Below, in pieces: positions 1 to 64,000 of a DNA stretch of 64,000 bases. The stretch lies in assembly GCA_003024785.1 (NCBI GenBank), contig PUQB01000163.1, forward strand, positions 237,613-301,612, written 5' to 3'. The translations under genes were made by a program, and so were the position numbers. The stretch comes from Selaginella tamariscina (taxonomy: Eukaryota; Streptophyta; Lycopodiopsida; Selaginellales; Selaginellaceae). The notes under the pieces are model-generated. The model did no database searches and was not told where the DNA came from. It saw nothing but the letters and a program-made list of their open reading frames with translations. Position 1 is the first letter of the stretch, and every line of letters starts with the position of its first letter.

Positions 1-683
1 TCAAAACGGAATGTGTGGGATACAGGGAAATTCTCTCTGGGAAGCAGCAGCGGTGGAGAGCTGAAAGGGTGTGTTGATGGGATAGACAGTTTGTGTATGG
101 AGGAAGAATCTGTTGTATGATTCGCTGTACGCCACATGGTCTCATGTGTACGTTCCGTATCCATTTTTGAACGATGAAGATGAGAATTGAAGAGGCTCAG
201 GGATTGTGGGTTTTCGAGATACATTTTGGCTACATCTCGAGGAGCTGTGTGGAAGCTGGACGAGGCGAATGCTAATTGGAAGGAAGGAGGTTTAAGGAGG
301 TATATGGGCAGAGGTGGAGTAGCAATGAAGGCGGTGTGAGCTGGAATACACAGCTTGTCGGAGATGTGTTAATTTTCTCTATTTGCTACCTGATGTGGAC
401 ACATGGTCTGTGTGCTCCAATTGCATACAGTCTGAAGGATTCAACATGGGAGTCTTCGGTTACTCCTCAAAGCGAAGAAGAAAGCTGGTCTATGGATTAT
501 GAATGTAGCTATGCTTTCATTTCTAGTCTGAGTGCCAGAGTGTAACGAGAGAGAGGGCTTTTGAAGTTCTAAGCATTGCTAGAAGTTCTAGCAATGCTTG
601 AATGATAATGCTAGATTTCAGACTTTAGTTGATTTTTACTTGTATTTTATATCTGCCATTAAATTTTAATTAATAAAAGCTAT
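1..683 (+). other. Unidentified coding-like stretch and 3'-UTR-like tail
   Basis: The first 545 bases have coding-like composition, but the reading frame moves several times. The longest open frame (276-545, 89 codons) contains a hydrophobic stretch and an acidic EEESW segment. I recognise no domain. Bases 600-683 are AT-rich with an AATAAAA-like signal near 672, so this may be the decayed 3' end of a gene that starts outside the window. G0 is inserted immediately after it. A kelch-type origin was considered but is not supported. Confidence 0.3.
571..599. repeat. Perfect 14-bp inverted repeat with 1-nt centre
   Basis: AAGCATTGCTAGAA is followed by a single G and then its exact reverse complement, making a 29-base palindrome. 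It lies between the unidentified coding-like stretch and the G0 retroelement. No function is implied. Confidence 0.85.
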
Positions 684-887
684 TGTAAGATACTGTATAT
701 TATGTACATACTGTATATACCCATGTGTATATACACACATGCATAGTGACAGATGGGTGGTGATCTGGCCCTCATGTGTTAGCGCCATGTGTCGCATGTA
801 TGCCATGTGGCAGGAAGTTTCCTGTATATAAGCAGGGTTTTTGTAGCTAAATATATCTGACATTTTAAATATTTATTTGCTATTTCA
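684..887 (+). repeat. G0 5' LTR
   Basis: This 204-bp repeat matches the 3' copy at 5330-5531 along its whole length, including a CTGTATATAAGCAGG TATA-box segment. The LTR is unusually short for a gypsy element. Confidence 0.9.
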
Positions 888-1245
888 TTGGTGGAGAAGT
901 TGGGTATTTCTTTTCTTCTGCCTTCTTCTTCTTTCTTTTTTGTTTCCATGACAATGAATATGAAGACGGCTTTTAGCATTATTGTTATTACTATTGATGC
1001 ACAGATTAAGTTGTTAGAGCGCTTTGTTAAGGGTTCATCCTCCTCTTCCCTGCCCGAGCCTCTTGCTGGGGATCTGCTTCTAGTACTCCTTCGTCTTCTT
1101 CACAGGCCACAAATCCGAGGTTCGACCCCGATCTTTTTGTGGTGATCCAGGACATGATGTATACCATTAGTTTAATCATTTCCAAGTTATTGTTCGTTAC
1201 CATGGTTGGGATGAGGCCCGTACTCTCAGAGAATTCCCTACATGT

Positions 1246-2334
1246 TTGGAAGGCCCCGCGCTCAAGTGGTATAATGGATTGGCTACGGAGATTCAAGGCA
1301 ATAGTAATCGGTTGACGGAATGCCTCAAACGTATGTTTGGCAAATTTGAGGATTCAGATGATGCTTTCCAACAACTGCATGTGATACGACAACATCCTGG
1401 TGAGTCTGTTATGCGGTTCAGTATTAGGTTCGGGGATTTAGCCCAGCGTGCATATCCTAACATGCCTGAGCCCATTAAGCTCAGTATGTTATGGCCAATT
1501 ATGCGACCCGAACTTGTTCGATGCATTCAGGCTCTTCGTCCTACCACATTGGAGGAAGCTTTTGCACTAGCTCAGCGATTTGGTTGGTGCATGGTGAGGG
1601 GCCGTGGTCCCCTTGGGTTACCTGCTCCTCCTATTCAACGTGCTAATCCAATGGAGGTTGATGCTGCTACATATGTGCCGCACGACAAGCCCTTCATGGT
1701 CAACCTCGGGGCCCACCCCGTGGACCACCTCCACGAAATCGCCCTACATTTGTTCTAGTTCCGGCCTATGGTGGTCAAAATCCACAGATTCGTGACAGGA
1801 GGAATCGGAACAATGCGGGTCGACCCAATCAAGTTTATTGTTGGGCATGTTGGGCACCTGGACATACTTGCGGGTGTGCATGTGTATCCTGATTGGCGTC
1901 CACCACATCCAGGCTGGCGACCATATGTTCCGGATGGTGTGCCTGTGGCGGCCATTATGTCTGATGATGAGCTTCCAGATGACGAAGCCTCTCTTGCAGG
2001 TGGATCTGTTGCGGAAAACCAGTAATCGTACGGGCGACGGAGGGATCCCGTGCGATGGAGACTTCACCTCATGCTTTTTCCACTATGCATATCAAGGTTG
2101 CAAGTTCCACCAATCATCCAGTTTTCACATTTTTGCACGGTGAATGATCTTTCAGTCACAGTGCTTGTGGATACAGGATCCAGTATGTCTTCCATAACTA
2201 CTTCTCTAGCGCATCGGTGCTCATTACCCTTAAGACGTGCAGATAAGGTCTTGCACATTTTATATGGTAATGGGCAGTCTTGTGCAGTATCACAGTACAC
2301 CACTTCGACTACGCTAGTTATGGGTGACAACTAA
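1246..2334 (+). pseudogene. G0 gag and aspartic protease region, frameshifted
   Basis: From 1246 to 1758 the frame reads as a gypsy gag capsid: ALKWYNGL near the start, then a HPGESVMRFSIRF segment and a run rich in proline. The frame is lost around 1750, where a zinc knuckle would be expected. From about 2110 a protease core is visible with VDTGSS, the catalytic DTG/S triplet. The intended products are the capsid and the processing protease of the element. The initial methionine is uncertain because the frame is already disturbed upstream of 1246. Confidence 0.8.
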
Positions 2335-2666
2335 GTTTCCCTCGGGTCTCTTAGGGTTGTCCCTTTCCCAGTCTTTGACATTATTCTGGGATGTGATTGG
2401 TTAAAGCAGTCGAAAGGTATGTGTGATTTTTCACTCTCTCCTCCCTGTATTACGCTTGGAGTCTGTGTCTTAGTCTGTTCCTTTACGTCCAGAGAAGCTT
2501 GTTGATGTTTGTATCACGCATACAGCTCCTTTGATTCCGGTCTTGGGTGGTGTTCATCTCAAAGTTCAAATGCCGGATCCGTCACTTGAGTATCGAGCAC
2601 TGCATCGAACAACTTAAGCAACAGTATGCAAGTTTATTCAAATTTGATCTATCCTAAGGTGCACGT

Positions 2667-3736
2667 GTGAAGACTCGACACTGTATACCCATTAGCAATG
2701 CAAAGCCTTTCAAAGTCCCAGTTCGACGCAAGTCACCAAAAGAGTTATCAGCCATGCGAACAGTTGTTACTGATATGGTCGGTAAGTGTGTGTCGTCCAC
2801 GGATCCATGGGCATGTGAACCTATTTGGTTCCCAAGCCTGATGGATCTCTCCGATTTTGTGTGGATTACCGACCTCTTAACGATGTTACCATCAAAGATG
2901 TCTATCCACTTCCGAACTCTGCCGATCTATTAGATCATTTGGGTCAGAGTCGATGGTTTACTAAGTTGGATTTGGCATCAGGATATTGGCAGGTTCCTAT
3001 GGCTGAGGAGGATATTCCAAAAACGGCCTTCCGGACACCATTTGGTCTTTACGAGTTTTTGGTCATGCCTTTTGGATTGACTTCAGCTCCTGCCACCTTT
3101 CAACGCATGATGGATGATTTCCGATATGCCGATATCACTGCCGATTTTATCGACGATGTGCTCATTCATGGGTCTGGTTCTTGGGAGGATCACATTCGTG
3201 ATGTACGGCGCGTTCTTGATCGATTTCGAGAAGTTGGCCTGAAGTTGAAACTTGAAAGTGTGTGTTTGGTTCGACCGACACCACTTACTTGGTTACCGTA
3301 TATCTCGAGAGGGTTTACAGGTGGATCCAATGAAGTTGCGAGCTGTTCGAGAGTTCCCTCCCCGTACAGTACAGGAAGTCCAGCGTTTCTTGGGCACGGT
3401 GCAGTACTTGGGTCGATTCATCGATCATCTCACTGATCGAACTGCCCCTCTTCGGAGTTAGTTCGTCCACAGGTATCTTTCAGGTGGACTCGCAGGTGTC
3501 AGCAGGCATTTGACCAGTTAAAAGAGTTCCTGACAACTCCACCATTGCTTCAATACCCAGATTTTACTCGTCCGTTCATTTTACGAGTAGATGCCTCAGA
3601 TGTTGGTATTGGTGGTGTATTGATGCAAACTGATGCTGTGGATTCTTCAATTCGACACCCGGTGGCTTACATTAGTCGAGTACTCACGCCGGCTGAGCGG
3701 AATTATTCCACTACTGAATGCTGTTTGGGGTTTTGA
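2667..3736 (+). pseudogene. G0 reverse transcriptase and RNase H region, frameshifted
   Basis: RT is clear from 2825: [43 protein letters not shown] and [15 protein letters not shown]. The catalytic site reads FIDDVL where most gypsy elements have YLDDIL; both aspartates are kept. A connection segment at 3300-3460 ([15 protein letters not shown]) is in another frame. RNase H starts near 3545 with the RVDASD motif and YISRVLTPAERNYST. At least three frame changes separate these parts, so no polyprotein could be made. Confidence 0.88.
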
Positions 3737-4199
3737 ACGACTTCATGCCTACTTACATGGGAGTGAAACACTTTTTGGAGTGTGATCATGCTGCTGTCAC
3801 TTCCTTATTAAAACGGAAGAATTTAGTGGGTCGTAGCCAGATGGGCATTACGTCTCCAGGTATATAACTTTAAGGTGTGCACAGGCCTGGGCAAACAATG
3901 GTGGATGCGGATGCACTTTCTCGAGCACCCCTCTCCGATTCCACTTTGCCTGCTCATGCAGTAGCTGACATTCGGTTTGATACAAGCCCCTCAGGTATTC
4001 GATGCCGACTTACCATCCTTGGAACAGTGGCAGGATGCTCAAAAACATGAACATGGACGAGGCAATTACGCGATGTGTTTGCAAATCCGTCTTCGAACCT
4101 CGGTTTCGATAATATCATGCTCAGTTTAACTTCAGGATGGTTTATTGTATTTTATTGGGACAAATCCAGAGGACAGATGGCGTTTGGCTGTACCCTTAT

Positions 4200-5310
4200 A
4201 TATGTTCCACACCTTCTTCGAGCATATCATGATTCACCTATTGTTGGAGGTCATCTTGGTCACCAACGAGTATTGGAAAGTTACTCGATCATTTTATTGG
4301 CCAACATGCGTGGTGATGTGATCAGAGCTGTCCCATTTGTTAAACTCGGAATTCCTTACGACTCGGGCCATGGGGGTGTTGGAATCCATAATGTCTCTCG
4401 CCCTTTTAAATCCACTACAATTAATAAGGACCTTTTCCACGTTCTTCTCAAGGTAACCAGTACATATTGTTGTATCCGATTATTTAACTCGATGGGTGGA
4501 GGTTGGTGCTCTTCCGGATGCAACTACCATGTCAACAGCTTTGTTTCTTTCGATAATGTGGTTTTGCAGCATTCTTGTCCAGAGCGGATGTTATCAAACA
4601 ATGGCCCGCTTTCATTGCAGAGGTATTCCGAGTGTTTGTGAGAGGTTAGGGGTAAAACACTCATTTGCCTCTCCGTATCATCCACAAACTGATGGTTTGG
4701 TGGAGCGATTGAATCGGACCTTCAAGGGTATGATCTCGAAGTATGTGAACTTCAATCACATGGACTGGGATTGGTATTTGCGATGCTTGAGATTTGCTTA
4801 TGTAACAGGCATTCAGAGTTCGATTGGTATCTCTCCATTCAAGCATTGTATGGATATGATCCTAAGTTGCCTAGTGAATTGGGGTTATCATCGAATTGCC
4901 ACGTGCCAAGGATGCAAAGATGTGGGCTCGACATTTGGATGTTGTTTTGCCTCTTCTGCGTGCAAAGTCTGCTGAACATCTTGGTCAAGCTCAAATACGG
5001 CAGCAATCTTCTTACAATGAACGACATCAAATCCCACCAGATTTTGACTTTAGTCCTGTACGTTTTCCTAAGCTGACTGCACCTGGGCTTGCAACTAGTT
5101 TATTACATAAGTGGCTTGGTCCCTACCGAGTACTCTGAAAGGTTGGTCCTCATGTATCAAGTACAGTTGGTGGGATCTCATGAGGTTGAGATAGTTCACG
5201 TAGTTCGAATGAAAGTTTGTCGTTCGAGACTCGTTGAGTACATTTGGTCATACCTTAGATGGCCCAGCTCACACGGATCCAGGACCATCAAATCCATCAC
5301 CATCTACAGA
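4200..5310 (+). pseudogene. G0 integrase region, frameshifted
   Basis: HLLRAYHDSPIVGGHLGHQR at 4210-4270 resembles the start of the HHCC zinc-binding domain. The DDE core is badly decayed, but YHPQTDGLVERLNRTFKG, holding the catalytic glutamate, is intact at 4676-4730. A C-terminal segment (LLHKWLGPYRVL, then HVVRMK) follows to about 5230. I see no chromodomain. The integrase would insert the element cDNA into the genome; here it is broken by frameshifts. Confidence 0.8.
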
Positions 5311-5329
5311 GCCACAGAGGGGAGAATAA

Positions 5330-5531
5330 TGTAAGATACTGTATATTATGTAACATACTATATATACGCATGTGTATATACATACATGCGTAGTGACACA
5401 TGGGTGGTGATCTGGCCCCATGTGTCAGCACCACGTGTGGCATGTATGCCACGTGGCAGGAAGTCTCCTGTATATAAGCAGGGTTTTTATAGCTGAATAT
5501 ATTTGACATTTGAATATTATCTGCTCTTTCA
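5330..5531 (+). repeat. G0 3' LTR
   Basis: This 202-bp partner of the 5' LTR is preceded by a polypurine tract and followed by CTATT, which repeats the sequence left of the element. Confidence 0.9.
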
Positions 5532-7483
5532 CTATTAATTAGAATAATATTAAATTAGACATCTGTGCGTGTATACTCTACCTTAAAATAATTTTATTAT
5601 TCATTTTGTATGATTCAAATCGTATTACATATGTGGCACTTAATACCGAATGGCATACATGGTGTTATCATTCATATCACTTTGGCATTTTTGAGTTTTG
5701 GTAGACACTTAGCCACGTTGTTATCGTTATATGGAGTGTATTCCTGTAGTGTGTTAACTAATTTCTTTCATTTATAAGCGGACACTAACAAATTCGAGAG
5801 AACTTTAGATTGTATATAGCAAACGCAAGACAATTTTGCACTAGCCCGTGTCACACCGTTGTGACATATGAATAGTTGAAACGTGGGTCTATGCTTCTTG
5901 ACGTGTGGTCAGCTTATAATCCAAAATAGATAAGAATATATGAGTTGTGTATATCCATTTGACGTATGAGTAACTTGAAGATAGCCTTCATACTGATTTT
6001 ACTTTTGTCAAGGTAAACAATCAAAATAAGTACTTCATACATGCACACACTAAGAAATTTTACAATTGTATTCAGGATTTTAGAAATTAAACAATATTAT
6101 GCAAATCCATTACATCACGCATGCGTCAGTATAAAGCTTTTGAGAGTTAAAAATTCGTTACTGTGTAAAAAGTATATGTGAAAATATATATGTTCGAGGG
6201 TCCATTCCATTAACCCTTCAACTTATAAAGATTTCTTTAAGTAAAGGAAAAATCCCTTCACACAGGCCATTGAAAGTAAATTTTTATTTTATTACAAAAA
6301 TTTAAGGAATTTGACACTTAAGGAATCTCCTTTCACACTGAATTTATTTCATTAACTTAAAATGGGATAAAAACTTCTTTATAAAAATTATACGTCAATG
6401 CGCAAGTGCCTGTTTGTATAATTCGTATTCTTTACAAGTTTTTTATGTATATCCATCATCATTTATCCCGTTCACACATCCTTTTATCTAAGATTTTTCC
6501 GTTAACGGAGATTTAAGAATTTGTGAGATCAGGGCTGAGGGAAATGGCAAAGGCTGGTTGGGAACACAGATACTTGGTTCATGATGGCCGGAATTGAGCA
6601 TGGACTCACCACAGCAAGTCTTTCAATTTACTTCAATTTCCACATTTCTTACATTTTAACTAGAGCAATTGTCTGTAGCACAAGCTGTCATAACCAGACC
6701 TGAAACATGAACTTCTTCTTCTTCAAAACTCATTGCTCACCCAGCCCATGACAAGGGCTCGACCCTAAGCTCAGTCCGAGCTCATTTCAGCTCGGGCTTA
6801 GCCATCCTGAATGATATTTCAGCCGAGCTCTCCCAGAACCCGAACGGAGCTCGAATGGAGTTCAGTCCAAGCTCCTTTCATCTCAGGCTCTCCCAGCTCG
6901 ACTGGAGCTCAATCCGAGCTCATTTCAGCTCGGGCTCAACCATATGTAAAAGACACATACATACATATGTGTGATGTGTGCATGCATATGTTCTATGCAT
7001 ATGCTTAAGCGGTTGTTTTTATTTTGTTGAGCGTCCGAGTTTTAACAAAGAAGGCAGAGTTTAATGTCTGTTTTACCCAATAACATTATATATGTGTGTG
7101 TGTGAGAGAGAAAGAAATTGACCTATGGGATACACACAGCTTCTTAAAGACGTGAAGAAAGAGAACTTGGGTAAAACAACATTCTATAAAAACTTATGAA
7201 AATTCCTTAATTTATAATTATGAATCGAAAGTCCTTAACACAATTTCATAATTATAAATAAAAACCCATATTATTTAAGTATTCATTTGTATAAGGATTG
7301 GTGTGAACCAGTTAAGGAAAAAAATTAAGGAATGGTGGGAATGACCATGAGATAATAGGACACGTTATCAACGACCATAAGCCACAATAATACCTGGTAT
7401 CGGTTGCATTAAAAGCTTTTAAAGTTCTCTCTGTAAATTGTTATATAAAACTTTGCAGTGTGCATTTCAAAATTGCATCCACG
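5532..7483. other. Intergenic AT-rich DNA upstream of dehydrin-like gene 1
   Basis: No gene is recognised. The stretch is AT-rich except at 6757-6945. A TATATAAAA sequence at about 7441-7449 and an ACACGTTA element near 7361 sit in promoter position for the small gene that starts at 7484. Confidence 0.5.
6757..6945. repeat. Degenerate GAGCTC-rich repeat block
   Basis: Units close to GAGCTCATTTCAGCTCGGGC recur several times, many with a central GAGCTC palindrome. The open frame across it (6811-7008) is Ser/Pro/Arg-biased low-complexity sequence and is not taken as a gene. Confidence 0.7.
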
Positions 7484-7721
7484 ATGGAGAACCTTCAAGA
7501 GAAGTTCCATTGTGAGACAATCCTTCCTTTGAGCATGGCAACAATTATCCCACTTCAGGACACAATATCACTATGCAGTTGGGGCATGTCCAGAAACAGC
7601 AACAGGTGTCCAAGGAGGAGGTAAGAAGGAAGGCATAATGGACAAGATCGAGAAGAAGATCAAGGACCCCAATAGAGTCTGCAAGGAGGGAAAGAAAAGC
7701 AACAGTAGTGACTCTGACTAA
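7484..7721 (+). pseudogene. Dehydrin-like small hydrophilic protein, copy 1, frameshifted
   Basis: The start reads MENLQEKFH, matching the N-terminus of copy 4. The C-terminus, in another frame, reads GGGKKEGIMDKIEKK followed by KDPNRV and ends SNSSDSD before TAA at 7719-7721. The lysine-rich segment resembles the dehydrin K-segment (EKKGIMDKIKEKLPG), a dehydration-induced amphipathic helix that binds membranes and proteins. Two one-base frame changes lie between start and end, so as written no full product is made. A TATATAAAA box lies about 40 bases upstream of the ATG. It is the first of four related copies between 7.4 and 15 kb. Dehydrin assignment is by motif resemblance only. Confidence 0.6.
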
Positions 7722-8634
7722 GTGTTACACATATATGTATGTGTAAGAATAAATAAATAAAAATTTGGTAGTCTTTTAGTATGAGTTCCATGCCCCATTA
7801 CATGAACATGTATACATGCATGACAATACAACTGTGTAATAAATATGTTTCAAAATAAAAGGTTTGCTACATATTGAAATATTACTTATTAAATTTAAAT
7901 AGATAACTTAACATGTGTCTGATACATTTTACAATATATTTAGTTTTAAAACTAATCACGGTGATGTAAGGTATATTTCAGAAGTTATAATGATGTAATG
8001 TATATATTCTAAGTTCGTACTTATTCATACATTTGAATTAAAGTTATAAAGTTATATTATAAGACTTTAGTGTTGCTCATACATGGTGTTAATGCTAAAT
8101 GGTTACTTAATAATTATGTATTAACTCTTTAATTTTAAAACTTTAACAAAGTTAATGTAGAGATAACTAATGTATATATACATAGAGTAATCTTGATATA
8201 TTCTAGAAGTTATTAAAGATATTTTGCTATAATTAATTTATAAGTTATTATTAATTATAGGTGTGGTTAATTATATAATTAGGATAAGTTATATTGTTTA
8301 TAAGATAATTTAAATTAATTAATAATATATATTTCTTTTGTATATATATTTAAATTGAATACAAAAGATATCAGATTTTTATTTTTAAAATGTTTTTTTT
8401 ATCCACTAGGTTGTGTCTCACAATGGTAGAATAATAATTAATATTTAATATTTAATAAATATAAAGTTTGATATTAAGCTGTCATATCAATGCATAAACA
8501 TATTTTAAAAAAATATTAAAATCTTCATTTTAAATGAATATTAAATTAATTCATTAGCGTAGATACTACTTATTTATCGAGAGCGCTTGGAATATTTCTG
8601 AATAAAACTCGAATAATGTGGCATAGTTCAGAAG
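7722..8634. other. AT-rich intergenic DNA
   Basis: The sequence is dominated by A/T runs with no coding signature on either strand. A polyadenylation-like AATAAATAAAT at 7749-7759 fits the 3' end of copy 1. Confidence 0.5.
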
Positions 8635-8887
8635 ATGGCGTGGATGATGGACAACATGAAAGAAAGGATGCATGGTAACAACAAGGATGAACACAATGTT
8701 CACAACCCAGCCGGACATGGTACCACTCCAACTTCCTGTCAGGCTGGACATGGCCGGTACTTATGGCCAGAAGGGAGAAGAGAAGAAGGAAGGTCTCATG
8801 GACAAGATCAAGAAGAAGACCGAGAAGGACCCTAACAGAGTCCGCAAGGAGGAAGACAAGCAGCAGCAAGGCACCTTATTAAGCTGA
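8635..8887 (+). pseudogene. Dehydrin-like small hydrophilic protein, copy 2, frameshifted
   Basis: The start reads MAWMMDNMKERMHGNNKDEH, then NVHNPAGHGTTPTS. After about residue 40 the frame moves by one base and continues TYGQKGEEKKEGLMDKIKKK with a KDPNRVRKEEDK tail, ending at TGA 8885-8887. The C-terminal SSSSDSD of its relatives is replaced by QQQGTLLS, a further local frame change. The lysine-rich segment is dehydrin K-like. The product would be a roughly 85-residue, highly hydrophilic protein without signal peptide or membrane segment. The Mutator-like element lies 300 bases downstream. Confidence 0.6.
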
Positions 8888-9183
8888 TTTATGTATTATC
8901 TTAATAAGTATGTTTTTCAACATTGTGATTTCTGGTGTTTTATTGTTTAAATGGTGAAATGCAATATAAATAATGTGTAATTATTGCATAGAAGCTTCAA
9001 TGGTTTATGTATATATGGATATATGCAAATGCTTAATAGCTGTTTTTGCAAATGAGTTCCATCTACGAATCATATATATACAATTTTTACTATGAAAATT
9101 TAATTAAAATTTTATACACTTCAATGGAATATATTTTTAAAATTACTTAAAATTTATAGTTAATGTAAATTAATTTAAAACAT

Positions 9184-9300
9184 GGGCCGCGCTAAGGACA
9201 CACCCCCCCCTTACTGCGCACACACCCCCTATTAGCTGGCGATTAGGTGGCACACCCCCTATTAGCTGGCGATTAGGTGGCATGCTTACATGGAACTCAG
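9184..9300. repeat. MULE left terminal inverted repeat with 30-bp duplication
   Basis: The terminal repeat pairs with 11345-11445. A 30-bp unit starting CACACCCCCTATTAGC occurs twice in tandem (9221-9250 and 9251-9280), whereas the right end has one equivalent, so the left end gained a duplication. Confidence 0.9.
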
Positions 9301-9328
9301 TGGATTATTTTCTAGATTGAATCGAGTT

Positions 9329-11235
9329 TCACAAATATATTGCTAGAAAATAATTTTTATCTAAGCCTTGGGCATGTCCTTCTGTTATGACCTGAACGCC
9401 ACATTCTCCACACCGTCTTACTGCTGCAGTTTGATTCTCCTCAACCCTTTCAAATGCAGAAGGGTCTCTTCTAGTGTGTTTGTGCAGCTGTTGGACGACC
9501 ACGAGTTTGAGCCAAATGTGGATTCTGCAATGGTGTTGAAGCATGGGATTTGAAAGCATGATGATTTCATTCTGCAAAATCCTTTGTTGATGTGGAGGCA
9601 GGTGATCATGACGATTCTCAACTTGCCGTATAGCCTCTTCAAATGTAATGGGCATTTGCTGAGCCATTGGTAAATATTTGTCAAGCCACCAGTGTTCATG
9701 AAACAAACTCATTGTAAGCTGACCTGTAGCTGATGAAATGATCCCACGTATGACATGAGAACAAGGCAATCCCATGGTGTTTTGAAACACCCTTGAACAT
9801 GGAGTTGCCTCCAGCAAATGCCGAGCTTTTACCACTTCAGTCTCAACTTTCTTGAGAGCGAAGTGAGAGATTTTGCGCTGCACTTGTGCCCAAAGAATGC
9901 CCTGATGAGAAACCATAGTGTTTGTTTTCTCATATGCAATTTGTCGACGAATGGAGCGCTCCTGATGATCAACTGAGAGGCTCAATTTTTTGTAAACATC
10001 TTTCAGATCTCCTGATGAAACACAAATCCAAGACTTGATGACAGAATGTTTCCCTTCTGCACGAGATGTTATCAAGTTTCCAAGATGCATCACCTCTTTC
10101 GTCCAGGCAAAAGCAAAACATTTTTGTGTGGAATCCACGTTCCACCAATATACTGAGCAACATGTCCTGAGTAATGCTCACAGAGTTGTTGCCAGTGTTT
10201 GCATCAAACAACCCAGCATCTTCTGATGAAACAACCTTATTCCACTCACGCATGAATTCTCCCATTCCTCCGCTGTTTGAAAATCCTTACGTAACTGGGT
10301 AAGAATATTCTTGTTAATATGCCATGAACATAAAAGATTTGTGGCATGCGGCATTTGTATATGAACTGCATTCATCAGTGCAGATCTCTATCTGTGACAA
10401 TGACCTGTGGTAATCTCCCATCATCAAAAATTCTCTTGACTTGCATCTTGCCACAAGTAATCATCCTCCTTCTCAGCTTGCATGAAACAAAACAGGCTGA
10501 GAAGCTCATATTTGTAGATGACATCCCAACAACATGCAGCAGTGGCATCTTGAACCTGTTTGTCTTGTAGGTCGAATCCATGAGCATGACATGTGGGAAT
10601 TCTCTTGCTAAGGTCACTGCAGAAGGTGGAGCAAAAAACAAATGTGTGATCCTTCCATGTTCATCACGTTGATATTCATGCAGTACATTGTTTGCTTGCA
10701 GCTCATCCAAGAGAAACTCTATAGATGTCCTTCCATTCAGCTCAACATTCCTCAGACGATTTTTCTCATTGTAAATGTCTTTTGGGACAAAGTTACAACC
10801 TTGATTTTGTTGCCTCAAGGTGCTGAGAACGACTTTGGGTGTTGCACGGCATCAGACATGTTCTTGATGATTTGTTTATCACTCTCAGAAAGCTTGCGAG
10901 CAGCCGGGTATCCTGACAAATCCACAGCCATCTCATGATTATGCTGATCATCATTTATCTCAATGTTCCACTCTTCCTGAGCATTACGTTGGATTGTCAC
11001 AAGCCATGAACACCCAGAGCATCTAGTGCTTGTCTTTCTTTTTCGGTTTCAGCAGTGAGGAATTCTCTGTGGTTCTTGTAATCCCCTGAATGGCACACCC
11101 AAGCCATATTTTTCTCAAGATCCCCTGCTTGCTCTTCTTTGAGCGTAGCCTTGAAACTGTGAAACCTTGTGAGATCGCATATCTTTGAACATGTGATTCA
11201 GCATCAGACAATGAAGCATGAGTGTGATCCATCAA
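9329..11235 (-). pseudogene. MULE transposase, FAR1-related, frameshifted
   Basis: Read on the minus strand from 11235. A FAR1-type N-terminal DNA-binding segment (SRLRSKKSKQG, IRKIWLGC-like, then DDQHNHEMA) runs to about 10900. The MULE catalytic domain follows: MLMDSTYKTNRFKMPLLHV at about 10590-10530 carries the first catalytic Asp, and VIVTDRDLH at about 10400 the second. LLCSWHINKNIL at about 10335 is the usual downstream block. A SWIM-type zinc motif (CSRVFQNTMGLPCSH) is at about 9760-9800. The frame breaks near 10830, 10381 (one base lost in the codon after RDL), 10260, 10200 and 10140. The protein would cut and paste its own element; plant FAR1/FHY3 transcription factors descend from such transposases. 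It is the only coding unit inside the element. Confidence 0.88.
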
Positions 11236-11344
11236 AAAACTCCCGTAGCTAGAACTAGAAATTCAGGAGATTGAGGCGCTGTAAACTCCACCCCACTTGC
11301 CGCTTCTCAGCTGTGTAACCGACTCCATTTATTATCTTACGAAT

Positions 11345-11445
11345 AAACAATATCTAATCAGCATTCCATGTAAGCATGCCACTAAGCTCCAGCTAATAGG
11401 GGGGTGTGTGCGCAGTAACCAGGGGGTGTGTCCCTAGCGCGGCCC
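11345..11445. repeat. MULE right terminal inverted repeat
   Basis: Reverse complement of the left end: it reads CATGTAAGCATGCCACTAAG inside and CCCTAGCGCGGCCC at the tip, followed by TAAAACAT. Confidence 0.9.
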
Positions 11446-11453
11446 TAAAACAT

Positions 11454-12900
11454 ATATTGAAATATAATATAGTTATTTAAATAATTATAGTATGTCTTTT
11501 TTAAATTTTTTTAATTTATTTTTAAATTTTTATTTATAATAATTAAAAATCTTAAATATTAATATTAATTAAAATTATTTTATGGTTTGATTCATTTAAT
11601 AAAATGTTGCAGTGTGTTGAAATTTGACAAGGGTACGTATATAAGTAAATACAAATATAAAGTTAAACTATAAATTTAAAACTTTAAAGATAATACATAT
11701 GTAAATAGATACTTACCTAGTTTTCTTTAAATATAATAATTATATTCCTTTAAATAAAATATAAACCATTTTAAGTGAGAAATTTCTCAAGTTGAATTTT
11801 GATATGCTTTTCTTGATTCTCTTAATAAGGTTTATAAAAAATTATTTACATATTCTAACGTGTTATGGTGATTTAAAATATAATATTATATTAAATATAA
11901 AAAAAAAAGAAAAAGATAATAAGGAAACACAAATACATTCAAATTCAAACTGCAATTTAAATTTAAGTGGAATTAAAATGAAATTATAAGTTATTAATTA
12001 ATTTATTTTTAATTTTAAAAAGATTAATTTACTTTTAAATTTGTTATATGTAAATTTTTATTAAATGCTTTTGAATAGCTGAGTATCAAATTATTTTATA
12101 TTTAAAATTATGATAACTCTTAAATCATAATTAAAGAGTGTGGTGATTTTTATTAAATATAAATAAATAATATTGAAATATATTTGGTATATTGAGGTTT
12201 TGATATTATAAATTACATTTTTGTTCTTTAACACATTATATTTTCAAAAATATTAATTAATCTTGACCATTCTATATGGTCCTACAGGACAATTAATAAA
12301 AAGAGGCTGTATGCATATTGTAATGTTTGAGGAAAAAAATATATACAGTAAATACTTTTAAAAACTCTAATCTATAAAATACTCTTAAACAAAGCATAAA
12401 TCGTTACACAAGTTAACCAATATAAAATATTATTATTATAGTTAAATTTTATATAATCATCATATCTTTTGACTAGTGTAACCTATATCTGCAGTCCGGT
12501 GTAACCTATATCTGCAGTCCGTTGAGATTATGAAACATCATTATAAATTTAAATTTAAAAGTAACCTAATTAAATTTAATTTATCAAATCCTTTACAACC
12601 AATTTAAGATTATATACTACATTGTCAGCTTTTAAAATTTTCCCCTCTGAACTTGAAAATACATGTTCAATTATATATTTAGATATGTACGTGGATTTTG
12701 CCGACATATGTATAAAAAATTTATATGATTAAAATGTGTTGGTATAGACGACAACTATGTGCAACCACCGTGTGAGAATTGAAAATAAAAACTATAAAAT
12801 TAATTTGAAGTCATTTTCAAGTATCTGATGTGGTCGATCGGTAGGATATATTCTTATCTACTGGCCACGCTGGTTATAAGCATACAGAGGTCACGCAAGA
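11454..12900. other. Very AT-rich intergenic DNA with a 23-bp tandem duplication
   Basis: Long A/T runs without coding signature; the open frame at 11792-11989 is a lysine/asparagine-rich product of base composition. A unit containing GTAACCTATATCTGCAGTCC occurs twice in tandem at about 12477-12521. Confidence 0.6.
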
Positions 12901-12904
12901 ATTC

Positions 12905-12946
12905 ACCCACGTGTCAGCTATTCATATGTCAAAATGGTATATATAA
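12905..12946 (+). promoter_or_regulatory. ABRE/G-box and TATA box of dehydrin-like gene 3
   Basis: CCACGTGTCAGC at about 12908 contains the CACGTG core of an abscisic-acid response element. A TATATATAA box follows about 30 bases later, and the ATG is 90-100 bases further on. This arrangement is common in ABA- and drought-induced LEA genes; induction here is inferred. Confidence 0.55.
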
Positions 12947-13037
12947 CGGGACGCACCTAAGTTAAAGCATTCTGTCTTGTGTTTGTGTTTGGTATACAAT
13001 CTAAAGTTCTCAATATAGTTTGTGTTTTGATTTCAGA

Positions 13038-13335
13038 ATGGCGTCGATGATGGACAACACAAAGAGAAGATGCATGGTGACAACAAGAACGAACACAATG
13101 TTCACGACCCAACGTCCGGAGTTGGTACCGCTCCAACTTCCGGTCAGGCCGGACATGGTCAGGTTACTCATGGTCAGACAACTGACATGGCCAGGGGACT
13201 TATGGCCAGACCACTGGTGTCCAGGGAGGAGAGAAGAAGGAAGGTCTGATGGACAAGATCAAGAAGAAGACGAAGAAGGACCCCAACAGAGTCCGCAAGG
13301 AGGGAGACAAAAGCAGCAGCAGCGACTCTGACTAG
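13038..13335 (+). pseudogene. Dehydrin-like small hydrophilic protein, copy 3, two frameshifts
   Basis: The start is MASMMDN. One base is missing near 13060, after which the frame reads KEKMHGDNKNEHNVHDPTS and a Gly/His/Thr/Gln-rich middle (SGQAGHGQVTHGQTTDM). A second one-base loss lies before 13231, where GGEKKEGLMDKIKKKTKKDP continues to SSSSDSD and TAG at 13333-13335. Undisturbed, the product would be about 98 residues, cytosolic and largely disordered, with one K-like segment and a short serine/acid tail. It has the best-preserved C-terminus of the family and a strong promoter context upstream. A splice acceptor-like TTTCAG lies directly before the ATG. Confidence 0.65.
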
Positions 13336-13929
13336 CCGCCTTACGCTGCTTTATGTATCTCTGGTGTGAATATTAATAAACGCATTTTCCCAATTTCTAG
13401 TGTTTAATTATTTAATTAATAAAATACAATATTAAAATTTTGTGTCAAACTCATATTTTGTGTCATAAAGAAAGCGTGTAGGAACATGTATATTCAGGTT
13501 ATATATATACTTGTCTGGGTCAATAATCTTACGGCTGAAGTGATATGAATGGTGTCTCTGTTCGTATAGATATGCATACATGTATAAATATCTACTTTTG
13601 ACGTCATAGATAATATATACAATACAATACATAATATAACCAAGTGGAAGGTTGTTTATTTATTACTAAAAATAATAATAACTACTTTATAAGTTTATAC
13701 TCATTGGCGCCTTAAAATCATTATATTTATTAAATATTAATGTTAATTAAATTGTTATTCTATCACGATGAATTAAGTTAGTTTTTAAATCTTATATAAA
13801 TTTAAATATATCAGTGAAGGTTAATTTATTGGTTAAAATCAAAGACATTAAAGGTTAAACTACTTATTCAATTTTGTGAGTTATAAATTTGTAAGAAACT
13901 TGATTGAATTTATAATTTGTAATTTTGTA

Positions 13930-13962
13930 AGGTAGCAAGGTAGCAAGGTAGCAAGGTAGCAC
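13930..13962. repeat. AAGGTAGC tandem repeat
   Basis: The octamer AAGGTAGC (GGTAGCAA phase) is repeated about four times in a row. Confidence 0.9.
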
Positions 13963-14535
13963 CAATTTTTTTTTTTTAAACATGGTTATCACTCAATCAT
14001 ATCATTCATGTATACATGTCATTGTGGGCATGGAACCATTAAACAAAGCAATATACATAAGAGGTGTATATAAGGTATCTGACTTACGAGAAGATGCCAT
14101 GTGGGAGAGCTATTTATATATATATATATTATATATTATCATATATGATGTCAAAAGTAGCCAAATACACATATATATGGCCACCGACAGAAGATATCAT
14201 TCATATCACTTCAGAGTCCTTTAATAATTGGTATACACCGTTAAATATCGTCATGCCAGGTTCTATTCAGGAATATTCCAAGCGTGTGCGTTAATTTGTT
14301 ATTTAAACATTTCATTAGAGCTGCAATACATGTATGGATATAGGGTGTGGAGGCAAGGTTTATATTTTACGTAGAATTGAATTAAATACACACGTTGAAG
14401 GAGTTAATCATCAGGCCCAGAAGTTCACACATTGTCAACGTACATGGTAAGTTTTAACGGCTTGGTGAGACATGGAAGTGATGGTTGTGTGCGTCCATGC
14501 TTTGCCTTTGGCGTATTATCTAAAATTCTATACAT

Positions 14536-14544
<9 letters not shown>

Positions 14545-14604
<60 letters not shown>
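14545..14604. repeat. (AT)n(GT)n compound microsatellite
   Basis: An uninterrupted AT dinucleotide run passes directly into a GT run of similar length. Confidence 0.95.
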
Positions 14605-14606
<2 letters not shown>

Positions 14607-14699
14607 TCTTTCGTACGCAGCAAACTTAATTGTATATTATTTATATATATCAAGAATAAATATGTAAAAAAACTCCATCTACTTATTTATGTATAACAT

Positions 14700-14996
14700 G
14701 TGCACCAAGCCAGAGTCGCTGCTGCTTTTGTCTCCCTCCTAGCCGACTCCGTTGGGGTCCTTCTGTGTCTTCTTCTTGATCTTGTCCATCAGACCTTCCT
14801 TCTTTTCTCCTCCCGGGACACCAGTGGTGGCCTGTTCAGAAGTTGGGTTACCACTCTGGACATGCAACGACTGCGGAGTGGTATTGTGTACTGAAATGGG
14901 GTTGTTGTTGCCATGCTCAGAAGAAGGATTGTGAACATTGTGTTCATTATTGTCACCATCAAATTTCTCCTTGAGGTTCTCCATTACGGATGGCAT
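14700..14996 (-). pseudogene. Dehydrin-like small hydrophilic protein, copy 4, premature stop
   Basis: On the minus strand the start is MPSVMENLKEKFDGDN at 14996, aligned with the starts of copies 2 and 3; an upstream in-frame Met at 15026 is less likely. The frame stays open through NEHNVHNPSSEHGN and GGEKKEGLMDKIKKK to DPNGVG. It then meets TAG at 14739-14741, where relatives have an AAG lysine codon. Beyond it the family tail is still readable as EGDKSSSDS, and the normal stop is also lost. This is the only copy whose body is uninterrupted, so it shows the family design best: about 85 disordered, Asn/His/Ser-rich residues, then a K-like helix. Confidence 0.7.
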
Positions 14997-15164
14997 TAAG
15001 GATGTCACATTAGAGGGTTTTTTCATTTATAAAAAATGTATACATAAAAGACCTTTAGGTAATATATATTGTTTTTACATTTTTTTTATTTATATACAAG
15101 TTTCTATATATTTATTATAATTTATTATTATAATAATTTTTATTTAAATATAAGAAATGTATAC

Positions 15165-15192
15165 ATGCACGTTGTAACTAAAGGGCATGATA
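15165..15192 (+). repeat. Element 1 left terminal inverted repeat
   Basis: ATGCACGTTGTAACTAAA followed by GGGCATGATAC; it pairs with 24967-24993 and matches the gene-C-side end of Element 2 for another 50 or more bases inward. Confidence 0.75.
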
Positions 15193-15450
15193 CGTGAAAA
15201 TGGGAATATAAAATAAATTACTAATTAATACTTAAGTTTTAATTATTAATTAATCATTTAATTAATATGTAATTAAGCCTTAAATATTAATTAATTAATT
15301 AATTAATCCTTCAATAACCTTACTTAGTAAGGAATATTCCTAAAATATCTTAGAATATTCATATTATTCTAAAAATAGTTTACAATAATTAAGAAATACT
15401 ATCAAACATAATTACAAATGAAATCATTTTCTTATCAACATGTTAATTTT

Positions 15451-16630
15451 TTATAAATACTTTCTTCCTATCATAAGAGAAATCTTCATTTTGTCTAAAT
15501 CATCACTCTCCGGATTAATCAAATCATTTTGGTCAATATCTTGATGTTGTTGCCACCACCTAACACTCTCACGAATGCAATTGGGAGTTGCCATCCTTGT
15601 TAATACATAAGATGTGATAAAGAAGGTCTGCATAAAGGCTCATCTAAAAACTGACGTTCCTTAAGAATAATATTATAAAGCGCCCGGTTGCTATCCTTCA
15701 TTTTATAAAATTCAAAATCACGAGAAAGAAAAGCTTCAGGAAATGTATGATACGGTGGATACTGCTCACAAAAATTTTCGAGATTCTTCTTTCTGAGGCA
15801 CGTATCCAAGTAGTTCACTAGCTCATCCATGATATGTATCAGAATATGGATCGAAAGTGATTGGATGAATACAAGCAATGTTTTGGTTGAGCATAGCCTT
15901 CTGAGGAGAGTCGTCTACTACTAACATCTGTGCATTCTTCATTATCCTTAAGCGACTGATCTCCCCATGAGTCCCAATTATTCTTTCATTCTTGAAGAAG
16001 TATGGCTTGCTTTCCTTTTTATATTGTGAAATTCGAGAGGTTTATAACACATTCGCTGGTCAAAAATCCAATCTTTACGAATCACCTCTTCTGCAACACT
16101 ACAATGTTTCTTAAGCAAATTCAACAGCGGTGTTAAGTTGAATCTGCATGCATGACCAAATCCCCACAAGCGCACCCATCTCCTTAAGCTTTTGAAAGAG
16201 ACGATCCAACCCTGGACGAAAAATAATATCATATCGAAATTTACCATGACAAGGAATGAAATCTCCTTGTTTGATTTTTTTTTCCTATCCTCGGGCCTTT
16301 GTCGATGAAGCAGAACACCATTGACATCCAACAACACAATATGGCCATGAGTAACATGGATAGCGTTGCCTCTTGAATACTTTGCAAATCACTTGTTTGC
16401 TCCCTTTCACATTTATCCGTTGACACTATCTCGTTGCCTATCCCTTCATCATTTAATTGTACATCATCCTTACAAGATTCAGATATTGCATGCGCTGAAG
16501 AAATTGATTTCGGAACTGAAGCCAATAAAATGATGATGATGAAAAAACTGAAGTCCCCCATGGTAACGATGTTTTGAGCTGCATTATTATCCATTTCCTG
16601 CATGAACTCTGTCATTCTGACATGTGGCAC
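15451..16630 (-). pseudogene. Gene C copy 1: membrane-anchored FCP1/NIF-like HAD phosphatase
   Basis: Minus strand. The N-terminus has a hydrophobic segment (FSFFIIIILLASVP) near 16550, probably a signal anchor. About 75 residues later comes HAD motif I, LLDVNGVLLHRQRP (16335-16295), where FCP1/NIF phosphatases have a DxDGxL/DLNG-type core. IWSCM near 16160 is in motif II position, KDWIFDQRMCYKPLEF at about 16070-16020 fits the motif III region, and LVVDDSP near 15925 is motif IV. A tail (ELVNYLDTCLRKKN, later SVRWWQQHQDIDQND) runs to 15451. Several frame changes interrupt it. The family removes phosphate from proteins such as the RNA polymerase II tail; here the substrate is unknown. A second copy with the same hydrophobic start and the same tail lies in Element 2, so the gene belongs to the transposon. 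Confidence 0.7.
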
Positions 16631-16858
16631 AAAAATTGTCCAAACCCCTCTCTTACCTCATGGCAATGCTGAAAATCCATGTTCTCAATGTTTCATTACA
16701 TCTGCAAAATGATAATTAGCTGACCTTAAAATTATCAAGGTATATTATTTACCTTGTTAATGTGTGACCCATGTTTGAACTAAAAGCTTCATTAATCCTT
16801 GAGAATTTATTTTCTGTACAAATATAAACGAAATATACAAAAATGCCTTATGTTACAC

Positions 16859-19800
16859 TCATTTACAACTATTCGTCACTCTAAGAACCATTAACAATTC
16901 TTCTTCGCTATTACCTTCTGAGTGAGGCGAAGAAGGTCTAAGCCGCTTGTGAGATGGTTCAAGATCTTCTGTATCTTCTATTGATGTTTCCATGGGTAAT
17001 GGAGTGTGTGAATGTTCTGTACTCCTCGAGATAACTTCCGGTCTAATATCTGATTGAAGTTCGTCCTCAGACTCCGACATTGAACCAGATTCGTCTTCAG
17101 AGCTATCGCACTTATGGAGGGAACTTTCTCAAATACTCCTTTATGGTTTCGTTGGGGTAGTCAGTTGAGAACCTCTATCCACTTGTTCAGGTCCTCAACC
17201 ATGGTCTTATCCTTTTCAACGGCAAACACACATGTATCCCGAAGGTAACACTCCTTCAAGACGGACCCCCTAGTGCAGTAGTCAAAAACCCACGCATCAC
17301 TGTGAGGACCCCTGATCAAGTTGACGATGCTCCGTGCCGCTTGACTTGTAATGTTTGGATAACGTACATTGCCGAATACGTCACTCTCAGCTATCGGTGT
17401 ATCGGATGGAGGTTCAGGGCCGTTGGAGTGCAAACAGATGCCTGCCAGTCATTTGGAAGTTTGAAACTGTTTGGCGCATTCCTAACAACCAAGTGAACAA
17501 CCGAATCAATGCACTTCGGATCAGCATCATTCATATAAAATCCTGTCCAACGATGTTTATTCCTCTTGGCAAAGGCGAAGGCAAAGGTATCGGTGACATG
17601 AGCAAGAATCAAGAAATAAATACCTGAAAACGTAGATATCAGTCAAGAGTGCAAGTATGAATTCAATAATAAATACCTTCTTTGTACATGCTTGCACGCT
17701 AAGTTTCTCCACCAAATCCTCTAGTGTCCTGTCTGTCGAAGGATTTTTTGACACCCGCCGATCCATCACGAACAATTGAAACGGTTTCCTACAAGCAGTG
17801 ATGGTACCCCATAAAGTCTCCGAATCCAACAACAAACATCTGTAGGGCTTGTCGTGATTCGTAGCATCCTCCTTTATAAGGTTCAACTCGGTTCTCCGCT
17901 GCTGAAGGACTGCCATAAGAGAAGGCGTCATCGCAATGTTCTCCTTTTGGCGTTGGCGTGCAATAGATTCTTGCCCAGATCTTCCGATTGATTCACCCAT
18001 TCGACAAGCATATCATCGTTTGTCACATGCAAATATTTGCTGACCTCTTCGTATGTTGAAGCCGAGGTCCAACCCAGTTTGTGGCAGTGTATTCCCAACC
18101 ACTCCTTGAAGTGCCTGACCGTCTTCAACTCCATTGCCTTGAGATGAAAAGGAGAGGTGGGGCTGCTGTTGTTAATCTGTAATTTGCCATCAATCACCAA
18201 ATCAGCCAAGACTTCCATCTCCTCCATCGTTGTTCCATTTAAAGGCTTCAACCATGTGAGCTTGAAATCGTTGTCTACATCCTTTATAGATTGAACAGAC
18301 TTAGCCTTCGGCGTCTTACTGGGTTTCTTTGCAGACTTCTCTGAGGGCTCCTCTTCACTTGTCTGCTTCTTCTTCAGTGTTCCTTTTGCAAAGGATTCCA
18401 TAATCCCCAACCATTTGGCAAAGATCCTATCCTCGGGACAAGAAATCAACATCATCAAAAAGGATGTTTCCTTCCCGCCCACCTGGGCAAAATCAACTGC
18501 TACAATTTCTTCAACTCTCTAAAAAAAGACAGATTAATATACCGGCGAGATAAATCCCGCCCAAACAATTTGCTTACCCGGTAGTCCGCAGATTGTGTAT
18601 TCCCTGCGGTAGCTCTTTGTGGTCGCTGAAGAGATTCCCACACGGCTCGCGTGTGTTTGAACTTCTCCCATATTTTGCTGTTGTAGTGGTTGGTGTCTGC
18701 AGCGTCCCATTCCGCCGATAACTTATGGTACTGCTCGATTGTGAGATTCGGCTTCGCTAAAAACGCCGATCTTTTCGTCAGCTTCTCACGGGTATGCTCG
18801 GAAAGTTTTGTTGCCATCGTTCCTTTGTTGTGTTCGTCGAGAAGTCGTTGGGCTGCCGTTATTGTTGCTGGCCACTAATGATGTAGTACTTGACTGATTT
18901 TCTATTCTCCGTCTGAACCTTCCTCATTTGTTCCGGTGTTGTGATCCACACTTTGTCAGCGCCTTTGTTTCTCTCGTAGTATGCACACAAAACAGCATTA
19001 TGTGGAACGGTGTAAGAATTGTCGTCCTTCATCTTCTCCATGAGCTCAGCTACACGTTCCTGTTGAGTGGCCTGTAATTGAAGTTTGGGTTGACGCTGCA
19101 ATACTTAACCCTACACTCGTAAATCCTATCATCCAACATCATTTCCTTGTGGCTTATTGCAGCATGGGATGCCACAGGTGCAGCTGACAAAACGACGATT
19201 TTCTTTACGATCCGAATCAACATGTGTGATCCCCGATTGATGCTGTTCTAATGTTCTCGGCACACTCTTCCAGCTCCCGAAATTTTCTAAGCAAATTGAA
19301 CGTGATCTGTAAAGAACCTGAGACCAAGCCACCCTCTCAATCTCCTTTATGATGTCGCTGTGTTCTTCTTCAATGTGAAGAGGGACGATTGCTCCACTTG
19401 TGGATTTTCTGTATTGTGAAGCAATATCTCCTGAGAATACACCTACTCGATGAGTCTGAAGATCTTCGAAGTAGACATCCAGTTGGATCCCCTCCATAGA
19501 TGGGCTTTCGTTGAGTTGAAGAAGAACTCCACGGTCAACATCATTAGTGAACACGTGAACGTCATTATCCACAAGTCGACAAAACCACCCGAAATTAATG
19601 TTGTAACTGGCGACCTCTGGATCCGAGAACGTGACATTGGATGGAACAAGGCATATGTGTCGAGCATTTCAATCTGGGTTCACAGCATGCTTTCGGATGC
19701 TTGACTAGCACACCCACTTTCCATTGTTTTGCTTGTCCATGCGATGTGACAGAGGTTAGTTTGACAGCAACCATGGTTGTTCCAATGCGCTTCCCGTTTA

Positions 19801-19974
19801 GTTTGAAATATGGCCAAGTTGATTCCAGAATCCCCCTGCCCATCTCTTCTCCTGCTCTCGTCTTTAATGTCACCTCAATTCCACATCTGAATACAAAAAT
19901 GATTAGTTCAAGCACATATCCGAGTATAACAGATTTTATTTTAATTCTTACCCAGAATTTGACGACGACTCCAT
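16859..19974 (-). pseudogene. Gene A copy 1: multi-exon transposon protein with methyltransferase-like end
   Basis: Minus strand from MESSSNSG at 19974. A 65-bp GT-AG intron (19951-19887) leads into GIEVTLKTRAGEEMGRGILE and TMVAVKLTSVTSHG. Next come a segment with FGWFCRLVDNDVHVFTND, a Cys cluster (SCTCGIPCCNK) and a Lys/Glu-rich part (REKLTKRSAFLAK). An intron at about 18580-18522 contains a GGCGGGATTTATCTCGCC palindrome. The middle (HLKAMELKTVRHFKEWLGIH) is followed by DKPYRCLLLDSETLWG. The end has HSDAWVFDYCTRGSVLKEC with CVFAVEKDK, which resembles motif I of amino-methyltransferases of the permuted class, though the glycines are not canonical. It finishes with an acidic, Ser-rich tail (SEDELQSD) and a stop at 16859. 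Multiple frameshifts are present. Enzymatic function is unproven. Confidence 0.6.
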
Positions 19975-20307
19975 ACTAATGACTCGATCTCCTTGTTTAA
20001 TTAAATCGTCCTTCTGCAAAATAATACACTATGAATACAAATCATATAAAAACGCACACACACTTGTATAAACCCGAATATACAAAAATAATACACAGAG
20101 AGAAGGACGGAATTAACTGTCCAAAGCTCACATTTGTGCTAGTGCAAAAGAAAGATAACATTTCGTTTTAGAACCACCACAAATGTGAGCTCTGGACAGT
20201 TTTACATAGATTCCTAGCTTTTACTCGAAATATTATGATAAGATGATAAAAGTAAATAAAATGAGATATGCAACTTATATATACTAATACACATATATAT
20301 TCACATG

Positions 20308-21305
20308 GAAGGTGCGGCGGGATTAATCTCGCCACCCCTTCAATGCCTCCTGAAAGAGTGGGCGGGATTAATCTCGCCACCTTTCTGGAGGCCTTGAACG
20401 GGAGTGCGGAATTAATCTTGCCACCCTTCTCGGTCTCAGAGAGAACTTGGCAGGATTTATTTGGCACACCCCTTCAGGACTCCAGAAAGGAGGCGGGATT
20501 AATCTCGCCCACCATGTAAGGGATGGTAAATGAATCTCGCCACCCTTCCAGTCCCCTCCATTGGTATGTTGTAAACCTTCTACGTCTCAGACAGAAACGT
20601 TTGGGATTGGTCCGACTCACCAATGGAGGAAAAAGGAAGGGTGGCGGGATTCATCCTCCAACAGCATTGAAGGCTCGGCGGGATTAATCCGCTGGCCAAT
20701 GCCCTGGCGGAATCGGGCGGATTAATCTCCGCCTAGGCCCTTCAGGCAGGCCTTTGGAGCGGGATTAATCCTGTTGCCCAGGCCCTTCACTTGGGCCCTA
20801 GGCGGCGGGATTAATCCCGCCGAACGCCAATGCCATGTGCGGAATCGGGCGGGATTAATCCCGCCGCCTAGGCCCTTTAGGTAGGCCTTTGGCGGCGGGA
20901 TAAATCCGCCTGATTCCGCGCAGGGCATGCTGCGGCGGGATTAATCCGCCGAACGCTAATGCCCTGCACGGAATCGGGTGGGATTAATCCCGCCGCCTAG
21001 GCCCTTCATGCAAGCCTTGGTGGCGGATTAATCCCGCCGCCTAGGCCTTCAGACATGCCAATGGTGTGCGGAATAAATCCCGCCGAATTTCGTGCAGGGC
21101 ATCCGTAGGCGACGGGATTAATCCCGCCGTTATTCGGTTAGCCTCATGGGCGGCGGATTAATCCTGCCGCTCATGAGGCTAATCGAATAGCCTGCTGAAG
21201 GGCGGCGGGATTAATCTCGCCGCCGATGGGCTAACCATATAGCGGCGGGATTAATCCCGCCGCTACACATGTCTCACCATATAGCGGCGAGATTAATCCC
21301 ACTGC
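20308..21305. repeat. Array of about 22 GGCGGGATTAATCCCGCC palindromes
   Basis: Exact or near-exact copies of the 18-bp palindrome GGCGGGATTAATCCCGCC recur every 35-60 bases. Spacers are partly repeated (TAGGCCCTTCAGGCAGGCC-like) and partly unique. The 5' copies are the more decayed ones (ATTAATCTCGCC). The array lies in Element 1 directly upstream of gene A, whose start is about 330 bases away. The same motif occurs once in a gene A intron near 18540, and decayed in the Element 2 copy near 54915. Confidence 0.92.
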
Positions 21306-22089
21306 TACACACACACACACACACACACAGACACATAATATATATATATATTATATATATATATATGTATATGTATATGTGTGTGTAGGAGAGTGCGTGT
21401 GTGTGCCAGAGATACACAATCAGATAAAATTATACTGATACACACACACACATATGTATATGTATATGTATATTTATGTATAGTATATGTATATACAAGA
21501 GTGTGCGTGTGTGTGCGAGAGATAGATAAATAAATAAAATTATACAGATACTGGTACACATAATATATGTATGTATATGTACATAGGTATATATATATGT
21601 GTGTATATGTATATCGTGTTGTATGCGTGTGTGAAACAAATAAATCATACAGATAAACAAACACACACACACACATATAATATACAGGAGTGTGCGTGTG
21701 TGTGCGAGAGATACAATTAACAAATCAATAAAATTATACAGATACACACACACACACACATATATGTGTGTTGTGTGTGTGTGTTATATATTATATATAA
21801 TATATATATATATATTATATATATATAAGAGTGTGCATGTGTGTGCGAGAAATAGATAAATAAATAGATTATACACAGATACTGGTAACATAATATGTAT
21901 GTATATTATATGTATATAGGTATATATATATATATGTGTGTGTGGTGTGTGTATGTATATCGTGAGTATGCGTGTGTGAGCGAAACAAATAAATCATACA
22001 GATAAACAAGTGAGTGTGTGTACGTGTGCAAGAGATAAAATTAATAAATTAATAAAATTATACAGATACACAAACACAAACACACACAG

Positions 22090-22120
<31 letters not shown>

Positions 22121-22270
22121 GTGTGTGTGTGTGTATGTATACGAGTGTGCGTGTTGCGAGAGATAGAGATCTAAATTATATTATTAAGATACACACATAT
22201 AAATATATATGTGAATAAAAATAAATAAATAAATTCAGGAGTGTGCGTGTGAGAGAGAAGAGAGATCTCA
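21306..22270. repeat. Microsatellite-rich block, (CA)n, (TA)n and GTGTGCGTGTG units
   Basis: Dinucleotide runs alternate with a larger unit of roughly 280-300 bp holding GAGTGTGCGTGTGTGTGCGA, AGATAGATAAATAAATAAA and ATTATACAGATAC, repeated about three times. Long open frames (for example 21305-21676) are Tyr/His/Thr/Ile/Cys artefacts of the repeats. Confidence 0.9.
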
Positions 22271-23092
22271 CCTGTGTGTGAGAGAGAGAAGGAGATTTCA
22301 CAGCCGCCGCTCCGCCGCTTTGCTTCTGAAACCCTAGGAATATACCTAAATCCTAAAAGAAATAGAATATATATTAACCCTAATCGAATATTCCTTCTAA
22401 GAATATACTTAAACCCTAAAAAGAATAATTATAGATTCGCCCTAACGATATTCTTTTATTATATTATCAGCGTGTGCGTGTGCGTGGGTGTATCACATAC
22501 ACCCCAAGAATAAAAATCATGCAGGGTTTAACATGTGTGTGTCCATGAGAGTGTTAAAGTTTCACGTGCAGCGATACATATATACACACATAGTATTATA
22601 CACATAGACATACATACATATTAGTACATATTAATATTAAAGAGATAGAGTACATGATCATGCATGGTGGTGTGAAGAGTGATAATACATATTATGGATC
22701 ATGCATGGTGTGTATGTTTGAGAGAAGAAGTACATATTAATATGGATCATGCATGGTGTGTATGTATGAGAGAAGAGAAAGAGTGTTAACAAATTAAATT
22801 CATACACATTGCATATATTAGTACACACAATACATACACACGTGTATACACACAGACATACATACATATTACAGTGTAAATTCAATGTGTTACATAGGGT
22901 TTAGGGTTTAGGGTTAGGATGGATCATGCATGGTGTTATGTATGAGAGAATGAGTGTTATACACAGTATACATTATACATATTACATAATATTGTAACAT
23001 CAATACATATTATGGATCATGTATGGTGTGTATGTACGAGAGAAGAGACAGGCTACATATTATGGATCATGATCATGCAGGTGTGTATGTAT
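22271..23092. repeat. GGATCATGCATGGTG repeat region in Element 1
   Basis: Bases 22320-22450 carry several AAACCCTAA-like telo-box motifs. From about 22650 a unit with TACATATTATGGATCATGCA and TGGTGTGTATGTATGAGAG recurs about six times with variable spacing, up to the start of gene B similarity at 23097. No coding sequence is recognised. Confidence 0.8.
22896..22918. repeat. Short interstitial telomere-type repeat
   Basis: Three consecutive TTTAGGG-type units (AGGGTTTAGGGTTTAGGG, then TTAGG), the Arabidopsis-type plant telomere repeat, lie in the GATCATGCATGG block. Confidence 0.85.
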
Positions 23093-23096
23093 GAGA

Positions 23097-24480
23097 GCAA
23101 CACCTTCAACCTTTACATAATGCTTTCATGAACACGTCTGCACTTGAGGCTACTTGGGAATATGAGAGGCATTGTTAGCAGCCTGCACAAAAAACAGATG
23201 GCCCTGTTGAGAGTTCAGGTTCAGTGGAGGGATCTAGCTCAAATAGTGTACATGTGTCTCAACATCAAATAAGCTTCCTCGTCATTTGCTTTTACAGATG
23301 GATAATTGTGCAGGCGAGAACAAAAATAGGTAAATCATTTTACTTAAGGGTTTCTCAACTCATACTTTTATTTTCTAGATATGTGCTAGCATACTTGTCA
23401 ATGCTTGTTGCCAAAGTGTGTTTGAAACAATCACGCTCAGTTTTCTTATGGTTGGTCACACTCATGAAGATATTGATGCGTTCTTCAGCAAGGTCTTTAA
23501 CTCTACAAAAGGACAAGTGCACTTACCTTACCGCATATGATGAATCTTTTTGAAAACTGCATCTCCAAAAAAAGTTGTGCTTTACTTGTGACTGAGGTGC
23601 CAGACTTCAAAAAATTTCTCAAGGAGTATATAAAAGAGGGGAGTGATTCTTTAGTTGGTCACCTTGTGCCGCTACAATTCTTTTTCTCTATACGAGATGG
23701 TATACCTATTATGCAGTATAAGTTACGGCATCAGAGCATGAGTGGTTACCAAAAGAGGGGTTAATGCTCTTCAAAAGTGGAGAGAATGGAAAGCCACTTC
23801 TCCAGAAGACAACCAGACCTATTTCCATTGAGTGCCCAGCTCAAGGAAAAGAGGTTATTAATTGATGACATCAAAAAATATGTGGCATGGGTTCAAAAAT
23901 CGATGCCAAAGAATTCTGATAAGGCAACTGGTTACTCAGAACTATATAAGCATGTGGTCAACTATTGGGAGACTGTTGTTCGAGAGTTGGAAGGGCCTAT
24001 TGTCACAAGTACAGAATTGCAACACCCTTTTTGGCCTAAAACAAGGTGGCGAGAGGAGATTGAAATGACATCACTGAGCACAGACGACGTAGAAGCTAGT
24101 AGTGATGTGGAAGTGCAAACCCCACACTTTGTTGGACAAAGGAACCAAAAACCTAAAGCATACTTTGATTGCTGCCAGGATCTTTAAAAACTAATGATGG
24201 TTCTCATTACTCCAGATGCATTATATAATCAACCTATTTGGATGGGTCAAATTATCGGCACATTTGAAGTAATCACAAAAAATAGTATTGTTAAGGTTGC
24301 ATGGTTCAAACCACAAAAAAGGGACACGAGAAGGAGAGCGAAAGATATAATGGATGCCTAGAGAAAACATGGTCTCCCAATTAAAAAGACCCAGCATGTT
24401 TTATAAATGTTAAATCCATTCGTATAGGTGGATGTCAAGAAGCGTTGATAAAGTCACAATTAACAAAACTACAAGGGAAT
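23097..24480 (+). pseudogene. Gene B copy 1: DUF7869-like protein, candidate transposase
   Basis: The block QMDNC at about 23295, then ENKNR, is split by a 50-bp intron (about 23329-23379, GTAAAT to TTTTCTAG) from YVLAYLSMLVAK. Then SFLMVGHTHEDIDAFFSKV follows (frame broken at about 23440-23490), then LVGHLVPLQFFFSIRDGIP at about 23660-23710 and KKYVAWVQKSMPKNSDKATG at 23870-23930. It ends after AWFKPQKRD near 24320. MDN...GHTHEDID is the hallmark of the uncharacterised DUF7869 family. The spaced Asp and Asp/Glu residues would suit an RNase-H-like DDE nuclease, so I suggest it is the transposase; that is inference. The N-terminus is missing or lost in the repeat block. Several one-base frameshifts and one TAG occur. 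Confidence 0.65.
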
Positions 24481-24993
24481 GTATGTTTTCTGAAGCTTAA
24501 AGCAATTACAAAATTATAATCATAATTATTATAAACTCTTTAATAATAGTACCAAATTGTTTATTTAACTATATAAATTTAAAAAACGATATGGAAGATT
24601 GACTATATATTATAGGATTTTGTATATTATATATATATTATTACTACTACAAATTTTAATTAATAATGTTATATTTAAATATTAATATTTTAATAACAAC
24701 ATCAATATTTATATAATGTACCTTTTATGCTCTTCCTTAATTGTTATATTAGGCAATATATTATATAATTTAATACTTTCTACTTTTATAATGTTATTAA
24801 TTTTTGTTCAATGAATGTTATAATTTATTAAAGGGTCGAATACAAAATAGAATATTTTAAAGAATATTCTGTTTTCAAACATATATTCTAAAGAATATTC
24901 CTTTAATATTAGAAAATGTTAATTAAATAGCTAAAATTGTTAATTATTAGGAAATGGGACTATAGCCATGCCCATTTTAGTTATAACTTGCAT
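24481..24993. other. AT-rich subterminal region of Element 1
   Basis: Non-coding A/T-rich DNA with repeated AGAATATTC motifs, matching 31760-32330 of Element 2 in inverted orientation. Confidence 0.65.
24965..24993 (-). repeat. Element 1 right terminal inverted repeat
   Basis: Read on the minus strand it starts ATGCAAGTTATAACTAAAAT and continues GGGCATGG. It matches the gene-B-side end of Element 2, including the TTAATAATTAACAATTTTA-like subterminal sequence. Confidence 0.75.
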
Positions 24994-25009
24994 ATATATC
25001 AAAACTTTC

Positions 25010-25240
25010 AGGGTTACTGCATATTGTTTGTACACATTTTTTTATTTATATACAAGTTTTATATATTTTTTTTCTTTTAATTTTTAATATTTATTAATTT
25101 TTTATTTTTATATTGATTTTCACTTAAAATGTAAGAAATGCATACATAAAAGACCTTCATGTTAATGCATATAATTTTTATACATTTTTTATTTATATAC
25201 AAATTTTATATATGTTTATTTCTTGGAATTTATGATTTCA
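25010..25240. repeat. Two copies of an AT-rich flanking unit
   Basis: A roughly 110-bp unit with TTTATTTATATACAAGTTTT and CATACATAAAAGACCTT occurs twice here and once at 15028-15164, on the other side of Element 1. This supports the element borders. Confidence 0.65.
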
Positions 25241-25357
25241 TTATTTAATATTTTATTATAATTTAAAATGCACCACCTGCCATGTCACCAGCTTCCACAT
25301 CATATGCCATGTTACTAAAACTGACATGGCAAGCGGTGACGTGGAAGGGCTGCATAA

Positions 25358-25412
25358 ACACCAGCTTCATTAGGACCTGATTCGTTTTTCTCTATGCGGA
25401 ATTCTGCCTTCC
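25358..25412 (-). pseudogene. Tiny vicilin exon 1 fragment
   Basis: On the minus strand the sequence matches the part of the 27285 gene coding for RIEKNESG-like residues and PNEAGV, with a short internal deletion. Only about 55 bases remain. Confidence 0.6.
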
Positions 25413-27284
25413 TGATGCCTAGCGACGCCAGCTAAAACTAGAACATACATACCATAGAGAACCTGCCACTTATTTTGTTTGCTTATATCATCATTACTGC
25501 ACGCACACGCATACACACACATCAATAAGGCCAGTAATGTACGTTGTTATGGTATTCCCCATATTGAGATCTATTGCTTCTTTAATGATATTGGTCATGT
25601 ATACATGTTTGACAGTACGAGAATTCTCTCTAACATGCACGGACTCACGGAGCTTAATATGTGGTTATGTGAAAGCTTAGTAATGAAGTTTAGAGGTTTA
25701 ACACCGTAATTATATTGTGGGACTCTTATTAACAACATATAAAACTAAACATACATAGTCTTGTGTTTGTATTTTGATTTAAACAAAAGTAACTTAATCA
25801 TTGGTTCACGGCTAAGTGCTCTTCAGCAACAAGGTGGGCGTTGCAGAGGGACAGCCAGAGGTCTTGGGAGGAGGGCCGGATGTCCCGTGGAGGAGGTGTG
25901 GATGTCCCGTGCAGGAGGTGTAGAGGTCCCACAGAGGTCCCGTGAGGACAGCCAAAGGTCTGCAGGGAGACAGCCAAAGGATGGCCAAAGATCCCAAGAG
26001 AACAACCATGGGGATTATAAAAATGTGTATATCTTAAACCTTAACTTATACACAGGAGTGAATGGTACGTATTGAAATCAATTGGATAATGATTAAAATC
26101 CACTAAGCTAATAATAATATGTACACATGCAGTTCTTTACATATTTTTATTTTTAATTTTCCTTTTTTAATTTTCCTTTTTTAATTTTTGATACATGAAA
26201 TGTGCATATATTTATATATTATTATATTGGATACTTCGTTGACCAGATCATTACAGGTGCTTTCAAATAAAATTAACTTTTCTTAAGTAACATTAAAACA
26301 ATAAAATCAGCTATAACATTTTTACGTAATATATCTGAGATTTAATTATATTAAGTAATGTATAGATTATGTTAAATTAAAATATAACAATGTATATGTT
26401 AGGTTTTTCTTTTTGGTAAAAGTAATTACTTTTATACGATATAATTCTTTTTTGTTTAATCAGTATATTATGAATTTAATATTATAAATAATTTTAAACA
26501 TAAATAATTGTTCCAAATTTAATATATACACAACAATTTACATGCATAGCGCTCATTTGAATATAATGTTTTTTCCTTTTCAAAACAGCTATAAGATTTT
26601 TCTTGTTTACTATGTTTTCTAATTTAAATCTTTGAGACTAAAATAAATGTTATAGTGTTATTCATTTAATATTAATCATGTGAGGATATGTTATATGTAT
26701 ATATACGTTGTTATTTTTAATGATAATAACTTACTGCTTTAAATATTATTTAAATATGGTTTATGTTCTAATAAATATTGAGAGGTCCTTATGTAAAATA
26801 TAGAACATAATTAAACAAATTAATCATAATTAATATATATTTAAATGAATAACATTATGGCATCTATAAATATATGTCATTATTCAGATAAAAAATTGCC
26901 CATTAATAAGCAATTTCAGTTAATGTGTGATACATATGAAATGCAACATGCAAGTTTATTTGTCTATATACACACATGTACGTATATATATATGTGTATA
27001 ATTGTGGTATTAATACATGTGTACATGGAGGATGTACGTAGATAAGTTTGTGTGTGTGTGCGTGTACGGTGAAAAATTAATAACAGTTCTTTATTGTAAG
27101 TTTAAACCACTCTGCGTCACACCTACGATTCACCTGTGTATACTTGGCAGCTGCATGCGATATGCCTTCCTCCGTTTTAAGGTCCTAGATCGCAAGGATC
27201 AATTCACTCTCGCCTTCAGGTACTTGCATTCTCTCATACTCCCTTCGGTTCTTAATTAAGTTTTAAGTTCTACATATCAAAACT
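25413..27284. other. AT-rich intergenic DNA with a GGTCCCGTG-rich repeat block
   Basis: Bases 25830-26010 hold degenerate repeats of an AGGTCCCGTG-like unit. The open frame at 25761-26075 that crosses it is Arg/Gly-biased low complexity and is not taken as a gene. The rest is A/T-rich without coding signal. Confidence 0.5.
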
Positions 27285-28781
27285 ATGGCATGTACACAGA
27301 AGCTCTTTGTATTGTGTAGCTTCTGGTTCTGGCTGCTGCCGCTGATAGGCATCATGGAGGTGGAAGTTCTCATCACCATGACCACGATGAATCTGAGTGT
27401 CGCCATAAGCACTTTAGTCCGTTCTGCTCAAGGAGCCGTTCAGATAGCAAAAACAGAGGCAGGTGAGATTAGAGTTCTTCCTGGTCCGAATGAAGCCGGT
27501 GTTTTAGCAGCAAATCATATTGGTTTAATCATCGTTAACATGGAGCCTAAAGCCCTTTTGCTCCCTCAATATCTCGATGCCTCCTGTGTTATGTATGTCC
27601 ACAAGGTGAGCACGATACATAAGTTATTTTATGTATGTTTTTCATCTTTGCTTACAGGACAGCTGACACTTGGATGGGTTGAAGATGGGAAACTTTCCAA
27701 GCAGAACTTGACCACTGGTGATATATATGCTCTTCCAGGCGGGCTTGTGTCTATATACTCAACACTGATGAAGGCCAAAAGGCTGCGTGTTTTTGCCATG
27801 TGTGACACCCTGAGAGCCTGGAACCTGGACATTTTCAATCTTTCTTTGTTGGAGGTGGTGAAGACCCCCCTACCGTCCTCTCTGGGTTTGATAAAGATAC
27901 TCTTGCTGCTGCTTTCAAGGTATGTAAAATATACGTGTGTGTAATATATTAAGCATGTTTAAGTGTTTCTTGTACAGGTTGCTCCTGAGGATATTAAGGA
28001 CCTGACAAGGTCTCAGAGCAGGGTCCAATTATCTATACCAGCAGATCAGAGTTTAGAAAAAGAACAAACGATGGTGATGATGAACAGTCCCTAGGCCTTT
28101 CAATCTTCATAAGAAGACACCTGATTTTGAAAATGACAATGGTTGGACAATTGCTGTTCATGGCAAGGAGTTTAGTCCCTTGCAAGATGCTGGAGTTGGA
28201 GTGTTTGCTGTTAGCTTGAAACCAGTAAGCATCTTATAAATATTATACATATATTAGTATTAATTAAACTACATTTTTATAATACTTCTTGACAGGGAGC
28301 TATGCTTGCACCTCACTGGAATTCAAGAGCTTCTGAAGTTGCATTTGTGACTAAAGGACAGGGACACATTCAAGTTTCTTATCCAAATGGAACCAGCGCT
28401 TTGAACCGGAGGGTGGACGAGGGTGCAGTGATCTTTGTTCCTCGGTACTTTCCCATGTCTCAAATTGCTTCACGTGAAGGTCCTTTCGAGTTTGCTGGTT
28501 TCAGTACATCATCTCGTCCAAATCGCCCACAGTTTTTAGCAGGTGCATCTCTCTCTCGCCCTCTCTCTGTCTCTCACACACAAGCACACTCTCTTGGATT
28601 TCTGATGCTGTTACTGTTATTGTAAGGTTCAAGCTCAGTTCTCAAGGCAGTTGAGGGTGACATTATGTCCAAGGCATTCAACGTCCCTGAAGAGCGTTTG
28701 AAGACTATATTGAACAGTCAACCAGATGGTATAATTCTACCCAGCTTTATAGAGGAGAGAGGAAGATGCTCCAAAACCTAG
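27285..28781 (+). pseudogene. Vicilin-like seed storage (7S globulin, cupin) gene, frame-disrupted
   Basis: Five exons with GT-AG borders: 27285-27605, 27658-27919, 27978-28224, 28296-28542 and 28627-28781. Exon 1 codes MACTQKLFVL, a hydrophobic signal-peptide core (LLVLAAAA), a His-rich stretch (HHGGGSSHHHDHDES), then VRSAQGAVQIAKTEAG and VLPGPNEAGVLAANHIGLI of cupin domain 1. Exon 2 has LTLGWVEDGKLS and SFFVGGGEDPPTVLSGFD. Exon 4 holds cupin domain 2 (MLAPHWNSRASEVAFVTKG, VIFVPRYFPMSQIAS). Exon 5 ends NVPEERLKTIL before TAG. Vicilins are secreted to storage vacuoles of seeds or spores as trimers. At least four one-base indels and a one-base mismatch of frame at intron 1 interrupt it, although splice sites are intact. 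It is either a young pseudogene or a real gene with assembly indels. Confidence 0.82.
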
Positions 28782-29039
28782 ATACGTAGTTATGTAAAAG
28801 CAAGTTCGTAAAGCCATAATATATATATAAAGTTTCCAGGCGCAAAGAATCTTGATATGATAACCGTAGACTCCTACACACAGGTGGCAACTGTTATCAT
28901 TATATTTGTTCTCCCACTTGTCACATACAGACAAAGCAAAATTCCTTATATAAGACAAGAAGGCTTAAACTCTTCATCATACTCAACTCTCTTGTGTTGT
29001 CTCTTCTTTTTGTGAGTTTGTATAGCTCTGCAGTTAAGA

Positions 29040-29511
29040 ATGGCCTCCTTATTCCATGGTCACAGGAAGGACGAGCACGTCAACCATCCAAGCCCCCAAT
29101 ATGGTTATAACAATCAAATCCTGGCTATGGTAAGCTCCACACATGTACATACACACACGTTAGATCTATTTGTTTCAAATTCATGTGTGGATTACTCGTT
29201 TTAAATGCATCTCTCTCTGTCGTACATGCAGTGTCATTGCTAACTTTTAACAATTAATGTCACTATGATGATTCAGGACACATCCACGGTGGAGGACCTG
29301 TGAATCCCGGATATGATACTGCTTCTGGATACGGTCACAATGCCGGTGGTGGATACGGGCATGGTACCATCCACAATGGACAGCCGGGCTATGGTGCCCA
29401 TGGCGGAAAGAAGAAACAAGGGGTCATGGAGAAGATCAAGAGAAGACCAAGAAGAACCCTAACAAAGTTCGTAAAGATGGGAGCAGCAGCAGCAGCAGTG
29501 ACTCTGACTAG
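29040..29511 (+). pseudogene. Tyr/Gly-rich dehydrin-like gene, copy 5, two exons
   Basis: Exon 1 (29040-29129) codes MASLFHGHRKDEHVNHPSPQ; an intron with GTAAGC and TTCAG borders ends at 29276. Exon 2 codes GGGPVNPGYDTASGYGHNAG and further GYGHG repeats, then GGKKKQGVMEKIK, a dehydrin K-like segment, and a Ser-rich SSSSSDSD tail to TAG at 29509-29511. One base is lost at the end of exon 1 (AAT CCT frame) and one after MEKIK, so the written frame ends differently. A TTATATAAG box lies at 28946-28954. The Gly/Tyr/His repeats are unlike copies 1-4, but the C-terminal design is shared. It lies 260 bases after the vicilin-like gene in the same direction. Confidence 0.65.
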
Positions 29512-30308
29512 AATGCCAGAGTTTGATGTCATTATGTAACCATGCAATAAAATATGTGTGTTTAGTTAAAACCCTACCAGAGTATACACGTATATAATCC
29601 TATTCGCGTTCTTTTATACACATTCATCAATCAACAATATTAATATTAACATCATTTGTCTGTATTCATATACCACTTGAGATTGAGACTGAATTTAACT
29701 AATAAAAAGCTTAAAAATGCACACACAAGTATGCAATCGTATATACATACATATGAAGTTTTATACATGTACTGCATGTTTAGAACACTGTATACAGCCA
29801 GACCCCGTCTTATACAAGAATTTATCATAGTTTGAAGTTTAATATATATATTTATATATCTGCTTATTTGACGTCTTCTTGCACTCTTTCAACATGAGAC
29901 GTGAATGAAAAAGAACATAAATTTTCTAGCATTGGGTTGAACAAATTATACACAACCTACAAATAGTTCGGCTTTTACTTTTACGTGAATATAGTGGACA
30001 TGCGTGTATTTTCTGCGTGTCTATGCTGTATACATTAAAATCAATAAACATAATCACAGTAAAGATGCAGAAGAAGTGAAATGATTAACCTTATATTCTT
30101 ATATAGGTTCTCTGCCCACGACGACGCCGTAAATAAATTATTCTTTTTCTTTTTCTATGTAAGTGGCCATTGTTGTCTTGCATTTGTTGTTCCACTTGTC
30201 ATTGTTTCATATGCAAGATCTCCTACATAAGCCAAGAACATCATACTCAACTGTCTTGTTTTGGTTCTCCTCCTTTTCGTGTTCTTTGTATAGTTGCAGA
30301 TATAAAAA
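29512..30308. other. Intergenic DNA and promoter of copy 6
   Basis: No gene is recognised. The last 70 bases (CATCATACTCAACTGTCTTG and on) match the 5' leader of copy 5 (28975-29039), showing that copies 5 and 6 arose by tandem duplication including their promoters. Confidence 0.55.
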
Positions 30309-30394
30309 ATGGCCTCAATGTTCTATGGTGACAGGAAGGACGAGCATGTCCACACTCCTAACCCTGGATATGGTCACAATAACACACACACACA

Positions 30395-30464
<70 letters not shown>

Positions 30465-30964
30465 ATAACGTCACTTGATCCGAATAGAGTGCTTTTTGCA
30501 GCCTTCAAAGTGATCAATTGGCTACAACGGATTAAAACATTTCTATTTTATTTTATTTTATTTTATTATCACCAGATAATAATGTCGCTAGTGAAAGTAC
30601 CTAGCAATCTATTCTGATGCCTGCAGACACGCGCAAACACATATGCATTCATATACTTTGGTTTTTGACTATAGCAACAACTATGAGCATCATCCAGGTT
30701 ACGGTGGTGAAGGAATTATGAACTCTGGATACGGATATGGACACGGTCAGCCTGGCTACGGTGAAGGCGCGTATACTGGCCATGGTTCCGCATATGGTCA
30801 AGGATACCAGGGAGATGCATATGGACAAGGCACCAACCCACCTCATGAACATGGCCACAATAACGGTGCCTCTGGACATGGTACTGGTCACACACACTGT
30901 GAACAGCCAGGCTACGATGGCTGTGCTTATGGTGTCCAGAAAACATGGAGGGTGCCCGTAATAT
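30309..30964 (+). pseudogene. Tyr/Gly-rich dehydrin-like gene, copy 6, K-segment lost
   Basis: Exon 1 codes MASMFYGDRKDEHVHTPNPG, parallel to copy 5. The expected splice donor after GYG is replaced by GTCACAATAA leading into a microsatellite. Exon 2 starts near 30670 and codes NNYEHHPGYGGEG, then many GYG/GHG repeats (SGYGYGHGQPGYG, GSAYGQGYQGDAYGQG). Where copy 5 has the GGKKKQGVMEKI segment, this copy reads GVQKTWRVPVI and stops at 30964, so the lysine-rich helix and the Ser tail are missing. It is a longer Gly/Tyr/His repeat protein if expressed. The intron carries a fresh (AC)n(AT)n(AG)n expansion. Confidence 0.55.
30378..30462. repeat. (AC)n(AT)n(AG)n microsatellite in copy 6 intron
   Basis: Three dinucleotide runs follow one another without interruption just downstream of exon 1. 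Confidence 0.95.
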
Positions 30965-31282
30965 AATATAAGATGTAATAAATAGGCGTGGTATAATAAA
31001 ATATGTGTTTGTAGTTACATAGAAAGATAAGTTGAGTTTATATATAAAATATACCACATTCATATTATAAATACGACTAGTGTTTATATTTATTTAAGTA
31101 TTAATTTAAGAAAAATTAAATATGTAAATAAATGTCCTTAGCAACATCTTAAATGTATTTGTATGCTGTACATATATATACATAAGCATAATTATATACG
31201 TACATGTGAGGACAACATTTAAGTTCCTTTATATATGTTTATTTATATTAACTTAAAAATATTGATATATATATGTACTTGG

Positions 31283-31735
31283 TGATGTCTTTTGGTTTGA
31301 ATAATGCTTTAATAATTTTTTAATATACGATGAACAAGGTTCTTTGCAATATACTGTAGGTGACTGTTGATTTTATTGATGATGTTTTAACTCACTTGAA
31401 AGGGAAGTGGAAGGAATATATTTGTGATGCATGTAAAGTTTTGGATTGGTCACAGAAAGCTAGTTTAAAACTAAAGCAGTTTAAATGTGTTTGAATTCAA
31501 GGATCTTAGTTATCGATTTTCTGTGAAGATTTACAAGTTGATCTTGATAAACTTGTCGTAGTTCTAAAGTTTTTTTATGCAGAGTGTATAAATGATGTAC
31601 AATAATTTTCTTGGCAAAATACAACATCTCACCTGTTTTGTTAATTATCTTTTGGATCATACTGCACTATTGTGGACGTAGCTGAAATTATTAACTTCAT
31701 TCATTGTTTTATTTAAGGATTGCAAGTAAGCATTT
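31283..31735 (+). pseudogene. Fossil Ty3/gypsy RT fragment, left of Element 2
   Basis: In several frames one can read VMSFGLNNA, VDFIDDVLTHLKGKWKEY and ASLKLKQFKC, matching the RT palm and the following connection segment of gypsy elements; FIDDVL is the same active-site variant as in G0. The fragment stops at 31735 where the Element 2 TIR starts, and the RNase H part resumes at 62880. Heavily decayed. Confidence 0.75.
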
Positions 31736-31764
31736 ATGCATGTTGTAACTAAAATGGGCATGTT
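31736..31764 (+). repeat. Element 2 left terminal inverted repeat
   Basis: ATGCATGTTGTAACTAAAAT then GGGCATGTT; preceded by the target duplication ATTT. Confidence 0.82.
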
Positions 31765-32656
31765 TATAATCTCATTTCTTAATAATTAACAATTTTAATT
31801 ATTTAATTAGCATTTTTTAATATTAAAAAAATATTCTCTATAATAATGTATGTTTAAAAAAAGTATATTATTTAGAATGTATGTTTAAAGATAGAATATT
31901 CTATAAAACATTTTATTTTTATAATTGACCCTTTAATGAATTATAGCATTTGGGACCAAAAATTGATAACATTATAAAAGTAAAAGGTATTAAATATATA
32001 ATATATTATATTTAAGATTATGGCCTAATATAAAAGTTATTAAAGAGCATGAGAGGTACATTATATAAATATTTATGTTGTTATTAAAATATTAATATTT
32101 AAATATAATATTAATTTAAAATTTGTACTAGTAATAATATATATATACAAAATCCTATATAGTCAATCTTTCATATCTTTTTATAAATTTATATAGTTAA
32201 GGAAACAATTTGGTACTATTTTAAAGAGCTTATTATAATTATGAATATTAAATATTTTATATTTATAATTTTATAATTGCTTTAAGCTTCAGAAAACATA
32301 AATTCTCTTGCAATTTTGTTAATCATGACTTATTAATGTTTCGTGACATCCACCCATATCAAATGGATTAACATTTATAAAATATATTGAATCTTTTTGA
32401 TTAGGAGACCATGTTCTCTCTAGGCACCTTTCACTCTTCTTCTCATGTTGCCTTTTTTGTGGTTTGAACCATGCAACTTTTACCATACTATTTTTTGTGA
32501 TAACTTCAGATGTGTTGATAATTTAACCCCATCTAAATAGGTTAGCTATATAACACATATGGGGTAATGAGGACGATCATCAGTTTTTGAAGATCCTTAT
32601 AATAATCAAAGTATGATTTAGGTTTTTATTTCTTTGTTCAATAAAGTATGGGGTTT
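31765..32656 (-). pseudogene. Gene B copy 2, 3' part and subterminal region
   Basis: Bases about 32400-32650 are the reverse complement of the 3' coding part of gene B in Element 1 (24110-24400), for example the CAAAGTATGATTTAGGTTTT segment. The rest is A/T-rich subterminal sequence with AGAATATTC motifs. The gene is cut at 32656 by G1; GGTTT at 32652-32656 is repeated at 52758-52762. Confidence 0.75.
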
Positions 32657-32790
32657 TGTTAGGCACCACTACGTACAATCTAGAGACCCACAAGACCACC
32701 TCCTCCCGAGCTGTCTCTAGTCTCCACACGCTGCTCTCCAAGGAAGGCTTCCAATAATAGTGCCCTTAATTCTCTCTTAGATCTAGGTAT
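32657..32790 (-). repeat. G1 3' LTR, truncated by G3
   Basis: Matches the 3' two thirds of the G1 5' LTR, up to GATCTAGGTAT, where G3 begins. Confidence 0.85.
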
Positions 32791-33344
32791 TGTCACAACC
32801 CGATACAGGATGCAAGATACAAGATTCCGAATACATGATACAGGATGCAGGATTTCGGATACAGGATACGAGTTACGATAATGCTTGCAGGATATTCCTA
32901 CAGGATATACCTATAGGATATGCCTATAGGATATGCTACATGATATGCCTAGAGGATAAGGGACACTATTCTTAGCTCATGACTAGATTAGACTCATGAC
33001 TAGCTTGGAGTTGTGAGCATAAAAGCTCCGACCTAATTGTTGTACAATCTTTTATTATCAACACCAGTCATTCTACGATTATTCTTGTTCCTTATTCTTG
33101 TCTTGCTCTTGTCTTACTCTTTGCCTCCTGCTCCTGTCTTGCTCCCGGATCCTGTCTAGTTCTTGTCTTGTTCCTGGATCCTCTCGCTTTCCTGTCTGCT
33201 CCTGGATCCTATCCTGATCCTGTCCTGCTCTGGATCCGTCCTGTTCCTGTTCAGTTCCTGTCCTGCTCCGGTCCTGTTCCTGAGTCAAGCCTTCCTGTTC
33301 TCGGAATCCTACTCGCTTCCTGGTTCCTGGATTGTGGCTTGACA
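32791..33344 (+). repeat. G3 5' LTR
   Basis: 554 bp; the left third is a degenerate tandem of TACAGGATAT/TATAGGATAT units and the right half is rich in TCCTGTCTTGCTCCTGGATC-like units. Confidence 0.88.
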
Positions 33345-33444
33345 GTTTGATAGTAACTGCTTTCATAGCTCTTCGTTTCCTAGCTACTTTTTTTTTCCTT
33401 GATTCTTTTCCTTCGTTTTTCTCCTTTCTTTCTTTCATAAGATC

Positions 33445-34793
33445 ATGGCTGATTTTGAGCACTTCCAACGCGAGCACCAAATGTTGCTCCATGAGTGGCC
33501 ACTTTGCGCCAAGTGGTCACCGATCTGCAAGGCTCCACCCATGCGGCACATGCAGCTGCTGATGCATCCTCCAAGGCTGCTGCGCAGGCTCTCTCTCAGG
33601 CATCGGTGGTTCCTTCTTCATCGAACTTTTCTCCGGAGCCGAAGATCAGCATGCAGAGAAGTTCAGTGGCAACCGTGCCGATTTCCAAGGTTTCCTGAAT
33701 CAGATCCGGCTCTTGATCCGCATGCAACCACGCCGCTACTCGACGGATGCACAAAAGGTTGGCCTTTTGGCATCCTTACTAAGTGGATCTCCACGAGCTT
33801 GGGTTGCTCCTTTGGAGCGTGACGACCCATTGATGGAAGACTTTGAAGGTTTGTGGCTGCCTTCGAAGCCTGCTTTGGAGATCCTGATAAGTACCTTCTG
33901 CATGCACAAAGTTACGGAGGCTCACACAAGGATCCAACCAGCTTCCGTTTATGCATCCGAATTCCAGCAATTGTGCACGAACATTCCATGGGACGAGACT
34001 GCATTGATCGAACATTTCCGTTTTGGGCTGAGGGATGACGTGAAGGACCTTCTCCTTACGTTACCGGATGCTCAAACGTTAGCGGAGATCATGCAACAGG
34101 CCGTTCGCTGCGACAACCGTTTGTTCGAGCGCCGTCAGGAAAATTCCGTCAGCAGTTCCTGCCAGCCAATCCTGTAGCACATGTTCCTACGACACCTTCT
34201 GGAGCAGTTCCTATGGAGGTTAACAATTCCAAGCGTGGCCCACTTTCAACTGCTGAGAAGCAATCGACGGGGTGAGAACCTATGCTTGTATTGTGGTGCA
34301 GCAGGACACAAGGTGGCGGAATGTCCTAATAAAGCCAGAAGTTCAAGACGCGTGAAGCCGAAGCTGAAGTTCAGTCGGAAAACTTCAATGTCCACTTCGT
34401 CTAGGAGCCACGAAGTTGGACGTAGGTGCAGGCTCCATTGGTGCTGCTCATACCATTCCATCACTCAAGTTTCCTGTACACATTCGCCTCAATAACCGAG
34501 AGCTCAAGGAGTTTGCCCTGTTAGACACTGGTGCAAATGCATGTTTCATGGATGACACTTTTGCAGCTCAGCATGGCATTCCGGTGGTGAAGTTGAAGCG
34601 TGCAGTTCCTGTAGAGGTGGCCGATGGTCGTTTGATTGCTTCTGGCGCAGTTACCACGCTACCACACCCTCTCTTGCAGTCATGGTGCATTCAACTGTTC
34701 GATTTCCTTCAACTTGATCAAGACTCGGTCGACTCCCATCATTTTTGGCATGCCATGGTTCGTTGCAAATTCGCAGATCGACTGGAGGTCTAG
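33445..34793 (+). pseudogene. G3 gag, zinc knuckle and protease, frameshifted
   Basis: Begins MADFEHFQREHQMLLHEW at 33445; the frame then moves near 33490 and again near 33700. The capsid region (LASLLSGSPRAWVAPL, later ALIEHFRFGLRDDVKDLLL) is typical of chromoviral gag. The knuckle CLYCGAAGHKVAECP (CX2CX4HX4C) lies at about 34285-34330. Protease follows with FALLDTGANACFMDD at about 34515-34560, holding the catalytic DTG. Confidence 0.85.
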
Positions 34794-35309
34794 GACGCTC
34801 ACGTTTACCTCTCCAGCAGCCAGGATCAATCTGTACCTTCCTGCGTGCAGGATACATCCTTGGTGTCTGAGGCAGTACAAGCTACAGGATTGACTGTGCC
34901 TGTTCCTGTACCAGTGTTGAAGACTCTTCCTCAATAGGATCCACCTCCTGTTGGTTCGTCAGCACACTCACAGGCTTCCCTCACTCCTGTGCAACCACGG
35001 ACTTTTGTACAGGATTCCTTCAATCCTGTACCCTCATCAACACCCACAGGTTTTTTCCAATCCTGCCTCTTTCTGTTACCTGCTTCTGTTCCACCCCCAA
35101 GATCCTTCCTCTTTTTCAGTCACAGTTCTCTCCTTCTCCTCTCCGAGTTCTTACCACTACCATGCATGAACTCGCCATTATCCTGCTCCTTTCCACCTCT
35201 TTGCCTTTCAAGTAACTCCTATGTCCTCTTCTACCTTTCCTATATTGACTCTCCTATTTTTCAATCTCCTTCTCCTACTCCTCCTTCTCCTCCTTCTTCC
35301 CTACCATCC

Positions 35310-36670
35310 AAGTATCACGCCTTTAAGGACGTTTTTGACAAACACAAGGCTGCAGTTCTTCCTGTTCACAGGTCCTATGACTGTCCTATTGATCTTGCGG
35401 AAGGAAAGACTCCACCATTCGGACTGATTTATGTATTGTCACCCACAGAGTTGGAGGTTCTTCGTCAGTACATCGAGGACAACTTGGCATCCGGCTTCAT
35501 TCGTCACTCAAAGTCCCCTGCAGGAGCGCCTATCTTCTTTGTCAAGAAGAAGGATGGGAGTTTACGTTTTTGTGGACTACATGGGTTTGAATCAAGTCGC
35601 CATTCGGAATCGGTACCCGTTGCCATTGATCCCGGAACTTCTCGATCGGCTGCGAGGAGCAAAAGTGTTCACGAAGATCGACTTACAAGGGGCCTACAAC
35701 CTTGTACGGATTCGTCCTGGCGATGAGTGGAAGACTGCCTTTCGTACAAGGCATGGACATTTTGAGTACACGGTAATGCCTTTCGGCCTTACCAATGCCC
35801 CAGCCGTGTTCCAACACATGGTGAACGACATCTTTCGTGACTTCTTGGACCAGTTTGTGGTGATCTACCTCGACGACATCTTGATTTTCTCCAAGGACCA
35901 GGCGGCACATGACAAGCATGTACGACTAGTTCTAGAGCGGCTTTGCGAGCATGGCCTGTACGCGAAGTTGGAGAAGTGTTTTTCGATAGGGATTCGGTGG
36001 AGTTCTTGGGCTACATCGTCTCTCCTGCTGGCATTTCCATGGACATGCACAAGGTGAAGACCATCATGGAGTGGGAGAGGCCCAAGTCGGTACGAGATGT
36101 ACAATGTTTCCTTGGCTTTGCAAACTTCTACAGGCGGTTCATACAGGACTTCTCCAAGCGTGTACTTCCACTCACAGAACTCACCAAGCGCACAGGACTT
36201 TTCTCTTGGTCCGACAAGGCAGAACAGCGTTCACAACACTCAAGGACGTCTTCACAACAGCTCCGATTTTAGCACATCCTGACCCTTCTCATCCTTTCTT
36301 CATTGAAGCAGATGCCTCGGATTTTGCAGTAGGATCCGTCCTATCGCAAGTTGGAGAGGACAAGTTGCTTCATCCTGTAGCTTTTCACTCTCGTAAATTC
36401 CTGTCGGCGAGATCAATTACGAGATTCATGACAAGGAACTCAAGGCCATTGTGGATTCGTTTGAGGAGTGGCGGCATTTCCTGAAGGTGCTGCACATTAT
36501 GTAAAGTTTTTACGGATCACAAGAACCTGGAGTACTTTCAAACGGCTCGAGTTCTTAGTCGGCGACAGGCTAGGTGGGCAGAGTTCCTATCATGTTTTGA
36601 CTTTGTCATCGTCTACAGGCCCGGTTTTCAGAATGGCAAGGCGGACGCATTGTCTAGGCGCTCTTACCTT
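35310..36670 (+). pseudogene. G3 reverse transcriptase and RNase H, frameshifted
   Basis: After a Pro/Ser-rich linker the RT starts near 35310: [51 protein letters not shown] and the active site [12 protein letters not shown] at about 35860-35900. RNase H shows [17 protein letters not shown] near 36300 and FKRLEF- and VYRPGF-type blocks in shifted frames to 36670. At least three frame changes are present. Confidence 0.87.
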
Positions 36671-36805
36671 GCACCAAGCCCGGGCGATCCTGCATTTGAC
36701 TGTTAAAGGCAAGTGTTGTTGGGTCCTGATCGATTCCGGCTTGCGGCACTGTAGGTTCATCAGGCTCCAGCAAATTCAACACTTCTACAGGACGTCCGTT
36801 CGCAG

Positions 36806-38264
36806 TTGGCTACAGACGACTTGGCAAAGAATGTGTTTTCACACATTCATCCTGACGTTGCAAGTTCCTCTTCCTCCAGTTCCCGTCCAGACTACAACCT
36901 GTTCACCATACAGGATGGACTCCTGTACCGGGAAGGTCTCCTGTACGTTCCTGTTGGTATTTCCAGGACTCGTGTGGTACACGATTGTCATGATACCCCG
37001 GCTACAGGACATTTTGGTGTGGCCAAGACAGTGGAGTTGGTGACTCGCAACTATTGGTGGCCTGGGTTGCGAGGTTTTGTGGAGAGGTTTGTACGGAGTT
37101 GTGACACTTGTAGCAGGTCGAAGATGCCTCATCATGCACCCTCTGGTCTTCTTCGTCCTCTTCCTATTCCGTCTGCTCCTTGGAGGTCCATTTCTATGGA
37201 TTTCCTCACAGATCTTCCTCCTCGTGGATTTGATGCAGTTCTTGTGGTGGTTGACCGTTTCACCAAGCAGGCTCATTTCCTACCCTGCAACAAGATAGCT
37301 ACAGGTCAGACAACTGCTGAGTTGGTGATCTACGAGGTGTTCCGACATCATGGTCTTCCTGAGAGCATTGTTTCCGATCAAGGTCCACAATTCATGTCCA
37401 AGTTTTGGCGAGAGCTTCTTCGGAATCTACAGGTTAAAGCGGATCTTTCTTCAGGATATCACCCACAAACCGATGGGCAGTCCGAACGCACAATTCAGAC
37501 CTTAGAACAGTATCTTCGTTGCTTCATCAGTTACCAGCAGGACAACTGGTTGGACCTTCTTCCAATGGCGGAGTTTGCCTACAACAACTCCGTTCATGCA
37601 TCTACAGGACAGACACTTTTCTTTGCTCTTACAGGCCACCATCCACGTTTTGACTTTGCTCCTCCGCTTCTCCTTCTTCCGCTCCTGCAGTACAGGATCG
37701 TCTTCAGCATCTTCGGCAGGTACAGGATGATCTCCATGTTCATCTTCAGCAGGCACAAAATGATACAAGCATCATGCTGATGCTCACCGTCAGCCGGCAC
37801 CTGCATACAAGATTGGTGATCTCGTGTGGCTTCTTCATCGACACATTCGCACCAACAGGCCTTCTTCTAAGTTGGATTTTCAACGATTGGGCCCTTACAG
37901 GATCATGGCGGAGGTAAATCCTGTAGCTTTCCGACTCGAGTTACCATCCACGGTGAAACTTCATCCTGTGTTTCACACCTCTTTATTGGAGCCGTATCAT
38001 CCTTCTTCTCTTCCCGGTCGTGTTTCTTCTCCTCCCCTTGCTGTGGTCATTGACACTGAACCTGAGTACGAAGTTGCAGCCATCCTTAACTCTCGTCTTC
38101 ATCGTCACCAACTCCAATACTTGGTGGATTGGAAAGGGTATCTGCCTACTGATCGCACTTGGGAACCTGCATCCAACTTACTCCATGCTTCTTCCAAGGT
38201 TGCTGCCTTCCATCGGCATTATCCTGCTAAACCAGGTCCCAAGACTCGTGGAACTCGTCTTTAG
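36806..38264 (+). pseudogene. G3 integrase with chromodomain
   Basis: The zinc-binding region is intact (VVHDCHDTPATGHFG, then RSCDTCSRSK). The DDE core shows SMDFLTDLP (D1), SIVSDQGPQF (D2) and YHPQTDGQSERTIQ (E). A frame change near 37700 separates it from the C-terminus, which has RLGPYRIMAEV, then a chromodomain at about 38050-38200 (EYEVAAILNSR, QYLVDWKGY, RTWEPASNL). Chromodomains tether integration to modified heterochromatin. The frame ends at TAG 38262-38264, just before the 3' LTR. Confidence 0.9.
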
Positions 38265-38276
38265 GGAGGAAGTGCT

Positions 38277-38799
38277 GTCACGACCCAATACAGAATACAG
38301 ATTTCCGGATACAGGATATCCTACTAGGATTCTGGACACAGGATTCGGTTATAGGATATTCCTACAGGATATGCCACAGGATATGCCTAGAGGATAAGGG
38401 ACATGTGGACTCATCTTAGCCTCTGCATGCATGCAGTCACTTTTGCATGCATGCAACCACTTTTAGCACTCATGCCTAGATTAGCTCTTGGAGTTGTGAG
38501 CATAAAAGCTCCGACCTAATTGTTGTACAATTAGTTACTATCAACATTAGTCTTACTACGATCAATCTTGTCTTGTCTTGTTCTTGTCTTGTTTCCTGTC
38601 CTGCTCTTGGATCTTGTCCTACTCCTGTCTTGTTCCCAGATCCTGTCTTATTTTTGTCTTATTCCTGGATCCTGTCTTGCTCCTAGATTTGTCCTGTTCC
38701 TGTTCCTAGTTCCGTCCTGCTCTCGGTCCTGTTCCTGAATCAAGCCTTCCTGTTCTTGGAATCCTGCTCTCTTCCTGTTTCTTGGATCGTGGCTTGACA
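38277..38799 (+). repeat. G3 3' LTR
   Basis: 523-bp partner of the 5' LTR, with fewer CAGGATAT units and an extra GCATGCATGCA block near 38425-38455. Confidence 0.88.
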
Positions 38800-40715
38800 C
38801 CTGGGAGACAACTTATCATTGCGTCCCTTCCGTAAGGCCACAACTGTGTTCCGCCTTACATGTGTGGCAAATACCACTCGGAGATATACATAATCCCCCA
38901 CCTGGAACTCTCGGAAGCTTCTGTGCTCATTAGCAAACTTGATAGCTCGGCTCTGAGCTGCTTGTAAGTTCTTCTTGCACAAACTCTGAATGTTTTCAAG
39001 TTCAACACTCAGATCTTTAGCTTCCTCATCCATGTTGCCTTGAGCCTTCTTACTTGCTAAACCGAGCTCAAAAGCTGTCTTGGGATGTCGTCCAAACATA
39101 GCATAGTATGGACTCATTCCAATGCCACTGTGCTGGCTGTTATTATAAGCAAACTCGAGTAATGGAATATACTTATCCCACTGACCTTCCTTCTGGTTAA
39201 TAGTGCACCTTAGCATATCTTCCAGAACTTGGTTCACCCTCTCTGTTTGCCCATCTGTTTCGGGATGATCTCCACTACACAGCTTAAGCTTCACTTCTAT
39301 GCACTTAGAAAAGCCTCTCCAAAAGCTAGAAGTGAACTTGGAGTCCCTATCACTTACAATATCATCTGGAAATCCGTGGATAGGAAATACATGTTGTAAA
39401 TACATCGTAGCCAGCTCGGATGCATTCACATTCTTCCCCAAGGGAACTAACTTGACAAACTTTGTCAACCTGTCCACAATGACCCACACCTGTTCATTCT
39501 GCCTCTGTGTCCTTGGCAAATGGGTGACAAAGTCCATAGAGATACTGCCCCATCGCCTGTCTGGAATAGGCAATGGTACTAATAGCCCACCTGGTTTCTC
39601 CCTGGGCACCTTTACTTGCTGACACTTGTCACAAGTCCTGCAGTACTCTATGATATCAGCTTTCATATTCCTCCAGTAGAACCTCCTCTTGATCAACTCA
39701 TACGTTTTCCTCCCCCAAAATGACCAGCCTCCGGGCGATCATGATGAAAATATAGTACCTGGTTGATCAAATGGTCCACACGAGGAAGGTACACACGGCC
39801 ATTGTAGTACAAAACCCCATCCTGAAATGAGAATGGTGGCTCTAGCTGTCCTCTGAGCTCCTGCACCTCGGCGTCTTGTGCTTGAGCATGTTGAACTACT
39901 TGGCTAAACTCACTGACCGTCCTTGTTAATGCATTACATAAGCGTGTTTGGAATTCTCCCACTACTGTGGCTCTCCTAACGCGTGACAAAGCATCTGCCA
40001 CCACGTTAGTCTTTCCTGCGCGATGCTCAATAGGAAATTCGCCAAACTCCATGAGCTTAACCATCCAGCGAGCTTGCCGAGAGTTTAACTCTTTCTGTGT
40101 GAACAGATACACCAAAGGCTTGTGATCTGTAAACACCTTGAAACTTGCACCATAAAGATAGTGCCTCCAAACTCGTAATGCATTAACAATAGCCAGTAGT
40201 TCTTGCTCATACGTTGAGTACCGTTGCTCTGCAGGATTCAAAGTACGACTCTCATAAGCAATAGGCCTTCCCTCTTGCATAAGTACAGCTCCAATGGCCA
40301 CTCCACTTGCATCACACGATACCTCATAAGGCTTAGAGGGATCTGCAATACATAAAACTGGTGCACGTACCAAAGCTTGTTTCAAAGCTTGGAAACTGCT
40401 CTCCTCTGAAGCACTCCATGCAAAGGGAACGTCCTTCCTTAGCAACCTAGTTAACGGAGAAGCTTTCTTGGCATAATCCTTGACATACCGCCGGTAATAA
40501 CCAGCCATGCCCAAGAAACTCCGTAACTCTTGTGCATTGCTAGGAACTGGCCATTGCTCCACCACTGCCACCTTCTGTGGATCAGTCTTCACTCCACTTG
40601 GCGTCACAATGTGACCCAAATACTCCACTTCGCACTGAGCAAATGCACATTTGCTCTTCTTTGCATAGAGCTTGTTCTCCCAGCAATTGAAGAACTCTCC
40701 GCAAATGCTCCACAT
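38800..40715 (-). pseudogene. G1 RNase H and integrase, C-terminus deleted
   Basis: Minus strand. RNase H: FKVFTDHKPLVYLF, SCDASGVAIGAVLMQEGRP and EHRAGKTNVVADALSR. Integrase zinc finger: HHDRPEAGHFGGGK, then YCRTCDKCQQVK. Core: SMDFVTHLP, DIVSDRDSKF and HPETDGQTERVN supply the three acidic residues. The frame reads on to NDKLSPR and there enters G3 at 38799, so the GPY module and anything beyond are missing. One frame change lies near 39700. Confidence 0.9.
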
Positions 40716-42488
40716 GCTCCTTCATATTCTTACTGTAAATAAGAATATCGTCGAGGAAGATCTCCACAAAGTCATGCAAGTAGTCACCAAACACCTCAGT
40801 CATCAACCGAGTGAATGTGGCTGGGGCATTTGTTAAGCCAAATGGCATAACAGTGAACTCAAAATGCCCGAAGCTAGTGTTGAAAGCAGTTTTGTAGATA
40901 TCTGCCTCCTTCACAGCAATCTGATGATACCCGCTACGCAAGTCTATCTTGGTGAACACTCTGGCTCCACCGAGATGATCCATGATAGTATCCACACGTG
41001 GCATGGGCATCCTGTCCTTCACTGTTTGCTTGTTGAGAGCTCTGTAGTCTATGCACATCCTCATGGTGCCATCCTTCTTCCTGACAAGCAATACTGGTGC
41101 ACCAAATGGAGACTTGCTCGGTTGTATGAAGCCATATTCCAATAGCTCCATCACTTGTCTCTTAACCTCTTGCTCCTCAGCATGGCTCAGTCGGAACGGC
41201 TTACGGTAAATGGCTTTCGTACCCTGTTCCAACACAATCTCATGCTCCACACCTCTTGCAGGTGGTAAGCCATGAGGTAGCTCAGGAGGGAAGACATCAG
41301 CAAATTCCTCAAGGACAACTTGCACAGCAGCCTCGCCCAATGTGACATTAGAAGAATCTAACTCACGTATATACATCAGAAAGACTTGATCTTCTTTATT
41401 ACGGAGATATTTCTTCAAAGACATAGTAGAAAGATACTTGTTTGGAGACTCAAGCCTTGTTCCAAACCAAGTGTCTTTCACTCCACTGTACTCAAGCTTC
41501 ACTCGCTTGATGCTCCACTTGATCTCAGGATCCACACGCTCCAGCCAGCTCATCCCAAGGATGAGGTCCACACGCGCTAGCTCCGCAAGAAGAAAGTCTC
41601 CACCAGCTGAGTTTTGCCAACCGTCAGCTGTAACTCCTCCACACAAGCATTCCAGCTCTGTGTGACAGTAGCTGAGCCCTCAATCTCGTATTGAGGCACA
41701 GTCTTCATGGGCAAGCTGCACTCCTGCACTAACTTTGCTGATACAAAGTTATCGCTACTTCCGCTATCCAAGAGGATTCGCACTGGACGTTCACCAAGTC
41801 GTCCCTCCACCACAATAGCACGTGTGTGTGGCTCCTCCCGTGCCATGCAGTTTACCTGTCGAGCAAGAACAGACAAAAATTTACCTCGTGGTTTAGAACT
41901 ATCTCCCTTGTGTTCCTCTCCACGCTCCATCTCCTGAAGCTTCTTAGGTGTCTCCTTGTCCTTGTCACCATTGAACCCCTTGCCCTTGGGCTTGTTCCTC
42001 CTGGACAATTGGCCTTCCAGTGTCCCACCTCTCCACACAGGTGGCAACGTTCACTATCAAACACCTTGACAATCTTCTTAGGCCGATTGTCGGTGCGATA
42101 AGAACTAGAAGCTACCAGCTTGGACTTCGGCCTAGCACGATGGCTATTCCCTCTATACTCCTGGTGCTCACGAGGACTTGGAGAGGTGCTCCTACCACGC
42201 TTCTTGCCATGTCGCTCATTCTCCTTAAACACCTTATCCTCCTCATTTAGCAAGCGAGCATATTCGAACAGCTCCTCTAAAGTCTTGGACTGAATCACCG
42301 AGTTAAGATGTCTACGCAAGTTAGCACTTCGCAGCCCATCTACAAAATAATCCTTCTGCTGGTTGACAGACACGTCAGGTACACGGCAAAGTAATTGACT
42401 CAATTTCTCAATGTAATCGTCCAAGGTCATCTTCCCTTGCTCTAAATGTCGCAATTCACGCCTTGCATGAGACACATCGAACCAAGGA
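40582..42488 (-). pseudogene. G1 gag C-terminus, protease and reverse transcriptase
   Basis: Minus strand from 42488: gag (SHARRELRHLEQGKMTLDDY), a basic Ser/Arg-rich part and the knuckle CHLCGEVGHWKANCP at about 42050-42005. Protease shows RILLDSGSSDNF near 41780. [48 protein letters not shown] and the active site EIFLDDILIYSK near 40770-40735. Frame changes lie near 42000, 41600 and 40680, otherwise the domains are well kept. Confidence 0.9.
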
Positions 42489-42895
42489 ACAACAAGAAAC
42501 TCTACTAATGTCTAACTATGCTCCTAATAGAAGGATTCCAAGCAATTTCAAGAGTACGTGACTGGTTCCTTGGAGGTGATTCGTGAGCGGTTGGATACTA
42601 TTGAAGATCAAACTTGCTCAAGGAACCGTGAGTGGTAAGAGCAGGGTGCTAGACGTCTTTGCGTTCCACCTTTTACCGGTAAAGAATCCACATATGAGGT
42701 TATGAGTTGGCTTGAGATAGCAGCGAACTTGCTCACTGCACAGGGAGTGACTACTGAGCAGGCTATGATAGCGGTATCAATAGCCTTGAAGGATAAAGCT
42801 GCGAGGTGGTGGACACGCATTCGAAATCAGCGCCAGTTAGCTCACTAGGAGATGATTGCGACTTGGGAGGAGTTTTCTAAGCTATTTAAGGAGTA
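42489..42895 (+). other. Inverted 0.4-kb segment spanning the G2 5' LTR head and G1 gag
   Basis: Bases 42491-42529 are the reverse complement of the first 40 bases of the G2 LTR (51908-51947), which are missing from the G2 5' LTR. Bases 42530-42893 encode the G1 gag part (EYVTGSLEVIRERLD, KAARWWTRIRNQRQLAH, EEFSKLFKEY) that should precede SHARREL, but on the opposite strand. Flipping about 42489-42895 restores both the G1 gag order and the start of the G2 5' LTR. Confidence 0.82.
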
Positions 42896-43464
42896 TATTT
42901 CATGGGTAATATAATGGGAAAATATCAAAAACAATATATATTGTGGAAAATCAAGAGTGGGAAGGATATATCGGAGTACGAGTTACTAATGCAATACCAC
43001 AATACGGGTCATCACCGCAATACGATATCAGCGGAGTACGGCATTTATGGATAAGGATAAGAAGGAGTTACAGTAACTGAATGGATAAGGCTAGGAAGTA
43101 ATTATGATAACTGCTAGTACAGGATCTAGAGTACTAGTATAAATAGACCAGATTAGGACTAGAAGGGCATCCCGAGTATACTGTTTTTTGTACCATGTAC
43201 CGTGCGCGGACATAATATAAGTTTCCTTTCTCTCTCAATACGTCTATCTTCTACCGATATTTCTGTGATGTAGTATACTGTTCTTATTTTCCAGTACTGT
43301 GACGGGATCCATAGTACTGCTACCTGCTATACACCTTGCCATCCTTACCCTTTTCCTGACTTTCTGATGTCTGATTACGTCTTTAACTTAATCCAGTACC
43401 CTTAGTACGGGTTATTGACAGCAATCCTATCGATGTACGGAGGGTAGGAAATTACGGGTTAACA
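42896..43464 (+). repeat. G2 5' LTR (head separated by inversion)
   Basis: Starts at TTTCATGGGTAATATAATGG; contains ACTAGTATAAATAGACC (TATA box near 43137) and ends GGGTTAACA. Its first 40 bases are inverted at 42491-42529. Confidence 0.87.
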
Positions 43465-43679
43465 TATGGCGACCACGAGGGATGGTCGTGTTAGTAGTGA
43501 TTGATAATTGTTTGTATAATGTAACAGGAAAGGTAGATTGATACTCAAAGGAGCTGTGACGAAAGCAAAAAGATTGAGGATAGGCGAGAGTCTTGATTGA
43601 GGTCAGCACAGCTATTGCGGAAATGGAACAAAGTGACGCGAAGATTTCATGAGAATGGACTTGTGGAGTATAGTAAGTG

Positions 43680-45120
43680 AATGGATGATTATCGACGTAT
43701 TCTTGCAGAACCAAAGATATAAGAAATTAAGCAGAGACAGCAAAGAGAACGCGAGGAGCGGTATTTACGGCGACAAGCAGTAATAGAGACACGGAAGAGG
43801 ATTGAAGAACGTGAGGAAAGAGAAGAAAGGAACAAGTCGAAGCTCGAGGACAGGAGCAACAAACGACAAAGTGTGGCGAAGTTACAGGAGAGAAGGACGT
43901 GAATCAGGGGAGTGACGATCACGAGCCCGAATATCAACGCGAGGAAACTGGGAACTATTGTCAGAGGAATTACCGGACGAGATGGGAACATTAACAATTA
44001 CGGGAAGGTAATACCAGCTACTTTTTCAGGTCTTGAGAATGAAGATACGAATCGGCATATTCAGCAGTTTGAGAAGGCGTGTATAGCCAATGAAATCAAG
44101 GATGAAGATGAGAAATTACGAATATTTCCATTTACGTTGAAGGGAGATGCTAGCGATTGGTATTACGAAAATGCTAACACAATCGATAAGTACAGCGTAC
44201 TACTTACAGTATTCAGGAATTATTATGTACGAAAGTATCGAAAGCGAGACCGACAGTGCAGTTGCAGAAATACGACAAGGACCTACTGAGGCAGTGGAGG
44301 ATTACACTCGACGATTTGGAGATTATATAACCGTTGCGAGGTCGGAGATATCAGTGATAAACTTGGCAAAGAAATGGTATATCAACGGACTACGAGACAA
44401 TTTACAGCTTCAAGTACGACTGATCAAACCGCTGATTTAGTTGAAGCAATTAAAGAAGCAGAACAACTTGAAGTAGTGATACCCCAAAATATGTATGAGG
44501 ATGAACGGGAAACAAGAAGGCAATACCGGAAGGATAGCGAAATACGATCAAGAACTAAAGCAATATTTGTACAACATGCAAAAATGAAGGGCATAATGCT
44601 TCTGAATGTAAGATACCCAAGTGTCAGATGTGTGGAGGAATAGGTCATGAAGCGAGACAATGTCGGAACATGGGACGTACTGACAATTTTCAACCACCAC
44701 CTAGATGGAACAACAATCGGAATGCTAATTCATACGATTATCCACCACCACGAATGCTAATTCATACGACTATCCACAAAGATCGTATAATGGGGAACGC
44801 AGAAATGGAAATGGAAGGAGATTTCCCCGTGAATCCGGAGCATTCTACCGGCAAAGTAATAATACGGATGTACCACGTAGAGGACACCTTTGTTACCAGC
44901 TCCGGCACAGTCAGGACCACCGTTATTACCACCAATACCACCTCCACCAGCATTACGAGGACAGAATCCGAATGTGACATGTTTTAGATGTGGAGAAAAA
45001 GGACATTATTCTACTGAATGTAATCGACTTAACAATATTCGCTGTTACACATGTGGAGAGTTGGGACATTATTCACCAGAATGTCCACAACGTGAATTAA
45101 ACCGGAACATCATCCACTGA
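43680..45120 (+). pseudogene. G2 gag with three zinc knuckles, frameshifted
   Basis: A Glu/Arg/Gln-rich N-terminal part (about 43720-43900) looks coiled-coil. The capsid follows at 44000-44450 (GKVIPATFSGLENEDTNRH, FPFTLKGDASDWYY, GPTEAVEDYTRRFGDY). Knuckles are CQMCGGIGHEARQC near 44620-44660, CFRCGEKGHYSTEC near 44980-45020 and CYTCGELGHYSPEC near 45045-45085. Three knuckles in a row is more than usual for gypsy gag. Several frame changes occur. Confidence 0.85.
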
Positions 45121-45428
45121 ACCAGCAACACGGAGAATTGAAGTTCAACAAGAGGATGACTTACCAGATGAGTATCAAGAACAAAATTACGAGTGTAAAT
45201 GGGAGCAAGATGCAGAACTACCCTCAACTGAGACGTATGCGGTAACACGAGCCAAGCGAGTACGAATGGAGCCAAGCAAAGAGGAACCAATACAAGAATT
45301 GGGAGAAAGAAAAGGCTACAGTACAACGAGTAACTGATCAAATTCAGAAAATGCAACAAGGGGAAAATCAAGACTCGATGACTAATGAATAAGCACGCAT
45401 TCACAGCAATCTACATCAACAGTACCAC

Positions 45429-47888
45429 TTGGAGATCGTATTGTGTGATTCTGCAACAACCTGTACAGTTAACTATAAGGGAGTTACTGACATTAGCACC
45501 ATTTTTACGAACACAGATAACAAATGCTTTGGAGTCAGTAATATTCAAGGCGATACAAGTCAGGTAGGAGTGAATACCACGGAAGTTCTTACAGAGAAGG
45601 ACTGGGATGAGGAGGTGCCAATGATTACGGCTCGAATTGGTAAAAACAATATTCAGAATATACCTATTGATGGAGGTTCAGGAGTCAACATAATTGAAGA
45701 ACAGACTTGCAAACAATTGGGACTTGGGCCTATTGAAAATGCGCCTTTCTTGGTGGATGGCTGATCAGAGGAAAGTAAGACCCATTGGTATAATCAGATC
45801 TGTGTATGGAAATTGCAGGAATCAAGTTTAAGGTATCTTTAGTCGTATTACGTATCGAGCAGACTAGTAAACCATACCAAATATTGTTGGGAAGACCATG
45901 GTTAAGGGATGCAAAAGTACGACATAATTGGGAGCATGACGAAATGGTACTCTATAAGAGTGGACGAGAAGCGGTTGTTCGAACGCAGCAGAAGAAACCA
46001 ATAGGACGACCGACCGACCATTGCAAATGGAGGATTTCGACTGGCATTACGGCTTGAACAGGGAAGAAGAAAAACTCCTATTCGAAAGTAATCCAGACCT
46101 CATAGAGATAGCACAAGCGGATTTATACCAGATGACGCCGGAAGAAGAAAACATGGAGAAGACAGTAACTAGTGATCAACAACACCAACATATGAATACT
46201 CTTGGACTAACGGATAAGTTTAAACAACCTGTGCAGCAGCAGTTACAATTCGAGACAGAGAATGAACAGAGATACGTACTCAACAAAAACTGGAAATTAC
46301 TACGAATGAGAAGACTGAAGAAGTTGAAATTAAAACAAGTGAATATGGACCACGAAAAGTACGAATAGTAGTTGATCTCGAGCCGGAATACCGAAGACAT
46401 TGATAGCAGTACTACGTCAAAATGCAGATGTTTTTGCATGGAGCTACGAGATCTTAAGGGAGTTCCACCTACGATTTGTACTCATAAGATAGAACTATTA
46501 CCACATGCAGTTCCGAGGAAACAGCAAGCATATCGAATGAATCCAACATTTTTAGCGAAAGTGAGAGAAGAAGTGGACAAGTTATTACAGGTGGATTCAT
46601 ATATCCAATTGAAAACCCGCAATGGTTATCACCAATAGTCGTAGTCCCAAAGAAGAATGGCAAATTACGTATCTGCGTCAATTATAAGAAGTTGAATGAT
46701 GTAACGAAGCGAGATACGTACCCAATACCATTCACCGAAGAATTGTTGGATACAGTAGCAGGACATGAAATGTACTCTTTTCTGGACGGATTTTCAGGAT
46801 ACAACCAAGTTCAAGTAGATCCTGAGGATCAACCGAAAACGGCATTCATCAGTCCTTGGGGTACATATGCGTATCGCGTGATGCCTTTTGGGCTATGTAA
46901 TGCACCATTTACCTTTCAACGTTTGGTTAGCGAAACATTCCGGGATTATTTGACCACGTTTATGAAAGTTTTCTTGGATGATTTCAGTATTTATGGAGCA
47001 CAAGATATACACTGGACTGTTTAACGAAGTGTTTTGGGAAATGCCGATTGAACAATATAGCTCTTAATCCGGAGAAGTGCGTGTTTTCCGTGAGATCAGG
47101 GATTTTGCTTGGCACATTATATGCAAGGACGGAATAATGGTGGATCAAGATAAAATCAAAGTCATACAAACAATGCAACCACCTAAAGACGTAAGTGGAG
47201 TACGACGCTTTTAGGGAAGATGGGATATCATCGAAGGTTTATCAAAAATTATGCAGCAATAGCGAAGCCATTAACTATGCTGTTGAGGAAAACGCAACCA
47301 TTCAAATGGGATGCGGAATGCGAACAGAGTTTCAATACACTAAAGCAGGCATTAATGAAGGCTCCTATTTTAGCGAGTCCAAATTGGCAACAGGAGTTTC
47401 ATGTACAAGTGGACGCATCGTCATACGCTATCGGATGCATATTAACGCAAACCCAGGAGGATGGGAAAGATCGACCATTATATTACGCAAGTCGACGGTT
47501 AGCACCTGCAGAAGAAAATTACACGACTACGGAAAAGGAAGCTCTCGGAATGGTATATGCAGCAAAGAAATTTCGACATTATTTGCTTGCAAACAAAGTC
47601 AAGTTCATTGTTGATCATCAAGCTTTGACACATTTGTTAAGCAAGACTAAGCTAGAAGGAAGATTAGTACGCTGGTTTTTATTATTACAGGAGTTCGATT
47701 TTCAAATCATTCACAAACCAGGCAAATTACACCAACAAGCAGATTTCCTAAGTCGTATTACGAATGAAGAAGAAGGTGTTGGCGTGAATGATGAACTACC
47801 AGATGCTAACTTATTCCAGGTACAACAGGAACAACCACCAAAGCATGGAAATTACGAAGGATATCTTCAAGATATTGAATATTTTTAA
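45429..47888 (+). pseudogene. G2 protease, reverse transcriptase and RNase H, frameshifted
   Basis: Protease region at 45595-45764 has IPIDGGSGVNII, where DGGSG replaces the usual DTG/S, as I recall for Tat elements. RT starts near 46640 (VVVPKKNGKLRICVNYKK in parts) with FLDGFSGYNQV, TAFISPWGTYAYRVMPFGLC and the active site VFLDDFSIYG near 46970. RNase H is well kept at 47220-47760: VDASSYAIGCILTQTQEDG, YYASRRLAPAEENYTTTEKE and FIVDHQALTHLL. One frame change separates RT from RNase H. Confidence 0.88.
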
Positions 47889-47899
47889 CTACTGGACAC

Positions 47900-49161
47900 C
47901 GGTCAAGTACGCAACAACGCAGCAGCGCAAACAACTCGTATTACGATGTAAGCCATACTGCATGGTGTCAGGTATACTATATAAGAAAGGCAAAGATGAA
48001 GTGTTAAGGAGGTGTGTACCAATGGAGGAAGTGCAGACCGTATTACGGGAAGCTCATTCAGGAGAACATGGTGGACATTTTGCAGGAACATTAACCGCAC
48101 AAAATATTACAGTCTGGATTATGGTGGCCCACGTTATTCAAGGACGCTATCGACTATTGTCAAAAGTGTTTGAAGTGCAATGAACACCAACCAGCTCCAT
48201 CAACCATTACATCCAACGGAACCATTAGCTCCATTTATGAAATGGGGAATGGATTATGGGACCAATCAATCCTAAAAGTAGCAAGCGGAATCAATATATA
48301 TTGGTACTCACGGATTATGTTACTAAATGGGCAGAGGCTATCGCATTACGAGATTGTCGGCAATACGGGTAGCTAAGTTTATCTACGAGAATATCGTAGT
48401 ACGATTTGGCGCTCCAATGGAACTTATCAGTGATCAAGGAACTCATTTCGTCAACAACGTCATCAAAGTACTTTGCAACGAATATTTGGTAAAACATTAC
48501 ACCTCTACTGCGTATTATCCACAAGGAAACGGACAGGCAGAGGCTACTAACAAAATACTGAAGACCGTACTAACCAAGATAGTAAACACTAATCGTAAAA
48601 ACTGGGATGAAAAACTTCCATCAGCATTATGGGCATACCGTACTACGTATAAAGTGGCACAAAGTTTACTCCATTTCAACTTACATACGGATTGGAAGCT
48701 ATTACGCCTATAGAGTATATCATACCATCATTGGGATGTCACTTGAATACGGCATTGGGGAAGCAGAGCAAGTTAAGCAACGACTACTACAACTGAAAAA
48801 CTTGATGAAAAACGGCAACAAGCAGTTTTTAATATACAAGCTATACAAACGTATTAAGGCATGGCACGATCGATTACGACGAGTACAACGACCCATATTC
48901 CGAGTCGGAGACATGGTATGGCATTATCAAGGGAATCTTCGACCGATTGGTCATAAATTCAAGTCCAAATGGCATGGACCATATATAATTACCGACATAC
49001 GAGATAACAACACTGTCACATTGATGGATGCTACAACACGGGTTATACTTACGACGAATACAAATCGAATACGGAAATATACAACTAACAAGCCAGAGGA
49101 AGATCTGACAATGACCGGAATACGAACGGCACGATACAACGGACACAGAAATATGTATTAA
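47900..49161 (+). pseudogene. G2 integrase, frameshifted
   Basis: Zinc-binding part: LREAHSGEHGGHFAG near 48050. The first catalytic Asp region is frame-disturbed near 48240; LISDQGTHFVN carries the second near 48430 and YYPQGNGQAEATNKIL the Glu near 48510. The C-terminus has PIFRVGDMVWHYQGNL and GPYIITDI near 48980 and ends at 49161. Confidence 0.85.
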
Positions 49162-49213
49162 AACTAACACGGAATACGATCAAAACCGTAACTCGGAAGA
49201 GACAAGGAAAAAT

Positions 49214-51907
49214 ATGTGGCCAGCTGGAGAGTCGACGTCAGCAGAATCTTCTCAAAACATCAACAGGATAAGTCACGCGAGCGAAGGACAGAATCCAAGA
49301 AAGCGACAAGTCCGAGGAATGCAAAATCCAATGATGAGATATTTCAAATCTATCGAAAACCAAGGAAATTACACACACAACCAATCTGATTTTGACACGT
49401 GGACAGCTCGCAGAAACTGACAGACCATAAATTCCCAGAGTATAAGTTAAGGGTACTCACCCGCCGCCAGCACTCATTAGGGTTTCAAAATTCTTCCTTA
49501 GTTTCTTCCTTATTCCATCTTCGAATTTTTCTTCTCTTTCTTCTTTTTCTTCCTTTATTTCAAGGCGCATATGGAATCCATGGATGAGTATACAGATACC
49601 ACAAGCACTTCGGCAACTTACAAAATATAGCAAAGCACCTTCAGGGTTGCTTGTGACCTGCACTCTCCTCTTGCAAACAATCTAAGTCAATGCGGGAGTC
49701 CCAATCAGAGCCGGCGGTTTCAATTCCACTTGTGCCAATGCTTTATCGGATTGTTCATCTGGCACCAACACTGATTTTGGACATACATGAATGGATCCAG
49801 AGGATGCAGTTGGAGCGATCTTTCGAAATATTCGTGCACAAGCGATTGGACCAATATAAACACTTGGTCGATCAGGCGATCAAGGCGTATCTACCACAAT
49901 ATAAGGCTTTACAACTACATGGTTACAAGTAAGCTCATTCGGAATCTTTTTCAATTTCCAGAACCAGATATCTCTTATGATCCGATTCCTCAAGTCCACA
50001 CATATGTTCATCATTACACGATAATATGGACAAGTTTCGGCGAATGCACCAACATGGATCCTCCGCAAACCGCACAAGGGACATATTAAGGCTATTACAA
50101 CTGCCTTTACTTTCCACAAGACGCAAGTAGAATTCAACAAGGAGATCAGGTATATTTATCACCAATCTGAGCAGGGACAGAGACCAGATTGGGGGGAACT
50201 AGTCGTAGTAGGGCTACTACGGGAGTTGAACACGCTGCACAACCCAAAAGAAAGACAAGGAAACGATGGTATTTCCAGTGCTACATCATATTCTCACAAG
50301 TCTCAACATTACGTATGCGGATTTAGCACCCACAGGTACACTGGTACTCACGTCGAGGATAGGTTTTTGGTTAGGTCTAACGAATCAGTATCCTGATAAT
50401 GTGTGTAACGTTCGTAATTTGGATGCGCCACTACCAACTAAGGCAAAGAAGCGACCACGTATGCAATCAAAGAAGCTGGAGGAGCCGCAGACAAAGGAGC
50501 CTGAAATCGTAATTCAATTTATGGACGAGGATGAAGGCGATGATCAAGTATTGCAACGACGACCATTACTACGAAGAGACCATGGAGAATGCAAAATAAG
50601 CCTACAGCAACAACTTCTGTACCACATACAACGGGCGATGGCACAGACTACCATACCACAATACGGCTACAGGATGTCACGACCCGATACATGATACAGG
50701 ATACAGGATACAAGTTACAGGATATGCCTATAGGATATACCTACAGGATATGCCTGCAGGATATTCCTACAGGATATGCCTATAGGATATTACCTACAGG
50801 ATATTCTTACAGGATATTCCTATAGGATATTCCTATAGGATATGCCTATAGGATATACTATAGGATATGCCTAGAGGATAAGGGTCACTATTTTAGCTCA
50901 TGACCATATTAGATTCATGACTAGATTAGCTTGGAGTTGTGAGTATAAAAGCTCCGACCTAATTGTTGTACAATCAGTTACTATCAACACCAGTCATTGT
51001 ACGATCATTCTTGTCTTGTTCTTATTCTTGTCTTTTCCTTGCTCTTGCCTTGTTTTTGAGTCAAGCCTTCTTGTTGTTATCTTGCTCTTGGGTCGTGGCT
51101 TGACACATGGCCGACTTCCACACAACCCATGGAGTATGAGGATTCTGTGCCATTCAACAGTACGGATCCTCCCGTAGTTCCATCGCCACCATTGGTACAA
51201 CATCAAAGTACGGCAGGTACAGCTACTCATATAATACCACCCTAGGTAGAACCTCAAGCACAGCATGTACAGGAGTCAACAGTACGGCACTCAAGACAAG
51301 AATCGGATTCGGCAGAACCGACACCTGGACCATTCGCCAAGAACAACAACATTTACGATAAAGAGCAGCACCACAACAGCCCTATCACCGATACAAACAG
51401 ATGGGTCATCGCTTCGGATCGATAGGAGTGTGACATCTTGAGGAGTTCGAAGCGCACTCGTGACCAGACAGCTTCCCCTGGACCCCCACCACAAGACCCA
51501 CCATAGGATACGACTGTTGAAGGTCAACTCTCTCATCTTCGCAGTGTCTTTGACGGTATTACGCAGCAGATAGTACTCCAATGCGCCTAAGCTACTTTCA
51601 GTCAGTAGCTTCATGACTGTTGCAAACACGCTCGACAAGCAGTACTTGGAGCAGTCGAATATCATACACCGGTTGTACGATCAAAACAAGGTACTTATGG
51701 ACACAGTACACACTTAATTTATCAAGTCCGTATATCCATGAGAATATCAGTGAGTTCAATCCGCAGCAACACCAACATCGGATGACGCGGAAGAAGTACG
51801 GAAGTTACGCGAAGAAACCTCAAGTTCAAGAGCTTCATCATTCTATGCGGAAATGCGGGCACATCGTAAGGTTGCATCGGGCGATGCAACACTTCTAGTC
51901 TGGGGGA
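49214..51907 (+). other. Extra region of G2 downstream of integrase
   Basis: About 2.3 kb of G2-specific sequence, without the solo LTR, separates integrase from the 3' LTR. Coding-like pieces are 49690-49932 (MRESQSEPAVSIPLVPML, then WIQRMQLERSFEIFVHKRLD), 50266-50590 (ILTSLNITYADLAPTGTLVL, RIGFWLGL, an acidic and basic tail) and 51620-51900 (Gln/His-rich). No signal peptide or transmembrane pair typical of an env gene is evident. Athila and Tat elements are known to carry additional frames; this one matches nothing I recognise. The IGFWLGL and TYADLAP words suggest a folded domain, perhaps plant-mobile-domain-like, but that is a guess. Confidence 0.5.
50675..51105 (+). repeat. Solo LTR of the G3 family inside G2
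   Basis: 431 bp starting TGTCACGACCCGATACA and ending GTGGCTTGACA, similar to both G3 LTRs and packed with TATAGGATATNCC units (about 50700-50880). The flanks (ACAGGA and CATGG) show no target duplication. Confidence 0.87.
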
Positions 51908-52440
51908 TGTTAGGAGCATAGTTAGACATTAGTAGAGTTTTTTGTTATTTCATGGGCAATATAATGGGAAAATATCAAAAACAATATATATTGTGGAAAA
52001 CCGAGAGTGGGAAGAATATATCGGAGTACGAGTTTACTAATGCAATACCGCAATACGGATCATCACCGCAATACGATATCAGCAGAGTACGACATTTATG
52101 GATAAGGATAAGAAGGAGTTACAGTAACTGAATGGATAAGGCTAGGAAGTAATTATGATAACTGCTAATACGGGATCTAGAGTACTGGTATAAAAGACCA
52201 GATTAGGACTAGAAGGGCATCCGAGTATAACTGTTCTTTTGTACCATGTACCGTGCATGGACATAATATAACTGTGACGGGATCCATAGTACTGCTACCT
52301 GCTATACACCTTGCCATCCTTATCATTTTCCTGACTTTTTGATGTCTGATTACGTCTTTAACTTAATCCGGTAGACCCTTAGTACGGGTTTATCAACAGC
52401 AATCCTATCGATGTACGGAGGTAGGAAATTACGGTTAACA
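51908..52440 (+). repeat. G2 3' LTR
   Basis: 533 bp, preceded by the polypurine tract CTGGGGGA, starting TGTTAGGAGCATAG and ending GGTTAACA. Confidence 0.88.
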
Positions 52441-52534
52441 ACCTTCGCCATAGCGTATAATTCGAGCATGATTCCTGGTTTTCCACTCCTCATTGGTGTT
52501 GTCCTCTCCTTCCCACCGGTCACTCATCTCGAAC
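52441..52534 (-). pseudogene. G1 gag N-terminus
   Basis: On the minus strand from 52534, right after the primer-binding site: MSDRWEGEDNTNEEWKT, then RIIRYGEG, cut by the G2 insertion at 52440. Confidence 0.75.
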
Positions 52535-52552
52535 CTCGCTCTGATACCAAAT

Positions 52553-52757
52553 TGTTAGGCACCACTATGTACAATCTAAAGACCCTCACAAGACCACCTG
52601 ACTCCCCCGAGCTATCTCTAGTCTCCACACACTGCTCCCAAGGAAGGCTTCCAAAATAGTGTGCCCTTAATTCTCTCTTAGATCTAGGTATAGTCTTAGG
52701 AAATTCTAGCTTATACCTTTTGGAGAATATTTTTGATTCGTTATATGGGTCATAATA
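52553..52757 (-). repeat. G1 5' LTR
   Basis: 205 bp; ends CCTAACA before the tRNA-Met site. It shares about 134 bp at high similarity with 32657-32790. Its first bases read TATTATG, so the canonical TG has changed to TA. Confidence 0.85.
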
Positions 52758-53043
52758 GGTTTGCACTTCCACATCACTATTGGCTTGTATGTCATTTTGC
52801 ATTGATGTCATTTCAATCTCCTTTTGCCACCTTGTTTTTAGGTCAAAAAGATATTGTAATTCTGTATGTGTGACAGGCCCTTCTAACTCTCAAACAACAG
52901 TCTCCTAATAATCGACCAATAGTTTTAAGTAACTAGTTGCGTTATAAGAAATTCTTTGGCATCGATTTTTGAACCTATGTCACATTTTTTTATGCCATTA
53001 ATAATAAACTCTTGTTCTTTGAGTTGGCCACTCAATGGAATAG
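52758..53043 (-). pseudogene. Gene B copy 2, middle part
   Basis: Minus strand; equals Element 1 bases about 23830-24125 (for example the segment coding EIEMTSMQNDIQANSDVEVQ). It is bounded by G1 on the left (GGTTT duplication) and by F on the right (AATAG at 53039-53043). Confidence 0.78.
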
Positions 53044-54005
53044 GTATCAGAGGTTTTACCTGGTGCCACAAAGGCGGCTTGCCAGGTGCCAACCCTAGAA
53101 TCCCCTCTCTGGAAACCCCACGGAATCTGGTAAAATAACCCATATTAGGAACCCAAGCCTTTAGGAACTCAAACCCCTAACTGACTAAGCCCACGAACGA
53201 GACTCACCTTGTGAATCAAGATACACGGACTAGCCGAGCCTTAGGTGTTGTTCCTAGCTTGGGGTGGTTGAGGCGGCCAGAGCAAGGCCTCAACCACTAG
53301 TTTTGCGGAACGTGAACTCGGGCAATGCCTTTGAGCTTGCAAGCAGGTTTTCGGACCAAGGAATCTGACTAACTCCTTAGAAGTGACGTGCCCCTATCTC
53401 AAAGGCAAGATCTTACCAACAATAAGGATAGTCTAACCCTAGGGTGGGTTGTACCCCTGTCGTGTGGAAGTTTGGGCAGCACAACGGAGAGTTGCACCTT
53501 AACGACATAAGCTTAGCTTGCACCGGTAGGAGGTTAATGAGCTCTCTTTTGAACCCAGGAAGCCTCACTACATATACTCTACCTTATTTATGTGACGGAC
53601 CCCCCTCCCCCCCCCATTTACCTAAGTGAGTAAGTGGGCTGGCACGGAAATGCCAGCCCTTAGAGAAAATAGTTGTCCTAACTTAACCCTAAACCTAACC
53701 CCTAGGGGTGGGGTTAGGGCAACCCTAGGGTTAGGTCAACCCTAGGAATTATTTTGACAAGCTATACTTTTGCAAAGAACCCTAACCTGGAACGTCAAAC
53801 CGAGGGAGAGTTTCTAGAAGGTAAGTTCTAGCTTCGCCTAGAGTTTCCTGCAAATACCTAATGACACCCGGCTGGACCATCACTAGATACCCAAGTGCAC
53901 TAAACGGGCCTGTTTCCTACTACATCTAGGGTTCGTCACACAACTCGGTAAGTAACAACAGTCGAACCCCAAAGTAAAGGGTCGAGTCATAGTAAAAACT
54001 ATGAC
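53044..54005 (-). mobile_element. Repeat F: 0.96-kb insertion in gene B, related to the LTR of X
   Basis: Non-coding, with CTAGGGTTAGG/CAACCCTAGG motifs. It is clearly similar to 58200-58920 and to 61170-62015. AATAG lies at both edges (53039-53043 and 54006-54010), which indicates an insertion. The right edge, read inward on the minus strand, starts GTCATAGTTTTTACTATGAC. It probably is a truncated or solo LTR of the X family. Confidence 0.65.
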
Positions 54006-54830
54006 AATAGAGTTTGGTTGTCATTATTGGAGAAGTGGCTTTCCATCCTCTTCACTTTTGAAGAGCATTAAACCCTCTTTCAGTAACCACTCTTGTTCTG
54101 ATGGACATAACTTGTACTGCAAAATAGGTATACCATCTTTTATGGAGAAAAAGAATTGTAATGGCACAAGGTGACCAGTTAAAGAATCACTCATTTTTTT
54201 GATATACTCCTTGAAAAACTTTTTGAAGTTTTGCACCTCAATCACTAGTAAAGCACAATTTTTTTTTGGAGATGCAATTTTTAAAAAAATCCATCATAGT
54301 GATAAGGTAAGTGCACTTGTCCTTTTGTAGAGTTGGAGATCTTGCTGAAGAATGCATCAATATCTTTATGAGTGTGACCAACCATAAGGAAACTGAACGT
54401 GATAGTCTCAAACACACCTTTGGCAATAAGCATTAATAAGTATGCTAGTACGTATCTAGAAAATAAAAGTAAGTATGAACTTGAGAAACCCTTAACTAAA
54501 ATGATTTACCTATTTTTGTTCTTGCTTGCACAATTATCCATTTGTAAAAGCAAATGATGAGGAAGCTTATTTAATGTTGAGGATACATGTACACTATGTG
54601 AGCTAGATTCCTCTATTGAACTATAACTCTCAATAGGGCCATCTGTTTTTTGTGCAGGTTGATGACAGTGCCTCTCATATACCTAAGTAACCTTAAGTGC
54701 ATACATGTTCATGAGAGCATTATGTAAAAATTGAAGGTGTTGTTTTTTCACTTTGAAATCACTCATATGACTTGTTTGTGAATGGGCTTCAAGGTTTTTG
54801 AAACACATGACCAACAAAGAAATTTTTTTT
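54006..54830 (-). pseudogene. Gene B copy 2, 5' part
   Basis: Minus strand; matches 23097-23800 of Element 1. It shows NCASKNKNR, the same intron at about 54510-54455, VGHTHKDIDAFF near 54385-54350 (one change from GHTHEDID) and LTGHLVPLQFFFSIKDGIPI near 54180-54125. The start region reads MSDFKVKKQHLQFLHNALMN near 54765. Frameshifts differ partly from those of copy 1. Confidence 0.78.
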
Positions 54831-54912
54831 GGCCAATAAATTATCTATTGCAAAGAAAATTTGGCCAATAAATTTATCTAATATAAAATATCTAAATTAT
54901 CTAAGAATTTTT

Positions 54913-56568
54913 TTTTTGGCAGGATTTATCTCATCAGTATATTAATCTGTTAATTATTCAATCTAGAGAGCCAAAGAAATTGCAATAGTTGATTTGCCCA
55001 TGTGGGTGGGAAGGAAAACATCTTTCTTGATAATGCTAATTTCTTGCTTCAAGGACAAGGTCTTCGCCAAATGGGTGGGGTCATGAAATCCTTCGTGAAA
55101 GAAACACTAAAGAACAAGCAAACGGGTGAAGGGAGCCCTTCAAAAAGTTTGCAAAGAAACCCAATAAGACTCCCAAGGCTAAGTCTATTCAAGCTACGAA
55201 GAATGTAGACAACAACTTCAAGCTCACATGGTTGAAGCCTCTAAACGGAACAACAGTGGAGGAGATGGAAGTGTTAGCTAATTTAGTGGCTGATGACAAA
55301 CTATAGATTAACAACAGCAACCCCGCCTCTCCTTTTTCATCTCAAAGCAATGGAGCTGAAGACGATTAGACACTTCAAGTTGAGAATACATTGTCATAAA
55401 TTGGGTTGGACCTCGACTTTAGCATATGAGGAAGTCAGCAAATATTTGCATGTGACAAACAATGATATGCTTGTCCAATGGATGAACCAATTAAAAGATC
55501 TGGGCAAGAATTTATTGCTTGTCAACATCAGAAAGGAGAACATCATGATGACGCTTTCTCTTATGGCAGTGCTTCAACAGTGGAGAACTAAGTTGAACTT
55601 TATAAAGGAGGACGTTACGAATCATGACAAGCCCTACAGATGTTTGTTGTCGGATTCAGAGACGTCATGGGGTAACATCATTGCATTTAGGAAATCGTTT
55701 CAAATGTTCATGATGGATCAACGGGTGTTAAAAAATCCTTTTTCAGATAAATCGCTAAAAGATTTAGCGGAGAGCTTAGTTGTGCAAGCATGTAAAAAGA
55801 AGGTATTTATTATTTAGTTTTTGCACACTTATATATACTTACATTTCAGGTATTTATTTCTTGATTTTCACTCATGTCACTAATACCTTTGCCTTTGCCT
55901 TCGCCAAGAAGAATAGACATTGCTGAATTGCATTTTACATGAATGATGTTGATCCTATGTGTATTGATACGATTGTTCACTTAGTTGTCAGGAATGAACC
56001 AAATAATTTCAAACTTCCAAATGATTGGCCAGGTATCTATTTGTGCTCCAATGGGCCTGAACCTCCATCCAATACACTGATAGTTGAGAAACATATTTGG
56101 TAATGTACGTTATCCAAACATTACAAGTCAAGCTACATGAAGCATCATCAACTTAATCACGGGTCCTCACAGTGATGCATGGATTTTTTACTATTGCACT
56201 AGGGGATCCGTCTTGAAGGGTGTTACCTTTGGGATACATGTGTCTTTGCCAGTGAAAAGGATAAAACCATAATCAAGGACTTGAACAAGTAGATAGAGAG
56301 GTTCTCAAGTGACTACCCTAACAAACCCATACAGGAGTATTTGGGAAAGTTCCCTCCCGAAAAGTGCGATAGCTCTGAGGAGAAATCTGGTTCAATGTCA
56401 GAGTTTGAGAACAATCTTGAATTAAATATTACACCAAAAGTTATTTCAAGGAGTACAGAATATTCAATTACTCCATTGACCATGGAAACATCAACAAAGA
56501 AAACAAAAGATGTTGAACGAACTTCCAAGCGGCTAAAACCTAGTGAAGAAGAATTAATAATGTGTTGA
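54913..56568 (+). pseudogene. Gene A copy 2, lacking its first exons
   Basis: Starts inside the intron that carries the palindrome (here GGCAGGATTTATCTCATC) and continues in the same order as copy 1: GGKENIFLD, then FHLKAMELKTIRHFK, SKYLHVTNNDMLVQWMNQLK, DKPYRCLLSDSETSWGN, an intron, HSDAWIF-like and CYLWDTC segments, and an acidic tail (SSEEKSGSMSEFENNLEL, MCstop at 56568). The exons equivalent to 18600-19974 are absent. Several stops and frame changes make it non-functional. Confidence 0.72.
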
Positions 56569-56806
56569 TAGAGTGACAAATAGTTGTAAATGAGTGTAAC
56601 ATAAGGCATTTTTGTATATTTCATTTATATTTGTATAGAAAATAATTTTTCAAGGATTAAAGAAGTTTTTAGTTCAAACATGGGTCACACATTAACAAGG
56701 TAAATAATAGACCTTGGTAATTATAAGGCCAACTAAGATCATTTTACAAATGTAATAAAAGTCAAGAACATAGATTTTCAACAATGGCATGAGGTAATAG
56801 AGGGGT

Positions 56807-57381
56807 ATGACAAAAATTTCTTGTGCCACATGTCAAATGGACAAAGTTCATGCAAAAATGAATAATAATGCAGCTCAAAACATCCTTACTATGGGGATCA
56901 CTTTAGTTTTTGCATCACTATTTATATTGTTTTTAATTCTTGAATTACTTTCTTTAGCGCCTACAATATCTGAATCTTGGAAGGATATGTACAAATAAAT
57001 GATAAAGGATCAATAACAATATAGTGTCAAAAGATAAATGTGAAAGGGACCAAACAAGTGAGTTGCAAAGCATTCAAGAGGCAACATTGCCCCTTGTTAC
57101 CTATGGCCATATTGTGTTGTTATATGTCAATGGTGTTTTGTTTCATCCCACAAATGCCTAAGGATAGGGAAAAAGAAATCAAACAGGGAGATTTCATTTG
57201 TTATCATGATAAATTTTAACATAATATCATTTTCCGTCCGGGGTTGGACCATCTTTTTCAAAAGCTCAAGGAGATGGGTGCACTTGTGGAGATTTGATCA
57301 TGCATGCAATTTTATAACCTGACGCCATTGCTAAATTTGCTTAACAAACATTTTAGTATTGCAAAAGAAGTGATTCTTAAA
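56807..57381 (+). pseudogene. Gene C copy 2, 5' part
   Basis: Equivalent to 16630-16090 of Element 1. The conserved NNAAQNILTMG is followed by the hydrophobic segment LVFASLFILFLILELLSLAP. Beyond it the phosphatase motif I region (VNGVLFHP) and the motif II region are present in broken frames. It is cut at 57381 by X. Confidence 0.7.
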
Positions 57382-58922
57382 TAATAGAGTTTTAATCCGA
57401 AGGGCCAACATGTGGCTGCCTAATGGCTATTCGGTGTCATCACCCTGTGTGAACAACGCTAAGTCTTCCAAGATGACCATAAGAGTCTGACTCAAATGCC
57501 TAATTAAATAGAAGACTGAGCGTCCTACCCTAAGTCCCTTAGAATGACCATCCCTCAAACCCTAAAGGATATCTTGAGTAAACTTTAAAATTCTATTCAA
57601 TAGACCTAGGCCCTAACCCCACAAAGGAGATGTGTCTCACATATACTTCTATGATAAAGTTAAGGCATCATCACTTACCCCTTAAAGAATCACCCTTATT
57701 CGGGAGTATAACCCCTTTAGGGCGACAAGGGGTACCTTGAACCATAACTAACCCTTAAGGGTTTGAATGGCTAAGTCACACCCTAGTCCTAAGGATAGTA
57801 CTTAGTGAGGACACATGGATGGACACGAGTGTCATGCTAAGCAAACTCTCTAAGGCTAGGTTTGGATAACCTAAGTACATGACCTTGCGAGTGCTTCACG
57901 AAAGGGCTCCTACTAACAAGTATAGATAGAACACTTCCCTAGCCAAGTGTGCCAAAGCACACCTAGTTACAAGACCTAACCTCCCTTGAGCGGATGCCCA
58001 AGGCTTAGCACCCTAGTGCAAACACAAGCATGTTTGTTTGCTAGAGTATCCAACCCTTTAACAACAAACCCATGACACAACCCAAAGGGCGTGCCTTGGG
58101 CATTGTATCATGTGATGTCTAGCCTAGTGTCACATCTCCATGTGACACTGCCTTCCTTGATGTGGGCTATCATGCCATAGCCCTTAGATTCAAGAGTTGC
58201 ATCAAATGTCACAAACGTGGCTTCTAAATGCCAACTCTAGAACCCCTTAATGAACCTTCATGAACTGGGTAACGTGAACTTATTAAACAAGATCCCACGT
58301 CAATAATTGGACAAGAACATGGATGTGCCTTACTTAGTTATGAGTGTCACACTTAGCTTGACGTGGAGGAGGAGGTTGGAGATAAGCCTCAACCTTTGTC
58401 GCTTGGAACGTGCATTCCAACAAACCTTCCAATCATGGATTTGCCAACGTTAAGGGTAGGTTACCCTAAAGGTGAGACGTATCCCTGTTATCTTAAAGTT
58501 AGGGTAGCACAACAGGTTGTACCTTAACGACACAAGTGAAAGCTTGAATTGGCAGAAGAGAAATGAACTTAGTCGTGAACCTAGGAGCTCTCCTACATGT
58601 ACTACTTAATATATGTGACAGAGGCCCCCACCTGTTTTCTTGTTTACATAAGTGGGCTGGCACAAAATCTCATTCTCAGAGGGAATATACTTGGTGAGTT
58701 AATTAATAACCCACTGATCCCTAAACCCTAACCTAAGGCATGGGGTTAGGGCAACCTAAGGTTAGGTCATCCCTAGGGTTGTTTCTACCCATATTTGACA
58801 TGCTGAACTCACCGAAACCACCCAAAAGCTTAACTAGGACATAAAAATTAGGTTAAAATTTTTTTTAAATGGAAGTTCTAACTTCACCTAGAGTTTCTTG
58901 CAAATGCCTAATGACACCCATG
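57382..58922 (-). repeat. X left (3') LTR, truncated
   Basis: Matches 60318-61890, for example AGGGCCAACATGTGGCTGCC near each start and TTCGGTGTCATCACCCTGTG after it; the last 110 bases of the partner are missing. Confidence 0.8.
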
Positions 58923-58929
58923 CCTTAGC

Positions 58930-59213
58930 TCTGTCACGGGTGCATGTGTGAGACATCTCCTTTGTGAGGTTAGGGCATGAGCATGTCTAAGTCTATTAAG
59001 ATAGGATCCTATCTACTTGGGATATCCTCTAGGGTTCGAGGGATGATCATTCTAGGGACTTAGGTAAGTCTTTTGTTTAACTAGGCATTTGATTCAAACT
59101 CTTGGGGTCATCTCGGAAGACTTAGTGTTTCTCACATAGGGTGATGACACCGAATGACCACTAGGCAATCACGTGTTGACTCTTCAGGTTAAAACTCTAA
59201 TAATTAGTATCAA
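58930..59213 (+). repeat. Inverted LTR fragment inside X
   Basis: Reverse complement of 60318-60600. It ends AAACTCTAATA and is followed by ATTAGTATCAAAGCC, a second primer-site-like sequence in plus orientation. Confidence 0.8.
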
Positions 59214-60317
59214 AGCCGTATTTTATGCGGTCAATAAGACTGTTTAAAGTATAGTGTGTTTTAGGGTTTAGTTAGTTCTAAATTTTTAAAATACTCTATC
59301 ACTTTCAGCAAACACATCTGAATTCTATGCAAAGAGTTGGTCATGAGATATAACTCTTTAGAGAACACCTATTTCATAAGTGGGTGTGGGTTATGGACTC
59401 CAATATCGAAGGTAGCACTTGGAAGGCAATTTCCAAGTTGTATGCCAAGTTTAATTTACTGAACACTTCCACAAAACATGATGAGCTAGTTTGTTATGGT
59501 TTACAAACTAAGTCTTATGAAGTGAATCATGTAATATACCAAGTTTACACATTATTGAAAAATTTTCGTTTTTTCTTTAAAGTGTTTGAATTTAGGATAA
59601 CACATGATTTGGAAACATGTCAAGATTCAATATCAGGTTAGGCAATAGTGTTCAAACAGGGAAAGGCTTATGCTAAATGTGCATCCTTAACTTCGGAAGA
59701 AGGGGCATATTCAAACATAAGAGTGAACACTACATTTTGACAAAAGTGTAAAATAAATTCTCATTATAGTGCATGTTTCAAGAGTGTAACTCCAAAAACA
59801 GATTATAGTGATGAACTTATAATACAACGGAATGTTAGATATTAACATATGATGAATATGTTAAGCAATTGATTTGAACTTCTAATGTAATTAAAAATTG
59901 TTCGATGTTTGCAATATTTTAATGACACTAGCTACAAGTAACATTAGGTCGAATAGTTTATTACATTCAAGTCACCTAATTTGAACATGTACAACTTGAA
60001 ACCTTAATTAGCTATAAATGTGCACTTTGTATTTAAGTTGGCTAGCTTGACTAACTTGATTATGTAGTTGTCTCATATGAGATCATGAAAGAAACTTGGG
60101 TAATAGCTTGAGGATTCGTTTTCTTATCGATATAGTTTTGAGGTAGATGGCATGATCTACCATAAACAAAAATGTTGAAAACATACGTTTACATTTTTCA
60201 ATTTATTGAGTGTTAAAGGACTTGCATAGTGAGGGCGTCCGAAACACACTTGTGCATTTTCATTGCTAACTCTTTAAGCTTAAAATTTGTAACATTGTTT
60301 GCAACTCTGATACTAAT
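59214..60317. other. Internal region of X
   Basis: A/T-rich, with an 85-codon open frame at 59384-59641 (MWVMDSNIEGSTWKAISKLY, YQVYTLLKNFRFFFKVFEFR) that I cannot assign. No gag, RT or integrase motif is visible. Confidence 0.45.
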
Positions 60318-62020
60318 TGTTAGAGTTTTAACTCGAAGGGCCAACATGTGGCTGCCTAGTGGCCATTCGGTGTCATCACCCTGTGTGAACAACACTAAGT
60401 CTTCCAAGATGACCACAAGAGTCTGACTCAGATGCTTAGTTAAATAGAATACTTAGCGTCCTATCTTAAGTCCCTTAAAATGACTGTCCCTTGAACCCTA
60501 AAGGATGTCTCGAGTAAACTTTAGGATCCTATCCAATAGACCTAGACATGCTCATGCCCTAACCCTACAAAGGAAATGTGTCTCACATATACCCCCTGAT
60601 AAAGCTAAGGCATCGTCACTTATCTCTTGAGGAATCACTCTCATTTGGGAGTACAACCCCTTTAGGGCGATAAGGAGTACCCTGAACCACAACTAACCCC
60701 TAAGGGTTTGAGTGGCTAAGTCACACCCTAGTACTTAGTGAGGACACGTGGGCAGACATGAGTGTCCTACTAAATAAACTCCCTAAGGCTAGGTTTGGAT
60801 AACCTTAAATATACCTTGCGAGTGCTTCATGAAAGGGCTCCTACTAACAAGTATAGGTTGTTCAACCTCTGGATTCCAATGAAAACACTTCCCTAGCCAA
60901 GTGTGCCAAAGCACACCTAGTTACGAGACCTAACCTCCCTTGAGCGAATGCCCAAGGCTTAGCACCCTAGTGCAAACACAAGCATGCTTATTTATTAAAG
61001 TATCCAACCCCTTAGCGACAAACTCATGACACAACCCCAAAGGGCATGCCTCAGGCGTTGTATCGTGTGATGTTTAGCTCAATGTCACATCTCCATGTGA
61101 CACTGCCTTCCTCGATGTGGGCTATCATGCCATAGCCCTTAAATTCAAGAATTGCATTAAGTGCCACAAACATGGTTCCTAAATGCCAACTCTAGAACCC
61201 CTTAGTGAACCCTCAAAAATTGAGTAATATGAACCTATCAAATAAGATCCCACACCCACAGTTGGACAATGACACGAATGTGCCTTGTTTAGCTATGAGT
61301 GCCACACTTAACTTGACATGGAGAAAGAGGTTGGAGACAAGCCTCAACCTCTATCCCTTGGAACATGCATTCCGACAAGACCTTCTAATCATGGATTCAT
61401 CAGTGCTAAGGGTAGGCTATTCCGAAGGTGGGACGTACCCCTATTATATAAAAGTTAGGGTGGCATAACAAAGGGTTGTACCTTAATTACACAAGTTAAA
61501 GCTTGCACCGACAAAAGAGCAACGAACTCAGTCATGAACTCAAAAGCTCTCCTACATGTGCTACTTAATATATATGATAGAGCCCCCCTCCCGTTTTCAT
61601 GTTTACATAAGTGGGCTAGCACGAAATCTCATTCCCATAAACAATATACTTGGTGAGTTAATTAATGACCCACTGACCCTTAAACCCTAACCTGAGGGGT
61701 TTAGGGCATGGGGTTAGGACAACCCTAGGGTTAGGGCAACCTTAGGGGTGTTTCTACCCAAATCCGACATGCCGAACTCATCAGAACCACCAAAATCTAA
61801 TTGGGACACAGAAATTAGGGTAAGAGTTTTTTAAATGGAAGTGCTAGCTTCACCTAGAGTTTTTTGCAAATACCTAATGACACCCAATCGGATCATCACT
61901 AAATATTCAAGTGCACTAAGCGAGCCTGTTTCTTTTACACCTAAGGCTTATTAATATAATTCGGTAGGTACCAATACTCAACGTCCAAAGTAAAGAAGAG
62001 TCATAATAAAAACTATAATA
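60318..62020 (-). repeat. X right (5') LTR
   Basis: Starts at its inner end TGTTAGAGTTTTAACTCG next to the primer site; rich in CTAACC/GGTTAGG motifs; no coding potential. Confidence 0.8.
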
Positions 62021-62480
62021 ATAAAGATTGAATTTTTGACTAGTAAATATGTTATAAACCTCTCAAATTCTATGATGTAAAAAAAGAAAGAAACCCATAC
62101 TTCTTCAATAATGAAAGATTAATTAAGCTTCAATGGGAGATTAATTAATTAAGAATAATAAAAAACGCACATATCTTAGTGGTAGATGACTCTCCTCAAA
62201 AAACTATGTTCAACCAAAATATTACTTATATCCATCCAATCACTTTCGATGCATATTCTAATATTAATATCATTGATGAATTAGTGAAGTACTTGGATAT
62301 GTGCCTCAAAAAGAAGAATTTTGAAAACTTTTGTAAGTAATATTTATCATGTAAAACATACCTTAACGTTTTTTTTTCCTCATAATTTTGAATTTTATAA
62401 ATTAAAGAAAAGCAATTGGCCGCTCTACAATATTATTATTAAGGAACTTTAATTTTTAAATAAGCCTCTATGCACTTTTG
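62021..62480 (+). pseudogene. Gene C copy 2, 3' part
   Basis: Resumes exactly where 57381 stopped. It shows LVVDDSPQKTMFNQN near 62178-62225 (HAD motif IV) and IIDELVNYLDMCLKKKNFEN near 62265-62330, matching gene C of Element 1. Stops and frame changes are present. Confidence 0.75.
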
Positions 62481-62851
62481 TTCTTATCATAAATTATTGA
62501 TTAAAATGATTCGATTAATTAATATAGTGATGATTTAAACAAAATGAGGAGATTTCTTTATACGGTTAAGGAAAAAGTAATTACAAATAATTAACAAGTT
62601 GATAAGGAAATCATTTCATTTGTAATTATGTTTGATAATATTTTTTAATTATTGTAAAATATTTTTATAGTGAAGAATAATATAAATGTTCTAAAATATT
62701 TTAGAAATATTCTTTATTAAGTAAGGTTAATCAAGGATTAATTTGATAATTAATTAATAATTAAAACTTAACTATATATTATTTAAATAATTAAATTAAT
62801 TAAAACTTAAGTATTAATTAGTAATTTATTTTATATTCCTATTTTTATGTA
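62481..62851. other. AT-rich subterminal region of Element 2
   Basis: Matches 15193-15450 of Element 1 in inverted orientation (AGAATATTC-like motifs, TTAATTAATTAA runs). Non-coding. Confidence 0.65.
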
Positions 62852-62879
62852 TCATGCCCATTTTAGTTACAATGTGCAT
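62852..62879 (-). repeat. Element 2 right terminal inverted repeat
   Basis: Reverse complement of the left end; followed by ATTT. The inward subterminal sequence matches that of the left end of Element 1 (gene C side). Confidence 0.82.
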
Positions 62880-63125
62880 ATTTGCAAATCTGTTCACGAC
62901 TCTTTTAGTTTTGGCATATAGTTATTACACTCATACCTTCGTCTTATGTGTGGATGCTTCTAACATCATTCTTGGGGTGTATTGATGTAGGAGAGTATGA
63001 GTGTGCCTAGCCATCATCACCCAATTCCGTACATATTACATTGTAGCCAATAGAGGTGAACTACGTGCAATGCTTCTTGGATACTTTCCCTCCTCTACTC
63101 ATCTAAGTATGAACTCCCCTACAAA
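62880..63125 (+). pseudogene. Fossil gypsy RNase H fragment, right of Element 2
   Basis: THTFVLCVDASNIILGV at about 62933-62985 is the RNase H start (VDAS motif) expected after the RT and connection fragment at 31283-31735. The two halves meet when Element 2 and one ATTT are removed. Confidence 0.72.
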
Positions 63126-63569
63126 ATAATCAAGCAAAACTTTAATAAAACGAAATACCTCACAATTATGAATTTTAGATATTTAAATATTAAATATTTA
63201 AGATTTTTTGTAATTTTTTTTATTTAATAGCGTTGCAATATATTTTATATATGTTTAATTGATTATTAAATACTATAATGTGTGTGTGTGTGTGTGTATA
63301 TAATTGAAGTGCATGAAATTTTAAATTGACATTTCAACAGTTGAGATGTATGCAAGACGGTCAACATATATATTAGGTTTAATGGCTTTCAGTCATCCAC
63401 ATGAAAGGACGGAAGTGATGGTCGTGTAATAGAGTATAGTCAACTTGATCCTGCCTTTAGTCGTGCTTAAATAATACAAGTCTTTTATAAACAACTCGAA
63501 ACACCAAATTTACATTTATAGCTATATTTATTTGAGTCCTTAATAACAACTCATGGATGACATCAAAGT
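63126..63569. other. AT-rich intergenic DNA with (GT)n run
   Basis: A (GT)n run lies at about 63280-63298. A segment near 63390-63425 (ACGGAAGTGATGGTCGTG) recalls 14470-14490. No gene recognised. Confidence 0.5.
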
Positions 63570-63987
63570 TCATGGATGAAAGCACATATATTTATTTATG
63601 TAACATATGCGTGATTGCATAATATTTGTTTTAACCTGTAAAATCCTGAAGATAACTAAAATTTTATTAGCGTATAGTAATACTTTATTTTGAGCGTTAT
63701 ATCTGGCTATGTGAGAGTTGCCCTCTCTAAAGCCCGGTAGTATTACAGCATCTTGTTGACTATCCAGCGTACTCGTCAGGCGCTCCTCTGGAACATTGAA
63801 CACCCACCCTCGAGTGCTGCACTTGAACGTTCAAAAAAGTCACACGCACACGCACACACACATGCATCAAGATACTGGGGGCATGATAATGATGCTCAAA
63901 CAATGTGATTTGCTGCTTTAAGACACCAGCTTCAATAGGACCAGGAAGGACTCCTGCTTCGGTTTTTGCTATGCGGACAGGCTCCAT
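63570..63987 (-). pseudogene. Vicilin-like fragment with both cupin cores deleted
   Basis: Minus strand: MEPVRIAKTEAGVLPGPIEA near 63980-63925 matches exon 1 of the 27285 gene. After a (GT)-rich junction, FNVPEERLTSTLDSQQDAVI near 63802-63740 matches exon 5. Exons 2-4 are missing, so this is an internal deletion product. It continues to, or starts beyond, the window edge. Confidence 0.72.
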
Positions 63988-64000
63988 AAGAACAAACGGA

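Follow-up and report, generated by a model that had tools for sequence, protein, structure and literature searches.

Two decayed elements in a Selaginella tamariscina contig are copies of a very abundant TIR DNA transposon carrying a DUF7869 gene

Introduction

A stretch of 64,000 nucleotides of the Selaginella tamariscina genome (C464:237613-301612; hereafter the window) contains two long segments bounded by the same inverted repeats, which raises the question of what kind of transposon they represent and which of the genes they enclose could have moved them. The first-pass annotation had read them as two copies of a TIR DNA transposon with 4-bp target duplications (TSDs), encoding a DUF7869-like protein (gene A), a methyltransferase-like protein (gene B) and an FCP1-like phosphatase (gene C), a content judged to be unlike any TIR superfamily. 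Here the analysis was extended to the whole genome (300.7 Mb, 1,391 contigs). The assembly holds duplicated stretches and runs of N, and some of the frameshifts reported below may be assembly errors; candidate counts from the genome searches are not element counts.

Results

TIR ends and copy number

With up to three mismatches allowed, ATGCAYRTTGTAACTAAAAT matched the window at four places, 15165(+), 24993(-), 31736(+) and 62879(-), compared with 0.08 expected from shuffles, and GGGCATG follows the motif at all four ends, in inverted pairs. Both observations agree with the first-pass annotation, whose figure of two copies was a large underestimate: a 20-base TIR motif (up to two mismatches) gave 5,023 matches in the whole genome (2,572 forward and 2,451 reverse), and its reversed control 21 (13 forward and 8 reverse). 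The 27-bp TIR was found in many copies genome-wide, the termini being ATGCA in most of them, and a search that the annotation had proposed, for further copies with both TIRs and common internal genes, recovered such copies. The subterminal sequence of 40 further sampled ends was of a B-type (GGCTATAGTCCCAT) in 20, of an A-type (GATACRTGAAAATG) in 18 and of neither type in two, a split indicating that the element has two distinct ends.

The two window elements, E1 and E2 (Table 1), are decayed, inactive copies of this very abundant TIR DNA transposon, and neither encodes a full transposase. E1 is ~95-98% identical, repeats excluded, to longer copies on contigs C136 and C2; it lacks approximately C136 positions 2309-6600, so that most of exon 1 of gene A is missing. 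E2, where it aligns, shares ~79-90% identity with the copies on C2 and C136, lacks approximately C2 positions 1988-10417 and carries the insertions whose approximate limits are listed in the table. The arms of E1 and E2 are homologous and mutually inverted. The internal gene order does appear reversed between them, as had been noted, but this “mirroring” is due simply to their opposite orientation, since E1 runs from A-end to B-end and E2 from B-end to A-end.

Table 1. Features of E1 and E2 by window position (the first base of the window is position 1).
Feature	Position	Strand	Basis
E1, shortened copy, without most of putative transposase exon 1	15165..24993	-	TIR matches, homology
E1 left flank ATAC, imperfect 4-bp target duplication	15161..15164	.	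sequence
E1 right flank ATAT, imperfect 4-bp target duplication	24994..24997	.	sequence
E1 A-end TIR, lacking 2 bases of the 27-bp form	15165..15189	+	motif match
E1 B-end TIR, then inward B-type subterminal GGCTATAGTCCCAT	24967..24993	-	motif match
E1 gene C remnant, predicted NIF/FCP1-type HAD phosphatase, frameshifted	15603..16657	-	ORFs, Pfam
E1 gene B remnant with frameshifts, putative orphan accessory protein matching no family	16862..19975	-	ORFs, searches
E1 GGCGGGATTAATCCCGCC palindrome array, 13 sites (up to 3 mismatches), 3 exact	20316..21303	.	motif search
E1 gene A (DUF7869) exon 1 tail, end DNCAGENKNR	23098..23329	+	sequence
E1 gene A intron GT..AG	23330..23378	+	inferred from sequence and C136 copy
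E1 gene A exon 2 remnant with frameshifts, covering the GHTHEDID block and C-terminal part	23379..24480	+	sequence, ORFs
E2, older copy with nested insertions, orientation opposite to E1	31736..62879	+	TIR matches, homology
ATTT target duplication left of E2	31732..31735	.	sequence
ATTT target duplication right of E2	62880..62883	.	sequence
E2 B-end TIR	31736..31762	+	motif match
E2 A-end TIR	62853..62879	-	motif match
E2 gene A remnant, C-terminal piece	32322..32522	-	ORFs, homology
Later insertion(s) in E2 including gypsy-type retrotransposon coding sequence, foreign to the element	32657..52757	.	homology break
Empty-site position in window gypsy copy	36315..36318	+	CCTC here; homologous C136 site has the element between two GAAG (CTTC on this strand)
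E2 gene A remnant, pieces 52758-53044 and 54006-54815, insertion 53045-54005 between	52758..54815	-	ORFs, homology
E2 gene B remnant	54911..56565	+	ORFs, homology
E2 gene C remnant, split by insertion 57382-62021	57025..62337	+	ORFs, homology

Long and short copies

Long copies measure ~14 kb. From the B-end inward, the C136 copy consists of gene A (read towards the B-end), a palindrome array, a middle part rich in AT and CA that contains telomere-like words, another palindrome array and then genes B and C, read towards the A-end. The telomere-like words seen in the sequence are TTTAGGG. Short copies, of ~245 bp, are two fused ends, with 102-115 bp of A-end joined to 113-132 bp of B-end in all five examined, and their make-up identifies them as internal deletion derivatives. 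A genome search with one short copy gave 2,448 first-look candidates, the best 40 of which were scored. Just one of the 40 sampled TIR ends lay in a short copy, so that longer or broken copies account for most of the ends found by motif.

Target duplications and an empty site

Target duplications were read in 44 short copies in which the two ends could be located, 37 and 7 of them from separate fetches; the 37 derive from the best 40 matches to one short copy, 38 having been fetched and L142, which has no readable left end, excluded. A perfect 4-bp TSD was present in 34 of the 44, with 22 different sequences, while with shuffled left and right flanks perfect cases averaged 1.12 of 44 and never exceeded 6. 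Three pairs of short copies with common flanks may be assembly duplicates, and merging them gives 32 of 41. At other lengths there was no perfect duplication of 5, 6 or 8 bp and a single one of 7 bp, which sits in an AT-repeat flank. The ten copies without a perfect duplication were L107, L112, L120, L121, L131, L133, L134, L138, L140 and L016, with one end probably misplaced by the script in L121, L134 and L138. Among longer copies the 4-bp TSD was perfect in six of seven, the exception being E1; eight further long elements contributed just one end pair (C84) inside the fetched windows, and the C102 flank has N. These counts bear out the description as a TIR DNA transposon with 4-bp TSDs, and the flanks first reported for E2 (ATTT on both sides) and E1 (ATAC/ATAT) are present. 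The TSDs are mostly AT-rich and follow no fixed motif. piggyBac and Kolobok elements have TTAA as their target and were rejected on this ground, TTAA accounting for two of the 34 perfect cases.

The C136 copy (C136:234988-248713, 13,726 bp, GAAG/GAAG flanks) interrupts a gypsy pol. When its flanks were joined with one GAAG, they aligned through the junction to the gypsy copy of the window near 36315-36318, and the only gap in the alignment was one base, five bases beyond the site. Empty sites had been suggested as a check in related strains; the one shown here is for a single copy and comes from within the same genome.

Gene A, a DUF7869 protein

The gene A piece in E1 scored 18.6 bits against the DUF7869 profile, under the curated cut-off of 26. 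In the C136 copy, 659 uninterrupted codons of gene A are followed by a 54-bp GT..AG intron and another exon, and the spliced reading of the gene scored 158.5 bits (E 2e-46), in keeping with the DUF7869-like protein initially proposed. The fold was predicted on a homolog, P0083, instead of the element's own broken copies, and was RNase H-like. Four aspartates are invariant in the 39 aligned homologs, D309 and D312 on strand 1, D434 after strand 4 and D476 in the following helix. The predicted structure resembles the RNase H-like catalytic core of Tc1/mariner (Mos1) and of retroviral integrases at a structural-alignment identity of 8-12%, and the first two rows of a Foldseek search against viral models were transposases, no row in that search being significant. 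All 12 loci fetched had an element end ~1.3 kb from the DUF7869 gene, and no other transposase domain was found in the gene pieces scanned with Pfam. Given the predicted fold, the invariant aspartates and the element end at all 12 loci, gene A is read as the transposase gene, its product being probably a DDD transposase with a predicted catalytic role.

The 120 relatives of gene A listed include 11 with an organism name, all from bryophytes (Riccia, Physcomitrium, Ceratodon), and the best matches lie outside these 11. In viral contigs, 63 stretches fitted the DUF7869 pattern and none was confirmed. In prokaryote genome contigs three of 180 stretches were confirmed, all filed under environmental bacteria (two titled MAG and one isolate AVDCRST_MAG81); these contigs are probably misbinned eukaryote DNA.

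Genes B and C

A genome search with gene B returned 6,738 first-look candidates, the best 126 of which were scored, giving 191 matches. No relative was found among 5.8 billion proteins at E <= 0.001 (5,278 candidates), no match in Pfam and nothing among PDB sequences with a 249-aa part as query; the only NCBIfam match, to proline--tRNA ligase, was far under cut-off. A structure model from an eight-row alignment had a mean pLDDT of 31.9 and was unusable for fold search. On these searches gene B is classed as a putative orphan accessory protein. DNA methyltransferases carry a DPPY motif and a glycine-rich stretch. By eye, one stretch of gene B resembles the glycine-rich motif. MDRRVSK occupies the expected DPPY position in all eight loci read in frame (10 fetched), and with no support from Pfam, NCBIfam, PDB sequences or the 5.8-billion-protein search the methyltransferase label of the first-pass annotation was dropped, although a very remote relation may exist.

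The phosphatase fared differently. The gene C piece of E1 scored 16 bits against PF03031 (FCP1/NIF phosphatase), under the cut-off of 21.8, whereas the C136 copy scored 48.5 bits (E 1e-12), which supports the earlier assignment and a predicted HAD phosphatase of NIF/FCP1 type. The genome search gave 5,621 candidates, the best 150 of which were scored with 150 matches, and the open frames listed span 206-408 residues. Outside this genome a protein search found no relative at E <= 0.001 (312 candidates), PDB sequences gave nothing, and the only NCBIfam match, to a dullard-like phosphatase, was far under cut-off. Judged by eye, the matches listed include at least 11 places where gene B is followed on its own strand by gene C, 0.8-1.3 kb downstream.

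Palindrome arrays

The 18-bp palindrome GGCGGGATTAATCCCGCC occurs in 27,128 exact copies in the whole genome (reversed control 0), and in the copies that were read each of the two gene sets has arrays of it upstream. The C136 copy has 28 sites (up to three mismatches) at positions 4167-9054 and one more at 10797, and in E1 one site inside gene B adds to the 13 of the array. Spacing was 42-46 bp in 51 of the 66 listed spacings (<200 bases, four sources). The core GATTAATC is kept in 79-85 of 85 sites per position and the spacers vary, conservation within the motif being inflated because sites were picked by similarity to it. On contig C1, a palindrome cluster lies 2.1-2.4 kb upstream of each of the six DUF7869 matches listed; for several other clusters there, e.g. 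at ~8.6-13.1 kb, 130 kb and 178 kb, the matches listed include no DUF7869. A different DUF7869 gene, on another contig (L143), is flanked by seven sites of another palindrome, TTTAGCTCGA.TCGAGCTAAA (up to five mismatches); 96 of 100 simulated sequences had no such site. No clear TIR was seen by eye in the repeat list of L143. The arrays look like a control region.

Discussion

We are confident that E1 and E2 are inactive copies of an abundant TIR transposon in which the DUF7869 protein would act as a DDD transposase, with genes B and C, together with arrays of the palindrome, as accessory parts. In the proposed mechanism, gene A protein would bind the element ends, excise the element and insert it at a new site with a 4-bp stagger; genes B and C are read away from gene A, towards the A-end, and the arrays would provide putative regulator binding sites.

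Sola elements are described, in the available text of two sources, as having a DDD transposase, 4-bp TSDs, a length of 2-9 kb with some above 15 kb and TIRs of 11-1124 bp, with Sola1 on record for Physcomitrella, a moss (PMC10741241, PMC9033089); for Sola2, AT-rich TSDs and chimeric passengers are reported in part of a third (PMC3627910). The present element resembles them in its DDD-like predicted transposase, 4-bp TSDs, variable TIRs, large size and passenger genes, and its 27-bp TIR falls within the Sola range, which is a weak criterion. The first claim that it was unlike any TIR superfamily was therefore too strong, and membership of Sola, compared by published description rather than by transposase sequence, is the assignment we lean towards. 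The DUF7869 elements might instead form a superfamily of their own with the same cut-and-paste movement and 4-bp stagger, a reading that we find somewhat doubtful. Pfam files DUF7869 as a domain of unknown function, the word was absent from the literature searched (weak evidence, most subscription papers being outside its scope), and the accessible portions of the Sola descriptions (PMC10741241, PMC9033089, PMC3627910) mention neither genes like B and C nor such palindrome arrays. Against this, the published Sola characters that can be checked are found here, and Physcomitrella, the source of Sola1 in those accounts, also has DUF7869 proteins (P0081, P0094 and P0096). Other superfamilies differ: Ginger1 needs TGTNR termini and a CCGG-like TSD as far as the consulted part of PMC2836005 goes, as against termini of ATGCA in most copies and mostly AT-rich TSDs here, and Tc1/mariner elements have 2-bp TA duplications in the available text of PMC10741241, in addition to the low structural identity.

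As to the arrays, a tentative guess by analogy is that their regulator could be gene B, acting as an anti-silencing protein like VANC. VANDAL elements are of Mutator type, with VANA as their transposase. According to the part of PMC5735166 available, Arabidopsis VANC proteins, encoded by the elements besides VANA, bind short motifs that recur in tandem in the noncoding DNA of these same elements, including upstream of VANA21, and remove methylation, the motifs differing among related elements. The palindrome arrays, too, lie in noncoding parts upstream of genes A and B in C136. The VANDAL motif, however, is the nonamer YAGTATTAY (PMC5735166, in part) and not an 18-bp palindrome, and VANDAL TSDs are longer than 4 bp.

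The arrays could, with no better claim to belief, bind a host factor of E2F or homeodomain type, in which case the element would follow the cell cycle or development and gene B would do another job. The GGCGGGA half-sites resemble E2F sites and GGATTAATCC homeodomain sites, but GGCGGGATTAATCCCGCC differs from the E2F consensus at one or more positions. In Brassicaceae, MITEs have amplified E2F sites according to the available text of PMC12595863, a likeness in that one short regulatory motif is spread by a transposon; here, by contrast, the sites form ordered arrays inside long elements and would have a putative binding partner. The other palindrome at L143, a single case, fits an element-specific partner better. 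A still bolder reading, which we consider unlikely, is that the DUF7869 lineage is distinct from Sola and has its own control or anti-silencing system, independent of VANDAL, with gene B reading element-specific palindromes, one per lineage, the one studied here having spread to ~27,000 exact copies in this genome.

That DUF7869 is itself a passenger, the ends being moved by a transposase encoded elsewhere, is very improbable: the element carries genes B and C as well and the transposase role of gene A is a predicted one, but the predicted fold is transposase-like with acidic residues in the right order, an element end accompanies the gene at every locus fetched, and the Pfam-scanned gene pieces hold no other transposase domain. 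A Mutator/VANDAL element can be dismissed almost entirely, in spite of the large size, accessory genes and VANC-like motif arrays, as the TSDs are 4 bp in the 34 perfect cases of 44 against 7-12 bp for Mutator (PMC10741241, in part) and no Mutator domain was found in gene A with Pfam.

New here are gene B, as a putative orphan, gene C, as a predicted HAD phosphatase, and the palindrome of 27,128 copies. The analysis offers a likely function for the Pfam domain DUF7869, that of a DDD transposase with known ends and 4-bp TSD, and, all 11 organism-named relatives being bryophyte, DUF7869 genes in those plants could be annotated as transposon genes. With the palindrome arrays, convergence with VANC anti-silencing can be put to the test, and they illustrate how tens of thousands of identical sites resembling protein-binding ones can be spread through a single genome by a transposon.

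Palindrome abundance and assembly duplication

A whole-genome motif search of the 300.7-Mb assembly returned 27,128 exact occurrences of the palindrome GGCGGGATTAATCCCGCC, which also forms an array within E1, the first of the two transposon copies in the window (see table). Among the element copies fetched from this genome, four pairs (L031/L032, L105/L013, L109/L110 and L107/L112) each placed one and the same element, with matching flanks, on two contigs; some stretches are therefore present twice in the assembly, which inflates raw copy counts.

Coordinates of repeats and of DUF7869-type genes on contigs filed under prokaryotes
Feature	Position	Size and similarity	Context
Inverted repeat	window 13210-13320 / 14718-14828	111 bp, 94% complementary	left of E1
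GGCGGGATTAATCCCGCC array	window 20316-21303		palindrome sites within E1
Direct repeats	window 42896-43464 / 51946-52440	~94% identity	nested in E2
Direct repeats	window 57385-58920 / 60321-61886	~1.5 kb, 83% identity	within E2 insertion 57382-62021
DUF7869 locus	L143:34-4091	963-codon open frame	contig filed under a cyanobacterial genome
DUF7869-type gene	L144:5715-6251		contig filed under a Bacteroidetes MAG

Other repeats in the window

The ~1.5-kb direct repeats in the second copy, E2, look like long terminal repeats flanking a small retroelement, and the other nested pair perhaps represents those of another retrotransposon. The inverted repeat left of E1, with relatives at ~7.6, ~8.8 and ~29.4 kb of the window, may represent a further short element family.

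DUF7869 genes on contigs filed under prokaryotes

The L143 frame shared 52% identity with a Ceratodon protein in the best segment, and its flanks carried seven copies of a palindrome other than GGCGGGATTAATCCCGCC; this contig is probably misbinned moss DNA. The DUF7869-type gene on L144 is more distant and apparently contains introns, and the contig is probably of eukaryotic origin.
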